64,000 nt of DNA. It comes from Tetradesmus obliquus. Lineage: Eukaryota; Chlorophyta; Chlorophyceae; Sphaeropleales; Scenedesmaceae. Positions within the stretch are counted from its first letter, which is position 1. Every line of letters begins with the position of its first letter. The stretch spans positions 1,355,501 through 1,419,500 of the forward strand of contig CP126204.1 in NCBI GenBank assembly GCA_030272155.1. The letters run 5' to 3'. The notes under the pieces are model-generated. The model made no database searches and was not told the origin of the DNA. It saw only the letters and a list, made by a program, of their open reading frames with translations. Of this stretch, positions 1 through 64,000 are shown piece by piece. The position numbers and the translations under genes were made by a program.

Positions 1-72
1 CAGGCACACCCGCATTCATGCTGCACGCTGTCGAGCTTGTCCTCTGCAGGCAGGCGCCCTGGGCGCCTGTGT

Positions 73-3000
73 CTACGCCAGGTTGGACACGGGTGGCAGC
101 AGCACCGTGTCGATCACGTGGGTCACAGCCTGTAGGCACAGCACACAGCACAGGGCAGGCTCAGAGTCAACTTGACAAATTTTGCAAAACTGTACGGCCC
201 TGCCATGTCTGCGCAGCCTATTCCACCCCCTGTTGATGATAATGTCACTGCGCAAGCCGTTTGCCATGTTGCAGATACGTTCCTGCAAGCCGCGAGGCAT
301 GCCCCAGCACACATTGTTTGAAGGCTGAGCTGGGCAGTTTATGTGTATATAACATCATCAGTGATTGAACCGTCAAGGGCTGCTTCTGCGGCACCACAGG
401 CCAGCACGTCATGCCGTCACACAGCCCATGGCAGCCGCCTCACCAGGGGTGTGGTGATGTCAGGCACCAGGATGCCAGCCTGGGCAGCCTCGTTGTTCAG
501 GTCAAGGAACGTGATGCTGCAGCAGGAAGCACACAACAGCGCCAGCACAGGGAAGCAGGATCAGCTGCTCGGGAGCGGGTTGTCACGTGACCAGTGGCAT
601 GTGAGCAGCACACGAACGCAAGCAGCGCACCACTCGGCAGGAGCGACCTAGAGCACTTCGATGATGTTTAAGATGTGCAGTACACACTGACAGCAGGGTA
701 TCATACGTGTTGGTGTCTGGCTTGAGCACGTCAGCGTTGGCTGTGGACTTGTACTGCAGCTTCAGGCTGGGCTCCTTCTTGTCGATGCCCAGCAGGGTGA
801 GGCAGGGGTTGAACTGGCGGCAGCAGCGAGGACAGACAGCACAGCAGTTCAGCGGTGGCCTTTGACAGGTGAAGCCACACCTATAAGTCCAAGCTGGCTT
901 TGGCTGGAAAAGCAAGCTGCTGCAGCAGCAAGCTACTAGCATGATGCTGCACATAACATGACCATGCAGCACCAAGAGTGATGAGCCTCATGGCCCTGCT
1001 TGTGCAATGGCCCTACGCGCTGCATTGTCTGTACCTCTGCCGATCAAGAACAGGGCTCGTCATGAGCTCTTAGGCAAGCACCTGCTGTTTGTATGAATAT
1101 AGTGTTTGCTGCTGCAGTTACCATGTTCACAACTGCCGTGGCAGCCGCAAGCTGTGCCTGCTCACTTTGGGGTTGGTTGTGAACCGCGTGTACTGCAGCA
1201 GGCAAGGCAAGCAGGCGGGCAAGCAGGAGGCACACGTGTATTAGTTGGGAGCGCTGTCGCAGCACAGCTTAGCCGTCTGTACACAGTTTTTTACGCCCAT
1301 AACATGTGCTGTGCTTGAGGGGGACCTCCACAACACATCACAATGATGATGGCATTGTCGTACTGTTGATACTGTGAACCATATCAACAAACGTGTTCTT
1401 CTCAAACAGTATTTCTCTCCACTAGCAGCACTCTCTGCCATCCACCATGCAGTGCTGTGGGGATGGTGCAGCAGCATCACACCATTGTTTTCTAACACAT
1501 CGTCCCCGTCACATCGTACGTAGCATGTCATTACGACAGCTGTCAGCCTGTCAGCAGTGCAGCCTGCTCACCAGCAGTCCCTTCACGCTGCCGCCTGGTG
1601 CTGGGCAGAGGTGGTAGGCCAGCAGCGCGTACAGCATCTGAGGCGTGGGGATGATGGGGAACTGAGTCAGCGTGGCGTTGATGGCCTGCAGCAGCAGCGG
1701 CGGCAGCAGCAGCAGCAGCAGCAGCAGCAGTATGCACCATGTCATGGTTGATTTGGTTCCCAAGTGGTTCAAGCTATTGTATGTGTGTTGGACAGCCGCT
1801 GCATGTAGCAGCTCTCGTCAGTGCTAAGACACCTGTTTCTGCCTGCCGCCGACTTGCGCTGACAGCTCTAAGCACTGCTGCTGCGACAGGCATCACTGCT
1901 CCAGCACAGGCAGCAGCGGCTGCGGCCGCACTCACCAGGTTGCTGGGTGTGGCCAGTGTGCCTGGCGTGTTCTCAATCTGGTCGATGACGCTGATGTTGA
2001 GGGCAGCAGACACCTGGTCCACCATGGCCATCAGGGAAGACATGGTCTGGGGGTAGGCGGCGCCAGCTGCTGTCAGCGACGGGAACACGTCTGACGCGCC
2101 CAGCACCTGCGGGTGGGGGGAGCATGTGTCAACAACGTCACGTCATGCATGATGGCATGTGTTTTTGATTGCGGTGTTAGATGGGCGAGATGAACAGCCA
2201 GCTGCGCGCTGGGCGCAGCATGCAGTATTGTATGACCTGATGATACAATGCGAGCCTTTCAGGCATCCTGCTGATTTGCAAGCAAAGCCAGCCTAGCGGG
2301 GATTGCAAGCTGGCATGGTGCACAGCAGCTACAGCAGCCAGCTCTACATGCTGCACAGTGACTCACCGCGTTGATGCTGTGGATGACGCCACCGCCCTGC
2401 ACAAAGGTGTCCTTCTTGGCAAACGTCACATTCTTGCCCTGCTCATCCACGATGTGTGACACTGGAAACAGGCGCGGCAGTGGCTTGTTGGCCCACGACT
2501 TGGCGCTCCACTGCCAGGTCTTGGGGGCAGCCTTGGGCACTGCTGACTTGTCCACCACAAAGGTGACCCTGTGGGGGAAGGCGTTCCAGGACCTGGGTTG
2601 TGGTAGGCAGCAGTGCAGGTGTGACATAGCAGCAGAACGCAGCAGGTGAGAATCAGCAGTGCAATCACATAGGGCAGCAGGAGGTATGCGAGGCCAAACC
2701 CAGCCGTGCATCTATCGGGCAGCTGCTGCACATCACACAGCGTCAGCTCTCATTGCAGCGAGCGCCTCTTGACGGCCTGCAGTATTGTGGTGCAGCAGCT
2801 GTGGTTTGCCGTTCGTGTAATTTGTACGCAAGCACCAGGTATGTGCGCGGCGCATGTTTTGTTACACTGCGCAAGCTAGGCTGCAACTCACATGTAGCGC
2901 GTGCTCAGAGCAATGGTATCCAGCTGCCAGGCGGGGGCACTGCGGCACACACAGCAGCAGCAACAGCATGAAAAGAGCAGCAGGAATGAGTAAGGGTCAA

Positions 3001-4245
3001 AGCAGGCCGTCAACGTGCAGCCATTGCTGCGCATTGAAGCAAGTATTTCCCGCAACTGCCACAAACAGTGACACCATTCAGTCAAGGACGACTAATGCTG
3101 TAGGGAGCATCTGCCAGCGCCCCGCCATTGACGGGGGATTTACGGAAGCGGGGGATTTACGGAAGAGGTGATGAAGCAGCCAAACATGTAAGTGCGCACA
3201 ATGACATGCCTGTGATACGGATGCGCACAGCAGCACGGCAGTAGGGCTGCGGCAGCCATGCTGTGATGCGTGCAGCTGTGCTGCAATCAGCAAGAAGTTG
3301 ATGTCGTTCCATGCTGTTTGCATGGATGCACGTCTGCTGGCCAACCTCAGAGGGCTCAGCCGCCTTGTGGGTTGGGGTTTGTGGTTTAGGCCAACCTAGA
3401 TCCTCTGCTGCCCCCACCTGCGCAGGATGAAGTGGTAGTTGAGCAGCTTGGCCAGGAAGCTGTTGAACACCTCAGGGTGGGCGGTCACGTTGGCCTTGAA
3501 CTGCGCAGTGTATGCCGCGACAGCCTGAAGGGGCATCAAGCAATTGGCCGGCAGCAGCAGCAGCAGCAGGAGCAGCACCAACGGAGTCAACAGCCAAAGC
3601 TGCGGCAATCGTGTGGTCATTTCTTGGTCTACACAGCATGTTGCTTCCTTCAGGGTCCTCAGCTGCCAGCAGCAGCACCACCGCCAGCTGCAGTCGTCGC
3701 TACATTGCAGCTGGCTTGCCCCTGCACTGCTGCGCGCCACTCACGTCATTGGTGGGCAGCGCCAGCGTGCCAGTGAAGGGCCCAGCCAGGGCAGCATCCA
3801 GCCCAATGGCCTTCAGCAGGCCAGCCACAGCACTCAGGCTGGGCGTGCTGCTGATGTAGGCCCAGGCGGTGGGGCAGCCGCGGCAGCCTTTGGGCGGTTG
3901 CACATGCGGCTTCTCAGGCTTGGCTGGCGCTCGCTTGGTGATGTTGTGGGGGTTGCTGCCGGCGCTGGCGCTGCCTGCAGCCAGGGCGCAACATGTTGCG
4001 TCACTTGAAGATCAGATGCGGTTGGGTGGCAGTGGGGTGCAGGCTTGCTGATGTTCACAAGGTGCAGTGGTGGCTTCTACAGGAACTGCGTCACGGCATG
4101 CAAGGCCCTTCAGGTTGATGAACATGCAGCATTGGTTGTCAGGTCACATGCACCAGGCCAATGTCGTGTCAAGCTGCTGTGGTATCACAGAGCCCTCACC
4201 AGAGAGCGCCAGGCACACCAGTACTGTCACCAGCAGGATACGCAT
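73..4245 (-). CDS. Secreted two-domain fasciclin (FAS1) protein, 9 exons
   Basis: Predicted 368-aa extracellular or cell-wall FAS1 protein; this family acts in cell adhesion and matrix. Exons on the minus strand, 5' to 3': 4245-4200, 3974-3745, 3524-3418, 2568-2367, 2106-1936, 1685-1572, 813-707, 516-444, 129-73. All phases join and total 369 codons with the stop. The start is chosen because it gives a signal peptide (MRILLVTVLVCLALS, then Gly/Ser/Ala) that continues in frame across intron 1. FAS1 domain 1 (about residues 45-200) has AYISSTPSLSAVAGLLKAIG and LALPTND, then LLNYHFIL and VIHSINAVL. Domain 2 (about 200-368) has LLAYHL, ITFLDLNNEAAQAGILVPDI and the closing VTHVIDTVLLPP. Splice sites are GTGAGT/GTGGGG-like, except intron 7, whose donor is GTATGA. 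The family is secure from the two H1/H2-like motif pairs; the exact ligand is unknown. The short exons 7-9 are the least certain part. Confidence 0.85.
3133..3165 (+). repeat. 16-bp direct repeat in fasciclin intron
   Basis: Two exact copies of GGGGGATTTACGGAAG spaced 17 bp apart, inside intron 3 of the fasciclin gene. A small tandem duplication with no evident function. Confidence 0.7.
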
Positions 4246-5823
4246 GGTGGCGAAGGAGCAGATACAGCCTCTGGCGAGCGGTGACCTGCAGTCAATGTGA
4301 TCAACAAGCGCGTTAGGCAAGGACATGCACTAGAGCGATTGAGCAGGCGCTGTTATGCACTCCACGTGCAGGCCCTGAGGGGGTGGTGCCTGCGCATGTT
4401 CACCCCTCACTCAGGCCGCTGGCACTAACGCAGACCACATTCACTTTAAGCAATTGATCGAAAGTTGGAATTAAGAGGCCGCTGCAGTCGGGCTGGCCGG
4501 TGGCTCGGTCCAGCTGGCCCGGCCAATGAATCTCAAGCGAACTTCACAACAGCACGGATGCGCTGCCAAACCCTTACGTTTAAGCAGATGTTTACAGCTT
4601 CACAGGTGATTTCTGCTAGCCACCGGTGCTCACACTCACCCAAGTGCTGCTGCTACTCGTTGTTGAAGTGCTTTTGGCAATACGACGATGCAGAGAGGCT
4701 ATTGCAAGTATGTATGCGACGGTAACAAATTGCGAGTGGCACAATGAACGGACGCGTCATTGCTGGACGCTATTAGATAAGGTTGCTTAGCTAAAACTTC
4801 CCTGCAGCAGTCAGCCACGCTCTGGGATGCACGGGCGCCACGTCAACAGCCAAATTTTGCTAAAGTTTTGGAACATCAATTTGGAACACGCGGCTTGCTC
4901 GCAAGAGCTGTCATCACAACGCGTTTCACCGTGAGTGACGCATCCGTGATGCATTACGGTTCCTGGACGTTCTGCGTGTGCCCCTCGCGGGAGAACTGAT
5001 CCAAGGCACCAACAAAGACATACACATTGGCAGTGCATGACAACGCTAGCGAGCGAAGAACCGGCTCTGCCATTGCTCAACCGACAGCACCACTGGCAGT
5101 GGTACCCGTGCAGAAGCGGGAACCTCTGCTTTGTTTGCTGCATCATCCCACCGCGCACCGTAGCTGTGAGTGCCAACATAGCACCTTATACCAGAATATG
5201 TCTGCCACGAACATGCACGAATGAACAATGTCCTGCAGCAGCTAGGATCTAGAGGTTGCAATCATGGGCAAGACTCTGGCCCTTGCCACGAAGGCATGCT
5301 CAGCACAGTATAAAAGACGCGTCTGCACATCATGTGCATGGTGACTGGCAGTCAGCTGACTGATGGCAGCCCCCATTCACATGGCCAGCAGCTGTCGTTA
5401 TTGATCACACCAGCCTGCAAGGCATTCACTCATTGCTGCATATTGCCTTGTTGTCACGGTGTGTCAGACAATGGGAACACAGCCGATTTCGGAGCCGATG
5501 GCAGGCTCATCTTGGCGCCCACTGAATCAACCAACACCCCAAGTTGTCAAGAGTGTTACCCAGGGATACCAAAGCACGCCTGAAGCAGTAGAAGGTGCAG
5601 CAAGGCGGAAAGCCGTTGCGGCTGCCCGTACAGATAGACACGATAATGAAGCAATTACTTGCGAAGACATTGCAGCAAACGACCGACCTCTCGGCAGCAC
5701 CGGGCCACTGCTGCCATTCACAAAGTAGCGCCTCGCACACAGCACTGCTATTGCTGCTTCTGTCAGCGCCAGGTGTGCTTCACCCCTGCTGCTGCTGCTG
5801 CTGCTACAGCCGCCTCTGCCAGC
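4246..5823. other. Intergenic region upstream of the fasciclin gene
   Basis: About 1.6 kb between the fasciclin start codon and the stop of the next minus-strand gene. It should hold the fasciclin promoter and 5' UTR and the 3' UTR of the neighbour. Only short open frames without recognisable domains or splice-consistent extensions are present. A TATAAAA string at 5309-5315 (plus orientation) is not followed by any gene I can support. I see no RNA gene here. Confidence 0.5.
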
Positions 5824-7081
5824 TCATTCAATGCCTGCCAGCCGCACTGCTCCGGTGCCCACCACCACGTAGAAGGTGCCCAGCATGAGGCCGATCATGC
5901 TGGTGAACGTGCAGAACAGCACCTGGCAGCAGCAGCAGCAGCACCAGCAGCATGTAACACCACATCAGCACACCCCTACAAAAGCTGGCTGCCTCCCTTG
6001 CACAAGCAAGCCAGCAGCACAACAGGTGTGATCCTTTACTTGCTGCGGGACTTGCTGTTTCTCCAGCAGCTGTCGCAAGCACAAGGCAGCCGCAGGATGC
6101 TTGTTGCTGGTCTGCAAGCCTAAGCTTGCAGCTGCTGCATGTGCATGCTGACAATCAGCTGAGCACGACCCACAGCATGCACGGCAGGCACATGCACAGG
6201 CACTCTAACATCTGACATACACGCGATCAGCAAATCTCGCTGAACGGTGCAAAGCACACGGCTGCCACCACTTCGCCTGATGTGATTTCATGCATGCTGT
6301 ACGCAGCCAGCTGTGTCATGCAGCAGCACCCCACGCAGGAGAACTTTGCGCCACAACCAAGCACGCGACCCTGCCTGCCACCTGCACGTCCCAGCCCAGC
6401 CCAGCCCAGCCACCACTCACCACTTGTGTGAGGGTGATCCTGCTGATGATGTTGCCTGGCGTGGGTGCCATCTTCACGATGGGGTCGGGGCCCATGTCGG
6501 GCGTGAGGCCGGTCGGCTCCAGCATGGAGCGCGTGCGGCTGGCAGTGCCAAACGGTGATGCGCTGCTACCAGTGAACTTCGTGGCAACTGGCGCTGCTTT
6601 GGCTGCAAACGGGCTGCTAGGAGAGGCTGCAAACGGGCTGCTGGGGGCGGCCGGCGCGCTGCTGGCGCTACTGCTGCTGCTGGCTGGTGCTGCTGCTGGT
6701 GCTGCTGGCTGTGCTGCAGGCGCAGCTGCTGGTGCTGCTGCTGCTGTGGGTGAGGCTGCGAATGCTGCTGGGATGTCGGCATCTGGGTCTCCGAACTCTG
6801 TGGTGTACTTGTCCAGGATGTCCACCTTGTTGCCCAGCATTTCTGCCCTGTCCCTGCTCACCAGGCGCTTCACCTGAGCTGCTCCCTCATTGAATGGCTC
6901 AACACGCCCTGCATGGAGACACCAGAAGTTGTTTGCAAGGGGCCTGTGGTGTTGCATGGGCCTCTGGGAGCCGATCAACGCACTCACCAGACTGCGACTG
7001 GCACCGGCCCGCCCTGCGCAGGTTGCTACGGGCTGGCAGCGCTAGGCGCTGCGTGGCTTGCAGGCATGTGCAGGACTTCAT
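5824..7081 (-). CDS. Predicted plastid single-helix membrane protein, unknown function
   Basis: Three exons on the minus strand (7081-6988, 6908-6421, 5922-5824) join in phase to 226 aa. The first ~32 residues (MKSCTCLQATQRLALPAR...) are Arg/Ser/Ala-rich with almost no acidic residues, as in chlorophyte transit peptides. Residues ~33-75 are charged and look conserved (VKRLVSRDRAEMLGNKVDIL, then TTEFGDPDADIP). Residues ~76-145 are a low-complexity Ala/Pro/Ser linker. After a Pro-rich stretch containing PDMGPDPIVKMAPTPGNI comes one hydrophobic helix at ~194-216 (VLFCTFTSMIGLMLGTFYVV), ending GAVRLAGIE. The start codon was chosen because its frame crosses the strong GTGAGT donor and completes a Gly codon at the next exon; an upstream 5' exon cannot be excluded. 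I do not recognise the family. Plastid membrane location is inferred from composition only. Confidence 0.65.
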
Positions 7082-8196
7082 CGAAGCTGGCTGCTGTGCA
7101 ATTAACTGCTCTGCAAGCTGGGAGTGACTGCGTTGTAGATGTAAACTGGGCAGCGCGCTTCAGCTTGAACGATGTGTTACTGCAACCAATGAATCTATTG
7201 AGCATGCGACAACATTCTTGATGAGACACAAGATCGTTGAGACCGAAACAAGCTGAATCTCTGACGTGCTGTCATTTGCTGTTGAAGTGCAGGGCAGCCT
7301 TCAAAAGCACGTAAACAGTAGATGACTACCAATTCATTGTTTTGATCAAATCCTGAGGCATGCAGGTCAGCATCGACGCTGCTGGTGGTGCTGGCAGGTC
7401 ATGCAATACAGGGTGAGCAGTACTGACCAGTAGTGAGATGTTGCCCACCCAGCTACATGCGCAACACACATTGGACGAGAGAAGTGATATATTGATAATG
7501 ATTGCTCTAGGTAATGTTCAAGTTACAGAGTAAGTGACCAGTAGTTGCCAACTCCATTTTGTGCCACCCGCGGCCGGAACTTCTACCCAGGCTGTTGGTG
7601 GCTGTTCATGCAGTAGCAAGGTGTGTCTTGCAGGAACGTAGTCATACTGCATGTTATAGGTGACAGACATGCTTGCTTCCAGCACAATGGTTTGAACAGT
7701 GAGGACGAAGGCCTCTTGCTTAGGGGTCAGCTGTAAGCACGTCATCCTCATGACCAGGTTGGAAGCCTCAGAGCAGCTTGCAAGGGTGCGTCCTACCAAA
7801 GAAGTCTTTAAAAGCGTGCTGCTGTCAGCCGTTGGATGAGTCGTCCCTAGTTGAATGTCGCCTTGCCAGGAAGACCCCATCGCACATGACATGACTGTTT
7901 TCAAATTTATCGACGTTCTAGCACGGAACTGATTGAAGGACCCACAATATACACCGTATTATTTGAGATTACCTGTGTAGTTACATTAACGACAACAGGC
8001 CACGCCAACTTTACGCAGCTCGCTGCTTGGTCGACAACCTGCACTTATCTCAGCTATCCCCCCTGTAGTTTCCTCGACAGCGCTATATAAGTTATGTATC
8101 AGTCTGAAACATGATCTTATGCGTGCTAGGGACCAGCGACCCCTGCTCAGCACGCAGCAGTAGGGCAGGAACAGCAGAACACCACACGGGCATCCA
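7082..8196. other. Divergent intergenic region between the membrane-protein gene and the helicase gene
   Basis: About 1.1 kb separating two divergently transcribed genes, so it should carry both promoters. A 128-codon open frame on the minus strand (7904-7518) has no recognisable domain and no splice partner. It ends at a TAA within a TGTAA string, which in chlorophytes can be a polyadenylation signal, so a small unrecognised gene is possible but weakly supported. Nothing else is recognised. Confidence 0.45.
8094..8100 (+). promoter_or_regulatory. TATA-like element of the helicase gene
   Basis: TATATAA lies about 100 bp upstream of the chosen start codon at 8197, a spacing that would give a ~65-70 nt 5' UTR. 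The assignment rests on position and motif only. Confidence 0.45.
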
Positions 8197-9061
8197 ATGG
8201 CGTCCCAGGACGACTTTGACGACATAGTGAGTGCCTTATCCTACCACAGCACCGTAAATACAGGGCTGTCATGGTTCAGCTGAACTCTGTTTTCTGGTGC
8301 TGCAGGACTGGGAGCAACTCGACAATGCTGTGCAAGAGCATGCAGCTCAGAAATCGCAACATCAACATCCTACACAGCTTTCGGGCCATCAGCAGCCACA
8401 GCAACTGCCTGCAGCAGTGCTTAGGCCAGCAGCATCATGGCAGTCAGCCCAGATGGCCCCTCAAAAGCAATGGGTGCAGCAGCATGCAACAGGTCAGCCA
8501 GCTGCGGCACTTGGAACAACCCAGCAGCAGCAGCAGCACAGCCAAGGCATACAGAGGCGGCAGGCGGGTCTGCAGCCCCAGAGCAGCAATGTGCAGCTGC
8601 CATGGAGTATGTTCTGCAGCCAGGCCCCTGTGCAAGGCAGCAGCTGCATGGGCTGGGCCAGCAAGCGCTTGCAGCCTAGACAACAGCAGCGCCAGCAACA
8701 TTGTGTGCAGGGCAGCGGTCACTGCAGCAGCTTGAGCGGTTCGAAGCAACACCCGGCTCAACAGCAGTGGCAGCAGCAGGAGCAGCAAGCATGGCAGCAG
8801 CCCCAGCAGCAACAACAAGCGCAGTGCATGCAGCAGCAACGCAAAAGCTCGGCAGCACCACTGCCCACCAAGCTGCAGCTGCAGCAGCCACATGTGCAAC
8901 CGTTACAACCTCAGCCTCAGCAGCACCAGCAACAGTTACAGCAGCCTTTATTGCAGCAGCACCCGCATCCGCCATGGCTAAGATGTGAGCAAGGGCAGCA
9001 GCAAGGGCAGTGCGGCCAGCCGCAACATCAACCGCATGCACCGCCACAGCCACCTCTACCT

Positions 9062-9092
<31 letters not shown>

Positions 9093-12000
9093 CCTGGGGC
9101 CAGAGCTATCAGCAGCCAAACGTGCAGCATCAACAGCCAAGCATGCAGCAGGGCGGCCAACCCTGGCAGGCGCCAGGCGGCAGCGGCTCTGACAGAGGCT
9201 GCGGTGCCGCCCTGCCGCCACCGCCAGGCCAGCAGCTGCCGGTGGAGCAGCCGCCGCCGCCGCAGCAGCAGCGTGGCGGCTGCGACGCCCAGCAGCCAGC
9301 AGCAGGCAGCGGCATGAGCAAAGCAGCTGGGGCCATGGCTGCAGGCACGTGCCCGCCTGCTGCTGCTGCTGCTGCTTCTGGCGGCTTGTGTCCACCCGCA
9401 GCTGGCTCAGGGGCTATGTGCCAGCCTGCTGCAGCCTCAGGCGGGCCTGCTGCGGCAGCGTCTGGCGGGCCGCCTGTCAGCTGCGGCCCGATTGTGTGCA
9501 GCGCCAGGCTGCAGCTGGGGCCCAAGGGCCTGCTGGAGGTGCGTGGCTGTTTGTGTTTGTGTGGGCCTGGCTGCATGCAGCAAGACTGGCGCAGCTTCGT
9601 AAGCAGTGTATGCCTGCAGCGGAGGTTTTGCTGATGCGTTGCTTTCTAGACAGCAGGTGCCTGTGTGAACAGCCTGCATACCAGACCTGCTTGCCTGTGT
9701 CACCGCAGCCGAGCCTGCATCTCTGCAGATCCCAAGCAGTTGTAGCACAGCGACACTGCACACAGTTTTGGTGCCGTGTTTCCCGGAACGCTGGGACACA
9801 CTCATTCGCTGCTTTATGCTACAGTCAAAGCAATGCATTTCTACACAATGCTGTGCGCGTGTGTTGTGCCGTGCTGCTGTGCGCCTGCCGTGCTGTCAGG
9901 TCGTCTTCACCGGCTGGCACGAGGAGATTGTGGCAGCCTGCCTCAGCATCCCCGGCGCGCGCCGCGCTGATGCAGCCAGCTGGTGCAAGCGCTTCCTGCT
10001 GCCTGCCGACAAGGTGGTCCAGTTGGAGGGCCTGCTCAAGGAGCTCAAGGTGGGGGCAGGGAAGGCGGGGCCGGGGGGTGGCGGGGCCTGGACGGGGGCG
10101 GCGGGGCTGAGTGCTCAGTACTGAGTGCGTAGAGCAGAGGGCAGATCAGCAAGGACCAAGGGTGAAGGGGTCGCGGTTGTTATGTGCTTGGCATGGGTGC
10201 ACATGCTCATCAGCACGGTGTCTTACTGTGTGCCGACAGCGGGGCTGCCTCAAGCATGCGGCATGCTGCTTGCTGTGCGCCACGTCGTGCAGGCTGTGCG
10301 GGTGACCAAGTTGGAGCCGCTGCCTGACCTGGTGGGCAAGGTCATGGCAGCACACCGCCGCCAGCCTGATGACAGCAGCCTGTACGAGGCCCTCGGCAAG
10401 CTGCAGCTGGCCCCAGGGGAGAGCCTGGAGCAGCGCATGATGCCTTTCCAGCGGCAGGGTGTGCAGTTTGGGCTGAGAGTGGGCGGGCGGCTGCTGATTG
10501 GTGACGAAATGGGCCTGGGCAAGACGGTGCAGGCGTGCGCGCTGGCCAAGTGCTACCAGGCGGAGTGGCCGGTGCTGGTGGTGACGCCCTCCTCGCTACG
10601 GTGCGCTGGGGGCAGGCGGGGGTGGTTGGAGGGCTGCAGTGCTTGCAGGGGGTGCGGGCACAAGTGTCATGCATGCACCATGTCTTGCACTGCGTAGAGT
10701 GTATGTGGTGCGGCTTGCGCCATGCTGCCATGCCGTGCTGTGCTACCCTGCAGACTGCTGTGCTGTGCGACTAACTGCGTGTCACCGACGCCCATGCGTG
10801 ATCTTGCTTGACACGCACGTACACCTCTTTGTGCTGCGTGCTGCAGGCTGTCGTGGGCTGCCGCGCTGTACGACTGGCTGCGCGTGACTGAGGACCGTGT
10901 GCTGGTGGTGCTCAAGCGGGCCGACATGCAGCGCCTGGCGGACGCGCCCAGCGAGGCTGCCGCGCGGGCCATGTACGACTTTGTGGTGCTGAGCTACGAC
11001 CTGCTGAAGGATGGCGCTGGGCTGCTGGAGCAGCTGGGCTGCCAGGTGGTCATCCTGGATGAGAGCCACTGCATCAAGAACCCCAAGGTAGGTGCTGGAA
11101 GTTATATGTCAACACCCACAGCTCTGGGGTGGTCATCCTGGACGAGATCTTCTGAATAAAGAACACCAGCGTGGGGTTAGAGGAGGTCCAGAGAGGCCGC
11201 AAGTATCATAGAGAGCTGGGGGTGGTGCCGCTGGTGGTGTGTGTGGTGTGTGTGGCTTGCAGGTAGCAAGGGCAGAGTGAAGCCTCAATGAACCGCAGCC
11301 GTGGAACTGCCCAAAACCCGCAAACGTGCAATGCACGCATCACATGCGTCAATCTGTTCGTCAATGCCTTGTGCCTGTGCCTCTGCCCACATGCTGCTGC
11401 TGCTGCTGCAGGCGGCGCGCACGCAGCACACGCTGCCGCTGCTGAAGAAGGCCAAGCGCGCCATCCTGCTGAGCGGCACGCCCGCACTCAACAGGCCGTG
11501 CGAGTTGCTGACGCAGCTGCAGGGGCTGCTGCCCAAGGCGGGCATCACCAAGACTGCGTTCGAGGGGCGCTACGCCAAGATCGTGGACTGCGGGCGCTTC
11601 AAGAAGAATGTAAACTTGCAGGGCCCGTGGCTAGAGTTTCAGGCAGCTAGCTGGTGCAACTGCCTGGACTTGTTGTTGTGCTGCAAAGTGTCGCCGCCGC
11701 AAGCAACACACATACTTGCACGGTTCCAGCAGACCATGAGTTGTCCATGTCTACCTGTCCCCTCAGCTTACAGCACACTGTCATGGTGTCAATGCACGCA
11801 CAGCACTGCATCACGTGCTGCAGCACGCTGCCGCCCATCGCCTGCAGGAGGGCAGCCAGAACGAGGAGGAGCTGAACCGGCTGCTGACCAGCACCGTGAT
11901 GATCCGCCGCCGCAAGGCTGAGGTGCTCAAGGACCTGCCTGCAAAGCTGCGCAAGCAGGTGACGCGGCACCGAGACAGCGGCAGTGCATGTTGTTGTGTG

Positions 12001-13437
12001 TTTGACAACAGGTGCCAAGCGACATTTTTTGTGTCAGGCAGCCTGGTATGATATCAGGTCTGCACAGTTTCGGTGCCAGTGATATGATGGTGGTGCTACA
12101 GCTGAAAGCATCATGCTGTGTTGGTGTGTATCAAAGGCGGCCTTTGCGGCACAGAGCATACAGCATACGGCACCATCCGTACTGTAGAGCAAACTGCTGC
12201 CTGACTGCTGCTTCTCAGCTGTGGCTCTGCCTGTCTTGGCTGTGGCGTGCTTTCCCCCTTCCCCTGCAGGTGTGGCTGATGCTGTCTGACAGCGAGCGCA
12301 AGCAGCTGACGCGGCTGAAGCAGGACCTGCAGGACGTGCGCCAGCTGGCCACAGACATGCACGGCCTGGGCCAGGCGGTGGGGGGCAGCCTGCTGCAAGG
12401 TGAGCCGCATGCTGGGACAGCTCCAGCACAAAGTGATGGCTGTCACAGGTGGCAGCTGGGCACTGAGGCTTCTGGTATGCTTGCAGCCGTGGTCAGCAGC
12501 ATGTTTTTGGTGGCGTTAAATGCATCAGGCTCGTTGACTGCCCTGCTGTTCTGTGCCCCGCTTGCTGTGCTGCAGGCATGCAGCAGGAGCAGCGCAACAA
12601 GGTGATGGCGCTGTACCACGAGACCGCCAAGGTCAAGGCCAGTGCAGTGGCGGCCTACGTTGCCGACCTGGTGGTGGAGATGAGCAGCAGCCAGGACAAG
12701 TTCCTGGTCTTCGCCTACCACAAGTGAGCAGCAGGGCTCTTGTGTGTAGCGAAGTTGTGCTGAAGACCTGTGATTGATGCACAGGACTGGTGCAATACAG
12801 CTGGTGGTGGGTATGTCTGCGAGTGTTCATGATGGTGGTGGGGATGCTGTCAGCCTTGTGCAGTCTGGCGCACACCTAAAGTACAGTTGTGATCAGCAGC
12901 AATGAAGACACAACTGTCATGCTGCATGGCGCAGCTGGTGCTGAAGCTGCATGCTTACAGCTGCATGCTGCTGCTGCTGCTGCTCCCCCAGGGAGCTGAT
13001 GGACGCCATCCAGTGCGGGGTGAGCGGCGTCATCCACAAGAACAAGGAGTTCAGGGACCTCAAGTACATGCGCATCGACGGCTCTACGCCGCCCAAGCAG
13101 CGCGAGGCCAACGTGAACCAGTTCCAGCAGGACGACAACTGCAGGGTGCGCGCGCAGCAGCAGGTGGACCAGCAGCAGCCAGGTCCTGTTATTCCTGTGT
13201 GTACAAGCCAGTTCATGCTGCAGCACCCGCACGCTTCTGGACAGGTGTGAGCCAAGCGTGGAAACAGCCAACACATGAGCCGCAAGAGCACCTCGCAATG
13301 GACAGGTGTGGGCCAAGCGTGAAAACAGCCAACGCATGAGCCGCAAGAGCACCTCGCAACGTCGCCCCATGCCACACTGGCTCAGGCTCTTCTTCATTGT
13401 TTGTGCCTGTATTGTCGATTGCCACGTACTGCCACAA

Positions 13438-13474
<37 letters not shown>

Positions 13475-14221
13475 GGCTGTTGCCGGCCGCCAGGTGGCCA
13501 TCCTGAACATCAAGGCAGCCGGCGTGGGCCTCACGCTGACTCGCGCCAGCACGGTCGTGTTTGCTGAGCTGGCCTGGACGCCCAGCGAGGTGCAGCAGGC
13601 AGAGGACCGCGCGCACCGCATCGGCCAGACCAGCTGCGTGAGCGTGCAGCTGCTGCTGGTGAAGGACAGCATTGACGAGGTCATGTGGGAGATGCTGCAG
13701 GCCAAGCTGAAGAGCACGGGCCAGGTGCTGGACGGCTGCGCGGAGCGCATGGAGGTGAGGCGGGGTGTGTGGGTGAAGTGCGGTTGATGCGGCATGAGTC
13801 GTATGAAGAGCTTTCTTTCCGTCGAGGCTGGCACAAACTACATTCTGTACTGTGGCGACATTAAGACAGACGTTACAGCTCCAGGTGAACTTGCTGGAGC
13901 CTGCTCGGCATTTCCTGCAATGCGTCAGGTGCGCCAGTATGGCATGCTGAGTCACTCATCTTCACGCATGTCGGCATGGTGGCCAGTTTGCCATGGATAT
14001 TGCAGCCTGGAAGTCTCATTTGCTTTCACGCCTCAGGCTACTAATATTGTGCTGTATTGGCTGTGGTGCTGCAGGTGGACAAGTCGTCAGCCGCACCGCG
14101 GCCCAAGGGCGCGCTGAGCTGGCAGGAGGGCGAGCCGCAGCAGGACAACCAGAAGAGCATCAAGAGCTTCTTTGGGGCTGCTGAGGGCAAAGATGCCGCA
14201 AAGAAGCAGCGGCTCAACTAA
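8197..14221 (+). CDS. SMARCAL1/ZRANB3-type annealing helicase with C-terminal PIP box
   Basis: SNF2-family DNA-dependent ATPase of the HARP subfamily, which in other eukaryotes rewinds DNA and remodels stalled forks in the nucleus. Twelve exons join in phase to 1036 aa: 8197-8226, 8306-9538, 9900-10049, 10293-10600, 10847-11087, 11412-11609, 11848-11958, 12270-12399, 12576-12723, 12992-13145, 13494-13754, 14075-14221. The N-terminus ([19 protein letters not shown]) leads into ~380 residues of Gln/Ala-rich low complexity. A HARP-like segment follows at ~410-471 ([10 protein letters not shown]...FTGWHEEI...W). Motor motifs are GDEMGLGKT (~541-549), LDESH (~644-648), [37 protein letters not shown] and [11 protein letters not shown]. 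The tail holds QKSIKSFF at residues 1014-1021, a canonical PCNA-interacting motif. HARP-like plus PIP makes it intermediate between SMARCAL1 and ZRANB3; no zinc finger or HNH domain is seen. The helicase assignment is secure, the ortholog name is not. Confidence 0.9.
11128..11180 (+). pseudogene. Decayed partial copy of the DESH-box exon inside intron 5
   Basis: Within intron 5 the sequence GGTGGTCATCCTGGACGAGA, then ...AAAGAACACC, repeats the last ~45 bp of the exon just upstream (GGTGGTCATCCTGGATGAGA ... AAGAACCCC). The copy has an in-frame stop and is not needed for the reading frame. It looks like a tandem exon-end duplication that has degenerated. Confidence 0.7.
13239..13360 (+). repeat. 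Two-copy 61-bp tandem repeat in helicase intron 10
   Basis: Units start at 13239 and 13300 (GGACAGGTGTG... to ...CACCTCGCAA) and differ at only a few positions. The repeat lies inside the intron between exons 10 and 11. It is followed by a CTG run and the acceptor of exon 11. Confidence 0.8.
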
Positions 14222-14499
14222 GGGGTCAGGTGTTGCCCCTGTGGAGGCTTGCACGTAGCGCTGCTCAGTTGCAGAGTTTGCTTGCACGCATGAACATGAC
14301 GCATGCGTTATGACCTGTATGGTTGCAGCCATGAGTGATTCACTGCTTATCAGCAGAAGTGAAAGCCGAATATGTAGGTTGTTTAGTTTATTAGTCAGTC
14401 TAGACAGGAAGCATATAGTCATGCATGGATGCATACAGGTGTGATTCACACCAGCAACAGCAGTGTTCACACTGCTGGTCCCAGGCAGCTTGCAACAGG

Positions 14500-14504
14500 T
14501 GTAA
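14500..14504 (+). terminator. TGTAA polyadenylation signal of the helicase gene
   Basis: TGTAA occurs 279 bp after the helicase stop codon and before the next gene. TGTAA is the usual green-algal nuclear polyadenylation signal, so it is a reasonable 3' end signal. The cleavage site itself cannot be read from the DNA. Confidence 0.5.
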
Positions 14505-14740
14505 CACAGACAGTGACAGGTTGGTTCACTAGCGTTGAAATAGGCAGTGCCAATAGAGTCTGCTGCATTGCTGGCTTTTTTCGGCAGAGGGAAAGACGGT
14601 GATTCGGTTACGTGCAGGCAACCACTGCTGCTGGTTCTTCGAGTAGCGTGCTGGGCGTGATCAAAGCCCTGATATTGCTTTCTTGGATATCGACGATAGT
14701 GCTGGACTTTATAGCAATCGTCACTTCCACACTAGCAGCA

Positions 14741-17700
14741 ATGGCAACCGAAGCAGCAGCTGGAGTGCAAGAGCAATTAGCTGCTGTAAGTGCAGCAGAG
14801 ACGTTCCGATCGGCTTTACTACTGCTATTGAACGCAAACTAACGCTTGACTTTCGTTCCTGCAGACGAACCTGAACAGCAGCAGCCACATTGCGCCCTAC
14901 AGCGCCACTTATGGCAGGACGCCAGTCAAGACGCTGCTGCTGGCTGCAGATGGTGGCAAGAGCTTGGTAAGCACTTTGTTACCTTTGCCAGGCCTGCAGC
15001 TGCAGCTGCTGCCAGCACCACTGTGTAGTGAGAACCTGCCTGCTGCTGTACCAATCCTGCAGGTGGGCACTACGCTCAGGATTGGTGGCTGGGTGAAGAC
15101 AGGCCGCGAGGCAGGCGCTGGCGCGTTTGCATTCCTGGAAATCAATGATGGCAGCTGCTTCGACAGCTTGCAGGTGCGGCAGGCTGACTGGAAACGCTGC
15201 TGTTGTGCCAGGCAGCCTGACCAGCAGGCAGCCTGCACAGCAACAGTGCAGCTGTTCAGGGAGCACTACTGACACACTGCAGCAGCAATTTGGGGCCATC
15301 AGTTCTTCACAGCACTGGGTAGTAGCCGGTAACGGCCATGCCTGCTTTAGCAATTCTGGCAGCAACCTTCGCAGCAGGCATACTGTGCAGGCAGGTGCAT
15401 GGCTGTGCTGCTGTCCTGCAGTCCTTTGTTTGATGCCTGAGAGGTGTTGGAATGCCTGGTGCCGTGTGCATCCACATGGTGCCACAATAATCTGCCGCAG
15501 GTGATGGTGACCAAGGAGGTGGGCGAGGCAGTGGGTGGGCTCAAGAAGCTGGTGCCCACAGGCACATGCGTGCTCATTGAGGGGCTGCTGGCAGACACGC
15601 CAGAGGGCACCAAGCAGGTGCGGCTGCCTGGGGTGGGCAGGCTAGTAGCAAAAAGCCTAGCAGGAAACAGCCTAGCAGCAAACAGCCTAGCACATGCAGT
15701 TGCAGCAGCAGCAGCAGACTAGCAGCTGACTAGCAGCAGTGTCCAGGTGCCCAGTTGAGCAGCGCTTCAGGCTGTTGGGTGGCACTGGTGGTAGTTGCCG
15801 CCACTGCCAAAGCTACCAGCCAGCTTGGGATAGCACCAGCAGCAGAGGCACACCAACACTGTGCAGCTCGCAGCACCCATGCAGCTGTCTGGCGTGACAC
15901 CAGCCACGCTTCGCCCCGTCACCCCCTTCACACCACCCCTGCTGCATGCTTCCCCCTCCCCCTGCAGGCTGTGGAGCTGAAGGCCACTGCCGTGCTGCAC
16001 CTGGGCCCCTGCGAGGCCGCGGTGTACCCCATGGCCAAGAAGAAGCAGAGCATGGAGTTCCTGCGGGAGAAGGCGCACCTGCGCAGCCGCACCAACACCA
16101 TCGGCGCGGTGGCGCGCATCCGCAACGCACTCTCCTTCGCCACACACAGGTGGGCGGCTGGCCAGCACCCCGCAGCAGCAGCTACCTCAGCAGAAGCAGA
16201 AGCCACAGCAAGGTCCTGGTTGAAGCAGGAGCTGTAACAAGGCACCGGCATCGCAGTCACTATACAATGGTGCTGTTATGCTTGTTCAGTCCCTCACATG
16301 CATGTGCAAATGACCTTTCCGAGCAATGCAGCCTCTCCTGTGCGTACTTAACCGCTGCATGTGTGGCCTTGCTGCTGCTGCCGTGCAGCTTTTTCCAGGA
16401 GAACGGCTTCCTGTACGTGCACACGCCCATCATCACCGCCAGCGACTGCGAGGGAGCAGGCGAGATGTTCCAGGTGGGCCAGGGAGACGGCTGCTGATGG
16501 CGGCAAGCAGCGCATGCATGATAGAGTGCTGCGAAATGCACAATGAGCAGCAAGCAGGGTACAGTTGACTTGGAGTGGGTTCTGCAGTGCCGGTCAGTGC
16601 TGAAGTGAACTGCTTCTTAGTGGTCAAAATGTGATTGGATGAGCAATGGTGCTGGCTGCCGCTTCACCTGCTGCTTGTTGCTGCTGCTGTGCTGCAGGTG
16701 ACCACGCTGCTAGCAAAGAAGGAGGGCAAGGAGCAGCAGCAGGAACAGCAGCAGCCGCCGTCAGCAGAGCAGCTGCAGCAGCTGCGGGAGCAGGTCAGCG
16801 CGCAGGGCGGCGCAGTCAAGGACGCCAAAGCGGTGAGACGCACAGCAGCAGCAGCATGGCACAGCGGCACCGCACAGCACAGCAGCCGTGGCAAGGGCAT
16901 AGCTGCATCCACACACAGCTGCAGAACACTGCTCATACAGTGCACTATTAATTCTTGTTGCAATTAGCAACAGCGCAGCATATCTGCCCTGGACGTCTGG
17001 CTGCAGCCACACGCCCGCGCAGCACCATCATCAAGGCCTCAGTCTGCAGCCATAACTCCTCACGTTTGCAATAGCTGTAGGTGCGCTCACAACAACAGTA
17101 CGTCTGTATGATGTCCAGCTTGCTGCTCTCACCTTGTAGCGTGCTCTGCGCTGACCCCTGCATCCTGTGGTTGCCTGCAGGCTGCTGCAGCAGACAAGGC
17201 TGATGCTGGCCTGGCTGCTGCCAGCAAGGCGGCAGTGGAGCAGCTGCTGGCACTCAAGAAGCAGCTGGCAGAGGCAGAAGAGGCGTGAGTGGCAGCCGGG
17301 TGAAAAGCTATTTAGCTAGCCTCATCACCATGTGGTTGCCGGTTGAGCCATAGCAGTGTGCAGTAGCTTGGCTGGCTAGGCAGCAGCAGGCAGTGCATAG
17401 ATCAGCTTAAGGGCAGGGCTGGGCGCAGTGGCAATTATAATGTGGCATGTACTGCAGCGCAACACACACAATCACGAGCAGCGCACTGCCGGCAGTGGCT
17501 GCTGTTTGCAACGGACCGGCGCATGCTGCTGGCTCGCGCGAAGCAATAAAACGGCGCTGCATGCCCCCCGCTGATGCTAGTGCACCGCAGCCGAGGTGTA
17601 GTCTCCACACTGCCCTCCCCTCCCCTGACACTCGCTTGGATGTATCTGCCTGTCGCCTGCTGCCACCTGCCGCCGTTTGCCTCCTCTCCTCTACGGCCGC

Positions 17701-18856
17701 CTCTCCTCTGCCTCTCTTCTCGCCTGCAGCGCGCTGTGGGTGGGCGGCATCAAGCGCACCCCGGGCGGCGAGGTGGACTACAGCACGGACTTCTTCGGGC
17801 GGCCCGCCTTCCTGACGGTGTCAGGTCAGCTGCAGGGCGAGTACTACGCGTGTGGGCTGAGCAGCGTGTACACCTTCGGCCCCACCTTCAGGGCGGAGAA
17901 CAGCCACACCAGCAGGCACCTGGCAGAGTTCTGGATGATTGAGCCGGAGATCGCCTTCTGCAACCTGGAGGTGGGAGCTGCTGCTGTGTGTGTTGCTGTT
18001 GGTGGTAAGCTATTCGTGGGCTGCTGCTGCTGCTTGTGGTGGGCTGAAGGAGATGGGAGGGCGCAGGATGGCAGGGGCGCAGGTGTGGGCTGAGCTGCGC
18101 GCTGAAAAGCGTGGCCAGGAGCAAGGTCAGGTTGAAAATGCAATGTGTTGAGACCTGCAGCAGCGACTGCAGTGTTGCCGCAATGTTGCAGTGCACTGTT
18201 TTATTAGGACTTCGTTGCATTGACAAGTTGCCCCCGCATCTAGATATTGTTGTCCACACAGTTGACAAGCACTTCTCTCATAACTTCCTGCATCACGCTT
18301 TGTTCTATCCTCCCTACTCCTCATGCAGGACGACATGCGCTGCGCGGAGGACTACGTGCGCTACTGCTGCCGCTTTGTGCTGGAGCGCTGCATGCCTGAC
18401 CTGCAGTTCATCGCCAAGATGATCGACCCCAAGGCCATCGAGCGCCTGCAGCACGTGGCCAACTCCAACTTTGCGCGCTGCAGCTACACGGAGGGCATCG
18501 AGCTGCTGCAGAAGGCGGTGGCGGAGGGCCGCAAGTTCGAGGACATGGTGGGTGATGCGGTGTTGTTGAGTTTGCATGTATACTTGTAGGGGTCATTCAC
18601 CAGCAGGCACCGTAGTGTTCAAGACTTGAACTTCAAGTGACTTTGCTGGGTGCGAGGCATGATCTCATGCACACAATCTGTCAGTAGCAACTGCTAGCTG
18701 GCTTGTCTGGGCTAGTTGGCCGTGCGCGCCTCACCACTGCACCGCTACCTCACCACCCGCACTACTATGCCAGGACGTGCACTGGGGCATCGACCTGGCC
18801 ACTGAGCACGAGCGCTACCTGGCCGAGGAGGTCTTCAAGCAGCCGGTGATCGTGTA

Positions 18857-18913
<57 letters not shown>

Positions 18914-19543
18914 GGTGGCGGCCATGGACGTGTTGGTGCCCAAGGTCGGCGAGCTCATCGGCGGCAGCCAGCGAGAGGACAGGTGAGAGGCAGGGACGGC
19001 TGCGCGCGCAGCCATATTGGAACAGGTGTCCGTACATAATGTTCGCACGTTGTGTTGCAGTATGTGCTTATGGCATGTTTTTGTACCCTAGTCTTGCTGT
19101 GTAACCATCATCATGGGCGCACTGCAAAATGGTTGGTCAATTCAATGCACACCGGGAGGTTCGGCTAGACAAAGATGTATACTAATTAATCAACTTACAT
19201 GATGACAACGTTTTATCTTCATTTTGTTTGCCATGTATATGCGATACCACGGGTGTTGCACGAGAAATCCTCCGCTATATCTGCACAACACATGTTCGCA
19301 TGCTGAACAGCTACCTTAAAGAGTCACGTTGTCTGCTGCTGCAGAGTTGAGGTGCTGGAGTCGCGCATGGCAGAGATGGGTGTGTCTGTGGACGAAGCCT
19401 ACATGGACCTGCGGCGCTTTGGTAGTGTGCCGCACTCGGGCTTCGGCTTGGGCTTTGAGCGCCTCATCATGTTTGCGACTGGCATCGACAACATCCGCGA
19501 CGTCATTCCGTTCCCTCGCTGGCCGGGCAATGTTGCTTTCTGA
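14741..19543 (+). CDS. Asparaginyl-tRNA synthetase, cytosolic plant type
   Basis: Class IIb aminoacyl-tRNA synthetase that charges tRNA-Asn with asparagine. Twelve exons join in phase to 582 aa: 14741-14785, 14865-14966, 15063-15173, 15501-15617, 15968-16149, 16389-16473, 16698-16832, 17181-17284, 17730-17970, 18329-18547, 18774-18982, 19345-19543. The N-terminal OB-fold anticodon-binding domain includes [11 protein letters not shown] (~55-65). Motif 1 region is [19 protein letters not shown] (~187). A Gln- then Ala/Lys-rich insert (~215-294) sits where land-plant cytosolic enzymes carry a WHEP-like domain. Motif 2 is [16 protein letters not shown] (~347) and motif 3 [10 protein letters not shown] (~549-558), followed by the AsnRS-typical [18 protein letters not shown]. 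There is no transit peptide, so a cytosolic location is likely. The start is the first ATG and opens directly into the spliced frame. It is the last gene before the retrotransposon cluster. Length is normal and no damage is seen. Confidence 0.95.
15646..15690 (+). repeat. 15-bp triplicated minisatellite in AsnRS intron 4
   Basis: Three consecutive 15-bp units of the form CAG(C/G)AAACAGCCTAG, the first more diverged, lie in the intron after exon 4. No function is suggested. Confidence 0.6.
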
Positions 19544-19687
19544 CCTTGCTGTTGTTGGCAAGTGTTGGTCTAGCAGCTGAACTGCCTGCATGCTGATTGT
19601 TCCTTGTGATTGCATATCGCTGTTTGGCCACAGCGCTGAGCTCCACGCATCAATGTGGCATCTTTGGTGAAGACTTGTATAATTTTC

Positions 19688-19794
19688 CAGCAAGAAAGTT
19701 ACAAGGGCTGACCAAGTAACTGCGCACTTGCTCCATAAAGGGATCCATTGAGAGGATGACGCAACCTGTTGTGCACTCACTGCAGAACGTCCGG
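19688..19794 (-). mobile_element. Diverged LINE 3'-end fragment at the cluster edge
   Basis: About 105 bp matching the last part of the LINE 3' UTR (GCAAGAAAGTTACAAGGG, then CTTGCTCCATAAA). It differs from the consensus at many more positions than copies further in and has no poly(T) run. It begins about 145 bp after the AsnRS stop codon and looks like the oldest copy in the window. Confidence 0.75.
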
Positions 19795-20406
19795 GATAAA
19801 ATAGTCCGGTTCACAGACACCCTTGCCAACCCGCATCCTGCCCCCATGACATTCGTACGGCTTCAAATTTGATAAACCAACTTTTTACAAAGAGATAAAA
19901 CAATGAATTAACTTTCACGAAGCACACCCAGCACATTTCCATAATGGGCCACGAGGAAAAAAAAATGGGCCACGAGGCGGGCCGGAGCGAAAATTCAACC
20001 GTCGCGGCGCATCGAAGGTCGCTGCGCTTACTTTCGTTTGTCAGTCCCAGGCATGTGAGGGCCTAACATGCTTGGTCATGGAACGTCCGGGATAAAATCG
20101 TCCAGTAGGAATTTTAGCCGGCTAGTGAGTTTCCAGTGGCGGTTCACAGACACCCGTGCCAACCCGCATCCTGCCCCCACGACATTCGTACGGCTTCAAA
20201 TTTAATAAATCAACATTTTACAAAGAGATAAAACAATGAATAAACTTTCACGAAGCACACCCAGCACATTTCCATAATGGGCCACGAGGAAAAACAAATG
20301 GGCCACGAGGCGGGCCGGAGCGAAAATTCAACCGTCGCGGCGCATCAAAGGTCGCTGCGCTTACTTTCGTTTGTCAGTCCCAGGCATGTGAGGGCCTAAC
20401 ATGCTT

Positions 20407-20441
<35 letters not shown>

Positions 20442-20629
20442 GAAGCAAGAACGTTACAAGGGCGGACCTAAATAACCGTGCACTTGCTCCATAAAAAGAT
20501 CCATTGAGAGAATGAGGCAACATGCTTGGTCATGGAACGTCCGGGATAAAATCGTCCAGTAGGAATTTTAGCCGGCCACGAGGAAATAAAAAATGGGCCA
20601 CGAGGCGGGCCGTAGTGAAAATTCAACCG
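19795..20629 (+). repeat. ~333-bp satellite, about 2.3 units, interrupted by a LINE fragment
   Basis: Units begin at GAACGTCCGGGATAAAAT: 19795 (about 40 bp shorter near its start), 20081 and 20535. Unit 2 is 333 bp once the insertion at 20410-20518 is removed. Unit 3 is internally deleted and runs straight from GCCGGC to CCACGAGG. Recurrent internal strings are TGGGCCACGAGG, GGTCGCTGCGCTTA and AGGCATGTGAGGGCCTAACA. No coding potential is evident. Confidence 0.8.
20410..20518 (-). mobile_element. Short LINE 3' insertion in the satellite, TSD AACATGCTTGGT
   Basis: A run of 31 T followed by 78 bp of the LINE 3' end. The flanks are 12-bp direct repeats AACATGCTTGGT at 20398-20409 and 20519-20530. 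This is a classic 5'-truncated target-primed insertion into satellite unit 2. Confidence 0.9.
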
Positions 20630-21242
20630 TTTTTCATGGAGCAAGTGCACAGTTATTTAGGTCAGCCCTTGTAACGTTCTTGCTTCAAGAAAAAAAAACG
20701 TTCTTGCTTCAAGAAAAAAAAAATGAATAGTCAGGTGGGGATTGTCTGTGTCGACAATCCGTCACCTATTATTAGGCGTCTTGTGTAGGTGTCGTAATGC
20801 TGCCTGTAAAGTGCAGCTTTTAGAGGTGTGCAAGTCACCATTCTTTTTTTTTGAAGCAAGAACGTTACAAGGGCTGACCTAAATAACTGTGCACTTGCTC
20901 CATAAAAAGATCCATTGCAAGTCACCATGCAGTGATAGCTGACGGTTACGCCATGGACAGATTTTGTTTCAAGGGCCAATCACGGTCTGTCACACATCAC
21001 AGGACGTCATTGCGCGACTGTGATTTTAGTGGAGTCTGGGCACTCGGTCAGGTCCTGGATGCCTTTCGGGGCTGCTCCGCACGGGGCTGTCTGCATGATC
21101 GTGTGACAGCGTCTCTTGGTACAAGAGACCTGTGGGGTGAGTGCGGAACAGGTTGCCTCACTCTCTCTATGGATCTTTTTATGGAGCAAGTGCACAGTTA
21201 TTTAGGTCAGCCCTTGTAACGATCTTGCTTCAAAAAAAAAAA
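20630..21242 (+). mobile_element. LINE 3'-UTR copies, one with a nested insertion
   Basis: A 3'-terminal fragment (20630-20722) ends in a duplicated tail, CGTTCTTGCTTCAAG plus A-run, twice. It is followed by a ~450-bp 3'-UTR copy ending in poly(A) at 21232-21242. The second copy is split by a 74-bp antisense insertion at 20842-20915. The same arrangement recurs at 29.5-30.5 kb and 31.3-31.9 kb. Confidence 0.8.
20842..20915 (-). mobile_element. 74-bp LINE 3' insertion, TSD TGCAAGTCACCAT
   Basis: T-run plus ~63 bp of LINE 3' end, flanked by TGCAAGTCACCAT at 20829-20841 and 20916-20928. Identical-site insertions at 30077-30150, 31545-31618 and 40134-40205 show that the whole block was duplicated after this one insertion. 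Confidence 0.9.
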
Positions 21243-21565
21243 CCGCATGCTGCCCCAACGACATTCGTACGGCTTCAAAATTGATGAATCAACATTTTAC
21301 AAAGAGATTAAACAATGAATAAACTTGTACGAAGCACACCCAGCACATTTCCATCATGGGCCACGAGGCGGGCCGGAGCGAAAACACAACCGTCGCGGCG
21401 CATCGAAGGTCGCTGCGCTTATTTTCGTATGTCAGTCCCAGGCATGTGAGGGCCTAACATGCTTGGTCATGGAACGTCCGGGATAAAATCGTCCAGTAGG
21501 AATTTTAGCCGGCCACGAGGAAATAAAAAATGGGCCACGAGGCGGGCCGTAGTGAAAATTCAACC

Positions 21566-21566
<1 letters not shown>
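21243..21566 (+). repeat. Satellite block
   Basis: Starts inside a unit (CCGCATGCTGCCCCAACGAC), crosses the GAACGTCCGGGATAAAAT unit start at about 21474, and ends in the internally deleted form at CAACCG, where a 40-T LINE tail begins. It has the same order and breakpoints as the block at 31.9 kb. Confidence 0.75.
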
Positions 21567-21607
<41 letters not shown>

Positions 21608-23326
21608 AAGCAAGAACGTTACAAGGGCTGACCTAAATAACTGTGCACTTGCTCCATAAAAAGATCCATTGAGAGAGTGAGGCAACCTGTTCCGCACTCA
21701 CTCCACAGGTCTCTTGTACCAAGAGACGCTGTCACACGATCATGCAGACAGCCCCTTGCGGAGCAGCCCCGAAAGGCATCCAGGACCTGACCGAGTGCCC
21801 AGACTCCACTAAAATCACAGTCGCGCAATGACGTCCTGTGATGTGTGACAGACCGTGACTGGCCCTTGAATCAAAATCCGTCCATGGCGCAACTGTCAGC
21901 TATCACTGCATGGTGACTTGTACACCTCTACAAGCTGCACTTTACAGGCAGCATTACGACACCTACACAAGACGCCTATTAATAGGTGACGGATTGTCGA
22001 CACAGACAATCCCCACCTGACTATTCATTGACTCTCCACTTCATGCAAAGCACATCCTGCTACTGACCGAACATACACCTATGAGATATGTGGCATTCTG
22101 CAGGAAATGACACCAAATCAGGCACACAAAGCCACACACACACAAACTTATCCACACATGCTGCCCACATCCTCGTACTGTGCTACCCACACGCACGCAT
22201 ACATAACGTACTCTGCTACCCACTCACATGCATACATAACGTATCCCGGCCATCAACTTAGCCTTTGCCATACTATTTTGCAACACATCACAACGAGGAA
22301 CGACGGCCACTACTCCAACGAATGCATTGTACACCCTGCCCGAACCGTCAAAACAGACCACCCCGCCTCGTAGACCCGTGCCCAATCCATCCCTCACATG
22401 CCAGCCGCGCTGGCCCGAACCTTGATGCGACCATCTGCGCCCATCCTATACAGTGCTCCCCACTTCTGCTCAAAGTCAACAAGTTTGATCTCAGGCGACC
22501 TTCCCTGCAGCCATGCAAACGGTATCCCACAACCTATCCTAACATCTACTTCCACCCTATCCCACTCCCTCTGAATTTGCTGCCGCAGCTCTGCCAGAAA
22601 CCTACACGCCACAGCCTTAGCAGCGTATGATGAGCTGCCCGGCTCGCCAGTTGTACCCCGTTGACTGCCCATGCTGCTGCTGTTGCTGCTGCTGCCCTCT
22701 GCATCGCTGATGCCGTGGCTCTGAGATTGAGAATTGCTGCCTGCATTGTGGCTGCCGCTGCCATCGCTGCCATCGGCACTGGGCACAGTCACGCCAGCCC
22801 TGATGCTGCTGCAGCGCACCACCCAAATGGACTCCAGCAGCAGCAGACGCAGCTGCGTCCACATCTGCTGCTGCCCTGCTGGCGGCGCCCACACACTGAA
22901 GTCATCCAGCAGCAGCAGACGGCTGTTATTAACAGGGACCACTGCTCCGGGCTGCACACGCTGCCACACCTGTTGCGCGTACCACTGCCACGCTGCTGCA
23001 GCTACAGGGCACTCCACTAACAAGTGGGTGAGGGTCTCCAGTTGCTGCGGCTGCTGGCACTGCTGGGCTGGGCAGGTAAAGTGAGCCGGCGCGTGCCTGC
23101 TGGATGCCAGCATGCGCCGTGCGCCTACCTTCACTCCTGCATGCAGAAGCCGCCAGCCAAACACTCGCAGCCGCCTCGGCAGCTGGGTGTCTTTCAGCCG
23201 TTGATAACTCGCCACCCAGCGGTGCTGCCTGGCATTGGCAGCACCCATGGAGTGAGTGATCGGGTCCAGTAGATCATTGTGTGCTGGGCAGCTGATGCGC
23301 TGCTGTTGCTGCTCCTGTTGCTGCCG
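21567..23326 (-). mobile_element. LINE copy, 3' UTR plus C-terminal ORF (tandem unit 1)
   Basis: Poly(T) 21567-21606, then 3' UTR, then the last ~285 codons of the LINE ORF (stop near 22394). The coding part includes the zinc-binding domain (LRVFGWRLLHAGVK, CPAQQC, THLLVECPVAAAAWQWY). It is cut off after CTGCCG, where a second near-identical unit begins 1,748 bp downstream. Confidence 0.85.
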
Positions 23327-25609
23327 TTTTTTTTTTTTTTTTTTTTTTTTTTTTGAAGCAAGAACGTTACAAGGGCTGACCTAAATAACTGTGCACTTGC
23401 TCCATAAAAAGATCCATTGAGAGAGTGAGGCAACCTGTTCCGCACTCACTCCACAGGTCTCTTGTACCAAGAGACGCTGTCACACGATCATGCAGACAGC
23501 CCCTTGCGGAGCAGCCCCGAAAGGCATCCAGGACCTGACCGAGTGCCCAGACTCCACTAAAATCACAGTCGCGCAATGACGTCCTGTGATGTGTGACAGA
23601 CCGTGACTGGCCCTTGAATCAAAATCCGTCCATGGCGCAACTGTCAGCTATCACTGCATGGTGACTTGTACACCTCTACAAGCTGCACTTTACAGGCAGC
23701 ATTACGACACCTACACAAGACGCCTATTAATAGGTGACGGATTGTCGACACAGACAATCCCCACCTGACTATTCATTGACTCTCCACTTCATGCAAAGCA
23801 CATCCTGCTACTGACCGAACATACACCTATGAGATATGTGGCATTCTGCAGGAAATGACACCAAATCAGGCACACAAAGCCACACACACACAAACTTATC
23901 CACACATGCTGCCCACATCCTCGTACTGTGCTACCCACACGCACGCATACATAACGTACTCTGCTACCCACTCACATGCATACATAACGTATCCCGGCCA
24001 TCAACTTAGCCTTTGCCATACTATTTTGCAACACATCACAACGAGGAACGACGGCCACTACTCCAACGAATGCATTGTACACCCTGCCCGAACCGTCAAA
24101 ACAGACCACCCCGCCTCGTAGACCCGTGCCCAATCCATCCCTCACATGCCAGCCGCGCTGGCCCGAACCTTGATGCGACCATCTGCGCCCATCCTATACA
24201 GTGCTCCCCACTTCTGCTCAAAGTCAACAAGTTTGATCTCAGGCGACCTTCCCTGCAGCCATGCAAACGGTATCCCACAACCTATCCTAACATCTACTTC
24301 CACCCTATCCCACTCCCTCTGAATTTGCTGCCGCAGCTCTGCCAGAAACCTACACGCCACAGCCTTAGCAGCGTATGATGAGCTGCCCGGCTCGCCAGTT
24401 GTACCCCGTTGACTGCCCATGCTGCTGCTGTTGCTGCTGCTGCCCTCTGCATCGCTGATGCCGTGGCTCTGAGATTGAGAATTGCTGCCTGCATTGTGGC
24501 TGCCGCTGCCATCGCTGCCATCGGCACTGGGCACAGTCACGCCAGCCCTGATGCTGCTGCAGCGCACCACCCAAATGGACTCCAGCAGCAGCAGACGCAG
24601 CTGCGTCCACATCTGCTGCTGCCCTGCTGGCGGCGCCCACACACTGAAGTCATCCAGCAGCAGCAGACGGCTGTTATTAACAGGGACCACTGCTCCGGGC
24701 TGCACACGCTGCCACACCTGTTGCGCGTACCACTGCCACGCTGCTGCAGCTACAGGGCACTCCACTAACAAGTGGGTGAGGGTCTCCAGTTGCTGCGGCT
24801 GCTGGCACTGCTGGGCTGGGCAGGTAAAGTGAGCCGGCGCGTGCCTGCTGGATGCCAGCATGCGCCGTGCGCCTACCTTCACTCCTGCATGCAGAAGCCG
24901 CCAGCCAAACACTCGCAGCCGCCTCGGCAGCTGGGTGTCTTTCAGCCGTTGATAACTCGCCACCCAGCGGTGCTGCCTGGCATTGGCAGCACCCATGGAG
25001 TGAGTGATCGGGTCCAGTAGATCATTGTGTGCTGGGCAGCTGATGCGCTGCTGTTGCTGCTCCTGTTGCTGCCGTTGAGCCGTGACTACTGCTGCTGCTG
25101 TTGCCGCGCGCTGTCTTGGCAGCTCCCGCTCCCTGGACGGATCCATCCAGGACGCATGGTAAGCTGCCATCATAGCTGCGTCGCTAAACCGCTGGCTGAA
25201 AAAAAAAAAAAAAAAAAAAAAAAAAACCGCTGGCTGCCACTGCTGCTGCTGCTGCGATTGCCAGGCGCCTCGCTACTTTGCTGCATTTGCTGGAAGGACC
25301 GTTTCTGAGCTGCCTCCATCTCCTGCAAGCCGTCCTGTGGCGCCTCAGCACCCAGGCGGTTGCGCCACAGGCGCGGGCGCATGCCGACACCTGATACCCA
25401 TCCCTCTTTGCACTGCCGACTGCATTGCTCCTGCAGCAGCCTGCATGTTGCCACCTTTGGCGTGAACTGCAGCAAGCTGACAGCAAACCCCATCCCCCAT
25501 ACACTAGGGTCAACGCGAATGTCTGCCCAAGCCCCCACCAGGTACCATGACGGCGTGCTTCGCGATTGCTGCTGCTGCTGCTGTTGCTGGTGCTGTCCTT
25601 GGTGCTGCT

Positions 25610-25610
<1 letters not shown>
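23327..25610 (-). mobile_element. LINE copy (tandem unit 2), longer at its 5' side
   Basis: Poly(T) 23327-23354, 3' UTR, then ORF from the stop at 24142 up to the start of the Gln-rich linker. Its first ~1.75 kb repeats unit 1. It then continues past CCGTTGAGCC, where unit 1 stops. The coding frame is broken only by the pure poly(A) insertion at 25199-25226. Confidence 0.85.
25199..25226 (+). mobile_element. Poly(A)-only insertion with target-site duplication
   Basis: A run of about 26-28 A interrupts LINE coding sequence. It is flanked on both sides by ACCGCTGGCTG (25188-25198 and about 25226-25236). Uninterrupted copies have this string once. It is best explained as a target-primed insertion truncated down to its tail. 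Confidence 0.8.
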
Positions 25611-25650
<40 letters not shown>

Positions 25651-25868
25651 AAGCAAGAACGTTACAAGGGCGGACCTAAATAACCGTGCACTTGCTCCAT
25701 AAAAAGATCCATTGAGAGAATGAGGCAACCTGTTCCGCACTCACTCCACAGGTCTCTTGTACCAAGAGACGCTGTCACACGATCATGCAGACAGCCCCTT
25801 GCGGAGCAGCCCCGAAAGGCATCCAGGACCTGACCGAGTGCCCAGACTCCACTAAAATCACAGTCGCG

Positions 25869-25871
<3 letters not shown>
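25611..25871 (-). mobile_element. 5'-truncated LINE 3'-UTR fragment
   Basis: Poly(T) 25611-25649 and ~220 bp of 3' UTR, ending at CAGTCGCGCAA directly against the poly(T) of the next copy. It carries the GGCGGACC / ACCGTGCAC variant shared with the following copy, so it is probably a partial duplicate of it. Confidence 0.8.
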
Positions 25872-25903
<32 letters not shown>

Positions 25904-28114
25904 AAGCAAGAACGTTACAAGGGCGGACCTAAATAACCGTGCACTTGCTCCATAAAAAGATCCATTGAGAGAATGAGGCAACCTGTTCCGCACTCACTCC
26001 ACAGGTCTCTTGTACCAAGAGACGCTGTCACACGATCATGCAGACAGCCCCTTGCGGAGCAGCCCCGAAAGGCATCCAGGACCTGACCGAGTGCCCAGAC
26101 TCCACTAAACTCACAGTCGCGCAATGACGTCCTGTGATGCGTGACAGACCGTGACTGGCCCTTGAAACAAAAACTGTCAGCATAGTGTAACTGTTATCTA
26201 TCGCTGCATGGTGACTTGCACACCTCTAAAAGCTGCACTTTACAGGCAGCATTACGACACCTACACAAGACGCCTATTAATAGGTGACGGATTGTCGACA
26301 CAGACAATCCCCACCTGACTATTCATAGACTCTCCACTTCATGCAAAGCACATCCTGCTACTGACCGAACACACCCCTATGAGATATGTGGCATTCTGTA
26401 GGAAATGACACCACCTCAGGCACACAAAGCCACACACACACAAACTTATCCACACATGCTGCACACATCCTCGTACTCTGCTACCCACACGCACGCATAC
26501 ATAACGTACTCTGCTACCCACTCACATGCATACATAACGTATCCCGGCCATCAACTTAGCCTTTGCCATACTATTTTGCAACACATCACAACGAGGAACG
26601 ACGGCCACTACTCCAACGAATGCATTGTACACCCTGCCCGAACCGTCAAGACAGACCACCACGCCTCGTAGACCCGTGCCCAATCCATCCCTCACATGCC
26701 CGCCGCGCTGGCCCGAACCTTGACGCGCCCATTTGCGCCCATCCTATACAGTGCTCCCCACTTCTGCTCAAAGTCAACAAGTTTGATCTCAGGCGACCTT
26801 CCCTGCAGCCATGCAAACGGTATCCCACAACCTATCCTAACATCTACTTCCACCCTATCCCACTCCCTCTGAATTTGCTGCCGCAGCTCTGCCAGAAACC
26901 TACACGCCACAGCCTTAGCAGCGTATGATGAGCTGCCCGGCTCGCCAGTTGTACCCCGTTGACTGCCCATGCTGCTGCTGTTGCTGCTGCTGTCCTCTGC
27001 ATCGCTGATGCCGTGGCTCTGAGATTGAGAATTGCTGCCTGCATTGCGGCTGCCGCTGCCATCGCTGCCATCTGCACTGGCCACAATCACGCCAGGCCTG
27101 ATGCTGCTGCAACGCACCACCCAAATGGACTCCAGCAGCAGCAGACGCAGCTGCGTCCACATCTGCTGCTGTCCTGCTGGCGGCGCCCACACACTGAAGT
27201 CATCCAGCAGCAGCAGACGGCTGTTATTAACAGGGACCACTGCTCCGGGCTGCACACGCTGCCACACCTTTTGCGCGTACCACTGCCACGCTGCTGCAGC
27301 TACAGGGCACTCCACTAACAAGTGGGTGAGGGTCTCCAGTTGCTGCGGCTGCTGGCACTGCTGTGCTGGGCAGGTAAAGTGAGCCGGCGCGTGCCTGCTG
27401 GATGCCAGCATGCGCCGTGCGCCTACCTTCACTCCTGCATGCAGAAGCCGCCAGCCAAAACCTCGCAGCCGCCTCGGCAGCTGGGTGTCTTTTAGCCGCT
27501 GATAACTCGCCACCCAGCGGTGCTGCCTGGCATTGGCAGCACCCATGGAGTGAGTGATCGGGTCCAGTAGATCATTGTGTGCTGGGCAGCTGATGCGCTG
27601 TTGTTGCTGCTCCTGTTGCTGCCGTTGAGCCGTGACTACTGCTGCTGCTGTTGCCGCGCGCTGTCTTGGCAGCTCCCGCTCCCTGGACGGATCCATCCAG
27701 GACGCATGGTAAGCCGCCATCATAGCTGCGCCGCTAAACCGCTGGCTGCCACTGCTGCTGCTGCTACGATTGCCAGGCGCCTCGCTATTTTGCTGCATTT
27801 GCTGGAAGGACCGTTTCTGAGCTGCCTCCATCTCCTGCAAGCCGTCCTGTGGCGCCTCAGCACCCAGGCGGTTGCGCCAAAGGCGCGGGCGCATGCCGAC
27901 ACCTGATACCCATCCCTCTTTGCACTGCCGACTGCATTGCTCCTGCAGCAGCCTGCATGTTGCCACCTTTGGCGTGAACTGCAGCAAGCTGACAGCAAAC
28001 CCCATCCCCCATACACTAGGATCTACACGAATGTCTGCCCAAGCCCCCACCAGGTACCATGACGGCGTGCTTCGCGATTGCTGCTGCTGCTGCTGTTGCT
28101 GGTGTTGTCCTTGG

Positions 28115-28160
<46 letters not shown>

Positions 28161-28769
28161 CCTGGTGGTGCTGCTGCTGCTGCTGCTGCTGCCGTTCCTG
28201 TTGTCGTGGCTGCCGCTGTTGCCGTGCTGCTGGCTGCTGCCGCTGTTGCTGCTGCTGCTGCCGCTGCTGCCGCTGTGAATCATTCTACTCTCATGTACTG
28301 AAAACATCTAACCAGGAATGCTATACAGAGCCGGAGAGCGGTGCAGCAAGTGATTGCCTTCCCTGGTGCTGTTGCCGCTGCTGCTGCTGCTGCTGCTGCT
28401 GTCACTGGCACGCCCAGCTCAGCTGCAGGCAAGCTCTCCAGCGCAGCTCACGAACGTAATTCGCCATGCAGAAACAGTAGGTCCAGCTGGTGAAGGGTCC
28501 TTGCTGCTCCAGCGTGCCACAGAGCTGTTACCGCAAGGGCAGAGCTGTCGAAAGACCGTATGCCCAGCTGCGGCTACTCCAGCGCCTCTATACCATTTCG
28601 ATGTAACGGATATAGCTTATATAGCTTATATTTTGCGATGAAACGCTTACCTACGGAATTCAGTATCATTCGAAACGGCCTTGTTGACTACGTGTGTGTG
28701 TTGCCTATTCAATCGATTCATTACTACTATTACTATTACTATGCCGCAATGCAGTGCATAAAGAAAGTG
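25872..28769 (-). mobile_element. LINE copy with both 3' end and 5'-UTR-like end but lacking EN and RT
   Basis: Poly(T) 25872-25902, 3' UTR, ORF C-terminal part (stop at 26692, open to 28050) and the CAG-encoded Gln-rich tract (28080-28275). It then jumps to a region (about 28445-28750) that matches, in antisense, the sequence upstream of the long ORF at 40.28-40.57 kb. Endonuclease and reverse transcriptase are missing, so this is an internally deleted copy that still keeps both ends. The breakpoint lies at CAG-rich sequence. Confidence 0.75.
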
Positions 28770-29060
28770 CATGAAGTGGAGAGTCTATGAACAGTCGCGC
28801 AATGACGTCCTGTGATGTGTGACAGACCGTGACTGGCCCTTGAAACAAAAACTGTCAGCATAGTGGAACTGTTATCTATCGCTGCATGGTGACTTGCACA
28901 CCTCTACAAGCTGCACTTTACAGGCAGCATTACGACACCTACACAAGACGCCTATTAATAGGTGACGGATTGTCGACACAGACAATCCCCACCTGACTAT
29001 TCATAGACTCTCCACTTCATGCAAAGCACATCCTGCTACTGACCGAACATACACCTATGG

Positions 29061-29102
<42 letters not shown>

Positions 29103-29475
29103 CCCTGGTGCTGCTGCTGCTGCTGCTGCTGCCGTTCCTGTTGTTGCTGCTGTCGCGGCTGCTGCTGTTGCCATGCAGCTGGCTGCTGCGGCTGCTGCTG
29201 CTGACGTTCCTGTTGTTGCTGCTGTCGTGGCTGCCGCTGTTGCTGCCGTTGAGCCGTGACTACTGCTGCTGCTGTTGCCGCGCGCTGTCTTGGCAGCTCC
29301 CGCTCCCTGGACGGATCCATCCAGGACGCATGGTAAGCTGCCATCATAGCTGCGTCGCTAAACCGCTGGCTGCCACTGCTGCTGCTGCTGCGATTGCCAG
29401 GCGCCTCGCTACTTTGCTGCATTTGCTGGAAGGACCGTTTCTGAGCTGCCTCCATCTCCTGCAAGCCGTCCTGTG
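28770..29475 (-). mobile_element. Rearranged LINE fragments joined at CAG repeats
   Basis: A 20-bp sense snippet of 3' UTR (GCATGAAGTGGAGAGTCTAT) is followed by antisense 3' UTR (28792-29060). Next comes antisense coding sequence (29060-29475) in which the linker after VVTAQRQQQ jumps back into the upstream Gln-rich tract. The junctions fall in CAG/CTG runs, pointing to repeat-mediated recombination rather than simple insertion. Confidence 0.7.
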
Positions 29476-29610
29476 AAAATTCAACCGTTTTTCATGGAGC
29501 AAGTGCACAGTTATTTAGGTCAGCCCTTGTAACGTTCTTGCTTCAAGAAAAAAAAACGTTCTTGCTTCAAGAAAAAAAAAATGAATAGTCAGGTGGGGAT
29601 TGTCTGTGTC

Positions 29611-29977
29611 TTTTTTTTTTTTTTTTTTTTTTTTTGAAGCAAGAACGTTACAAGGGCTGACCTAAATAACTGTGCACTTGCTCCATAAAAAGATCCATTG
29701 AGAGAGTGAGGCAACCTGTTCCGCACTCACTCCACAGGTCTCTTGTACCAAGAGACCCTGTCACACGATCATGCAGACAGCCCCTTGCGGAGCAGCCCCG
29801 AAAGGCATCCAGGACCTGACCGAGTGCCCAGACTCCACTAAAATCACAGTCGCGCAATGACGTCCTGTGATGTGTGACAGACCGTGACTGGCCCTTGAAT
29901 CAAAATCCGTCCATGGCGCAACTGTCAGCTATCACTGCATGGTGACTTGTACACCTCTACAAGCTGCACTTTACAGG
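29611..29977 (-). mobile_element. 367-bp LINE 3' insertion, TSD TGTCTGTGTC
   Basis: Poly(T) 29611-29635 plus 3' UTR to CTTTACAGG, flanked by TGTCTGTGTC at 29601-29610 and 29978-29987. The right-hand junction reappears at 40034/40035 and 55280, showing later duplication of this nested state. Confidence 0.88.
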
Positions 29978-30076
29978 TGTCTGTGTCGACAATCCGTCAC
30001 CTATTATTAGGCGTCTTGTGTAGGTGTCGTAATGCTGCCTGTAAAGTGCAGCTTTTAGAGGTGTGCAAGTCACCAT

Positions 30077-30150
30077 TTTTTTTTTTTGAAGCAAGAACGT
30101 TACAAGGGCTGACCTAAATAACTGTGCACTTGCTCCATAAAAAGATCTAT
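30077..30150 (-). mobile_element. 74-bp LINE 3' insertion, TSD TGCAAGTCACCAT
   Basis: Same site and same truncation point as 20842-20915. It differs by GATCTATTG in place of GATCCATTG, a variant shared with the copy at 40134. Target duplications are at 30064-30076 and 30151-30163. Confidence 0.88.
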
Positions 30151-30460
30151 TGCAAGTCACCATGCAGTGTTAGCTGACGGTTACGCCATGGACAGATTTT
30201 GTTTCAAGGGCCAATCACGGTCTGTCACACATCACAGGACGTCATTGCGCGACTGTGATTTTAGTGGAGTCTGGGCACTCGGTCAGGTCCTGGATGCCTT
30301 TCGGGGCTGCTCCGCACGGGGCTGTCTGCATGATCGTGTGACGTGGAGTGAGTGCGGAACAGGTTGCCTCACTCTCTCAATGGATCTTTTTATGGAGCAA
30401 GTGCACAGTTATTTAGGTCAGCCCTTGTAACGTTCTTGCTTCAAAAAAAAAAAAAAAAAA

Positions 30461-30604
30461 TCGTGTGACAGCGTCTCTTGGTACAAGAGACCTGTGGGGT
30501 GAGTGCGGAACAGGTTGCCTCACTCTCTCTATGGATCTTTTTATGGAGCAAGTGCACAGTTATTTAGGTCAGCCCTTGTAACGATCTTGCTTCAAAAAAA
30601 AAAA
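30461..30604 (+). mobile_element. 144-bp LINE 3'-end fragment
   Basis: Begins abruptly at TCGTGTGACAGCG directly after the previous poly(A) and ends in 11 A at 30594-30604. It carries the GTAACGATCTTGC variant of the terminus. Confidence 0.8.
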
Positions 30605-31331
30605 CCGCATGCTGCCCCAACGACATTCGTACGGCTTCAAAATTGATGAATCAACATTTTACAAAGAGATTAAACAATGAATAAACTTGTACGAAGCACA
30701 CCCAGCACATTTCCATCATGGGCCACGAGGCGGGCCGGAGCGAAAACTCAACCGTCGCGGCGCATCGAAGGTCGCTGCGCTTATTTTCGTATGTCAGTCC
30801 CAGGCATGTGAGGGCCTAACATGCTTGGTCATGGAACGTCCGGGATAAAATCGTCCAGTAGGAATTTTAGCCGGCCAGTGAGTTTCCAGTGGCGGTTCAC
30901 AGACACCCTTGCCAACCCGCATCCTGCCCCCATGACATTCGTACGGCTTCAAATTTGATAAATCAACCTTTTACAAAGAGAGAAAACAATGAATAAACTT
31001 TCACGAAGCACACCCAGCACATTTTCATCATGGGCCACGAGGGGGGCCGGAGCGAAACTTCAATCATCGCGGCGCATCAAAGGTCGCTGCGCTTATTTTT
31101 TTTTTTTATTTTTGAAGCAAGAACGTTACAAGGGCTGACCTAAATAACTGTGCACTTGCTCCATAAAAAGATCCATTGCTGCGCTTATTTTCGTATGTCA
31201 GTCCCAGGCATGTGAGGGCCTAACATGCTTGGTCATGGAACGTCCGGGATAAAATCGTCCAGTAGGAATTTTAGCCGGCCACGAGGAAATAAAAAATGGG
31301 CCACGAGGCGGGCCGTAGTGAAAATTCAACC
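30605..31331 (+). repeat. Satellite block with a LINE 3' insertion
   Basis: About two satellite units in tandem; unit starts GAACGTCCGGGATAAAAT at about 30835 and 31237. They are interrupted at 31098-31177 by an 80-bp antisense LINE 3' fragment with target duplication GCTGCGCTTATT (31086-31097, 31178-31189). The block ends in the internally deleted unit form before the next LINE copy. Confidence 0.8.
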
Positions 31332-31946
31332 TTTTTTCATGGAGCAAGTGCACAGTTATTTAGGTCAGCCCTTGTAACGTTCTTGCTTCAAGAAAAAAAA
31401 ACGTTCTTGCTTCAAGAAAAAAAAAATGAATAGTCAGGTGGGGATTGTCTGTGTCGACAATCCGTCACCTATTATTAGGCGTCTTGTGTAGGTGTCGTAA
31501 TGCTGCCTGTAAAGTGCAGCTTTTAGAGGTGTGCAAGTCACCATTTTTTTTTTTTGAAGCAAGAACGTTACAAGGGCTGACCTAAATAACTGTGCACTTG
31601 CTCCATAAAAAGATCCATTGCAAGTCACCATGCAGTGATAGCTGACGGTTACGCCATGGACAGATTTTGTTTCAAGGGCCAATCACGGTCTGTCACACAT
31701 CACAGGACGTCATTGCGCGACTGTGATTTTAGTGGAGTCTGGGCACTCGGTCAGGTCCTGGATGCCTTTCGGGGCTGCTCCGCACGGGGCTGTCTGCATG
31801 ATCGTGTGACAGCGTCTCTTGGTACAAGAGACCTGTGGGGTGAGTGCGGAACAGGTTGCCTCACTCTCTCTATGGATCTTTTTATGGAGCAAGTGCACAG
31901 TTATTTAGGTCAGCCCTTGTAACGATCTTGCTTCAAAAAAAAAAAA
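31332..31946 (+). mobile_element. LINE 3'-UTR copy with nested 74-bp insertion
   Basis: Near-copy of 20630-21242, including the duplicated tail motif, the antisense insertion at 31545-31618 (target duplication TGCAAGTCACCAT at 31532-31544 and 31619-31631) and the GTAACGATCTTGC terminus with poly(A) 31935-31946. The offset from the first block is 10,703 bp. Confidence 0.85.
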
Positions 31947-32786
31947 CCGCATGCTGCCCCAACGACATTCGTACGGCTTCAAAATTGATGAATCAACATT
32001 TTACAAAGAGATTAAACAATGAATAAACTTGTACGAAGCACACCCAGCACATTTCCATCATGGGCCACGAGGCGGGCCGGAGCGAAAACACAACCGTCGC
32101 GGCGCATCGAAGGTCGCTGCGCTTATTTTCGTATGTCAGTCCCAGGCATGTGAGGGCCTAACATGCTTGGTCATGGAACGTCCGGGATAAAATCGTCCAG
32201 TAGGAATTTTAGCCGGCTAGTGAGTTTCCAGTGGCGGTTCACAGACACCCGTGCCAACCCGCATCCTGCCCCCACGACATTCGTACGGCTTCAAATTTAA
32301 TAAATCAACATTTTACAAAGAGATAAAACAATGAATAAACTTTCACGAAGCACACCCAGCACATTTCCATAATGGGCCACGAGGGGGGCCGGAGCGAAAC
32401 TTCAATCATCGCGGCGCATCAAAGGTCGCTGCGCTTATTTTTTTTTTTTTTTTTTGAAGCAAGAACGTTACAAGGGCTGACCTAAATAACTGTGCACTTG
32501 CTCCATAAAAAGATCCATTGCTGCGCTTATTTTCGTATGTCAGTCCCAGGCATGTGAGGGCCTAACATGCTTGGTCATGGAACGTCCGGGATAAAATCGT
32601 CCAGTAGGAATTTAAGCCGGCCAGTGAGTTTCCAGTGGCGGTTCACAGACACCCTTGCCAACCCGCATCCTGCCCCCATGACATTCGTACGGCTTCAATT
32701 TTGATAAATCAACCTTTTACAAAGAGATAAAACATTGAATAAACTTTCACGAAGCTTACCCAGCACATTTCCATAATGGGCCACAT
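31947..32786 (+). repeat. Satellite block with a LINE 3' insertion
   Basis: About 2.3 satellite units, split at 32440-32519 by the same 80-bp antisense insertion at GCTGCGCTTATT seen at 31098, 50361 and 53520. It ends at TGGGCCACATCA, where a long sense LINE copy begins. Confidence 0.8.
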
Positions 32787-33180
32787 CATCAGGTGCATGG
32801 CAGACCGACACGCAGCAACAGTGGGCACAACAGTTGCAGCACGGTGGCACCACCAAGTGCTACAAGGTGCAGCAGGATGGCAGCTTGAAGGCCACAACAG
32901 CTGTCCTAATGGACACAGCAGCCCTCCAATGGGCGCCATGTTGTGTGGTAGATGTAACAGCAGTGCCGCACCCTGCATTTCAGCGGCAACAACAGCAGCG
33001 GCAGCAGCAGCAGCAGCAGCGGCAGCAGCCAGCAGCACGGCAACAGCGGCAGCCACGACAGCAGCAACAACAGGAACGTCAGCAGCAGCAGCCGCAGCAG
33101 CCAGCTGCATGGCAACAGCAGCAGCCGCGACAACAGCAACAACAGGAACGGCAGCAGCAGCAGCAGCAGCAGCACCAGGG

Positions 33181-33222
<42 letters not shown>

Positions 33223-36162
33223 CCAAGGACAGCACCAGCAACAGCAGCAGCAGCAGCAATCGCGAAGCACGCCGTCATGGTACCTGGTGGGGGCTTGGGC
33301 AGACATTCGCGTAGACCCTAGTGTATGGGGGATGGGGTTTGCTGTCAGCTTGCTGCAGTTCACGCCAAAGGTGGCAACATGCAGGCTGCTGCAGGAGCAA
33401 TGCAGTCGGCAGTGCAAAGAGGGATGGGTATCAGGTGTCGGCATGCGCCCGCGCCTGTGGCGCAACCGCCTGGGTGCTGAGGCGCCACAGGACGGCTTGC
33501 AGGAGATGGAGGCAGCTCAGAAACGGTCCTTCCAGCAAATGCAGCAAAGTAGCGAGGCGCCTGGCAATCGCAGCAGCAGCAGCAGTGGCAGCCAGCGGTT
33601 TAGCGACGCAGCTATGATGGCAGCTTACCATGCGTCCTGGATGGATCCGTCCAGGGAGCGGGAGCTGCCAAGACAGCGCGCGGCAACAGCAGCAGCAGTA
33701 GTCACGGCTCAACGGCAGCAACAGGAGCAGCAACAGCAGCGCATCAGCTGCCCAGCACACAATGATCTACTGGACCCGATCACTCACTCCATGGGTGCTG
33801 CCAATGCCAGGCAGCACCGCTGGGTGGCGAGTTATCAACGGCTGAAAGACACCCAGCTGCCGAGGCGGCTGCGAGTGTTTGGCTGGCGGCTTCTGCATGC
33901 AGGAGTGAAGGTAGGCGCACGGCGCATGCTGGCATCCAGCAGGCACGCGCCGGCTCACTTTACCTGCCCAGCCCAGCAGTGCCAGCAGCCGCAGCAACTG
34001 GAGACCCTCACCCACTTGTTAGTGGAGTGCCCTGTAGCTGCAGCAGCGTGGCAGTGGTACGCGCAACAGGTGTGGCAGCGTGTGCAGCCCGGAGCAGTGG
34101 TCCCTGTTAATAACAGCCGTCTGCTGCTGCTGGATGACTTCAGTGTGTGGGCGCCGCCAGCAGGGCAGCAGCAGATGTGGACGCAGCTGCGTCTGCTGCT
34201 GCTGGAGTCCATTTGGGTGGTGCGCTGCAGCAGCATCAGGGCTGGCGTGACTGTGCCCAGTGCCGATGGCAGCGATGGCAGCGGCAGCCACAATGCAGGC
34301 AGCAATTCTCAATCTCAGAGCCACGGCATCAGCGATGCAGAGGGCAGCAGCAGCAGCAGCAGCAGCATGGGCAGTCAACGGGGTACAGCTGGCGAGCCGG
34401 GCAGCTCATCATACGCTGCTAAGGCTGTGGCGTGTAGGTTTCTGGCAGAGCTGCGGCAGCAAATTCAGAGGGAGTGGGATAGGGTGGAAGTAGATGTTAG
34501 GATAGGTTGTGGGATACCGTTTGCATGGCTGCAGGGAAGGTCGCCTGAGATCAAACTTGTTGACATCCCCTCTGGCTGCGCGCAGGGCAGCCCACTCAGC
34601 CCGCTGCTGTATGTGCTAGCAGCGCAGCCGCTGGCGGCCAAATGCAGAGCGCTGCAAGCAGCAGGGGAAGTGGACAGCATCAGCATGCCCGAGGGCTCAG
34701 CAGCACCCTGCAGCATGCAGCATGCAGACGACACCACCCTGCACGTCGCCAGCAGGCAAGGCGTTGCTGTGCTGGTGAGGAAAGCAGTACAGCCGTTTTG
34801 TGCAGCGAGTGGCGCCAAGCTGGGAGTCAGCAAGTGCCAGGGCATGGAAGTGGGCACGCAGCAGCCGTTTGTAGGGGTAGATCCAGCCACGCAGATACCG
34901 TTCCATGATACAGCACTACACCCGATCAGGCACCTGGGTCTGCTGCTGTCAGCAGCAGGCGCAGAGCCGCATGCAGCAGCGCTGTACACGCAGCGCCTGC
35001 AAACCATCACATACCGGGCGCGGCAGTGGGCACGGCAGAATCTCAGCTATTTGGGGCGCTGCGCAGTTGCGCAGCAGATGATGGCATCTTGCATCACCTA
35101 TCATGCGCAGTTCGTGCCAGTCCCAGTAGATATCATGGCCAGGATGCACCGCCGCCTCTTGGGGTTTGTGACAGAGCAGGGCTGCGCTCGAGAAGCCAAC
35201 ATCCGGCAGTGGAATGAAAGCCCTCCGGCAGCAGTGGCCAGCCTGCCTTTCAGCATGGGCGGAATGAGGCAGGTTGATGTCAGGGCGCACGCCACAGCAA
35301 TGCAGGCACGTACAGCAGCAGCATTGCTGTCGCCGCGGCGAGCCCCATGGAAGGCCTTCATGCGGGCCAACCTGCGCCACGCACTGCCAGGACTAGGGGA
35401 GGCAGCGTTGGTGCAGCGATCAAAGGCGCCGCTGCAGGCTGCCGCCAGGGGCGGCAGGCTGCCGCTGCGCCTATCAGCATACATAGAGGCGCTGCAAAGC
35501 GTGGGCATTCACAGGCACGTCGAGCACAGCGCCATGACCAGCCAGCAGATCCAGCTTGAGCTGCTAGTGGGGAACCACAGCGTGGGCAGCAGCTCAGATG
35601 GGCAGATGTTGGCAGCAGCCGGTGCCCTCCCTGCTCAGCTGCGCCACGGCGCAGGCACCACACTGGGGCAGGTGCAGCAGCAGCTAACTGGACAGCCGCA
35701 GCAAGATGGCATTGTGCTGCCGCCGGCATGGCTGCACACTCTGCGGGAGGGCAGCATAGGTGCATGGCAGACCGACACGCAGCAACAGTGGGCACAACAG
35801 TTGCAGCACGATGGCACCACCAAGTGCTACAAGGTGCAGCAGGATGGCAGCTTGAAGGCCACAACAGCTGTCCTAATGGACACAGCAGCCCTCCAATGGG
35901 CGCCATGTTGTGTGGTAGATGTAACAGCAGTGCCGCACCCTGCATTTCAGCGGCAACAACAGCAGCGGCAGCAGCGGCAGCAGCAGCAGCAACAGCGGCA
36001 GCAGCCAGCAGCACGGCAACAGCGGCAGCCACGACAGCAGCAACAACAGGAACGTCAGCAGCAGCAGCTGCAGCAGCCAGCTGCATGGCAACAGCAACAG
36101 CCGCGACAGCAGCAACAACAGGAACGGCAGCAGCAGCAGCAGCAGCAGCAGCACCACCAGGG

Positions 36163-36207
<45 letters not shown>

Positions 36208-38413
36208 CCAAGGACAGCACCCGCAACAGCAGCAGCAGCAGCAGCAATCGCGAAGCACGCCGTCATGGTACCTGGTGGGGGCTTGGGCAGACATTCGCGT
36301 AGATCCTAGTGTATGGGGGATGGGGTTTGCTGTCAGCTTGCTGCAGTTCACGCCAAAGGTGGCAACATGCAGGCTGCTGCAGGAGCAATGCAGTCGGCAG
36401 TGCAAAGAGGGATGGGTATCAGGTGTCGGCATGCGCCCGCGCCTGTGGCGCAACCGCCTGGGTGCTGAGGCGCCACAGGACGGCTTGCAGGAGATGGAGG
36501 CAGCTCAGAAACGGTCCTTCCAGCAAATGCAGCAAAATAGCGAGGCGCCTGGCAATCGTAGCAGCAGCAGCAGTGGCAGCCAGCGGTTTAGCGACGCAGC
36601 TATGATGGCGGCTTACCATGCGTCCTGGATGGATCCGTCCAGGGAGCGGGAGCTGCCAAGACAGCGCGCGGCAACAGCAGCAGCAGTAGTCACAGCTCAA
36701 CGGCAGCAACAGGAGCAGCAACAGCAGCGCATCAGCTGCCCAGCACACAATGATCTACTGGACCCGATCACTCACTCCATGGGTGCTGCCAATGCCAGGC
36801 AGCACCGCTGGGTGGCGAGTTATCAGCGGCTAAAAGACACCCAGCTGCCGAGGCGGCTGCGAGTGTTTGGCTGGCGGCTTCTGCATGCAGGAGTGAAGGT
36901 AGGCGCACGGCGCATGCTGGCATCCAGCAGACACGCGCCGGCTCACTTTACCTGCCCAGCACAGCAGTGCCAGCAGCCGCAGCAACTGGAGACCCTCACC
37001 CACTTGTTAGTGGAGTGCCCTGTAGCTGCAGCAGCGTGGCAGTGGTACGCGCAACAGGTGTGGCAGCGTGTGCAGCCCGGAGCAGTGGTCCCTGTTAATA
37101 ACAGCCGTCTGCTGCTGCTGGATGACTTCAGTGTGTGGGCCCCGCCAGCAGGGCAGCAGCAGATGTGGACGCAGCTGCGTCTGCTGCTGCTGGAGTCCAT
37201 TTGGGTGGTGCGTTGCAGCAGCATCAGGCCTGGCGTGATTGTGGCCAGTGCAGATGGCAGCGATGGCAGCGGCAGCCGCAATGCAGGCAACAATTCTCAA
37301 TCTCAGAGCCACGGCATCAGCGATGCAGAGGACAGCAGAAGCAGCAGCATGGGCAGGCAACGGGGTACAACTGGCGAGCCGGGCAGCTCATCATACGCTG
37401 CTAAGGCTGTGGCGTGTAGGTTTCTGGCAGAGCTGCGGCAGCAAATTCAGAGGGAGTGGGATAGGGTGGAAGTAGATGTTAGGATAGGTTGTGGGATACC
37501 GTTTGCATGGCTGCAGGGAAGGTCGCCTGAGATCAAACTTGTTGACTTTGAGCAGAAGTGGGGAGCACTGTATAGGATGGGCGCAAATGGGCGCATCAAG
37601 GTTCGGGCCAGCGCGGCTGGCATGTGAGGGATGGATTGGGCACGGGTCTACGAGGCGTGGTGGTCTGTTTTGACGGTTCGGGCGGGGGGTACAATGCATT
37701 CGTTGGAGTAGTGGCCGTCGTTCCTCGTTGTGATGTGTTGCAAAATAGTATGGCAAAGGATAAGCTGATGGCCGGGATACGTTATGTATGCATGTGAGTG
37801 GGTAGCAGAGTACGTTATGTATGCGTGCGTGTGGGTAGCAGTGTACGAGGATGTGTGCAGCATGTGTGGATTAGTTTGTGTGTGTGTGGCTTTGTGTGCC
37901 TGAGGTGGTGTCATTTCCTACAGAATGCCACATATCTCATAGGTGTATGTTCGGTCAGTAGCAGGGTGTGCTTTGCATGAAGTGGAGAGTCAATGAATAG
38001 TCAGGTGGGGATTGTCTGTGTCGACAATCCGTCACCTATTAATAGGCGTCTTGTGTAGGTGTCGTAATGCTGCCTGTAAAGTGCAGCTTGTAGAGGTGTA
38101 CAAGTCACCATGCAGTGATAGCTGACAGTTACGCCATGGACAGATTTTGTTTCAAGGGCCAGTCACGGTCTGTCACACATCACAGGACGTCATTGCGCGA
38201 CTGTGATTTAAGTGGAGTCTGGGCACTCGGTCAGGTCCTGGATGCCTTTCGGGGCTGCTCCGCAAGGGGCTGTCTGCATGATCGTGTGACAGCGTCTCTT
38301 GGTACAAGAGACCTGTGGAGTGAGTGCGGAACAGGTTGCCTCATTCTCTCAATGGATCTTTTTATGGAGCAAGTGCACAGTTATTTAGGTCCGCCCTTGT
38401 AACGTTCTTGCTT

Positions 38414-38454
<41 letters not shown>
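32787..38454 (+). mobile_element. Long LINE block with two in-frame ORF segments
   Basis: Begins inside the ORF (CAGGTGCATGGCAGACCGAC), runs to the zinc-binding C-terminus, then joins at TTGAC to a second RT C-terminal half. It continues through another Gln-rich linker and zinc-binding region to the stop at 37625-37627. A ~790-bp 3' UTR and poly(A) 38415-38454 follow. The whole block reappears near-identically from 57.31 kb. Endonuclease and the RT N-terminal half are absent. Confidence 0.88.
32834..37627 (+). CDS. LINE fusion ORF: linker-zinc finger-RT(C-half)-linker-zinc finger
   Basis: A 1597-codon open frame inside the LINE block. Order: ~50 residues of the region after RT, a Gln-rich tract (CAG-encoded), a segment starting SWYLVGAWADIRVDPSVWG, and a zinc-binding region (FGWRLLHAGVK, CPAQQC, THLLVECP). 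At EIKLVD it switches to IPSGCAQGSPLSPLLYV, i.e. RT motif B, then the catalytic motif QHADDTT, thumb region, a second Gln-rich tract and a second zinc-binding region, ending VRASAAGM. RT motif A is missing, so no working polymerase is expected. The frame is probably kept open because the duplication length is a multiple of three and recent, not by selection. The first ATG is arbitrary. Confidence 0.6.
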
Positions 38455-38456
<2 letters not shown>

Positions 38457-39331
38457 TGTTGACTTTGAGCAGAAGTGGGGAGCACTGTATAGGATGGGCG
38501 CAGATGGTCGCATCAAGGTTCGGGCCAGCGCGGCTGGCATGTGAGGGATGGATTGGGCACGGGTCTACGAGGCGTGGTGGTCTGTTTTGACGGTTCGGGC
38601 AGGGTGTACAATGCATTCGTTGGAGTAGTGGCCGTCGTTCCTCGTTGTGATGTGTTGCAAAATAGTATGGCAAAGGCTAAGTTGATGGCCGGGATACGTT
38701 ATGTATGCATGTGAGTGGGTAGCAGAGTACGTTATGTATGCGTGCGTGTGGGTAGCACAGTACGAGGATGTGGGCAGCATGTGTGGATAAGTTTGTGTGT
38801 GTGTGGCTTTGTGTGCCTGATTTGGTGTCATTTCCTGCAGAATGCCACATATCTCATAGGGGTGTGTTCGGTCAGTAGCAGGATGTGCTTTGCATGAAGT
38901 GGAGAGTCAATGAATAGTCAGGTGGGGATTGTCTGTGTCGACAATCCGTCACCTATTAATAGGCGTCTTGTGTAGGTGTCGTAATGCTGCCTGTAAAGTG
39001 CAGCTTTTAGAGGTGTACAAGTCACCATGCAGTGATAGCTGACAGTTACGCCATGGACAGATTTTGTTTCAAGGGCCAGTCACGGTCTGTCACACATCAC
39101 AGGACGTCATTGCGCGACTGTGATTTTAGTGGAGTCTGGGCACTCGGTCAGGTCCTGGATGCCTTTCGAGGCTGCTCCGCAAGGGGCTGTCTGCATGATC
39201 GTGTGACAGCGTCTCTTGGTACAAGAGACCTGTGGGGTGAGTGCGGAACAGGTTGCCTCACTCTCTCAATGGATCATTTTATGGAGCAAGTGCACAGTTA
39301 TTTAGGTCAGCCCTTGTAACGTTCTTGCTTC

Positions 39332-39360
<29 letters not shown>
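38455..39360 (+). mobile_element. 5'-truncated LINE copy (last codons plus 3' UTR)
   Basis: Starts at CTTGTTGACTTTGAGCAG immediately after the preceding poly(A). It keeps the last ~30 codons, the stop at 38542-38544, the 3' UTR and poly(A) 39332-39360. It carries variants (GTGGGCAGCATG, GATTTGGTGTC) shared with the copies at 21.6-24.1 kb and 63.0-63.9 kb. Confidence 0.85.
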
Positions 39361-39363
<3 letters not shown>

Positions 39364-39639
39364 GCCACATCACAGGACGTCATTGCGCGACTGTGCTTTT
39401 AGTGGAGTCTGGGCACTCGGTCAGGTCCTGGATGCCTTTCGGGGCTGCTCCGCACGGGGCTGTCTGCATGATCGTGTGACAGCGTCTCTTGGTGCAAGAG
39501 ACCTGTGGAGTGAGTGCGGAACAGGTTGCCTCACTCTCTCAATGGATCTTTTTATGGAGCAAGTGCACGGTTATTTAGGTCAGCCCTTGTAACGATCTTG
39601 CTTCAAAAAAAAAAAAAAAAAAATGGGCCACGAGGAAAA
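39361..39639 (+). mobile_element. LINE 3' fragment between TGGGCCAC satellite remnants
   Basis: TGGGCCAC, then 3' UTR from ATCACAGGACGTC to the terminus with A 39605-39623, followed by TGGGCCACGAGGAAAA. The string A(n)TGGGCCAC on both sides looks like a target-site duplication in the satellite. Confidence 0.7.
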
Positions 39640-40034
39640 TTTTTTTTTTTTTTTTTTTTTAAGCAAGAACGTTATTTTTTTTTTTTTTTTTTGAAGCAAG
39701 AACGTTACAAGGGCTGACCTAAATAACCGTGCACTTGCTCCATAAAAAGATCCATTGAGAGAATGAGGCAACCTGTTCCGCACTCACTCCACAGGTCTCT
39801 TGTACCAAGAGACGCTGTCACACGATCATGCAGACAGCCCCTTGCGGAGCAGCCCCGAAAGGCATCCAGGACCTGACCGAGTATCCAGACTCCACTAAAA
39901 TCACAGTCGCGCAATGACGTCCTGTGATGTGTGACAGACCGTGACTGGCCCTTGAATCAAAATCCGTCCATGGCGCAACTGTCAGCTATCACTGCATGGT
40001 GACTTGTACACCTCTACAAGCTGCACTTTACAGG
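39640..40034 (-). mobile_element. Two stacked LINE 3' ends
   Basis: Poly(T) 39640-39660 with only 14 bp of LINE end is followed by poly(T) 39675-39692 and a 340-bp 3'-UTR copy ending CTTTACAGG. This second copy carries the rare GAGTATCCAGAC variant, also found (complemented) at about 51.08 kb. Confidence 0.75.
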
Positions 40035-40237
40035 TGTCTGTGTCGACAATCCGTCACCTATTATTAGGCGTCTTGTGTAGGTGTCGTAATGCTGCCTGTA
40101 AAGTGCAGCTTTTAGAGGTGTGCAAGTCACCATTTTTTTTTTGAAGCAAGAACGTTACAAGGGCTGACCTAAATAACTGTGCACTTGCTCCATAAAAAGA
40201 TCTATTGCAAGTCACCATGCAGTGTTAGCTGACGGTT
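40035..40237 (+). mobile_element. LINE 3'-UTR fragment with nested 72-bp insertion
   Basis: Sense 3' UTR from TGTCTGTGTCGAC to GCTGACGGTTA, split by an antisense insertion at 40134-40205 with target duplication TGCAAGTCACCAT (40121-40133, 40206-40218). It is a copy of the 30.0-kb arrangement, including the GATCTATTG variant. Confidence 0.85.
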
Positions 40238-40750
40238 AATGGTATAGAGGCGCTGGAGTAGCCGCAGGAAAGTTTATTCGATAGAGTATTGAATCGAGTG
40301 AATAGGCAACACACACACGTAGTCAACAAGGCCGTTTCGATTGATACTGAATTCCGTAGGTAAGCGTTTCATCGCAAAATATAAGCTATATAAGCTATAT
40401 CCGTTACATCGAAATGGTATAGAGGCGCTGGAGTAGCCGCAGCTGGGCATACGGTCTTTCGACAGCTCTGCCCTTGCGGTAACAGCCCTGTGGCACGCTG
40501 GAGCAGCAAGGACCCTTCACCAGCTGGACCTACTGTTTCTGCATGGCGAATTACGTTCGAAATCGACGTGCAGCCAGTGGCTGGCACGCGGGCGCGACAC
40601 TCGCGCCGCATGGTGGGGGCAGCGCAGCTGCAGCGCGTCACTGTGCGCTCGGGCCTGGTGGATGCGTGGCGACACTGCAACCCGCACGCCAGGCAGCCTA
40701 CGCATTACAGCTACCATGGCAGCGCAGCTGGCAGCAGCAACGCGGCAGCC

Positions 40751-40796
<46 letters not shown>

Positions 40797-43700
40797 TAAC
40801 AGACGCTACAGCCACAGCTCATGCTGCAGCCGCGGCGGCTGCAGTAGCGGCTGCAGCAGCAGCAGGCAGCAGGCGAGATCAGGGCCAGCCAGCAGCAGCA
40901 AATCAAGCCACGTCAGCCGGCAGGATTGACTATGTCTTCTTGTCAGCAGACCTGGTTGAGGAGGGCTGGCTGCAGAAGGCCACACAGCACATGAGGCAGC
41001 CTTCAGATCACCGCCCTGTGGTTGTCAAGCTGCGGCCGCCTGGCATGCCGCTCCTTGGACAGCGCAGGTGGTGCTTCCCCACCTCTGCTCTGGGTGGCGC
41101 AGCTTTTGTCTCAGCTATGCAGGAGAGCCTGTCAGCAGCGATGGAGCAGCAGCAGCAGCAGCGGCCGCGCAACAACCCAGCAGCTGAGTTTGAGCACCTT
41201 AAGCAGCATGCTGTGACTGCCACTGCAGTCATAATGCAGCGACAGAGGCTGCAGCAGCAGGCAGAACTTAGGCGGCTGCGCAGGGCGGTGGCAACAGCCG
41301 GCTGGCAGCAGCGCCAGCACAGCAATGGGCAGACGCAAACCAACCTTCAGCATGCAGAACAGCAGTTGCTGGATTATGAAGTGCAGCAACGCCAGCAGCA
41401 GCAGGAGAAGACTGATGCGATGTACGAGCTGTACGCTGATGGCCCGTCTAGCTTTTGGGGAGCGAGGCTAGGGCAGGCCGTGCCGGAGCCGCAGTATATC
41501 AGCGCTGTGGCTGCAGCAGATGGCACCACAGTGTCCACTGGCAGCAGCGAGGGCGCGGCAGCAGCAGGCAGCCTGCTTGCAGACTTTTATGACCCTGCAG
41601 AAGACGGGCTGTTCTCGCGACGCCCCACCGACCCACAGCAGCAGCAGGAGCTGCTTGCGTGTGTGGATAAGCAGCTTTCTTCGGAGCAGCAACAGCAATG
41701 CCTGGGCCCTGCAGGCGACGGCACCATCACCTTGGAGGAGGCGACAGCGGCACTCAACAGCATGCCTAGAGGGAAGGTGCCAGGCAGCGATGGGCTCACG
41801 TATGAGTTCTATAGCGCATTCTGGGAGCAGCTAGGACCAGCTTTTGTGGCAGCATGCAACTTCCGGTTTGGTCTGGAGGGGGCGCTGCTGTCTCCGCAGC
41901 AGCGCCTTGGGCTCATCACCTTACTGTTCAAGGGTGGCGGTAAGCCAAGGGACCAGGCTGCCAGCTACCGCCCCATCACGCTGATGAACTGTGATGTGAA
42001 AATTCTGGCGAAGGTGGTGGTGCTGCGGGCGGCGCCAGTGCTGGACAGCGTCGTGGACAGCACTCAGACAGCGTTTGTTCCAGGCAGGGACATTGCAGAC
42101 AATGTGCTGCTGCACCTGGAGGAAGTTGACTTCCTCAGGACGCAGCAGCAGCCCGGCTGCATTTTGTTTCTGGATTTTGAGAAGGCCTATGACAGGCTAG
42201 ACAGGGAATGGCTGATGAAGTGCATGGCAGCAATGCAGTTCCCGCCAGGCATGCGTAGGTGGGTACAGCTGCTGCTGGCAGGCACACAGGGCCGCATCGT
42301 GTTCAACGGCGGCCACCTCAGCAGGGTGTTTGACATCCCCTCTGGCTGCGCGCAGGGCAGCCCACTCAGCCCGCTGCTGTATGTGCTAGCAGCGCAGCCG
42401 CTGGCGGCCAAATGCAGAGCGCTGCAAGCAGCAGGGGAAGTGGACAGCATCAGCATGCCCGACGGCTCAGCAGCACCCTGCAGCATGCAGCATGCAGACG
42501 ACACCACCCTGCACGCCGCCAGCAGGCAAGGCGTTGCTGTGCTGGTGAGGAAAGCAGTACAGCCGTTTTGTGCAGCGAGTGGCGCCAAGCTGGGAGTCAG
42601 CAAGTGCCAGGGCATGGAAGTGGGCACGCAGCAGCCGTTTGTAGGGGTAGATCCAGCCTCTCAGATACCGTTCCATGATACAGCACTACACCCGATCAGG
42701 CACCTGGGTCTGCTGCTGTCAGCAGCAGGCGCAGAGCCGCATGCAGCAGCGCTGTACACGCAGCGCCTGCAAACCATCACATACCGGGCGCGGCAGTGGG
42801 CACGGCAGAATCTCAGCTATTTGGGGCGCTGCGCAGTTGCGCAGCAGATGATGGCATCTTGCATCACCTATCATGCGCAGTTCGTGCCAGTCCCAGTAGA
42901 TATCATGGCCAGGATGCACCGCCGCCTCTTAGGGTTTGTGACAGAGCAGGGCTGCGCTCGAGAAGCCAACATCCGGCAGTGGAATGAAAGCCCTCCGGCA
43001 GCAGTGGCCAGCCTGCCTTTCAGCATGGGCGGAATGAGGCAGGTTGATGTCAGGGCGCACGCCACAGCAATGCAGGCACGTACAGCAGCAGCATTGCTGT
43101 CGCCGCGGCGAGCCCCATGGAAGGCCTTCATGCGGGCCAACCTGCGCCACGCACTGCCAGGACTAGGGGAGGCAGCGTTGGTGCAGCGATCAAAGGCGCC
43201 GCTGCAGGCTGCCGCCAGGGGCGGCAGGCTGCCGCTGCGCCTATCAGCATACATAGAGGCGCTGCAAAGCGTGGGCATTCACAGGCACGTCGAGCACAGC
43301 GCCATGACCAGCCAGCAGATCCAGCTTGAGCTGCTGGTGGGGAACCACAGCGTGGGCAGCAGCTCAGATGGGCAGATGTTGGCAGCAGCCGGTGCCCTCC
43401 CTGCTCAGCTGCGCCACGGCGCAGGCACCACACTGGGGCAGGTGCAGCAGCAGCTAACTGGACAGCCGCAGCAAGATGGCATTGTGCTGCCGCCGGCATG
43501 GCTGCACACTCTGCGGGAGGGCAGCACAGGTGCATGGCAGACCGACACGCAGCAACAGTGGGCACAACAGTTGCAGCACGACGGCACCACCAAGTGCTAC
43601 AAGGTGCAGCAGGATGGCAGCTTGAAGGCCACAACAGCTGTCCTAATGGACACAGCAGCCCTCCAATGGGCGCCATGTTGTGTGGTAGATGTAACAGCAG

Positions 43701-43932
43701 TGCCGCACCCTGCATTTCAGCGGCAACAACAGCAGCGGCAGCAGCGGCAGCAGCAGCAGCAACAGCGGCAGCAGCCAGCAGCACGGCAACAGCGGCAGCC
43801 ACGACAGCAGCAACAACAGGAACGTCAGCAGCAGCAGCTGCAGCAGCCAGCTGCATGGCAACAGCAGCAGCCGCGACAGCAGCAACAACAGGAACGGCAG
43901 CAGCAGCAGCAGCAGCAGCAGCACCACCAGGG

Positions 43933-43998
<66 letters not shown>

Positions 43999-46209
43999 CC
44001 AAGGACAGCACCAGCAACAGCAGCAGCAGCAGCAATCGCGAAGCACGCCGTCATGGTACCTGGTGGGGGCTTGGGCAGACATTCGTGTAGATCCTAGTGT
44101 ATGGGGGATGGGGTTTGCTGTCAGCTTGCTGCAGTTCACGCCAAAGGTGGCAACATGCAGGCTGCTGCAGGAGCAATGCAGTCGGCAGTGCAAAGAGGGA
44201 TGGGTATCAGGTGTCGGCATGCGCCCGCGCCTTTGGCGCAACCGCCTGGGTGCTGAGGCGCCACAGGACGGCTTGCAGGAGATGGAGGCAGCTCAGAAAC
44301 GGTCCTTCCAGCAAATGCAGCAAAATAGCGAGGCGCCTGGCAATCGTAGCAGCAGCAGCAGTGGCAGCCAGCGGTTTAGCGGCGCAGCTATGATGGCGGC
44401 TTACCATGCGTCCTGGATGGATCCGTCCAGGGAGCGGGAGCTGCCAAGACAGCGCGCGGCAACAGCAGCAGCAGTAGTCACGGCTCAACGGCAGCAACAG
44501 GAGCAGCAACAACAGCGCATCAGCTGCCCAGCACACAATGATCTACTGGACCCGATCACTCACTCCATGGGTGCTGCCAATGCCAGGCAGCACCGCTGGG
44601 TGGCGAGTTATCAGCGGCTAAAAGACACCCAGCTGCCGAGGCGGCTGCGAGTGTTTGGCTGGCGGCTTCTGCATGCAGGAGTGAAGGTAGGCGCACGGCG
44701 CATGCTGGCATCCAGCAGGCACGCGCCGGCTCACTTTACCTGCCCAGCACAGCAGTGCCAGCAGCCGCAGCAACTGGAGACCCTCACCCACTTGTTAGTG
44801 GAGTGCCCTGTAGCTGCAGCAGCGTGGCAGTGGTACGCGCAAAAGGTGTGGCAGCGTGTGCAGCCCGGAGCAGTGGTCCCTGTTAATAACAGCCGTCTGC
44901 TGCTGCTGGATGACTTCAGTGTGTGGGCCCCGCCAGCAGGACAGCAGCAGATGTGGACGCAGCTGCGTCTGCTGCTGCTGGAGTCCATTTGGGTGGTGCG
45001 TTGCAGCAGCATCAGGCCTGGCGTGATTGTGGCCAGTGCAGATGGCAGCGATGGCAGCGGCAGCCGCAATGCAGGCAGCAATTCTCAATCTCAGAGCCAC
45101 GGCATCAGCGATGCAGAGGACAGCAGCAGCAACAGCAGCAGCATGGGCAGTCAACGGGGTACAACTGGCGAGCCGGGCAGCTCATCATACGCTGCTAAGG
45201 CTGTGGCGTGTAGGTTTCTGGCAGAGCTGCGGCAGCAAATTCAGAGGGAGTGGGATAGGGTGGAAGTAGATGTTAGGATAGGTTGTGGGATACCGTTTGC
45301 ATGGCTGCAGGGAAGGTCGCCTGAGATCAAACTTGTTGACTTTGAGCAGAAGTGGGGAGCACTGTATAGGATGGGCGCAAATGGGCGCGTCAAGGTTCGG
45401 GCCAGCGCGGCGGGCATGTGAGGGATGGATTGGGCACGGGTCTACGAGGCGTGGTGGTCTGTCTTGACGGTTCGGGCAGGGTGTACAATGCATTCGTTGG
45501 AGTAGTGGCCGTCGTTCCTCATTGTGATGTGTTGCAAAATAGTATGGCAAAGGCTAAGTTGATGGCCGGGATACGTTATGTATGCATGTGAGTGGGTAGC
45601 AGAGTACGTTATGTATGCGTGCGTGTGGGTAGCAGAGTACGAGGATGTGTGCAGCATGTGTGGATAAGTTTGTGTGTGTGTGGCTTTGTGTGCCTGAGGT
45701 GGTGTCATTTCCTACAGAATGCCACATATCTCATAGGGGTGTGTTCGGTCTGTAGCAGGATGTGCTTTGCATGAAGTGGAGAGTCTATGAATAGTCAGGT
45801 GGGGATTGTCTGTGTCGACAATCCGTCACCTATTAATAGGCGTCTTGTGTAGGTGTCGTAATGCTGCCTGTAAAGTGCAGCTTTTAGAGGTGTGCAAGTC
45901 ACCATGCAGCGATAGATAACAGTTACACTATGCTGACAGTTTTTGTTTCAAGGGCCAGTCACGGTCTGTCACGCATCACAGGACGTCATTGCGCGACTGT
46001 GATTTTAGTGGAGTCTGGGCACTCGGTCAGGTCCTGGATGCCTTTCGGGGCTGCTCCGCAAGGGGCTGTCTGCATGATCGTGTGACAGCGTCTCTTGGTA
46101 CAAGAGACCTGTGGAGTGAGTGCGGAACAGGTTGCCTCATTCTCTCAATGGATCTTTTTATGGAGCAAGTGCACGGTTATTTAGGTCCGCAATTGTAACG
46201 TTCTTGCTT

Positions 46210-46242
<33 letters not shown>
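40238..46242 (+). mobile_element. Most complete LINE copy: 5'-UTR-like region, EN C-terminus, full RT, zinc finger, 3' UTR, poly(A)
   Basis: The left part (40238-40489) is non-coding, with a 30-bp direct repeat (ATGGTATAGAGGCGCTGGAG...) at about 40240 and 40415 and a TATA-rich AAGCTATATAAGCTATAT. It matches 28.45-28.75 kb in antisense. The long ORF ends at 45421. The 3' UTR follows to 46210, with poly(A) 46211-46242. Only the endonuclease N-terminal part appears to be lacking. This is the best source of the family's domain order in the window. Confidence 0.88.
40490..45421 (+). CDS. LINE polyprotein: AP-endonuclease C-terminus, reverse transcriptase, Gln-rich linker, zinc-binding domain
   Basis: 1643-codon open frame; the true start is unclear because the sequence upstream of the endonuclease is deleted. 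Residues ~50-75 (VRSGLVDAWRHCNPHARQPT) and ~144-180 (RIDYVFLSADLV, then PSDHRPVVVKL) are the C-terminal third of an AP-type endonuclease, with an Ala-rich insert between. RT spans ~430-720: PGSDGLTYEFYSAFW, TLMNCDVKILAKVV, motif A ILFLDFEKAYDRLD (~560), motif B GCAQGSPLSPLLYV (~619), motif C QHADDTTL (~668). Gln-rich linker ~1077-1182, including a 22-Gln run. Zinc-binding zf-RVT-type region ~1389-1440 (FGWRLLHAGVK, CPAQQC, HLLVECPVAAAAW). Domain order and the AP-endonuclease fit the L1 clade to which Zepp belongs. RT catalytic Asp residues are present. The missing endonuclease N-terminus argues against this copy moving by itself. Confidence 0.85.
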
Positions 46243-46244
<2 letters not shown>

Positions 46245-47163
46245 TACCGTTTGCATGGCTGCAGGGAAGGTCGCCTGAGATCAAACTTGTTGACTTTGAG
46301 CAGAAGTGGGGAGCACTGTATAGGATGGGCGCAAATGGGCGCGTCAAGGTTCGGGCCAGCGCGGCGGGCATGTGAGGGATGGATTGGGCACGGGTCTACG
46401 AGGCGTGGTGGTCTGTCTTGACGGTTCGGGCAGGGTGTACAATGCATTCGTTGGAGTAGTGGCCGTCGTTCCTCGTTGTGATGTGTTGCAAAATAGTATG
46501 GCAAAGGCTAAGTTGATGGCCGGGATACGTTATGTATGCATGAGAGTGGGTAGCAGAGTACGTTATGTATGCGTGCGTGTGGGTAGCAGAGTACGAGGAT
46601 GTGTGCAGCATGTGTGGATAAGTTTGTGTGTGTGTGGCTTTGTGTGCCTGAGGTGGTGTCATTTCCTACAGAATGCCACATATCTCATAGGGGTGGGTTC
46701 GGTCAGTAGCAGGATGTGCTTTGCATGAAGTGGAGAGTCTATGAATAGTCAGGTGGGGATTGTCTGTGTCGACAATCCGTCACCTATTAATAGGCGTCTT
46801 GTGTAGGTGTCGTAATGCTGCCTGTAAAGTGCAGCTTTTAGAGGTGTGCAAGTCACCATGCAGCGATAGATAACAGTTACACTATGCTGACAGTTTTTGT
46901 TTCAAGGGCCAGTCACGGTCTGTCACGCATCACAGGACGTCATTGCGCGACTGTGATTTTAGTGGAGTCTGGGCACTCGGTCAGGTCCTGGATGCCTTTC
47001 GGGGCTGCTCCGCAAGGGGCTGTCTGCATGATCGTGTGACAGCGTCTCTTGGTACAAGAGACCTGTGGAGTGAGTGCGGAACAGGTTGCCTCATTCTCTC
47101 AATGGATCTTTTTATGGAGCAAGTGCACGGTTATTTAGGTCCGCCCTTGTAACGTTCTTGCTT

Positions 47164-47194
<31 letters not shown>
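46243..47194 (+). mobile_element. Head-to-tail truncated LINE copy
   Basis: Starts at GATACCGTTTGCATGGC directly after the poly(A) of the long copy. It holds the last ~40 codons and the full 3' UTR and ends with poly(A) 47165-47194. The next copy starts at exactly the same base of the element, giving a ~952-bp head-to-tail period. Confidence 0.88.
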
Positions 47195-47196
<2 letters not shown>

Positions 47197-47748
47197 TACC
47201 GTTTGCATGGCTGCAGGGAAGGTCGCCTGAGATCAAACTTGTTGACTTTGAGCAGAAGTGGGGAGCACTGTATAGGATGGGCGCAAATGGGCGCGTCAAG
47301 GTTCGGGCCAGCGCGGCGGGCATGTGAGGGATGGATTGGGCACGGGTCTACGAGGCGTGGTGGTCTGTCTTGACGGTTCGGGCAGGGTGTACAATGCATT
47401 CGTTGGAGTAGTGGCCGTCGTTCCTCGTTGTGATGTGTTGCAAAATAGTATGGCAAAGGCTAAGTTGATGGCCGGGATACGTTATGTATGCATGAGAGTG
47501 GGTAGCAGAGTACGTTATGTATGCGTGCGTGTGGGTAGCAGAGTACGAGGATGTGTGCAGCATGTGTGGATAAGTTTGTGTGTGTGTGGCTTTGTGTGCC
47601 TGAGGTGGTGTCATTTCCTACAGAATGCCACATATCTCATAGGGGTGGGTTCGGTCAGTAGCAGGATGTGCTTTGCATGAAGTGGAGAGTCTATGAATAT
47701 TCAGGTGGGGATTGTCTGTGTCGACAATCCGTCACCTATTAATAGGCG

Positions 47749-47750
<2 letters not shown>

Positions 47751-47779
<29 letters not shown>

Positions 47780-48244
47780 GAAGCAAGAACGTTACAAGGG
47801 CTGACCTAAATAACTGTGCACTTGCTCCATAAAAAGATCCATTGAGAGAATGAGGCAACCTGTTCCGCACTCACTCCACAGGTCTCTTGCACCAAGAGAC
47901 GCTGTCACACGATCATGCAGACAGCCCCTTGCGGAGCAGCCCCGAAAGGCATCCAGGACCTGACCGAGTGCCCAGACTCCACTAAAATCACAGTCGCGCA
48001 ATGACGTCCTGTGATGTGTGACAGACCGTGACTGGCCCTTGAATCAAAATCCGTCCATGGCGCAACTGTCAGCTATCACTGCATGGTGACTTGTACACCT
48101 CTACAAGCTGCACTTTACAGGCAGCATTACGACACCTACACAAGACGCCTATTAATAGGTGACGGATTGTCGACACAGACAATCCCCACCTGACTATTCA
48201 TTGACTCTCCACTTCATGCAAAGCACATCCTGCTACTGACCGTC
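47751..48244 (-). mobile_element. 494-bp LINE insertion at site ATTAATAGGCGTC (first hit)
   Basis: Poly(T) 47751-47779 then 3' UTR to TGCTACTGACCG. Flanked by ATTAATAGGCGTC at 47738-47750 and 48245-48257. A second independent insertion lies immediately after the right-hand repeat. Confidence 0.88.
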
Positions 48245-48255
48245 ATTAATAGGCG

Positions 48256-48257
<2 letters not shown>

Positions 48258-48293
<36 letters not shown>

Positions 48294-49029
48294 AAGCAAG
48301 AACGTTACAAGGGCGGACCTAAATAACTGTGCACTTGCTCCATAAAAAGATCCATTGAGAGAATGAGGCAACCTGTTCCGCACTCACTCCACAGGTCTCT
48401 TGTACCAAGAGACGCTGTCACACGATCTTGCAGACAGCCCCTTGCGGAGCAGCCCCGAAAGGCATCCAGGACCTGACCGAGTGCCCAGACTCCACTAAAA
48501 TCACAGTCGCGCAATGACGTCCTGTGATGTGTGACAGACCGTGACTGGCCCTTGAAACAAAAACTGTCAGCATAGTGTAACTGTTATCTATCGCTGCATG
48601 GTGACTTGCACACCTCTAAAAGCTGCACTTTACAGGCAGCATTACGACACCTACACAAGACGCCTATTAATAGGTGACGGATTGTCGACACAGACAATCC
48701 CCACCTGACTATTCATAGACTCTCCACTTCATGCAAAGCACATCCTGCTACTGACCGAACACACCCCTATGAGATATGTGGCATTCTGTAGGAAATGACA
48801 CCACCTCAGGCACACAAAGCCACACACACACAAACTTATCCACACATGCTGCACACATCCTCGTACTCTGCTACCCACACGCACGCATACATAACGTACT
48901 CTGCTACCCACTCACATGCATACATAACGTATCCCGGCCATCAACTTAGCCTTTGCCATACTATTTTGCAACACATCACAACGAGGAACGACGGCCACTA
49001 CTCCAACGAATGCATTGTACACCCTGCCC
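48258..49029 (-). mobile_element. 772-bp LINE insertion at the same site (second hit)
   Basis: Poly(T) 48258-48292 then 3' UTR to ACACCCTGCCC. Flanked by ATTAATAGGCGTC at 48245-48257 and 49030-49042. It differs in truncation point and internal variants (GGCGGACC, CATAGTGTAACTG) from the first hit, so it is a separate event. Confidence 0.88.
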
Positions 49030-49076
49030 ATTAATAGGCGTCTTGTGTAGGTGTCGTAATGCTGCCTGTAAAGTGC

Positions 49077-49083
<7 letters not shown>

Positions 49084-49107
<24 letters not shown>

Positions 49108-49963
49108 GAAGCAAGAACGTTACAAGGGCGGACCTAAATAACCGTGCACTTGCTCCATAAAAAGATCCATTGAGAGAATGAGGCAACCTGTTCCGCACTC
49201 ACTCCACAGGTCTCTTGTACCAAGAGACGCTGTCACACGATCATGCAGACAGCCCCTTGCGGAGCAGCCCCGAAAGGCATCCAGGACCTGACCGAGTGCC
49301 CAGACTCCACTAAAATCACAGTCGCGCAATGACGTCCTGTGATGCGTGACAGACCGTGACTGGCCCTTGAAACAAAAACTGTCAGCATAGTGTAAATGTT
49401 ATCTATCGCTGCATGGTGACTTGCACACCTCTAAAAGCTGCACTTTACAGGCAGCATTACGACACCTACACAAGACGCCTATTAATAGGTGACGGATTGT
49501 CGACACAGACAATCCCCACCTGACTATTCATAGACTCTCCACTTCATGCAAAGCACATCCTGCTACTGACCGAACACACCCCTATGAGATATGTGGCATT
49601 CTGTAGGAAATGACACCACCTCAGGCACACAAAGCCACACACACACAAACTTATCCACACATGCTGCACACATCCTCGTACTCTGCTACCCACACGCACG
49701 CATACATAACGTACTCTGCTACCCACTCACATGCATACATAACGTATTTTTTTTTATTTTTATTTTTATTTTTTTTTTGAAGCAAGAACGTTACAAGGGC
49801 TGACCTAAATAACTGTGCATACATAACGTATCCCGGCCATCAACTTAGCCTTTGCCATACTATTTTGCAACACATCACAACGAGGAACGACGGCCACTAC
49901 TCCAACGAATGCATTGTACACCCTGCCCGAACCGTCAAGACAGACCACCACGCCTCGTAGACG
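49084..49963 (-). mobile_element. LINE insertion at AAGTGCAGCTTTT, itself interrupted
   Basis: Poly(T) to 49107, then ~780 bp of 3' UTR ending CGCCTCGTAGAC. Flanked by AAGTGCAGCTTTT (about 49071-49083 and 49964-49976). It contains the nested insertion at 49748-49816. Confidence 0.85.
49748..49816 (-). mobile_element. 69-bp LINE 3' insertion with 15-bp TSD
   Basis: A T-rich tail with scattered A (49748-49778) plus only ~38 bp of LINE 3' end. Flanked by GCATACATAACGTAT at 49733-49747 and 49817-49831. It sits inside an insertion that is inside another copy, the deepest nesting seen here. Confidence 0.9.
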
Positions 49964-50325
49964 AAGTGCAGCTTTTAGAGGTGTGCAAGTCACCATGCAG
50001 CGATAGATAACAGTTACACTATGCTGACAGTTTTTGTTTCAAGGGCCAGTCACGGTCTGTCACACATCACAGGACGTCATTGCGCGACTGTGATTTTAGT
50101 GGAGTCTGGGCACTCGATCAGGTCCTGGATGCCTTTCGGGGCTGCTCCGCAAGGGGCTGTCTGCATGATCGTGTGACAGCGTCTCTTGGTACAAGAGACC
50201 TGTGGAGTGAGTGCGGAACAGGTTGCCTCATTCTCTCAATGGATCTTTTTATGGAGCAAGTGCACGGTTATTTAGGTCCGCCCTTGTAACGTTCTTGCTT
50301 CAAAAAAAAAAAAAAAAAAAAAAAA

Positions 50326-50705
50326 TTCATCGCGGCGCATCAAAGGTCGCTGCGCTTATTTTTTTTTTTTTTTGAAGCAAGAACGTTACAAGGGCTGACC
50401 TAAATAACTGTGCACTTGCTCCATAAAAAGATCCATTGCTGCGCTTATTTTCGTATGTCAGTCCCAGGCATGTGAGGGCCTAACATGCTTGGTCATGGAA
50501 CGTCCGGGATAAAATCGTCCAGTAGGAATTTAAGCCGGCCAGTGAGTTTCCAGTGGCGGTTCACAGACACCCTTGCCAACCCGCATCCTGCCCCCATGAC
50601 ATTCGTACGGCTTCAATTTTGATAAATCAACCTTTTACAAAGAGATAAAACATTGAATAAACTTTCACGAAGCTTACCCAGCACATTTCCATAATGGGCC
50701 ACATC
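50326..50705 (+). repeat. Satellite block with fixed LINE insertion
   Basis: About one satellite unit from TTCATCGCGGCGCATC to TGGGCCACATCA. It carries the antisense insertion at 50361-50437 with target duplication GCTGCGCTTATT (50349-50360, 50438-50449). Confidence 0.8.
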
Positions 50706-51271
50706 ATAACAGTTGCACTATGCTGACAGTTTTTGTTTCAAGGGCCAGTCACGGTCTGTCACACATCACAGGACGTCATTGCGCGACTGTGATTTTAGTG
50801 GAGTCTGGGCACTCGGTCAGGTCCTGGATGCCTTTCGGGGCTGCTCCGCAAGGGGCTGTCTGCATGATCGTGTGACAGCGTCTCTTGGTACAAGAGACCT
50901 GTGGAGTGAGTGCGGAACAGGTTGCCTCATTCTCTCAATGGATCTTTTTATGGAGCAAGTGCACGGTTATTTAGGTCCGCCCTTGTAACGTTCTTGCTTC
51001 AAAAAAAAAAAAAAAAAAAAAAAAAAATGGGCCACATCACAGGACGTCATTGCGCGACTGTGATTTTAGTGGAGTCTGGATACTCGGTCAGGTCCTGGAT
51101 GCCTTTCGGGGCTGCTCCGCAAGGGGCTGTCTGCATGATCGTGTGACAGCGTCTCTTGGTACAAGAGACCTGTGGAGTGAGTGCGGAACAGGTTGCCTCA
51201 TTCTCTCAATGGATCTTTTTATGGAGCAAGTGCACGGTTATTTAGGTCAGCCCTTGTAACGTTCTTGCTTC

Positions 51272-51300
<29 letters not shown>
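50706..51300 (+). mobile_element. Two LINE 3' fragments in tandem
   Basis: Fragment 1 (50706-51027) starts at ATAACAGTTGCAC and ends in 27 A. Fragment 2 (51028-51300) starts at TGGGCCACATCACAGG and ends in 29 A. Fragment 2 has the GTCTGGATACTCGG variant shared with the antisense copy at 39.9 kb. Confidence 0.8.
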
Positions 51301-51302
<2 letters not shown>

Positions 51303-51412
51303 CGCCTATTAATAGGTGACGGATTGTCGACACAGACAATCCCCACCTGACTATTCATTGACTCTCCACTTCATGCAAAGCACATCCTGCTACTGACCGT
51401 CATTAATAGGCG

Positions 51413-51453
<41 letters not shown>

Positions 51454-52236
51454 AAGCAAGAACGTTACAAGGGCGGACCTAAATAACTGTGCACTTGCTC
51501 CATAAAAAGATCCATTGAGAGAATGAGGCAACCTGTTCCGCACTCACTCCACAGGTCTCTTGTACCAAGAGACGCTGTCACACGATCTTGCAGACAGCCC
51601 CTTGCGGAGCAGCCCCGAAAGGCATCCAGGACCTGACCGAGTGCCCAGACTCCACTAAAATCACAGTCGCGCAATGACGTCCTGTGATGTGTGACAGACC
51701 GTGACTGGCCCTTGAAACAAAAACTGTCAGCATAGTGTAACTGTTATCTATCGCTGCATGGTGACTTGCACACCTCTAAAAGCTGCACTTTACAGGCAGC
51801 ATTACGACACCTACACAAGACGCCTATTAATAGGTGACGGATTGTCGACACAGACAATCCCCACCTGACTATTCATAGACTCTCCACTTCATGCAAAGCA
51901 CATCCTGCTACTGACCGAACACACCCCTATGAGATATGTGGCATTCTGTAGGAAATGACACCACCTCAGGCACACAAAGCCACACACACACAAACTTATC
52001 CACACATGCTGCACACATCCTCGTACTCTGCTACCCACACGCACGCATACATAACGTACTCTGCTACCCACTCACATGCATACATAACGTATCCCGGCCA
52101 TCAACTTAGCCTTTGCCATACTATTTTGCAACACATCACAACGAGGAACGACGGCCACTACTCCAACGAATGCATTGTACACCCTGCCCATTAATAGGCG
52201 TCTTGTGTAGGTGTCGTAATGCTGCCTGTAAAGTGC

Positions 52237-52267
<31 letters not shown>

Positions 52268-54450
52268 TGAAGCAAGAACGTTACAAGGGCGGACCTAAAT
52301 AACCGTGCACTTGCTCCATAAAAAGATCCATTGAGAGAATGAGGCAACCTGTTCCGCACTCACTCCACAGGTCTCTTGTACCAAGAGACGCTGTCACACG
52401 ATCATGCAGACAGCCCCTTGCGGAGCAGCCCCGAAAGGCATCCAGGACCTGACCGAGTGCCCAGACTCCACTAAAATCACAGTCGCGCAATGACGTCCTG
52501 TGATGCGTGACAGACCGTGACTGGCCCTTGAAACAAAAACTGTCAGCATAGTGTAAATGTTATCTATCGCTGCATGGTGACTTGCACACCTCTAAAAGCT
52601 GCACTTTACAGGCAGCATTACGACACCTACACAAGACGCCTATTAATAGGTGACGGATTGTCGACACAGACAATCCCCACCTGACTATTCATAGACTCTC
52701 CACTTCATGCAAAGCACATCCTGCTACTGACCGAACACACCCCTATGAGATATGTGGCATTCTGTAGGAAATGACACCACCTCAGGCACACAAAGCCACA
52801 CACACACAAACTTATCCACACATGCTGCACACATCCTCGTACTCTGCTACCCACACGCACGCATACATAACGTACTCTGCTACCCACTCACATGCATACA
52901 TAACGTATTTTTTTTTTTTTTTTTTTTTTTTTTGAAGCAAGAACGTTACAAGGGCTGACCTAAATAACTGTGCATACATAACGTATCCCGGCCATCAACT
53001 TAGCCTTTGCCATACTATTTTGCAACACATCACAACGAGGAACGACGGCCACTACTCCAACGAATGCATTGTACACCCTGCCCGAACCGTCAAGACAGAC
53101 CACCACGCCTCGTAGACGAAGTGCAGCTTTTAGAGGTGTGCAAGTCACCATGCAGCGATAGATAACAGTTACACTATGCTGACAGTTTTTGTTTCAAGGG
53201 CCAGTCACGGTCTGTCACACATCACAGGACGTCATTGCGCGACTGTGATTTTAGTGGAGTCTGGGCACTCGATCAGGTCCTGGATGCCTTTCGGGGCTGC
53301 TCCGCAAGGGGCTGTCTGCATGATCGTGTGACAGCGTCTCTTGGTACAAGAGACCTGTGGAGTGAGTGCGGAACAGGTTGCCTCATTCTCTCAATGGATC
53401 TTTTTATGGAGCAAGTGCACGGTTATTTAGGTCCGCCCTTGTAACGTTCTTGCTTCAAAAAAAAAAAAAAAAAAAAAAAAAAAATTCATCGCGGCGCATC
53501 AAAGGTCGCTGCGCTTATTTTTTTTTTTTTTTGAAGCAAGAACGTTACAAGGGCTGACCTAAATAACTGTGCACTTGCTCCATAAAAAGATCCATTGCTG
53601 CGCTTATTTTCGTATGTCAGTCCCAGGCATGTGAGGGCCTAACATGCTTGGTCATGGAACGTCCGGGATAAAATCGTCCAGTAGGAATTTAAGCCGGCCA
53701 GTGAGTTTCCAGTGGCGGTTCACAGACACCCTTGCCAACCCGCATCCTGCCCCCATGACATTCGTACGGCTTCAATTTTGATAAATCAACCTTTTACAAA
53801 GAGATAAAACATTGAATAAACTTTCACGAAGCTTACCCAGCACATTTCCATAATGGGCCACATCATAACAGTTGCACTATGCTGACAGTTTTTGTTTCAA
53901 GGGCCAGTCACGGTCTGTCACACATCACAGGACGTCATTGCGCGACTGTGATTTTAGTGGAGTCTGGGCACTCGGTCAGGTCCTGGATGCCTTTCGGGGC
54001 TGCTCCGCAAGGGGCTGTCTGCATGATCGTGTGACAGCGTCTCTTGGTACAAGAGACCTGTGGAGTGAGTGCGGAACAGGTTGCCTCATTCTCTCAATGG
54101 ATCTTTTTATGGAGCAAGTGCACGGTTATTTAGGTCCGCCCTTGTAACGTTCTTGCTTCAAAAAAAAAAAAAAAAAAAAAAAAAATGGGCCACATCACAG
54201 GACGTCATTGCGCGACTGTGATTTTAGTGGAGTCTGGGCACTCGGTCAGGTCCTGGATGCCTTTCGGGGCTGCTCCGCAAGGGGCTGTCTGCATGATCGT
54301 GTGACAGCGTCTCTTGGTACAAGAGACCTGTGGAGTGAGTGCGGAACAGGTTGCCTCACTCTCTCAATGGATCTTTTTATGGAGCAAGTGCACAGTTATT
54401 TAGGTCAGCCCTTGTAACGATCTTGCTTCAAAAAAAAAAAAAAAAAAAAA
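51301..54450. repeat. Second unit of a ~3.16-kb tandem duplication of nested LINEs
   Basis: Repeats 48141-51300 in the same order. It holds the end of the first-hit insertion, the second-hit insertion (T-run from 51415), the insertion at the AAGTGCAGCTTTT site with its nested copy (about 52908-52973), the host 3' UTR, the satellite block with its insertion (53520-53596), and two LINE 3' fragments. Poly(A)/poly(T) lengths vary slightly between units (shift 3,155-3,161 bp). The last fragment differs: GGCACTCGG and GTAACGATCTTGC instead of the unit-1 variants. Confidence 0.85.
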
Positions 54451-54805
54451 TGGGCCACGAGGAAAAATTTTTTTTTTTTTTTTTTTGAAGCAAGAACGTT
54501 TTTTTTTTTTTTTTTTTTTTTTTTTTGAAGCAAGAACGTTACAAGGGCGGACCTAAATAACCGTGCACTTGCTCCATAAAAAGATCCATTGAGAGAATGA
54601 GGCAACCTGTTCCGCACTCACTCCACAGGTCTCTTGTACCAAGAGACGCTGTCACACGATCATGCAGACAGCCCCTTGCGGAGCAGCCCCGAAAGGCATC
54701 CAGGACCTGACCGAGTGCCCAGACTCCACTAAAATCACAGTCGCGCAATGACGTCCTGTGATGTGTGACAGACCGTGACTGGCCCTTGAATCAAAATCCG
54801 TCCAT

Positions 54806-54959
54806 TTTTTTTTTTTTTTTTTTTTTTTGAAGCAAGAACGTTACAAGGGCTGACCTAAATAACTGTGCACTTGCTCCATAAAAAGATCCATTGAGAGAGT
54901 GAGGCAACCTGTTCCGCACTCACTCCACAGGTCTCTTGTACCAAGAGACGCTGTCACAC
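54806..54959 (-). mobile_element. 154-bp LINE insertion, TSD AAAATCCGTCCAT
   Basis: Poly(T) 54806-54828 and ~130 bp of 3' end, flanked by AAAATCCGTCCAT at 54793-54805 and 54960-54972. Confidence 0.88.
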
Positions 54960-54988
54960 AAAATCCGTCCATGGCGCAACTGTCAGCT

Positions 54989-55193
54989 TTAGTGGAGTCT
55001 GGGCACTCGGTCAGGTCCTGGATGCCTTTCGGGGCTGCTCCGCAAGGGGCTGTCTGCATGATCGTGTGACAGCGTCTCTTGGTACAAGAGACCTGTGGAG
55101 TGAGTGCGGAACAGGTTGCCTCATTCTCTCAATGGATCTTTTTATGGAGCAAGTGCACGGTTATTTAGGTCCGCCCTTGTAACGTTCTTGCTT

Positions 55194-55222
<29 letters not shown>
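54989..55222 (+). mobile_element. 234-bp sense LINE insertion, TSD AACTGTCAGCT
   Basis: Starts at TTAGTGGAGTCTGGGC and ends in ~28-30 A. Flanked by AACTGTCAGCT at 54978-54988 and about 55223-55233. It sits opposite in orientation to its host copy, showing that insertion orientation is not fixed. Confidence 0.85.
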
Positions 55223-55226
<4 letters not shown>

Positions 55227-55331
55227 GTCAGCTATCACTGCATGGTGACTTGTACACCTCTACAAGCTGCACTTTACAGGTGTCTGTGTCGAAAATCCGT
55301 CACCTATTATTAGGCGTCTTGTGTAGGTGTC

Positions 55332-56057
55332 TTTTTTTTTTTTTTTTTTTTTTTTTTGAAGCAAGAACGTTACAAGGGCCGACCTAAATAACCGTGCACT
55401 TGCTCCATAAAAAGATCCATTGAGAGAATGAGGCAACCTGTTCCGCACTCACTCCACAGGTCTCTTGTACCAAGAGACGCTGTCACACGATCATGCAGAC
55501 AGCCCCTTGCGGAGCAGCCCCGAAAGGCATCCAGGACCTGACCGAGTGCCCAGACTCCACTAAAATCACAGTCGCGCAATGACGTCCTGTGATGTGTGAC
55601 AGACCGTGACTGGCCCTTGAAACAAAAACTGTCAGCATAGTGTAACTGTTATCTATCGCTGCATGGTGACTTGCACACCTCTAAAAGCTGCACTTTACAG
55701 GCAGCATTACGACACCTACACAAGACGCCTATTAATAGGTGACGGATTGTCGACACAGACAATCCCCACCTGACTATTCATAGACTCTCCACTTCATGCA
55801 AAGCACATCCTGCTACTGACCGAACATACACCTATGAGATATGTGGCATTCTGTAGGAAATGACACCACCTCAGGCACACAAAGCCACACACACACAAAC
55901 TAATCCACACATGCTGCACACATCCTCGTACACTGCTACCCACACGCACGCATACATAACGTACTCTGCTACCCACTCACATGCATACATAACGTATCCC
56001 GGCCATCAACTTAGCCTTTGCCATACTATTTTGCAACACATCACAACGAGGAACGAC
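55332..56057 (-). mobile_element. LINE 3'-UTR copy, head-to-head with the next block
   Basis: Poly(T) 55332-55357, then most of the 3' UTR to AACGAGGAACGAC. There it meets sense RT sequence of the following copy (TGCTGGCAGGCACACAGGG). This inverted junction has no poly(A) or obvious target duplication. Confidence 0.8.
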
Positions 56058-57702
56058 TGCTGGCAGGCACACAGGGCCGCATCGTGTTCAACGGCGGCCA
56101 CCTCAGCAGGGTTTTTGACATCCCCTCTGGCTGCGCGCAGGGCAGCCCACTCAGCCCGCTGCTGTATGTGCTAGCAGCGCAGCCGCTGGCGGCCAAATGC
56201 AGAGCGCTGCAAGCAGCAGGGGAGGTGGACAGCATCAGCATGCCCGATGGCTCAGCAGCACCCTGCAGCATGCAGCATGCAGACGACACCACCCTGCACG
56301 CCGCCAGCAGGCAAGGCGTTGCTGTGCTGGTGAGGAAAGCAGTACAGCCGTTTTGTGCAGCGAGTGGCGCAAAGCTGGGAGTCAGCAAGTGCCAGGGCAT
56401 GGAAGTAGGCACGCAGCAGCCGTTTGTAGGGGTAGATCCAGCCACGCAGATACCGTTCCATGATACAGCACTACACCCGATCAGGCACCTGGGTCTGCTG
56501 CTGTCAGCAGCAGGCGCAGAGCCGCATGCAGCAGCGCTGTACACGCAGCGCCTGCAAACCATCACATACCGGGCGCGGCAGTGGGCACGGCAGAATCTCA
56601 GCTATTTGGGGCGCTGCGCAGTTGCGCAGCAGATGATGGCATCTTGCATCACCTATCATGCGCAGTTCGTGCCAGTCCCAGTAGATATCATGGCCAGGAT
56701 GCACCGCCGCCTCTTAGGGTTTGTGACAGAGCAGGGCTGCGCTCGAGAAGCCAACATCCGGCAGTGGAATGAAAGCCCTCCGGCAGCAGTGGCCAGCCTG
56801 CCTTTCAGCATGGGCGGAATGAGGCAGGTTGATGTCAGGGCGCACGCCACAGCAATGCAGGCACGTACAGCAGCAGCATTGCTGTCGCCGCGGCGAGCCC
56901 CGTGGAAGGCCTTCATGCGGGCCAACCTGCGCCATGCACTGCCAGGACTAGGGGAGGCAGCGTTGGTGCAGCGCTCAAAGGCGCCGCTGCAGGCTGCCGC
57001 CAGGGGCGGCAGGCTGCCGCTGCGCCTATCAGCATACATAGAGGCGCTGCAAAGCGTGGGCATTCACAGGCACGTGGAGCACAGCGCCATGACCAGCCAG
57101 CAGGTCCAGCTTGAGCTGCTAGTGGGGAACCACAGCGTGGGCAGCAGCTCAGATGGGCAGATGTTGGCAGCAGCCGGTGCCCTCCCTGCTCAGCTGCGCC
57201 ACGGCGCAGGCACCACACTGGGGCAGGTGCAGCAGCAGCTAACTGGACAGCCGCAGCAAGATGGCATTGTGCTGCCGCCGGCATGGCTGCGCACTCTGCG
57301 GGAGGGCAGCACAGGTGCATGGCAGACCGACACGCAGCAACAGTGGGCACAACAGTTGCAGCACGGTGGCACCACCAAGTGCTACAAGGTGCAGCAGGAT
57401 GGCAGCTTGAAGGCCACAACAGCTGTCCTAATGGACACAGCAGCCCTCCAATGGGCGCCATGTTGTGTGGTAGATGTAACAGCAGTGCCGCACCCTGCAT
57501 TTCAGCGGCAACAACAGCAGCGGCAGCAGCAGCAGCAGCAGCGGCAGCAGCCAGCAGCACGGCAACAGCGGCAGCCACGACAGCAGCAACAACAGGAACG
57601 TCAGCAGCAGCAGCCGCAGCAGCCAGCTGCATGGCAACAGCAGCAGCCGCGACAACAGCAACAACAGGAACGGCAGCAGCAGCAGCAGCAGCAGCACCAG
57701 GG

Positions 57703-57747
<45 letters not shown>

Positions 57748-60687
57748 CCAAGGACAGCACCAGCAACAGCAGCAGCAGCAGCAATCGCGAAGCACGCCGT
57801 CATGGTACCTGGTGGGGGCTTGGGCAGACATTCGCGTAGACCCTAGTGTATGGGGGATGGGGTTTGCTGTCAGCTTGCTGCAGTTCACGCCAAAGGTGGC
57901 AACATGCAGGCTGCTGCAGGAGCAATGCAGTCGGCAGTGCAAAGAGGGATGGGTATCAGGTGTCGGCATGCGCCCGCGCCTGTGGCGCAACCGCCTGGGT
58001 GCTGAGGCGCCACAGGACGGCTTGCAGGAGATGGAGGCAGCTCAGAAACGGTCCTTCCAGCAAATGCAGCAAAGTAGCGAGGCGCCTGGCAATCGCAGCA
58101 GCAGCAGCAGTGGCAGCCAGCGGTTTAGCGACGCAGCTATGATGGCAGCTTACCATGCGTCCTGGATGGATCCGTCCAGGGAGCGGGAGCTGCCAAGACA
58201 GCGCGCGGCAACAGCAGCAGCAGTAGTCACGGCTCAACGGCAGCAACAGGAGCAGCAACAGCAGCGCATCAGCTGCCCAGCACACAATGATCTACTGGAC
58301 CCGATCACTCACTCCATGGGTGCTGCCAATGCCAGGCAGCACCGCTGGGTGGCGAGTTATCAACGGCTGAAAGACACCCAGCTGCCGAGGCGGCTGCGAG
58401 TGTTTGGCTGGCGGCTTCTGCATGCAGGAGTGAAGGTAGGCGCACGGCGCATGCTGGCATCCAGCAGGCACGCGCCGGCTCACTTTACCTGCCCAGCCCA
58501 GCAGTGCCAGCAGCCGCAGCAACTGGAGACCCTCACCCACTTGTTAGTGGAGTGCCCTGTAGCTGCAGCAGCGTGGCAGTGGTACGCGCAACAGGTGTGG
58601 CAGCGTGTGCAGCCCGGAGCAGTGGTCCCTGTTAATAACAGCCGTCTGCTGCTGCTGGATGACTTCAGTGTGTGGGCGCCGCCAGCAGGGCAGCAGCAGA
58701 TGTGGACGCAGCTGCGTCTGCTGCTGCTGGAGTCCATTTGGGTGGTGCGCTGCAGCAGCATCAGGGCTGGCGTGACTGTGCCCAGTGCCGATGGCAGCGA
58801 TGGCAGCGGCAGCCACAATGCAGGCAGCAATTCTCAATCTCAGAGCCACGGCATCAGCGATGCAGAGGGCAGCAGCAGCAGCAGCAGCAGCATGGGCAGT
58901 CAACGGGGTACAGCTGGCGAGCCGGGCAGCTCATCATACGCTGCTAAGGCTGTGGCGTGTAGGTTTCTGGCAGAGCTGCGGCAGCAAATTCAGAGGGAGT
59001 GGGATAGGGTGGAAGTAGATGTTAGGATAGGTTGTGGGATACCGTTTGCATGGCTGCAGGGAAGGTCGCCTGAGATCAAACTTGTTGACATCCCCTCTGG
59101 CTGCGCGCAGGGCAGCCCACTCAGCCCGCTGCTGTATGTGCTAGCAGCGCAGCCGCTGGCGGCCAAATGCAGAGCGCTGCAAGCAGCAGGGGAAGTGGAC
59201 AGCATCAGCATGCCCGAGGGCTCAGCAGCACCCTGCAGCATGCAGCATGCAGACGACACCACCCTGCACGCCGCCAGCAGGCAAGGCGTTGCTGTGCTGG
59301 TGAGGAAAGCAGTACAGCCGTTTTGTGCAGCGAGTGGCGCCAAGCTGGGAGTCAGCAAGTGCCAGGGCATGGAAGTGGGCACGCAGCAGCCGTTTGTAGG
59401 GGTAGATCCAGCCACGCAGATACCGTTCCATGATACAGCACTACACCCGATCAGGCACCTGGGTCTGCTGCTGTCAGCAGCAGGCGCAGAGCCGCATGCA
59501 GCAGCGCTGTACACGCAGCGCCTGCAAACCATCACATACCGGGCGCGGCAGTGGGCACGGCAGAATCTCAGCTATTTGGGGCGCTGCGCAGTTGCGCAGC
59601 AGATGATGGCATCTTGCATCACCTATCATGCGCAGTTCGTGCCAGTCCCAGTAGATATCATGGCCAGGATGCACCGCCGCCTCTTGGGGTTTGTGACAGA
59701 GCAGGGCTGCGCTCGAGAAGCCAACATCCGGCAGTGGAATGAAAGCCCTCCGGCAGCAGTGGCCAGCCTGCCTTTCAGCATGGGCGGAATGAGGCAGGTT
59801 GATGTCAGGGCGCACGCCACAGCAATGCAGGCACGTACAGCAGCAGCATTGCTGTCGCCGCGGCGAGCCCCATGGAAGGCCTTCATGCGGGCCAACCTGC
59901 GCCACGCACTGCCAGGACTAGGGGAGGCAGCGTTGGTGCAGCGATCAAAGGCGCCGCTGCAGGCTGCCGCCAGGGGCGGCAGGCTGCCGCTGCGCCTATC
60001 AGCATACATAGAGGCGCTGCAAAGCGTGGGCATTCACAGGCACGTCGAGCACAGCGCCATGACCAGCCAGCAGATCCAGCTTGAGCTGCTAGTGGGGAAC
60101 CACAGCGTGGGCAGCAGCTCAGATGGGCAGATGTTGGCAGCAGCCGGTGCCCTCCCTGCTCAGCTGCGCCACGGCGCAGGCACCACACTGGGGCAGGTGC
60201 AGCAGCAGCTAACTGGACAGCCGCAGCAAGATGGCATTGTGCTGCCGCCGGCATGGCTGCACACTCTGCGGGAGGGCAGCATAGGTGCATGGCAGACCGA
60301 CACGCAGCAACAGTGGGCACAACAGTTGCAGCACGATGGCACCACCAAGTGCTACAAGGTGCAGCAGGATGGCAGCTTGAAGGCCACAACAGCTGTCCTA
60401 ATGGACACAGCAGCCCTCCAATGGGCGCCATGTTGTGTGGTAGATGTAACAGCAGTGCCGCACCCTGCATTTCAGCGGCAACAACAGCAGCGGCAGCAGC
60501 GGCAGCAGCAGCAGCAACAGCGGCAGCAGCCAGCAGCACGGCAACAGCGGCAGCCACGACAGCAGCAACAACAGGAACGTCAGCAGCAGCAGCTGCAGCA
60601 GCCAGCTGCATGGCAACAGCAACAGCCGCGACAGCAGCAACAACAGGAACGGCAGCAGCAGCAGCAGCAGCAGCAGCACCACCAGGG

Positions 60688-60732
<45 letters not shown>

Positions 60733-62152
60733 CCAAGGACAGCACCCGCAACAGCAGCAGCAGCAGCAGCAATCGCGAAGCACGCCGTCATGGTACCTGG
60801 TGGGGGCTTGGGCAGACATTCGCGTAGATCCTAGTGTATGGGGGATGGGGTTTGCTGTCAGCTTGCTGCAGTTCACGCCAAAGGTGGCAACATGCAGGCT
60901 GCTGCAGGAGCAATGCAGTCGGCAGTGCAAAGAGGGATGGGTATCAGGTGTCGGCATGCGCCCGCGCCTGTGGCGCAACCGCCTGGGTGCTGAGGCGCCA
61001 CAGGACGGCTTGCAGGAGATGGAGGCAGCTCAGAAACGGTCCTTCCAGCAAATGCAGCAAAATAGCGAGGCGCCTGGCAATCGTAGCAGCAGCAGCAGTG
61101 GCAGCCAGCGGTTTAGCGACGCAGCTATGATGGCGGCTTACCATGCGTCCTGGATGGATCCGTCCAGGGAGCGGGAGCTGCCAAGACAGCGCGCGGCAAC
61201 AGCAGCAGCAGTAGTCACAGCTCAACGGCAGCAACAGGAGCAGCAACAGCAGCGCATCAGCTGCCCAGCACACAATGATCTACTGGACCCGATCACTCAC
61301 TCCATGGGTGCTGCCAATGCCAGGCAGCACCGCTGGGTGGCGAGTTATCAGCGGCTAAAAGACACCCAGCTGCCGAGGCGGCTGCGAGTGTTTGGCTGGC
61401 GGCTTCTGCATGCAGGAGTGAAGGTAGGCGCACGGCGCATGCTGGCATCCAGCAGACACGCGCCGGCTCACTTTACCTGCCCAGCACAGCAGTGCCAGCA
61501 GCCGCAGCAACTGGAGACCCTCACCCACTTGTTAGTGGAGTGCCCTGTAGCTGCAGCAGCGTGGCAGTGGTACGCGCAACAGGTGTGGCAGCGTGTGCAG
61601 CCCGGAGCAGTGGTCCCTGTTAATAACAGCCGTCTGCTGCTGCTGGATGACTTCAGTGTGTGGGCCCCGCCAGCAGGGCAGCAGCAGATGTGGACGCAGC
61701 TGCGTCTGCTGCTGCTGGAGTCCATTTGGGTGGTGCGTTGCAGCAGCATCAGGCCTGGCGTGATTGTGGCCAGTGCAGATGGCAGCGATGGCAGCGGCAG
61801 CCGCAATGCAGGCAACAATTCTCAATCTCAGAGCCACGGCATCAGCGATGCAGAGGACAGCAGAAGCAGCAGCATGGGCAGGCAACGGGGTACAACTGGC
61901 GAGCCGGGCAGCTCATCATACGCTGCTAAGGCTGTGGCGTGTAGGTTTCTGGCAGAGCTGCGGCAGCAAATTCAGAGGGAGTGGGATAGGGTGGAAGTAG
62001 ATGTTAGGATAGGTTGTGGGATACCGTTTGCATGGCTGCAGGGAAGGTCGCCTGAGATCAAACTTGTTGACTTTGAGCAGAAGTGGGGAGCACTGTATAG
62101 GATGGGCGCAAATGGGCGCATCAAGGTTCGGGCCAGCGCGGCTGGCATGTGA
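56018..62152 (+). CDS. LINE double-unit fusion ORF (2044 codons)
   Basis: The first ~13 codons are antisense 3' UTR of the neighbouring copy, so this ATG is not a natural start. The element coding sequence begins at LLAGTQGRIVFNGGHLSRVF. Order: RT motif B (GCAQGSPLSP), motif C (QHADDTT), thumb, Gln-rich linker, WYLVGAWADIRVDPSVWG segment, zinc-binding region, then again from IPSGCAQGSPLSP the same series, ending VRASAAGM. RT motif A (FLDFEKAYD in the 40-kb copy) is missing from both units, so catalysis is unlikely. The frame stays open through about 6 kb because the duplicated unit is a multiple of three and little decay has occurred. Confidence 0.6.
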
Positions 62153-62966
62153 GGGATGGATTGGGCACGGGTCTACGAGGCGTGGTGGTCTGTTTTGACG
62201 GTTCGGGCGGGGGGTACAATGCATTCGTTGGAGTAGTGGCCGTCGTTCCTCGTTGTGATGTGTTGCAAAATAGTATGGCAAAGGATAAGCTGATGGCCGG
62301 GATACGTTATGTATGCATGTGAGTGGGTAGCAGAGTACGTTATGTATGCGTGCGTGTGGGTAGCAGTGTACGAGGATGTGTGCAGCATGTGTGGATTAGT
62401 TTGTGTGTGTGTGGCTTTGTGTGCCTGAGGTGGTGTCATTTCCTACAGAATGCCACATATCTCATAGGTGTATGTTCGGTCAGTAGCAGGGTGTGCTTTG
62501 CATGAAGTGGAGAGTCAATGAATAGTCAGGTGGGGATTGTCTGTGTCGACAATCCGTCACCTATTAATAGGCGTCTTGTGTAGGTGTCGTAATGCTGCCT
62601 GTAAAGTGCAGCTTGTAGAGGTGTACAAGTCACCATGCAGTGATAGCTGACAGTTACGCCATGGACAGATTTTGTTTCAAGGGCCAGTCACGGTCTGTCA
62701 CACATCACAGGACGTCATTGCGCGACTGTGATTTTAGTGGAGTCTGGGCACTCGGTCAGGTCCTGGATGCCTTTCGGGGCTGCTCCGCAAGGGGCTGTCT
62801 GCATGATCGTGTGACAGCGTCTCTTGGTACAAGAGACCTGTGGAGTGAGTGCGGAACAGGTTGCCTCATTCTCTCAATGGATCTTTTTATGGAGCAAGTG
62901 CACAGTTATTTAGGTCCGCCCTTGTAACGTTCTTGCTTCAAAAAAAAAAAAAAAAAAAAAAAAAAA
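56058..62966 (+). mobile_element. Long LINE block, RT mid-domain through two fused ORF units to poly(A)
   Basis: Starts inside RT just before motif B and runs through a Gln-rich linker and zinc-binding region. It fuses at TTGAC to a second RT C-terminal half, linker and zinc-binding region (stop 62150-62152), then 3' UTR and poly(A) 62941-62966. From about 57313 onward it is a near-identical copy of 32789 onward, offset 24,525 bp. Confidence 0.88.
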
Positions 62967-63843
62967 CTTGTTGACTTTGAGCAGAAGTGGGGAGCACTGT
63001 ATAGGATGGGCGCAGATGGGCGCATCAAGGTTCGGGCCAGCGCGGCTGGCATGTGAGGGATGGATTGGGCACGGGTCTACGAGGCGGGGTGGTCTGTTTT
63101 GACGGTTCGGGCAGGGTGTACAATGCATTCGTTGGAGTAGTGGCCGTCGTTCCTCGTTGTGATGTGTTGCAAAATAGTATGGCAAAGGCTAAGTTGATGG
63201 CCGGGATACGTTATGTATGCATGTGAGTGGGTAGCAGAGTACGTTATGTATGCGTGCGTGTGGGTAGCACAGTACGAGGATGTGGGCAGCATGTGTGGAT
63301 AAGTTTGTGTGTGTGTGGCTTTGTGTGCCTGATTTGGTGTCATTTCCTGCAGAATGCCACATATCTCATAGGGGTGTGTTCGGTCAGTAGCAGGATGTGC
63401 TTTGCATGAAGTGGAGAGTCAATGAATAGTCAGGTGGGGATTGTCTGTGTCGACAATCCGTCACCTATTAATAGGCGTCTTGTGTAGGTGTCGTAATGCT
63501 GCCTGTAAAGTGCAGCTTTTAGAGGTGTACAAGTCACCATGCAGTGATAGCTGACAGTTACGCCATGGACAGATTTTGTTTCAAGGGCCAGTCACGGTCT
63601 GTCACACATCACAGGACGTCATTGCGCGACTGTGATTTTAGTGGAGTCTGGGCACTCGGTCAGGTCCTGGATGCCTTTCGAGGCTGCTCCGCAAGGGGCT
63701 GTCTGCATGATCGTGTGACAGCGTCTCTTGGTACAAGAGACCTGTGGGGTGAGTGCGGAACAGGTTGCCTCACTCTCTCAATGGATCATTTTATGGAGCA
63801 AGTGCACAGTTATTTAGGTCAGCCCTTGTAACGTTCTTGCTTC

Positions 63844-63871
<28 letters not shown>
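62967..63871 (+). mobile_element. 5'-truncated LINE copy
   Basis: Counterpart of 38455-39360: starts at CTTGTTGACTTTGAGC, stop codon, 3' UTR, poly(A) 63844-63871. It differs from its partner by a few bases and by tail lengths only. Confidence 0.85.
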
Positions 63872-63874
<3 letters not shown>

Positions 63875-64000
63875 GCCACATCACAGGACGTCATTGCGCG
63901 ACTGTGCTTTTAGTGGAGTCTGGGCACTCGGTCAGGTCCTGGATGCCTTTCGGGGCTGCTCCGCACGGGGCTGTCTGCATGATCGTGTGACAGCGTCTCT
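63872..64000 (+). mobile_element. LINE 3' fragment cut by the window end
   Basis: Counterpart of 39361-39489: TGGGCCAC then ATCACAGGACGTC and onward. It continues past the window, so the duplicated segment is longer than can be seen. Confidence 0.8.

Follow-up and report, generated by a model that had tools for sequence, protein, structure and literature searches.

The question raised by this locus is whether a dense accumulation of LINE copies, which begins abruptly within contig C14 of Tetradesmus obliquus, represents a centromere, and of which kind. The window, i.e., the whole stretch of 64,000 nucleotides that was analysed, very probably contains the left part of the C14 regional centromere; to judge from sequence, this would consist of a LINE together with a satellite, with one block of this kind expected per chromosome. 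The window is divided as follows:

1 to 19,687, no strand assigned: flank to the left of the cluster, with a GC content of 58% (sequence composition)
19,688 to 64,000, no strand assigned: leftmost 44 kb of the cluster of LINE and satellite on C14 (LINE coverage; right edge read directly)

The sharp change at the left edge that was described in the initial annotation is real. The cluster opens at about 19,688 with a degenerate LINE 3′ end on the minus strand, the satellite starts at 19,828, and the GC content is 0.584 before the edge and 0.542 after it; the coding part of the LINE is GC-rich in itself (62-63%). In the left flank, the single open frame that was checked gave no match in Pfam or PDB. 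The cluster, which had been delimited as 44 kb ending at 64,000, is present throughout that interval but extends past the window, and it occupies approximately C14:1,375,188-1,508,800 (about 134 kb in total).

The assembly containing the window comprises 104.66 Mb in 17 contigs and is near telomere-to-telomere. Arrays of TTTAGGG, a telomere repeat that differs from the TTTTAGGG of Chlamydomonas, are located at 16 of the 17 contig starts and at 8 of the 10 contig ends tested. As had been noted earlier, no telomere repeat is found inside the C14 cluster in the window, and 1.4 Mb separates the cluster from the closer of the two contig ends. Zepp is known at Chlorella subtelomeres (cited in PMC3446292), which would suit a subtelomeric or telomere-repair cluster like that of the original Zepp description. 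However, the telomere repeats lie at the tested contig ends and all 17 clusters of this genome are internal, with centres at 0.30-0.87 of the contig and 0.57-4.5 Mb from the nearer end. Because of these internal positions, the subtelomeric reading is refuted for the genome and retains next to no probability.

An L1-type LINE covers 38,912 of the 44,313 bp (88%) from 19,688 to 64,000 at an identity of at least 85%. The element agrees with the L1-type description of a LINE with endonuclease and reverse transcriptase: RVT_1 scores 101 bits (cut-off 29.6), Exo_endo_phos 23.6 bits, slightly below its cut-off of 24.5, and zf-RVT 23.5 bits, below its cut-off of 27.5. From 19,688 onwards, the copies are 5′-truncated, poly(A)-tailed, nested, and present in both orientations. 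Their homopolymer tails measure 25-40 bases, and a target duplication of 13 bp was recognized by eye on both sides of eight A (19,944-19,956 and 19,965-19,977). The nesting, poly(A) tails, double orientation, and target duplications of the initial annotation are thereby confirmed. The longest copy in the window contains an open frame at 40,394-45,421, a 3′ UTR ending at 46,211, and a poly(A) ending at 46,242. Its frame includes the C-terminal part of the endonuclease region, the reverse transcriptase, a C-terminal zinc-binding-like region, and a Q-rich linker, and the copy is interrupted or 5′-truncated at 40,394; on other contigs, the LINE frame reaches up to 1,898 aa. The LINE copies and duplicated segments of the window are the following:

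21,606 to 23,328, minus strand: 5′-truncated LINE copy (match to LINE reference)
23,354 to 25,612, minus strand: 5′-truncated LINE copy (match to LINE reference)
25,902 to 28,276, minus strand: 5′-truncated LINE copy (match to LINE reference)
32,790 to 38,441, plus strand: duplicated LINE segment, first copy (99.91% over 5,655 bp to 57,312-62,966)
40,394 to 46,242, plus strand: longest LINE copy of the window (frame, domain, and LINE-reference matches)
48,242 to 51,292, no strand assigned: tandem duplication of about 3.05 kb, unit 1, with LINE and satellite pieces (99.35% to 51,399-54,450)
51,399 to 54,450, no strand assigned: tandem duplication of about 3.05 kb, unit 2 (pair of 48,242-51,292)
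57,312 to 62,966, plus strand: duplicated LINE segment, second copy (pair of 32,790-38,441)

Part of the LINE copy number in the window is owed to segmental duplication rather than to insertion. The pair at 32,790-38,441 and 57,312-62,966 is a recent event of this type, and at 56,015-62,152 fused LINE frames give an open frame of 2,045 aa. The earlier picture of one self-inserted LINE plus a satellite thus holds for the dominance of the LINE, but some copies are segmental duplications and the role of the satellite was undersold. An assembly artefact, in which repeats were collapsed or misjoined and placed once per scaffold, could be suspected from copies 99.9% identical over 5.7 kb, from the N that fill the first 2 kb of C2, and from the fact that scaffolds often break at centromeres. 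Nevertheless, no N bases occur in the other loci checked for them, and the array sequences are chromosome-specific, a pattern that random misplacement would not produce; such an artefact is extremely improbable.

The satellite accounts for 2,959 bp of the window, whereas on other contigs roughly half of the sequence sampled is satellite. Its units in the window, assigned by satellite comparison unless otherwise indicated, are listed below:

19,828 to 20,409, plus strand: 312-bp satellite, 1.7 units at the left margin of the cluster (86-88% identical to the unit at 30,602)
21,240 to 21,515, plus strand: 312-bp satellite, partial unit
30,602 to 31,106, plus strand: 312-bp satellite, the unit used as reference (30,602-30,913), followed by part of a second
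31,178 to 31,281, plus strand: satellite continuing beyond an inserted 66-bp LINE 3′ end, at unit position about 173-193 (satellite and LINE comparison)
31,944 to 32,448, plus strand: 312-bp satellite, one unit and part of the next
32,520 to 32,784, plus strand: 312-bp satellite, broken off at unit position 125, where the LINE at 32,790 interrupts it
50,438 to 50,702, plus strand: 312-bp satellite, position-125 broken form, in tandem duplication
53,597 to 53,861, plus strand: 312-bp satellite, position-125 broken form, in tandem duplication

The LINE has inserted into this satellite with short target duplications. Poly(A) stubs with flanking target duplications sit in the satellite at 19,828-20,409, and of the 41 interruptions seen on the satellite profile, 17 have ends that overlap by 6-23 bp on closing (10-23 bp in 16 of them). 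The composite repeats at about 20.4-21.2 and 30.0-32.5 kb consist partly of LINE 3′ pieces, as would be expected if the satellite were a mere by-product of LINE 3′ ends. Against this origin, the 312-bp unit has no match to the LINE reference and falls in the gaps of LINE coverage, it has its own diverged families on each contig, and LINE insertions flanked by target duplications break into it. A LINE by-product is therefore very unlikely and largely refuted; the satellite may have originated from another transposon.

In the genome, a tandem satellite is present in the clusters of at least 13 of the 17 contigs, those other than C9, C12, C16, and C17. Among these four, sequence was sampled from C9, where a single 3.9-kb LINE-internal locus was without satellite, and the C17 matches listed cover only the LINE-derived part of the query. 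Unit length is 311-314 bp in 12 units from five contigs, at 57-100% identity; C4, C5, and C11 carry arrays spaced 311 bp, and the C7 units were recovered by a profile of other units (E of about 1e-28). A conserved satellite motif gave 2,468 matches versus 0 in the reversed control. The variants are mostly chromosome-specific, with between-contig identity down to 57%, and C10 contains a higher-order repeat of 1,706 bp in 28 copies. The family is thus tandem, constant in length, homogenized within chromosomes, and diverged between them. C14 is LINE-dominated, while the sampled part of C13 is satellite-dominated. A LINE-only cluster was discarded, as the gaps in LINE coverage turned out to be satellite; clusters built on a 312-bp satellite family would be a different kind of centromere than a LINE-only cluster. 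A 156-bp dimer within the unit was also rejected, since half-versus-half scores of 12-17 were lower than the shuffle maxima of 21-27 in four variants. Four of five variants had no CENP-B box match at up to two mismatches, C7 having one 2-mismatch match, and no 10-bp WW periodicity rose above shuffles in the satellite; neither feature is required of a centromere.

The distribution of the LINE was followed mainly with its C-terminal domain (143 of 143 candidates scored, 133 matches). A single internal cluster per contig contains 131 of these 133 matches on 16 of the 17 contigs, and the cluster of C13, at 1.924-1.972 Mb, was detected with other queries. When 133 hits were placed uniformly at random, the best 200-kb windows per contig captured a mean of 33 and a maximum of 40 (500 trials). 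Of the 132 matches scored for the reverse transcriptase, 43 have at least 81% identity, and every one of them, on 13 contigs, is inside the clusters. The next L1 of the genome is 33-40% identical to the cluster LINE in the reverse transcriptase. A related L1 occupies several sites per contig, although the control L1 is also locally clustered, the best 200-kb windows holding 40 of its 65 matches. The blocks measure about 40-190 kb, one per contig. The expectation of one cluster per chromosome is therefore upheld, and the wide dispersal through the arms that had been named as a contrary sign is not found. Stray copies are few: two nested ones at C5:4.665-4.669 Mb, one at C13:3.171 Mb, and perhaps C10:3,370,828, a lone 3′-UTR match with its nearest neighbour 74 kb away.

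The single block per chromosome is a trait of regional centromeres, and poly(A) tails, 5′ truncation, and self-nesting are shared with Zepp and ZeppL, as is, with few exceptions, one cluster per chromosome. The term Zepp-like, proposed in the initial annotation, holds for this behaviour; a LINE-only picture of the clusters is incomplete. In Chlamydomonas reinhardtii, which likewise has 17 chromosomes and localized L1 LINE clusters, ZeppL-1_cRei has been described at putative or mapped centromeres, mostly as 3′ ends, and as absent outside the centromere clusters; those clusters are described as LINE-dominated and span 252-480 kb, unlike the shorter satellite-based blocks found here (PMC8226300, PMC10030371). 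Coccomyxa subellipsoidea similarly shows nested Zepp in a single, probably centromeric and mostly internal cluster per chromosome; these clusters are 1.5-42.3 kb, two are subtelomeric, and a satellite is not mentioned in the available text of that report (PMC3446292). Centromeres mapped with CENH3 have been reported for Chlorella sorokiniana and C. pyrenoidosa, those of C. sorokiniana being regional, transposon-rich, and 28-104 kb long (PMC11005252). Transposon-rich regional blocks, as in C. sorokiniana, and a CENH3 gene, of which T. obliquus has a candidate, are features in common, whereas tandem satellites are, according to the same authors, absent from the centromeres of both Chlorella genomes; the paper also argues for a later origin of plant satellites, out of transposons (PMC11005252). 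Three "featured sequences" have been described in Chlorella centromeres (PMC12902096). A 2025 summary presents green-algal centromeres so far as transposon-enriched regions (PMC12636532), and the green-algal descriptions found are, as far as their available text goes, transposon-rich and without satellites.

The blocks would be founded on a 311-312-bp satellite whose arrays, single or of higher order, stay uniform on any one chromosome but differ from one chromosome to another. The L1-type LINE would enter the satellite and its own older copies by target-primed reverse transcription, leaving nests of 5′-truncated, poly(A)-tailed insertions, and unequal recombination would then co-duplicate satellite and LINE. 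The CENH3-like histone of the genome may occupy the blocks, CENH3 chromatin or the repeats may lead the LINE to them, and a nucleosome-scale constraint may lie behind the constant unit length.

Alternatively, the blocks could be no more than heterochromatin of the pericentromere, or a refuge for the LINE that occurs once per chromosome, while CENH3 would sit at a different site, possibly short and unique, either close by or in another region. The centromere cores of many species consist of one homogeneous block of constant-length satellite, and each contig here has a single block, at least 13 of the blocks containing a satellite of this type, which makes the alternative unlikely. In Chlamydomonas, moreover, the mapped centromeres coincide with LINE clusters (PMC8226300). 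In its favour, CENH3 occupancy of the blocks is a prediction, and short AT-rich centromere candidates have been proposed in Auxenochlorella (PMC12636532).

A broader reading, to which we assign an even chance, is that of a chlorophyte with true satellite centromeres. An ancient and nearly chromosome-private 312-bp family would be the CENH3 platform, and the Zepp-like LINE a centromere-seeking parasite. Two LINE lineages would inhabit different chromosome sets, as if each recognized its own kind of centromere: lineage A on C2, C4, C6, C9, C10, C11, C14, and C15, with C13 assigned via the 3′ UTR, and lineage B on C1, C5, C7, C8, C16, and C17, with C12 mixed. Among land plants and animals, centromeres that combine a satellite with retroelements include CEN178 with ATHILA, CentC with CRM, and chromosome-specific alpha satellite. 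Like the present blocks, they have a satellite whose unit length is constant and whose variants are chromosome-specific, they form higher-order repeats, and they harbour centromere-seeking retroelements; however, their retroelements are mostly LTR elements rather than a LINE, their unit is usually 150-180 bp instead of 312, and their arrays are far longer. Chlorophyte centromeres with a fixed-length, chromosome-specific satellite and a self-nesting LINE would place satellite centromeres on the green-algal side too. Small, fully assembled arrays would make the contest between satellite and retroelement readable chromosome by chromosome, and the centromere sequences, together with the CENH3 candidate, would be usable for algal minichromosomes.

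This candidate is a CENH3-like histone gene at C7:3,658,180-3,660,020. Its product shows what we take to be the hallmarks of CENH3: an H3 fold, a loop 1 longer by one residue, Trp in place of the Phe of H3, and a diverged N terminus; the naming depends on these hallmarks and on exon joins placed by eye. The nearest PDB chains are ordinary H3 (best 60 of 173). Two more diverged H3-like genes are present on C4.

The blocks formed by the self-nesting L1-type LINE and its satellite are strongly supported, by their distribution in the Tetradesmus obliquus genome, as centromeres, and their occupancy by CENH3 is putative. The centromere role proposed in the initial annotation presupposed one LINE cluster per chromosome rather than several, and this is the arrangement found. 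For a query with the LINE C-terminal domain, all 143 candidates were scored; of the resulting 133 matches, 131 lie in a single cluster per contig on 16 contigs, and the remaining two are nested stray copies at C5:4.666-4.668 Mb. If 133 hits are placed uniformly, the best windows hold a mean of 33 and a maximum of 40 (500 trials). With the reverse transcriptase as query, 132 of 164 candidates were scored and 132 matches obtained; the 43 with at least 81% identity, on 13 contigs, are all inside the clusters. The cluster of C13 was found by neither of these queries. It was detected at 1.970 Mb by a 3′-UTR query (40 of 619 candidates scored), and the DNA of C13:1.964-1.972 Mb contains nested LINE 3′ ends within satellite; one stray copy lies on the same contig at 3.171 Mb. 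Together, the blocks make up about 1.58 Mb, or 1.5% of the genome. The length of the C10 block (191 kb) is an upper figure because the 3′-UTR match at C10:3,370,828, 74 kb from the next one, is counted into it.

The assembly comprises 104,662,953 bases in 17 contigs (C1 to C17). CCCTAAA arrays open 16 of the 17 contig starts, and TTTAGGG is present at eight of the ten contig ends tested; the two exceptions are C5 and C9, with no telomere repeat in their final 2 kb. The first 2 kb of C2 (C2:1-2000) are N.

As a control served the L1 family that comes next to the block LINE in this genome, at 33-40% identity; it was represented by 65 of the 89 weaker reverse transcriptase matches (at least 64 bits). 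These 65 are spread over 14 contigs, at several places per contig, and only one is inside a LINE block (C9). This family clusters locally too, as 40 of the 65 fall in its best 200-kb windows. One of the 24 weaker matches left out lies in a block (C6:3,116,086). Outside the centromere blocks, another L1, whose reverse transcriptase is 36% identical, occurs in local runs with copies several kb apart; many of these copies keep an unbroken frame of 1,518 aa and are seemingly intact.

Local runs of this L1
C1:4.961-5.003 Mb
C1:7.98-8.06 Mb
C5:5.07-5.12 Mb
C8:1.465-1.537 Mb

In the window, one LINE makes up 88% of the sequence from 19,688 onward. The nesting, the two orientations and the poly(A) tails that had been noticed at first reading were all recovered: the copies are 5′-truncated, end in 25-40 A and are arranged head to tail, inverted, or one inside another. 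The element is of L1 type; this, the GC-rich frames rich in Q and A, and the telomere repeat are features that would fit a green alga. Copies on other contigs have frames of up to 1,898 aa, and one of these copies contains an endonuclease fold slightly below the cut-off (23.6 bits).

LINE frames of the window
40,394-45,421, longest LINE frame, reverse transcriptase (RVT_1, 101 bits), weak zinc-binding match below the cut-off
32,777-37,627, single open frame of 1,616 aa, fused by duplication
56,015-62,152, single open frame of 2,045 aa, fused by duplication

Duplication has acted within the window besides insertion: one pair of copies is 99.91% identical over 5,655 bp and another 99.35% identical over 3,059 bp. 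The two fused frames result from duplication and are a trap for gene prediction. On the minus strand, long Ala-rich frames opposite CAG-rich LINE stretches (35,358-36,305, 43,128-44,093 and elsewhere) are most probably due to chance.

The new part is a chromosome-specific satellite of fixed length underneath the LINE. The non-LINE stretches of the blocks are a 312-bp repeat, with units of 311-314 bp (12 units, five contigs). Within contigs, identity is 96-100% in C14 (three units, core and right part), 97-98% in C13 and C3, and 98-100% in C7; the edge units of C14 diverge more (86-88%). Between contigs, it is 91-93% for C14 and C3, 81-83% for C1 versus C14 or C3, 75-81% for C13 versus C14, C3 and C1, and 57-60% for C7 versus all others. 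The C7 units were recovered by a profile of the other variants (E ~1e-28). A conserved motif has 1,115 + 1,353 = 2,468 matches genome-wide at up to two mismatches, and the reversed motif has none at the same threshold.

Genome searches with satellite variants (contigs among the matches listed; candidates scored)
C3 variant: C3, C10, C6; 37 of 317
C13 variant: C13, C15, C1; 38 of 293
C8 variant: C8 alone; 20 of 328
C7 variant: C7, C5; 39 of 334
C11 piece: C11 alone; 40 of 477
C4 piece: C4 alone; 40 of 261

The satellite of C2 and C14 was read directly in the DNA of sampled loci. Among the matches listed and the loci read, the satellite occurs on at least 13 of the 17 contigs, all but C9, C12, C16 and C17. 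Every match listed lies in or adjoins the LINE block of its own contig, and the farthest reach among them is about 40 kb past the LINE, on C13. On C10, a higher-order repeat of 1,706 bp is present in 28 copies, in a single orientation with one irregular step.

Satellite share of individual loci
C13: 4,901 of 5,000 bp (L072); 6,437 of 10,000 bp (L054)
C7: 5,284 of 10,000 bp (L076)
C1: 4,473 of 10,000 bp (L074)
C3: 4,251 of 10,000 bp (L075)
C14, right edge: 2,210 of 10,000 bp (L073, partly outside the block)
Window: 2,959 bp

Target duplications, also claimed initially, are borne out by a 13-bp duplication around a poly(A) stub at 19,944-19,977 and by the satellite interruptions. Of 41 such interruptions, 17 end in an overlap of 6-23 bp (10-23 bp in 16 of them), as target-primed insertion leaves; two show a 16-bp loss and 22 are compound. 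Several of the 41 go back to a single event that was amplified together with the array.

The LINE falls into two lineages, A (C2, C4, C6, C9, C10, C11, C14, C15 and, by its 3′ UTR, C13) and B (C1, C5, C7, C8, C16, C17). Of the full-length C-terminal matches, 44 are 98-100% identical to the query and 24 are 93-95% identical. Among 15 contigs, both lineages occur on C12 only, and they otherwise keep to different chromosome sets; this one mixed contig compares with a mean of 11.0 and a minimum of 5 in 5,000 shuffles, in which the non-independence of same-contig copies must be considered. Between lineages, 3′-UTR identity is 86-87% for copies spanning most of the 3′ UTR and 91-93% for the shorter pieces of C1, C7 and C8; lineage A copies are mostly at 95-100%, with two lower (86 and 89%). 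The reverse transcriptase is 100% identical across eight A contigs, and therefore lineage A moves between chromosomes. Though mobile in this way, lineage A apparently does not go to the B chromosomes.

Green-algal centromeres are described as rich in transposons in the parts consulted of several reports (PMC8226300, PMC11005252, PMC10030371, PMC3446292, PMC12636532). For two Chlorella, one of these passages states that satellites are absent from centromeres (PMC11005252), and excerpts on seven basal plants, including green algae, describe tandem repeats as scarce. Within the text available from open-licence papers, a literature search found no case of a satellite centromere in green algae.

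A CENH3 candidate lies at C7:3,658,180-3,660,020. It is an intron-split H3, formed by one set among 42 histone matches, with exon joins set by eye on GT-AG; its loop 1 is one residue longer, Trp replaces Phe and the N terminus has diverged. Ordinary H3 is on top among its best 60 of 173 PDB matches. At C4:2,361,722-2,364,508 (locus L059), there are two adjacent, strongly diverged H3-like genes that have introns but lack the Trp found in the C7 candidate. Most core-histone matches are located at C9:0.377-0.649 Mb, in several groups within 270 kb.
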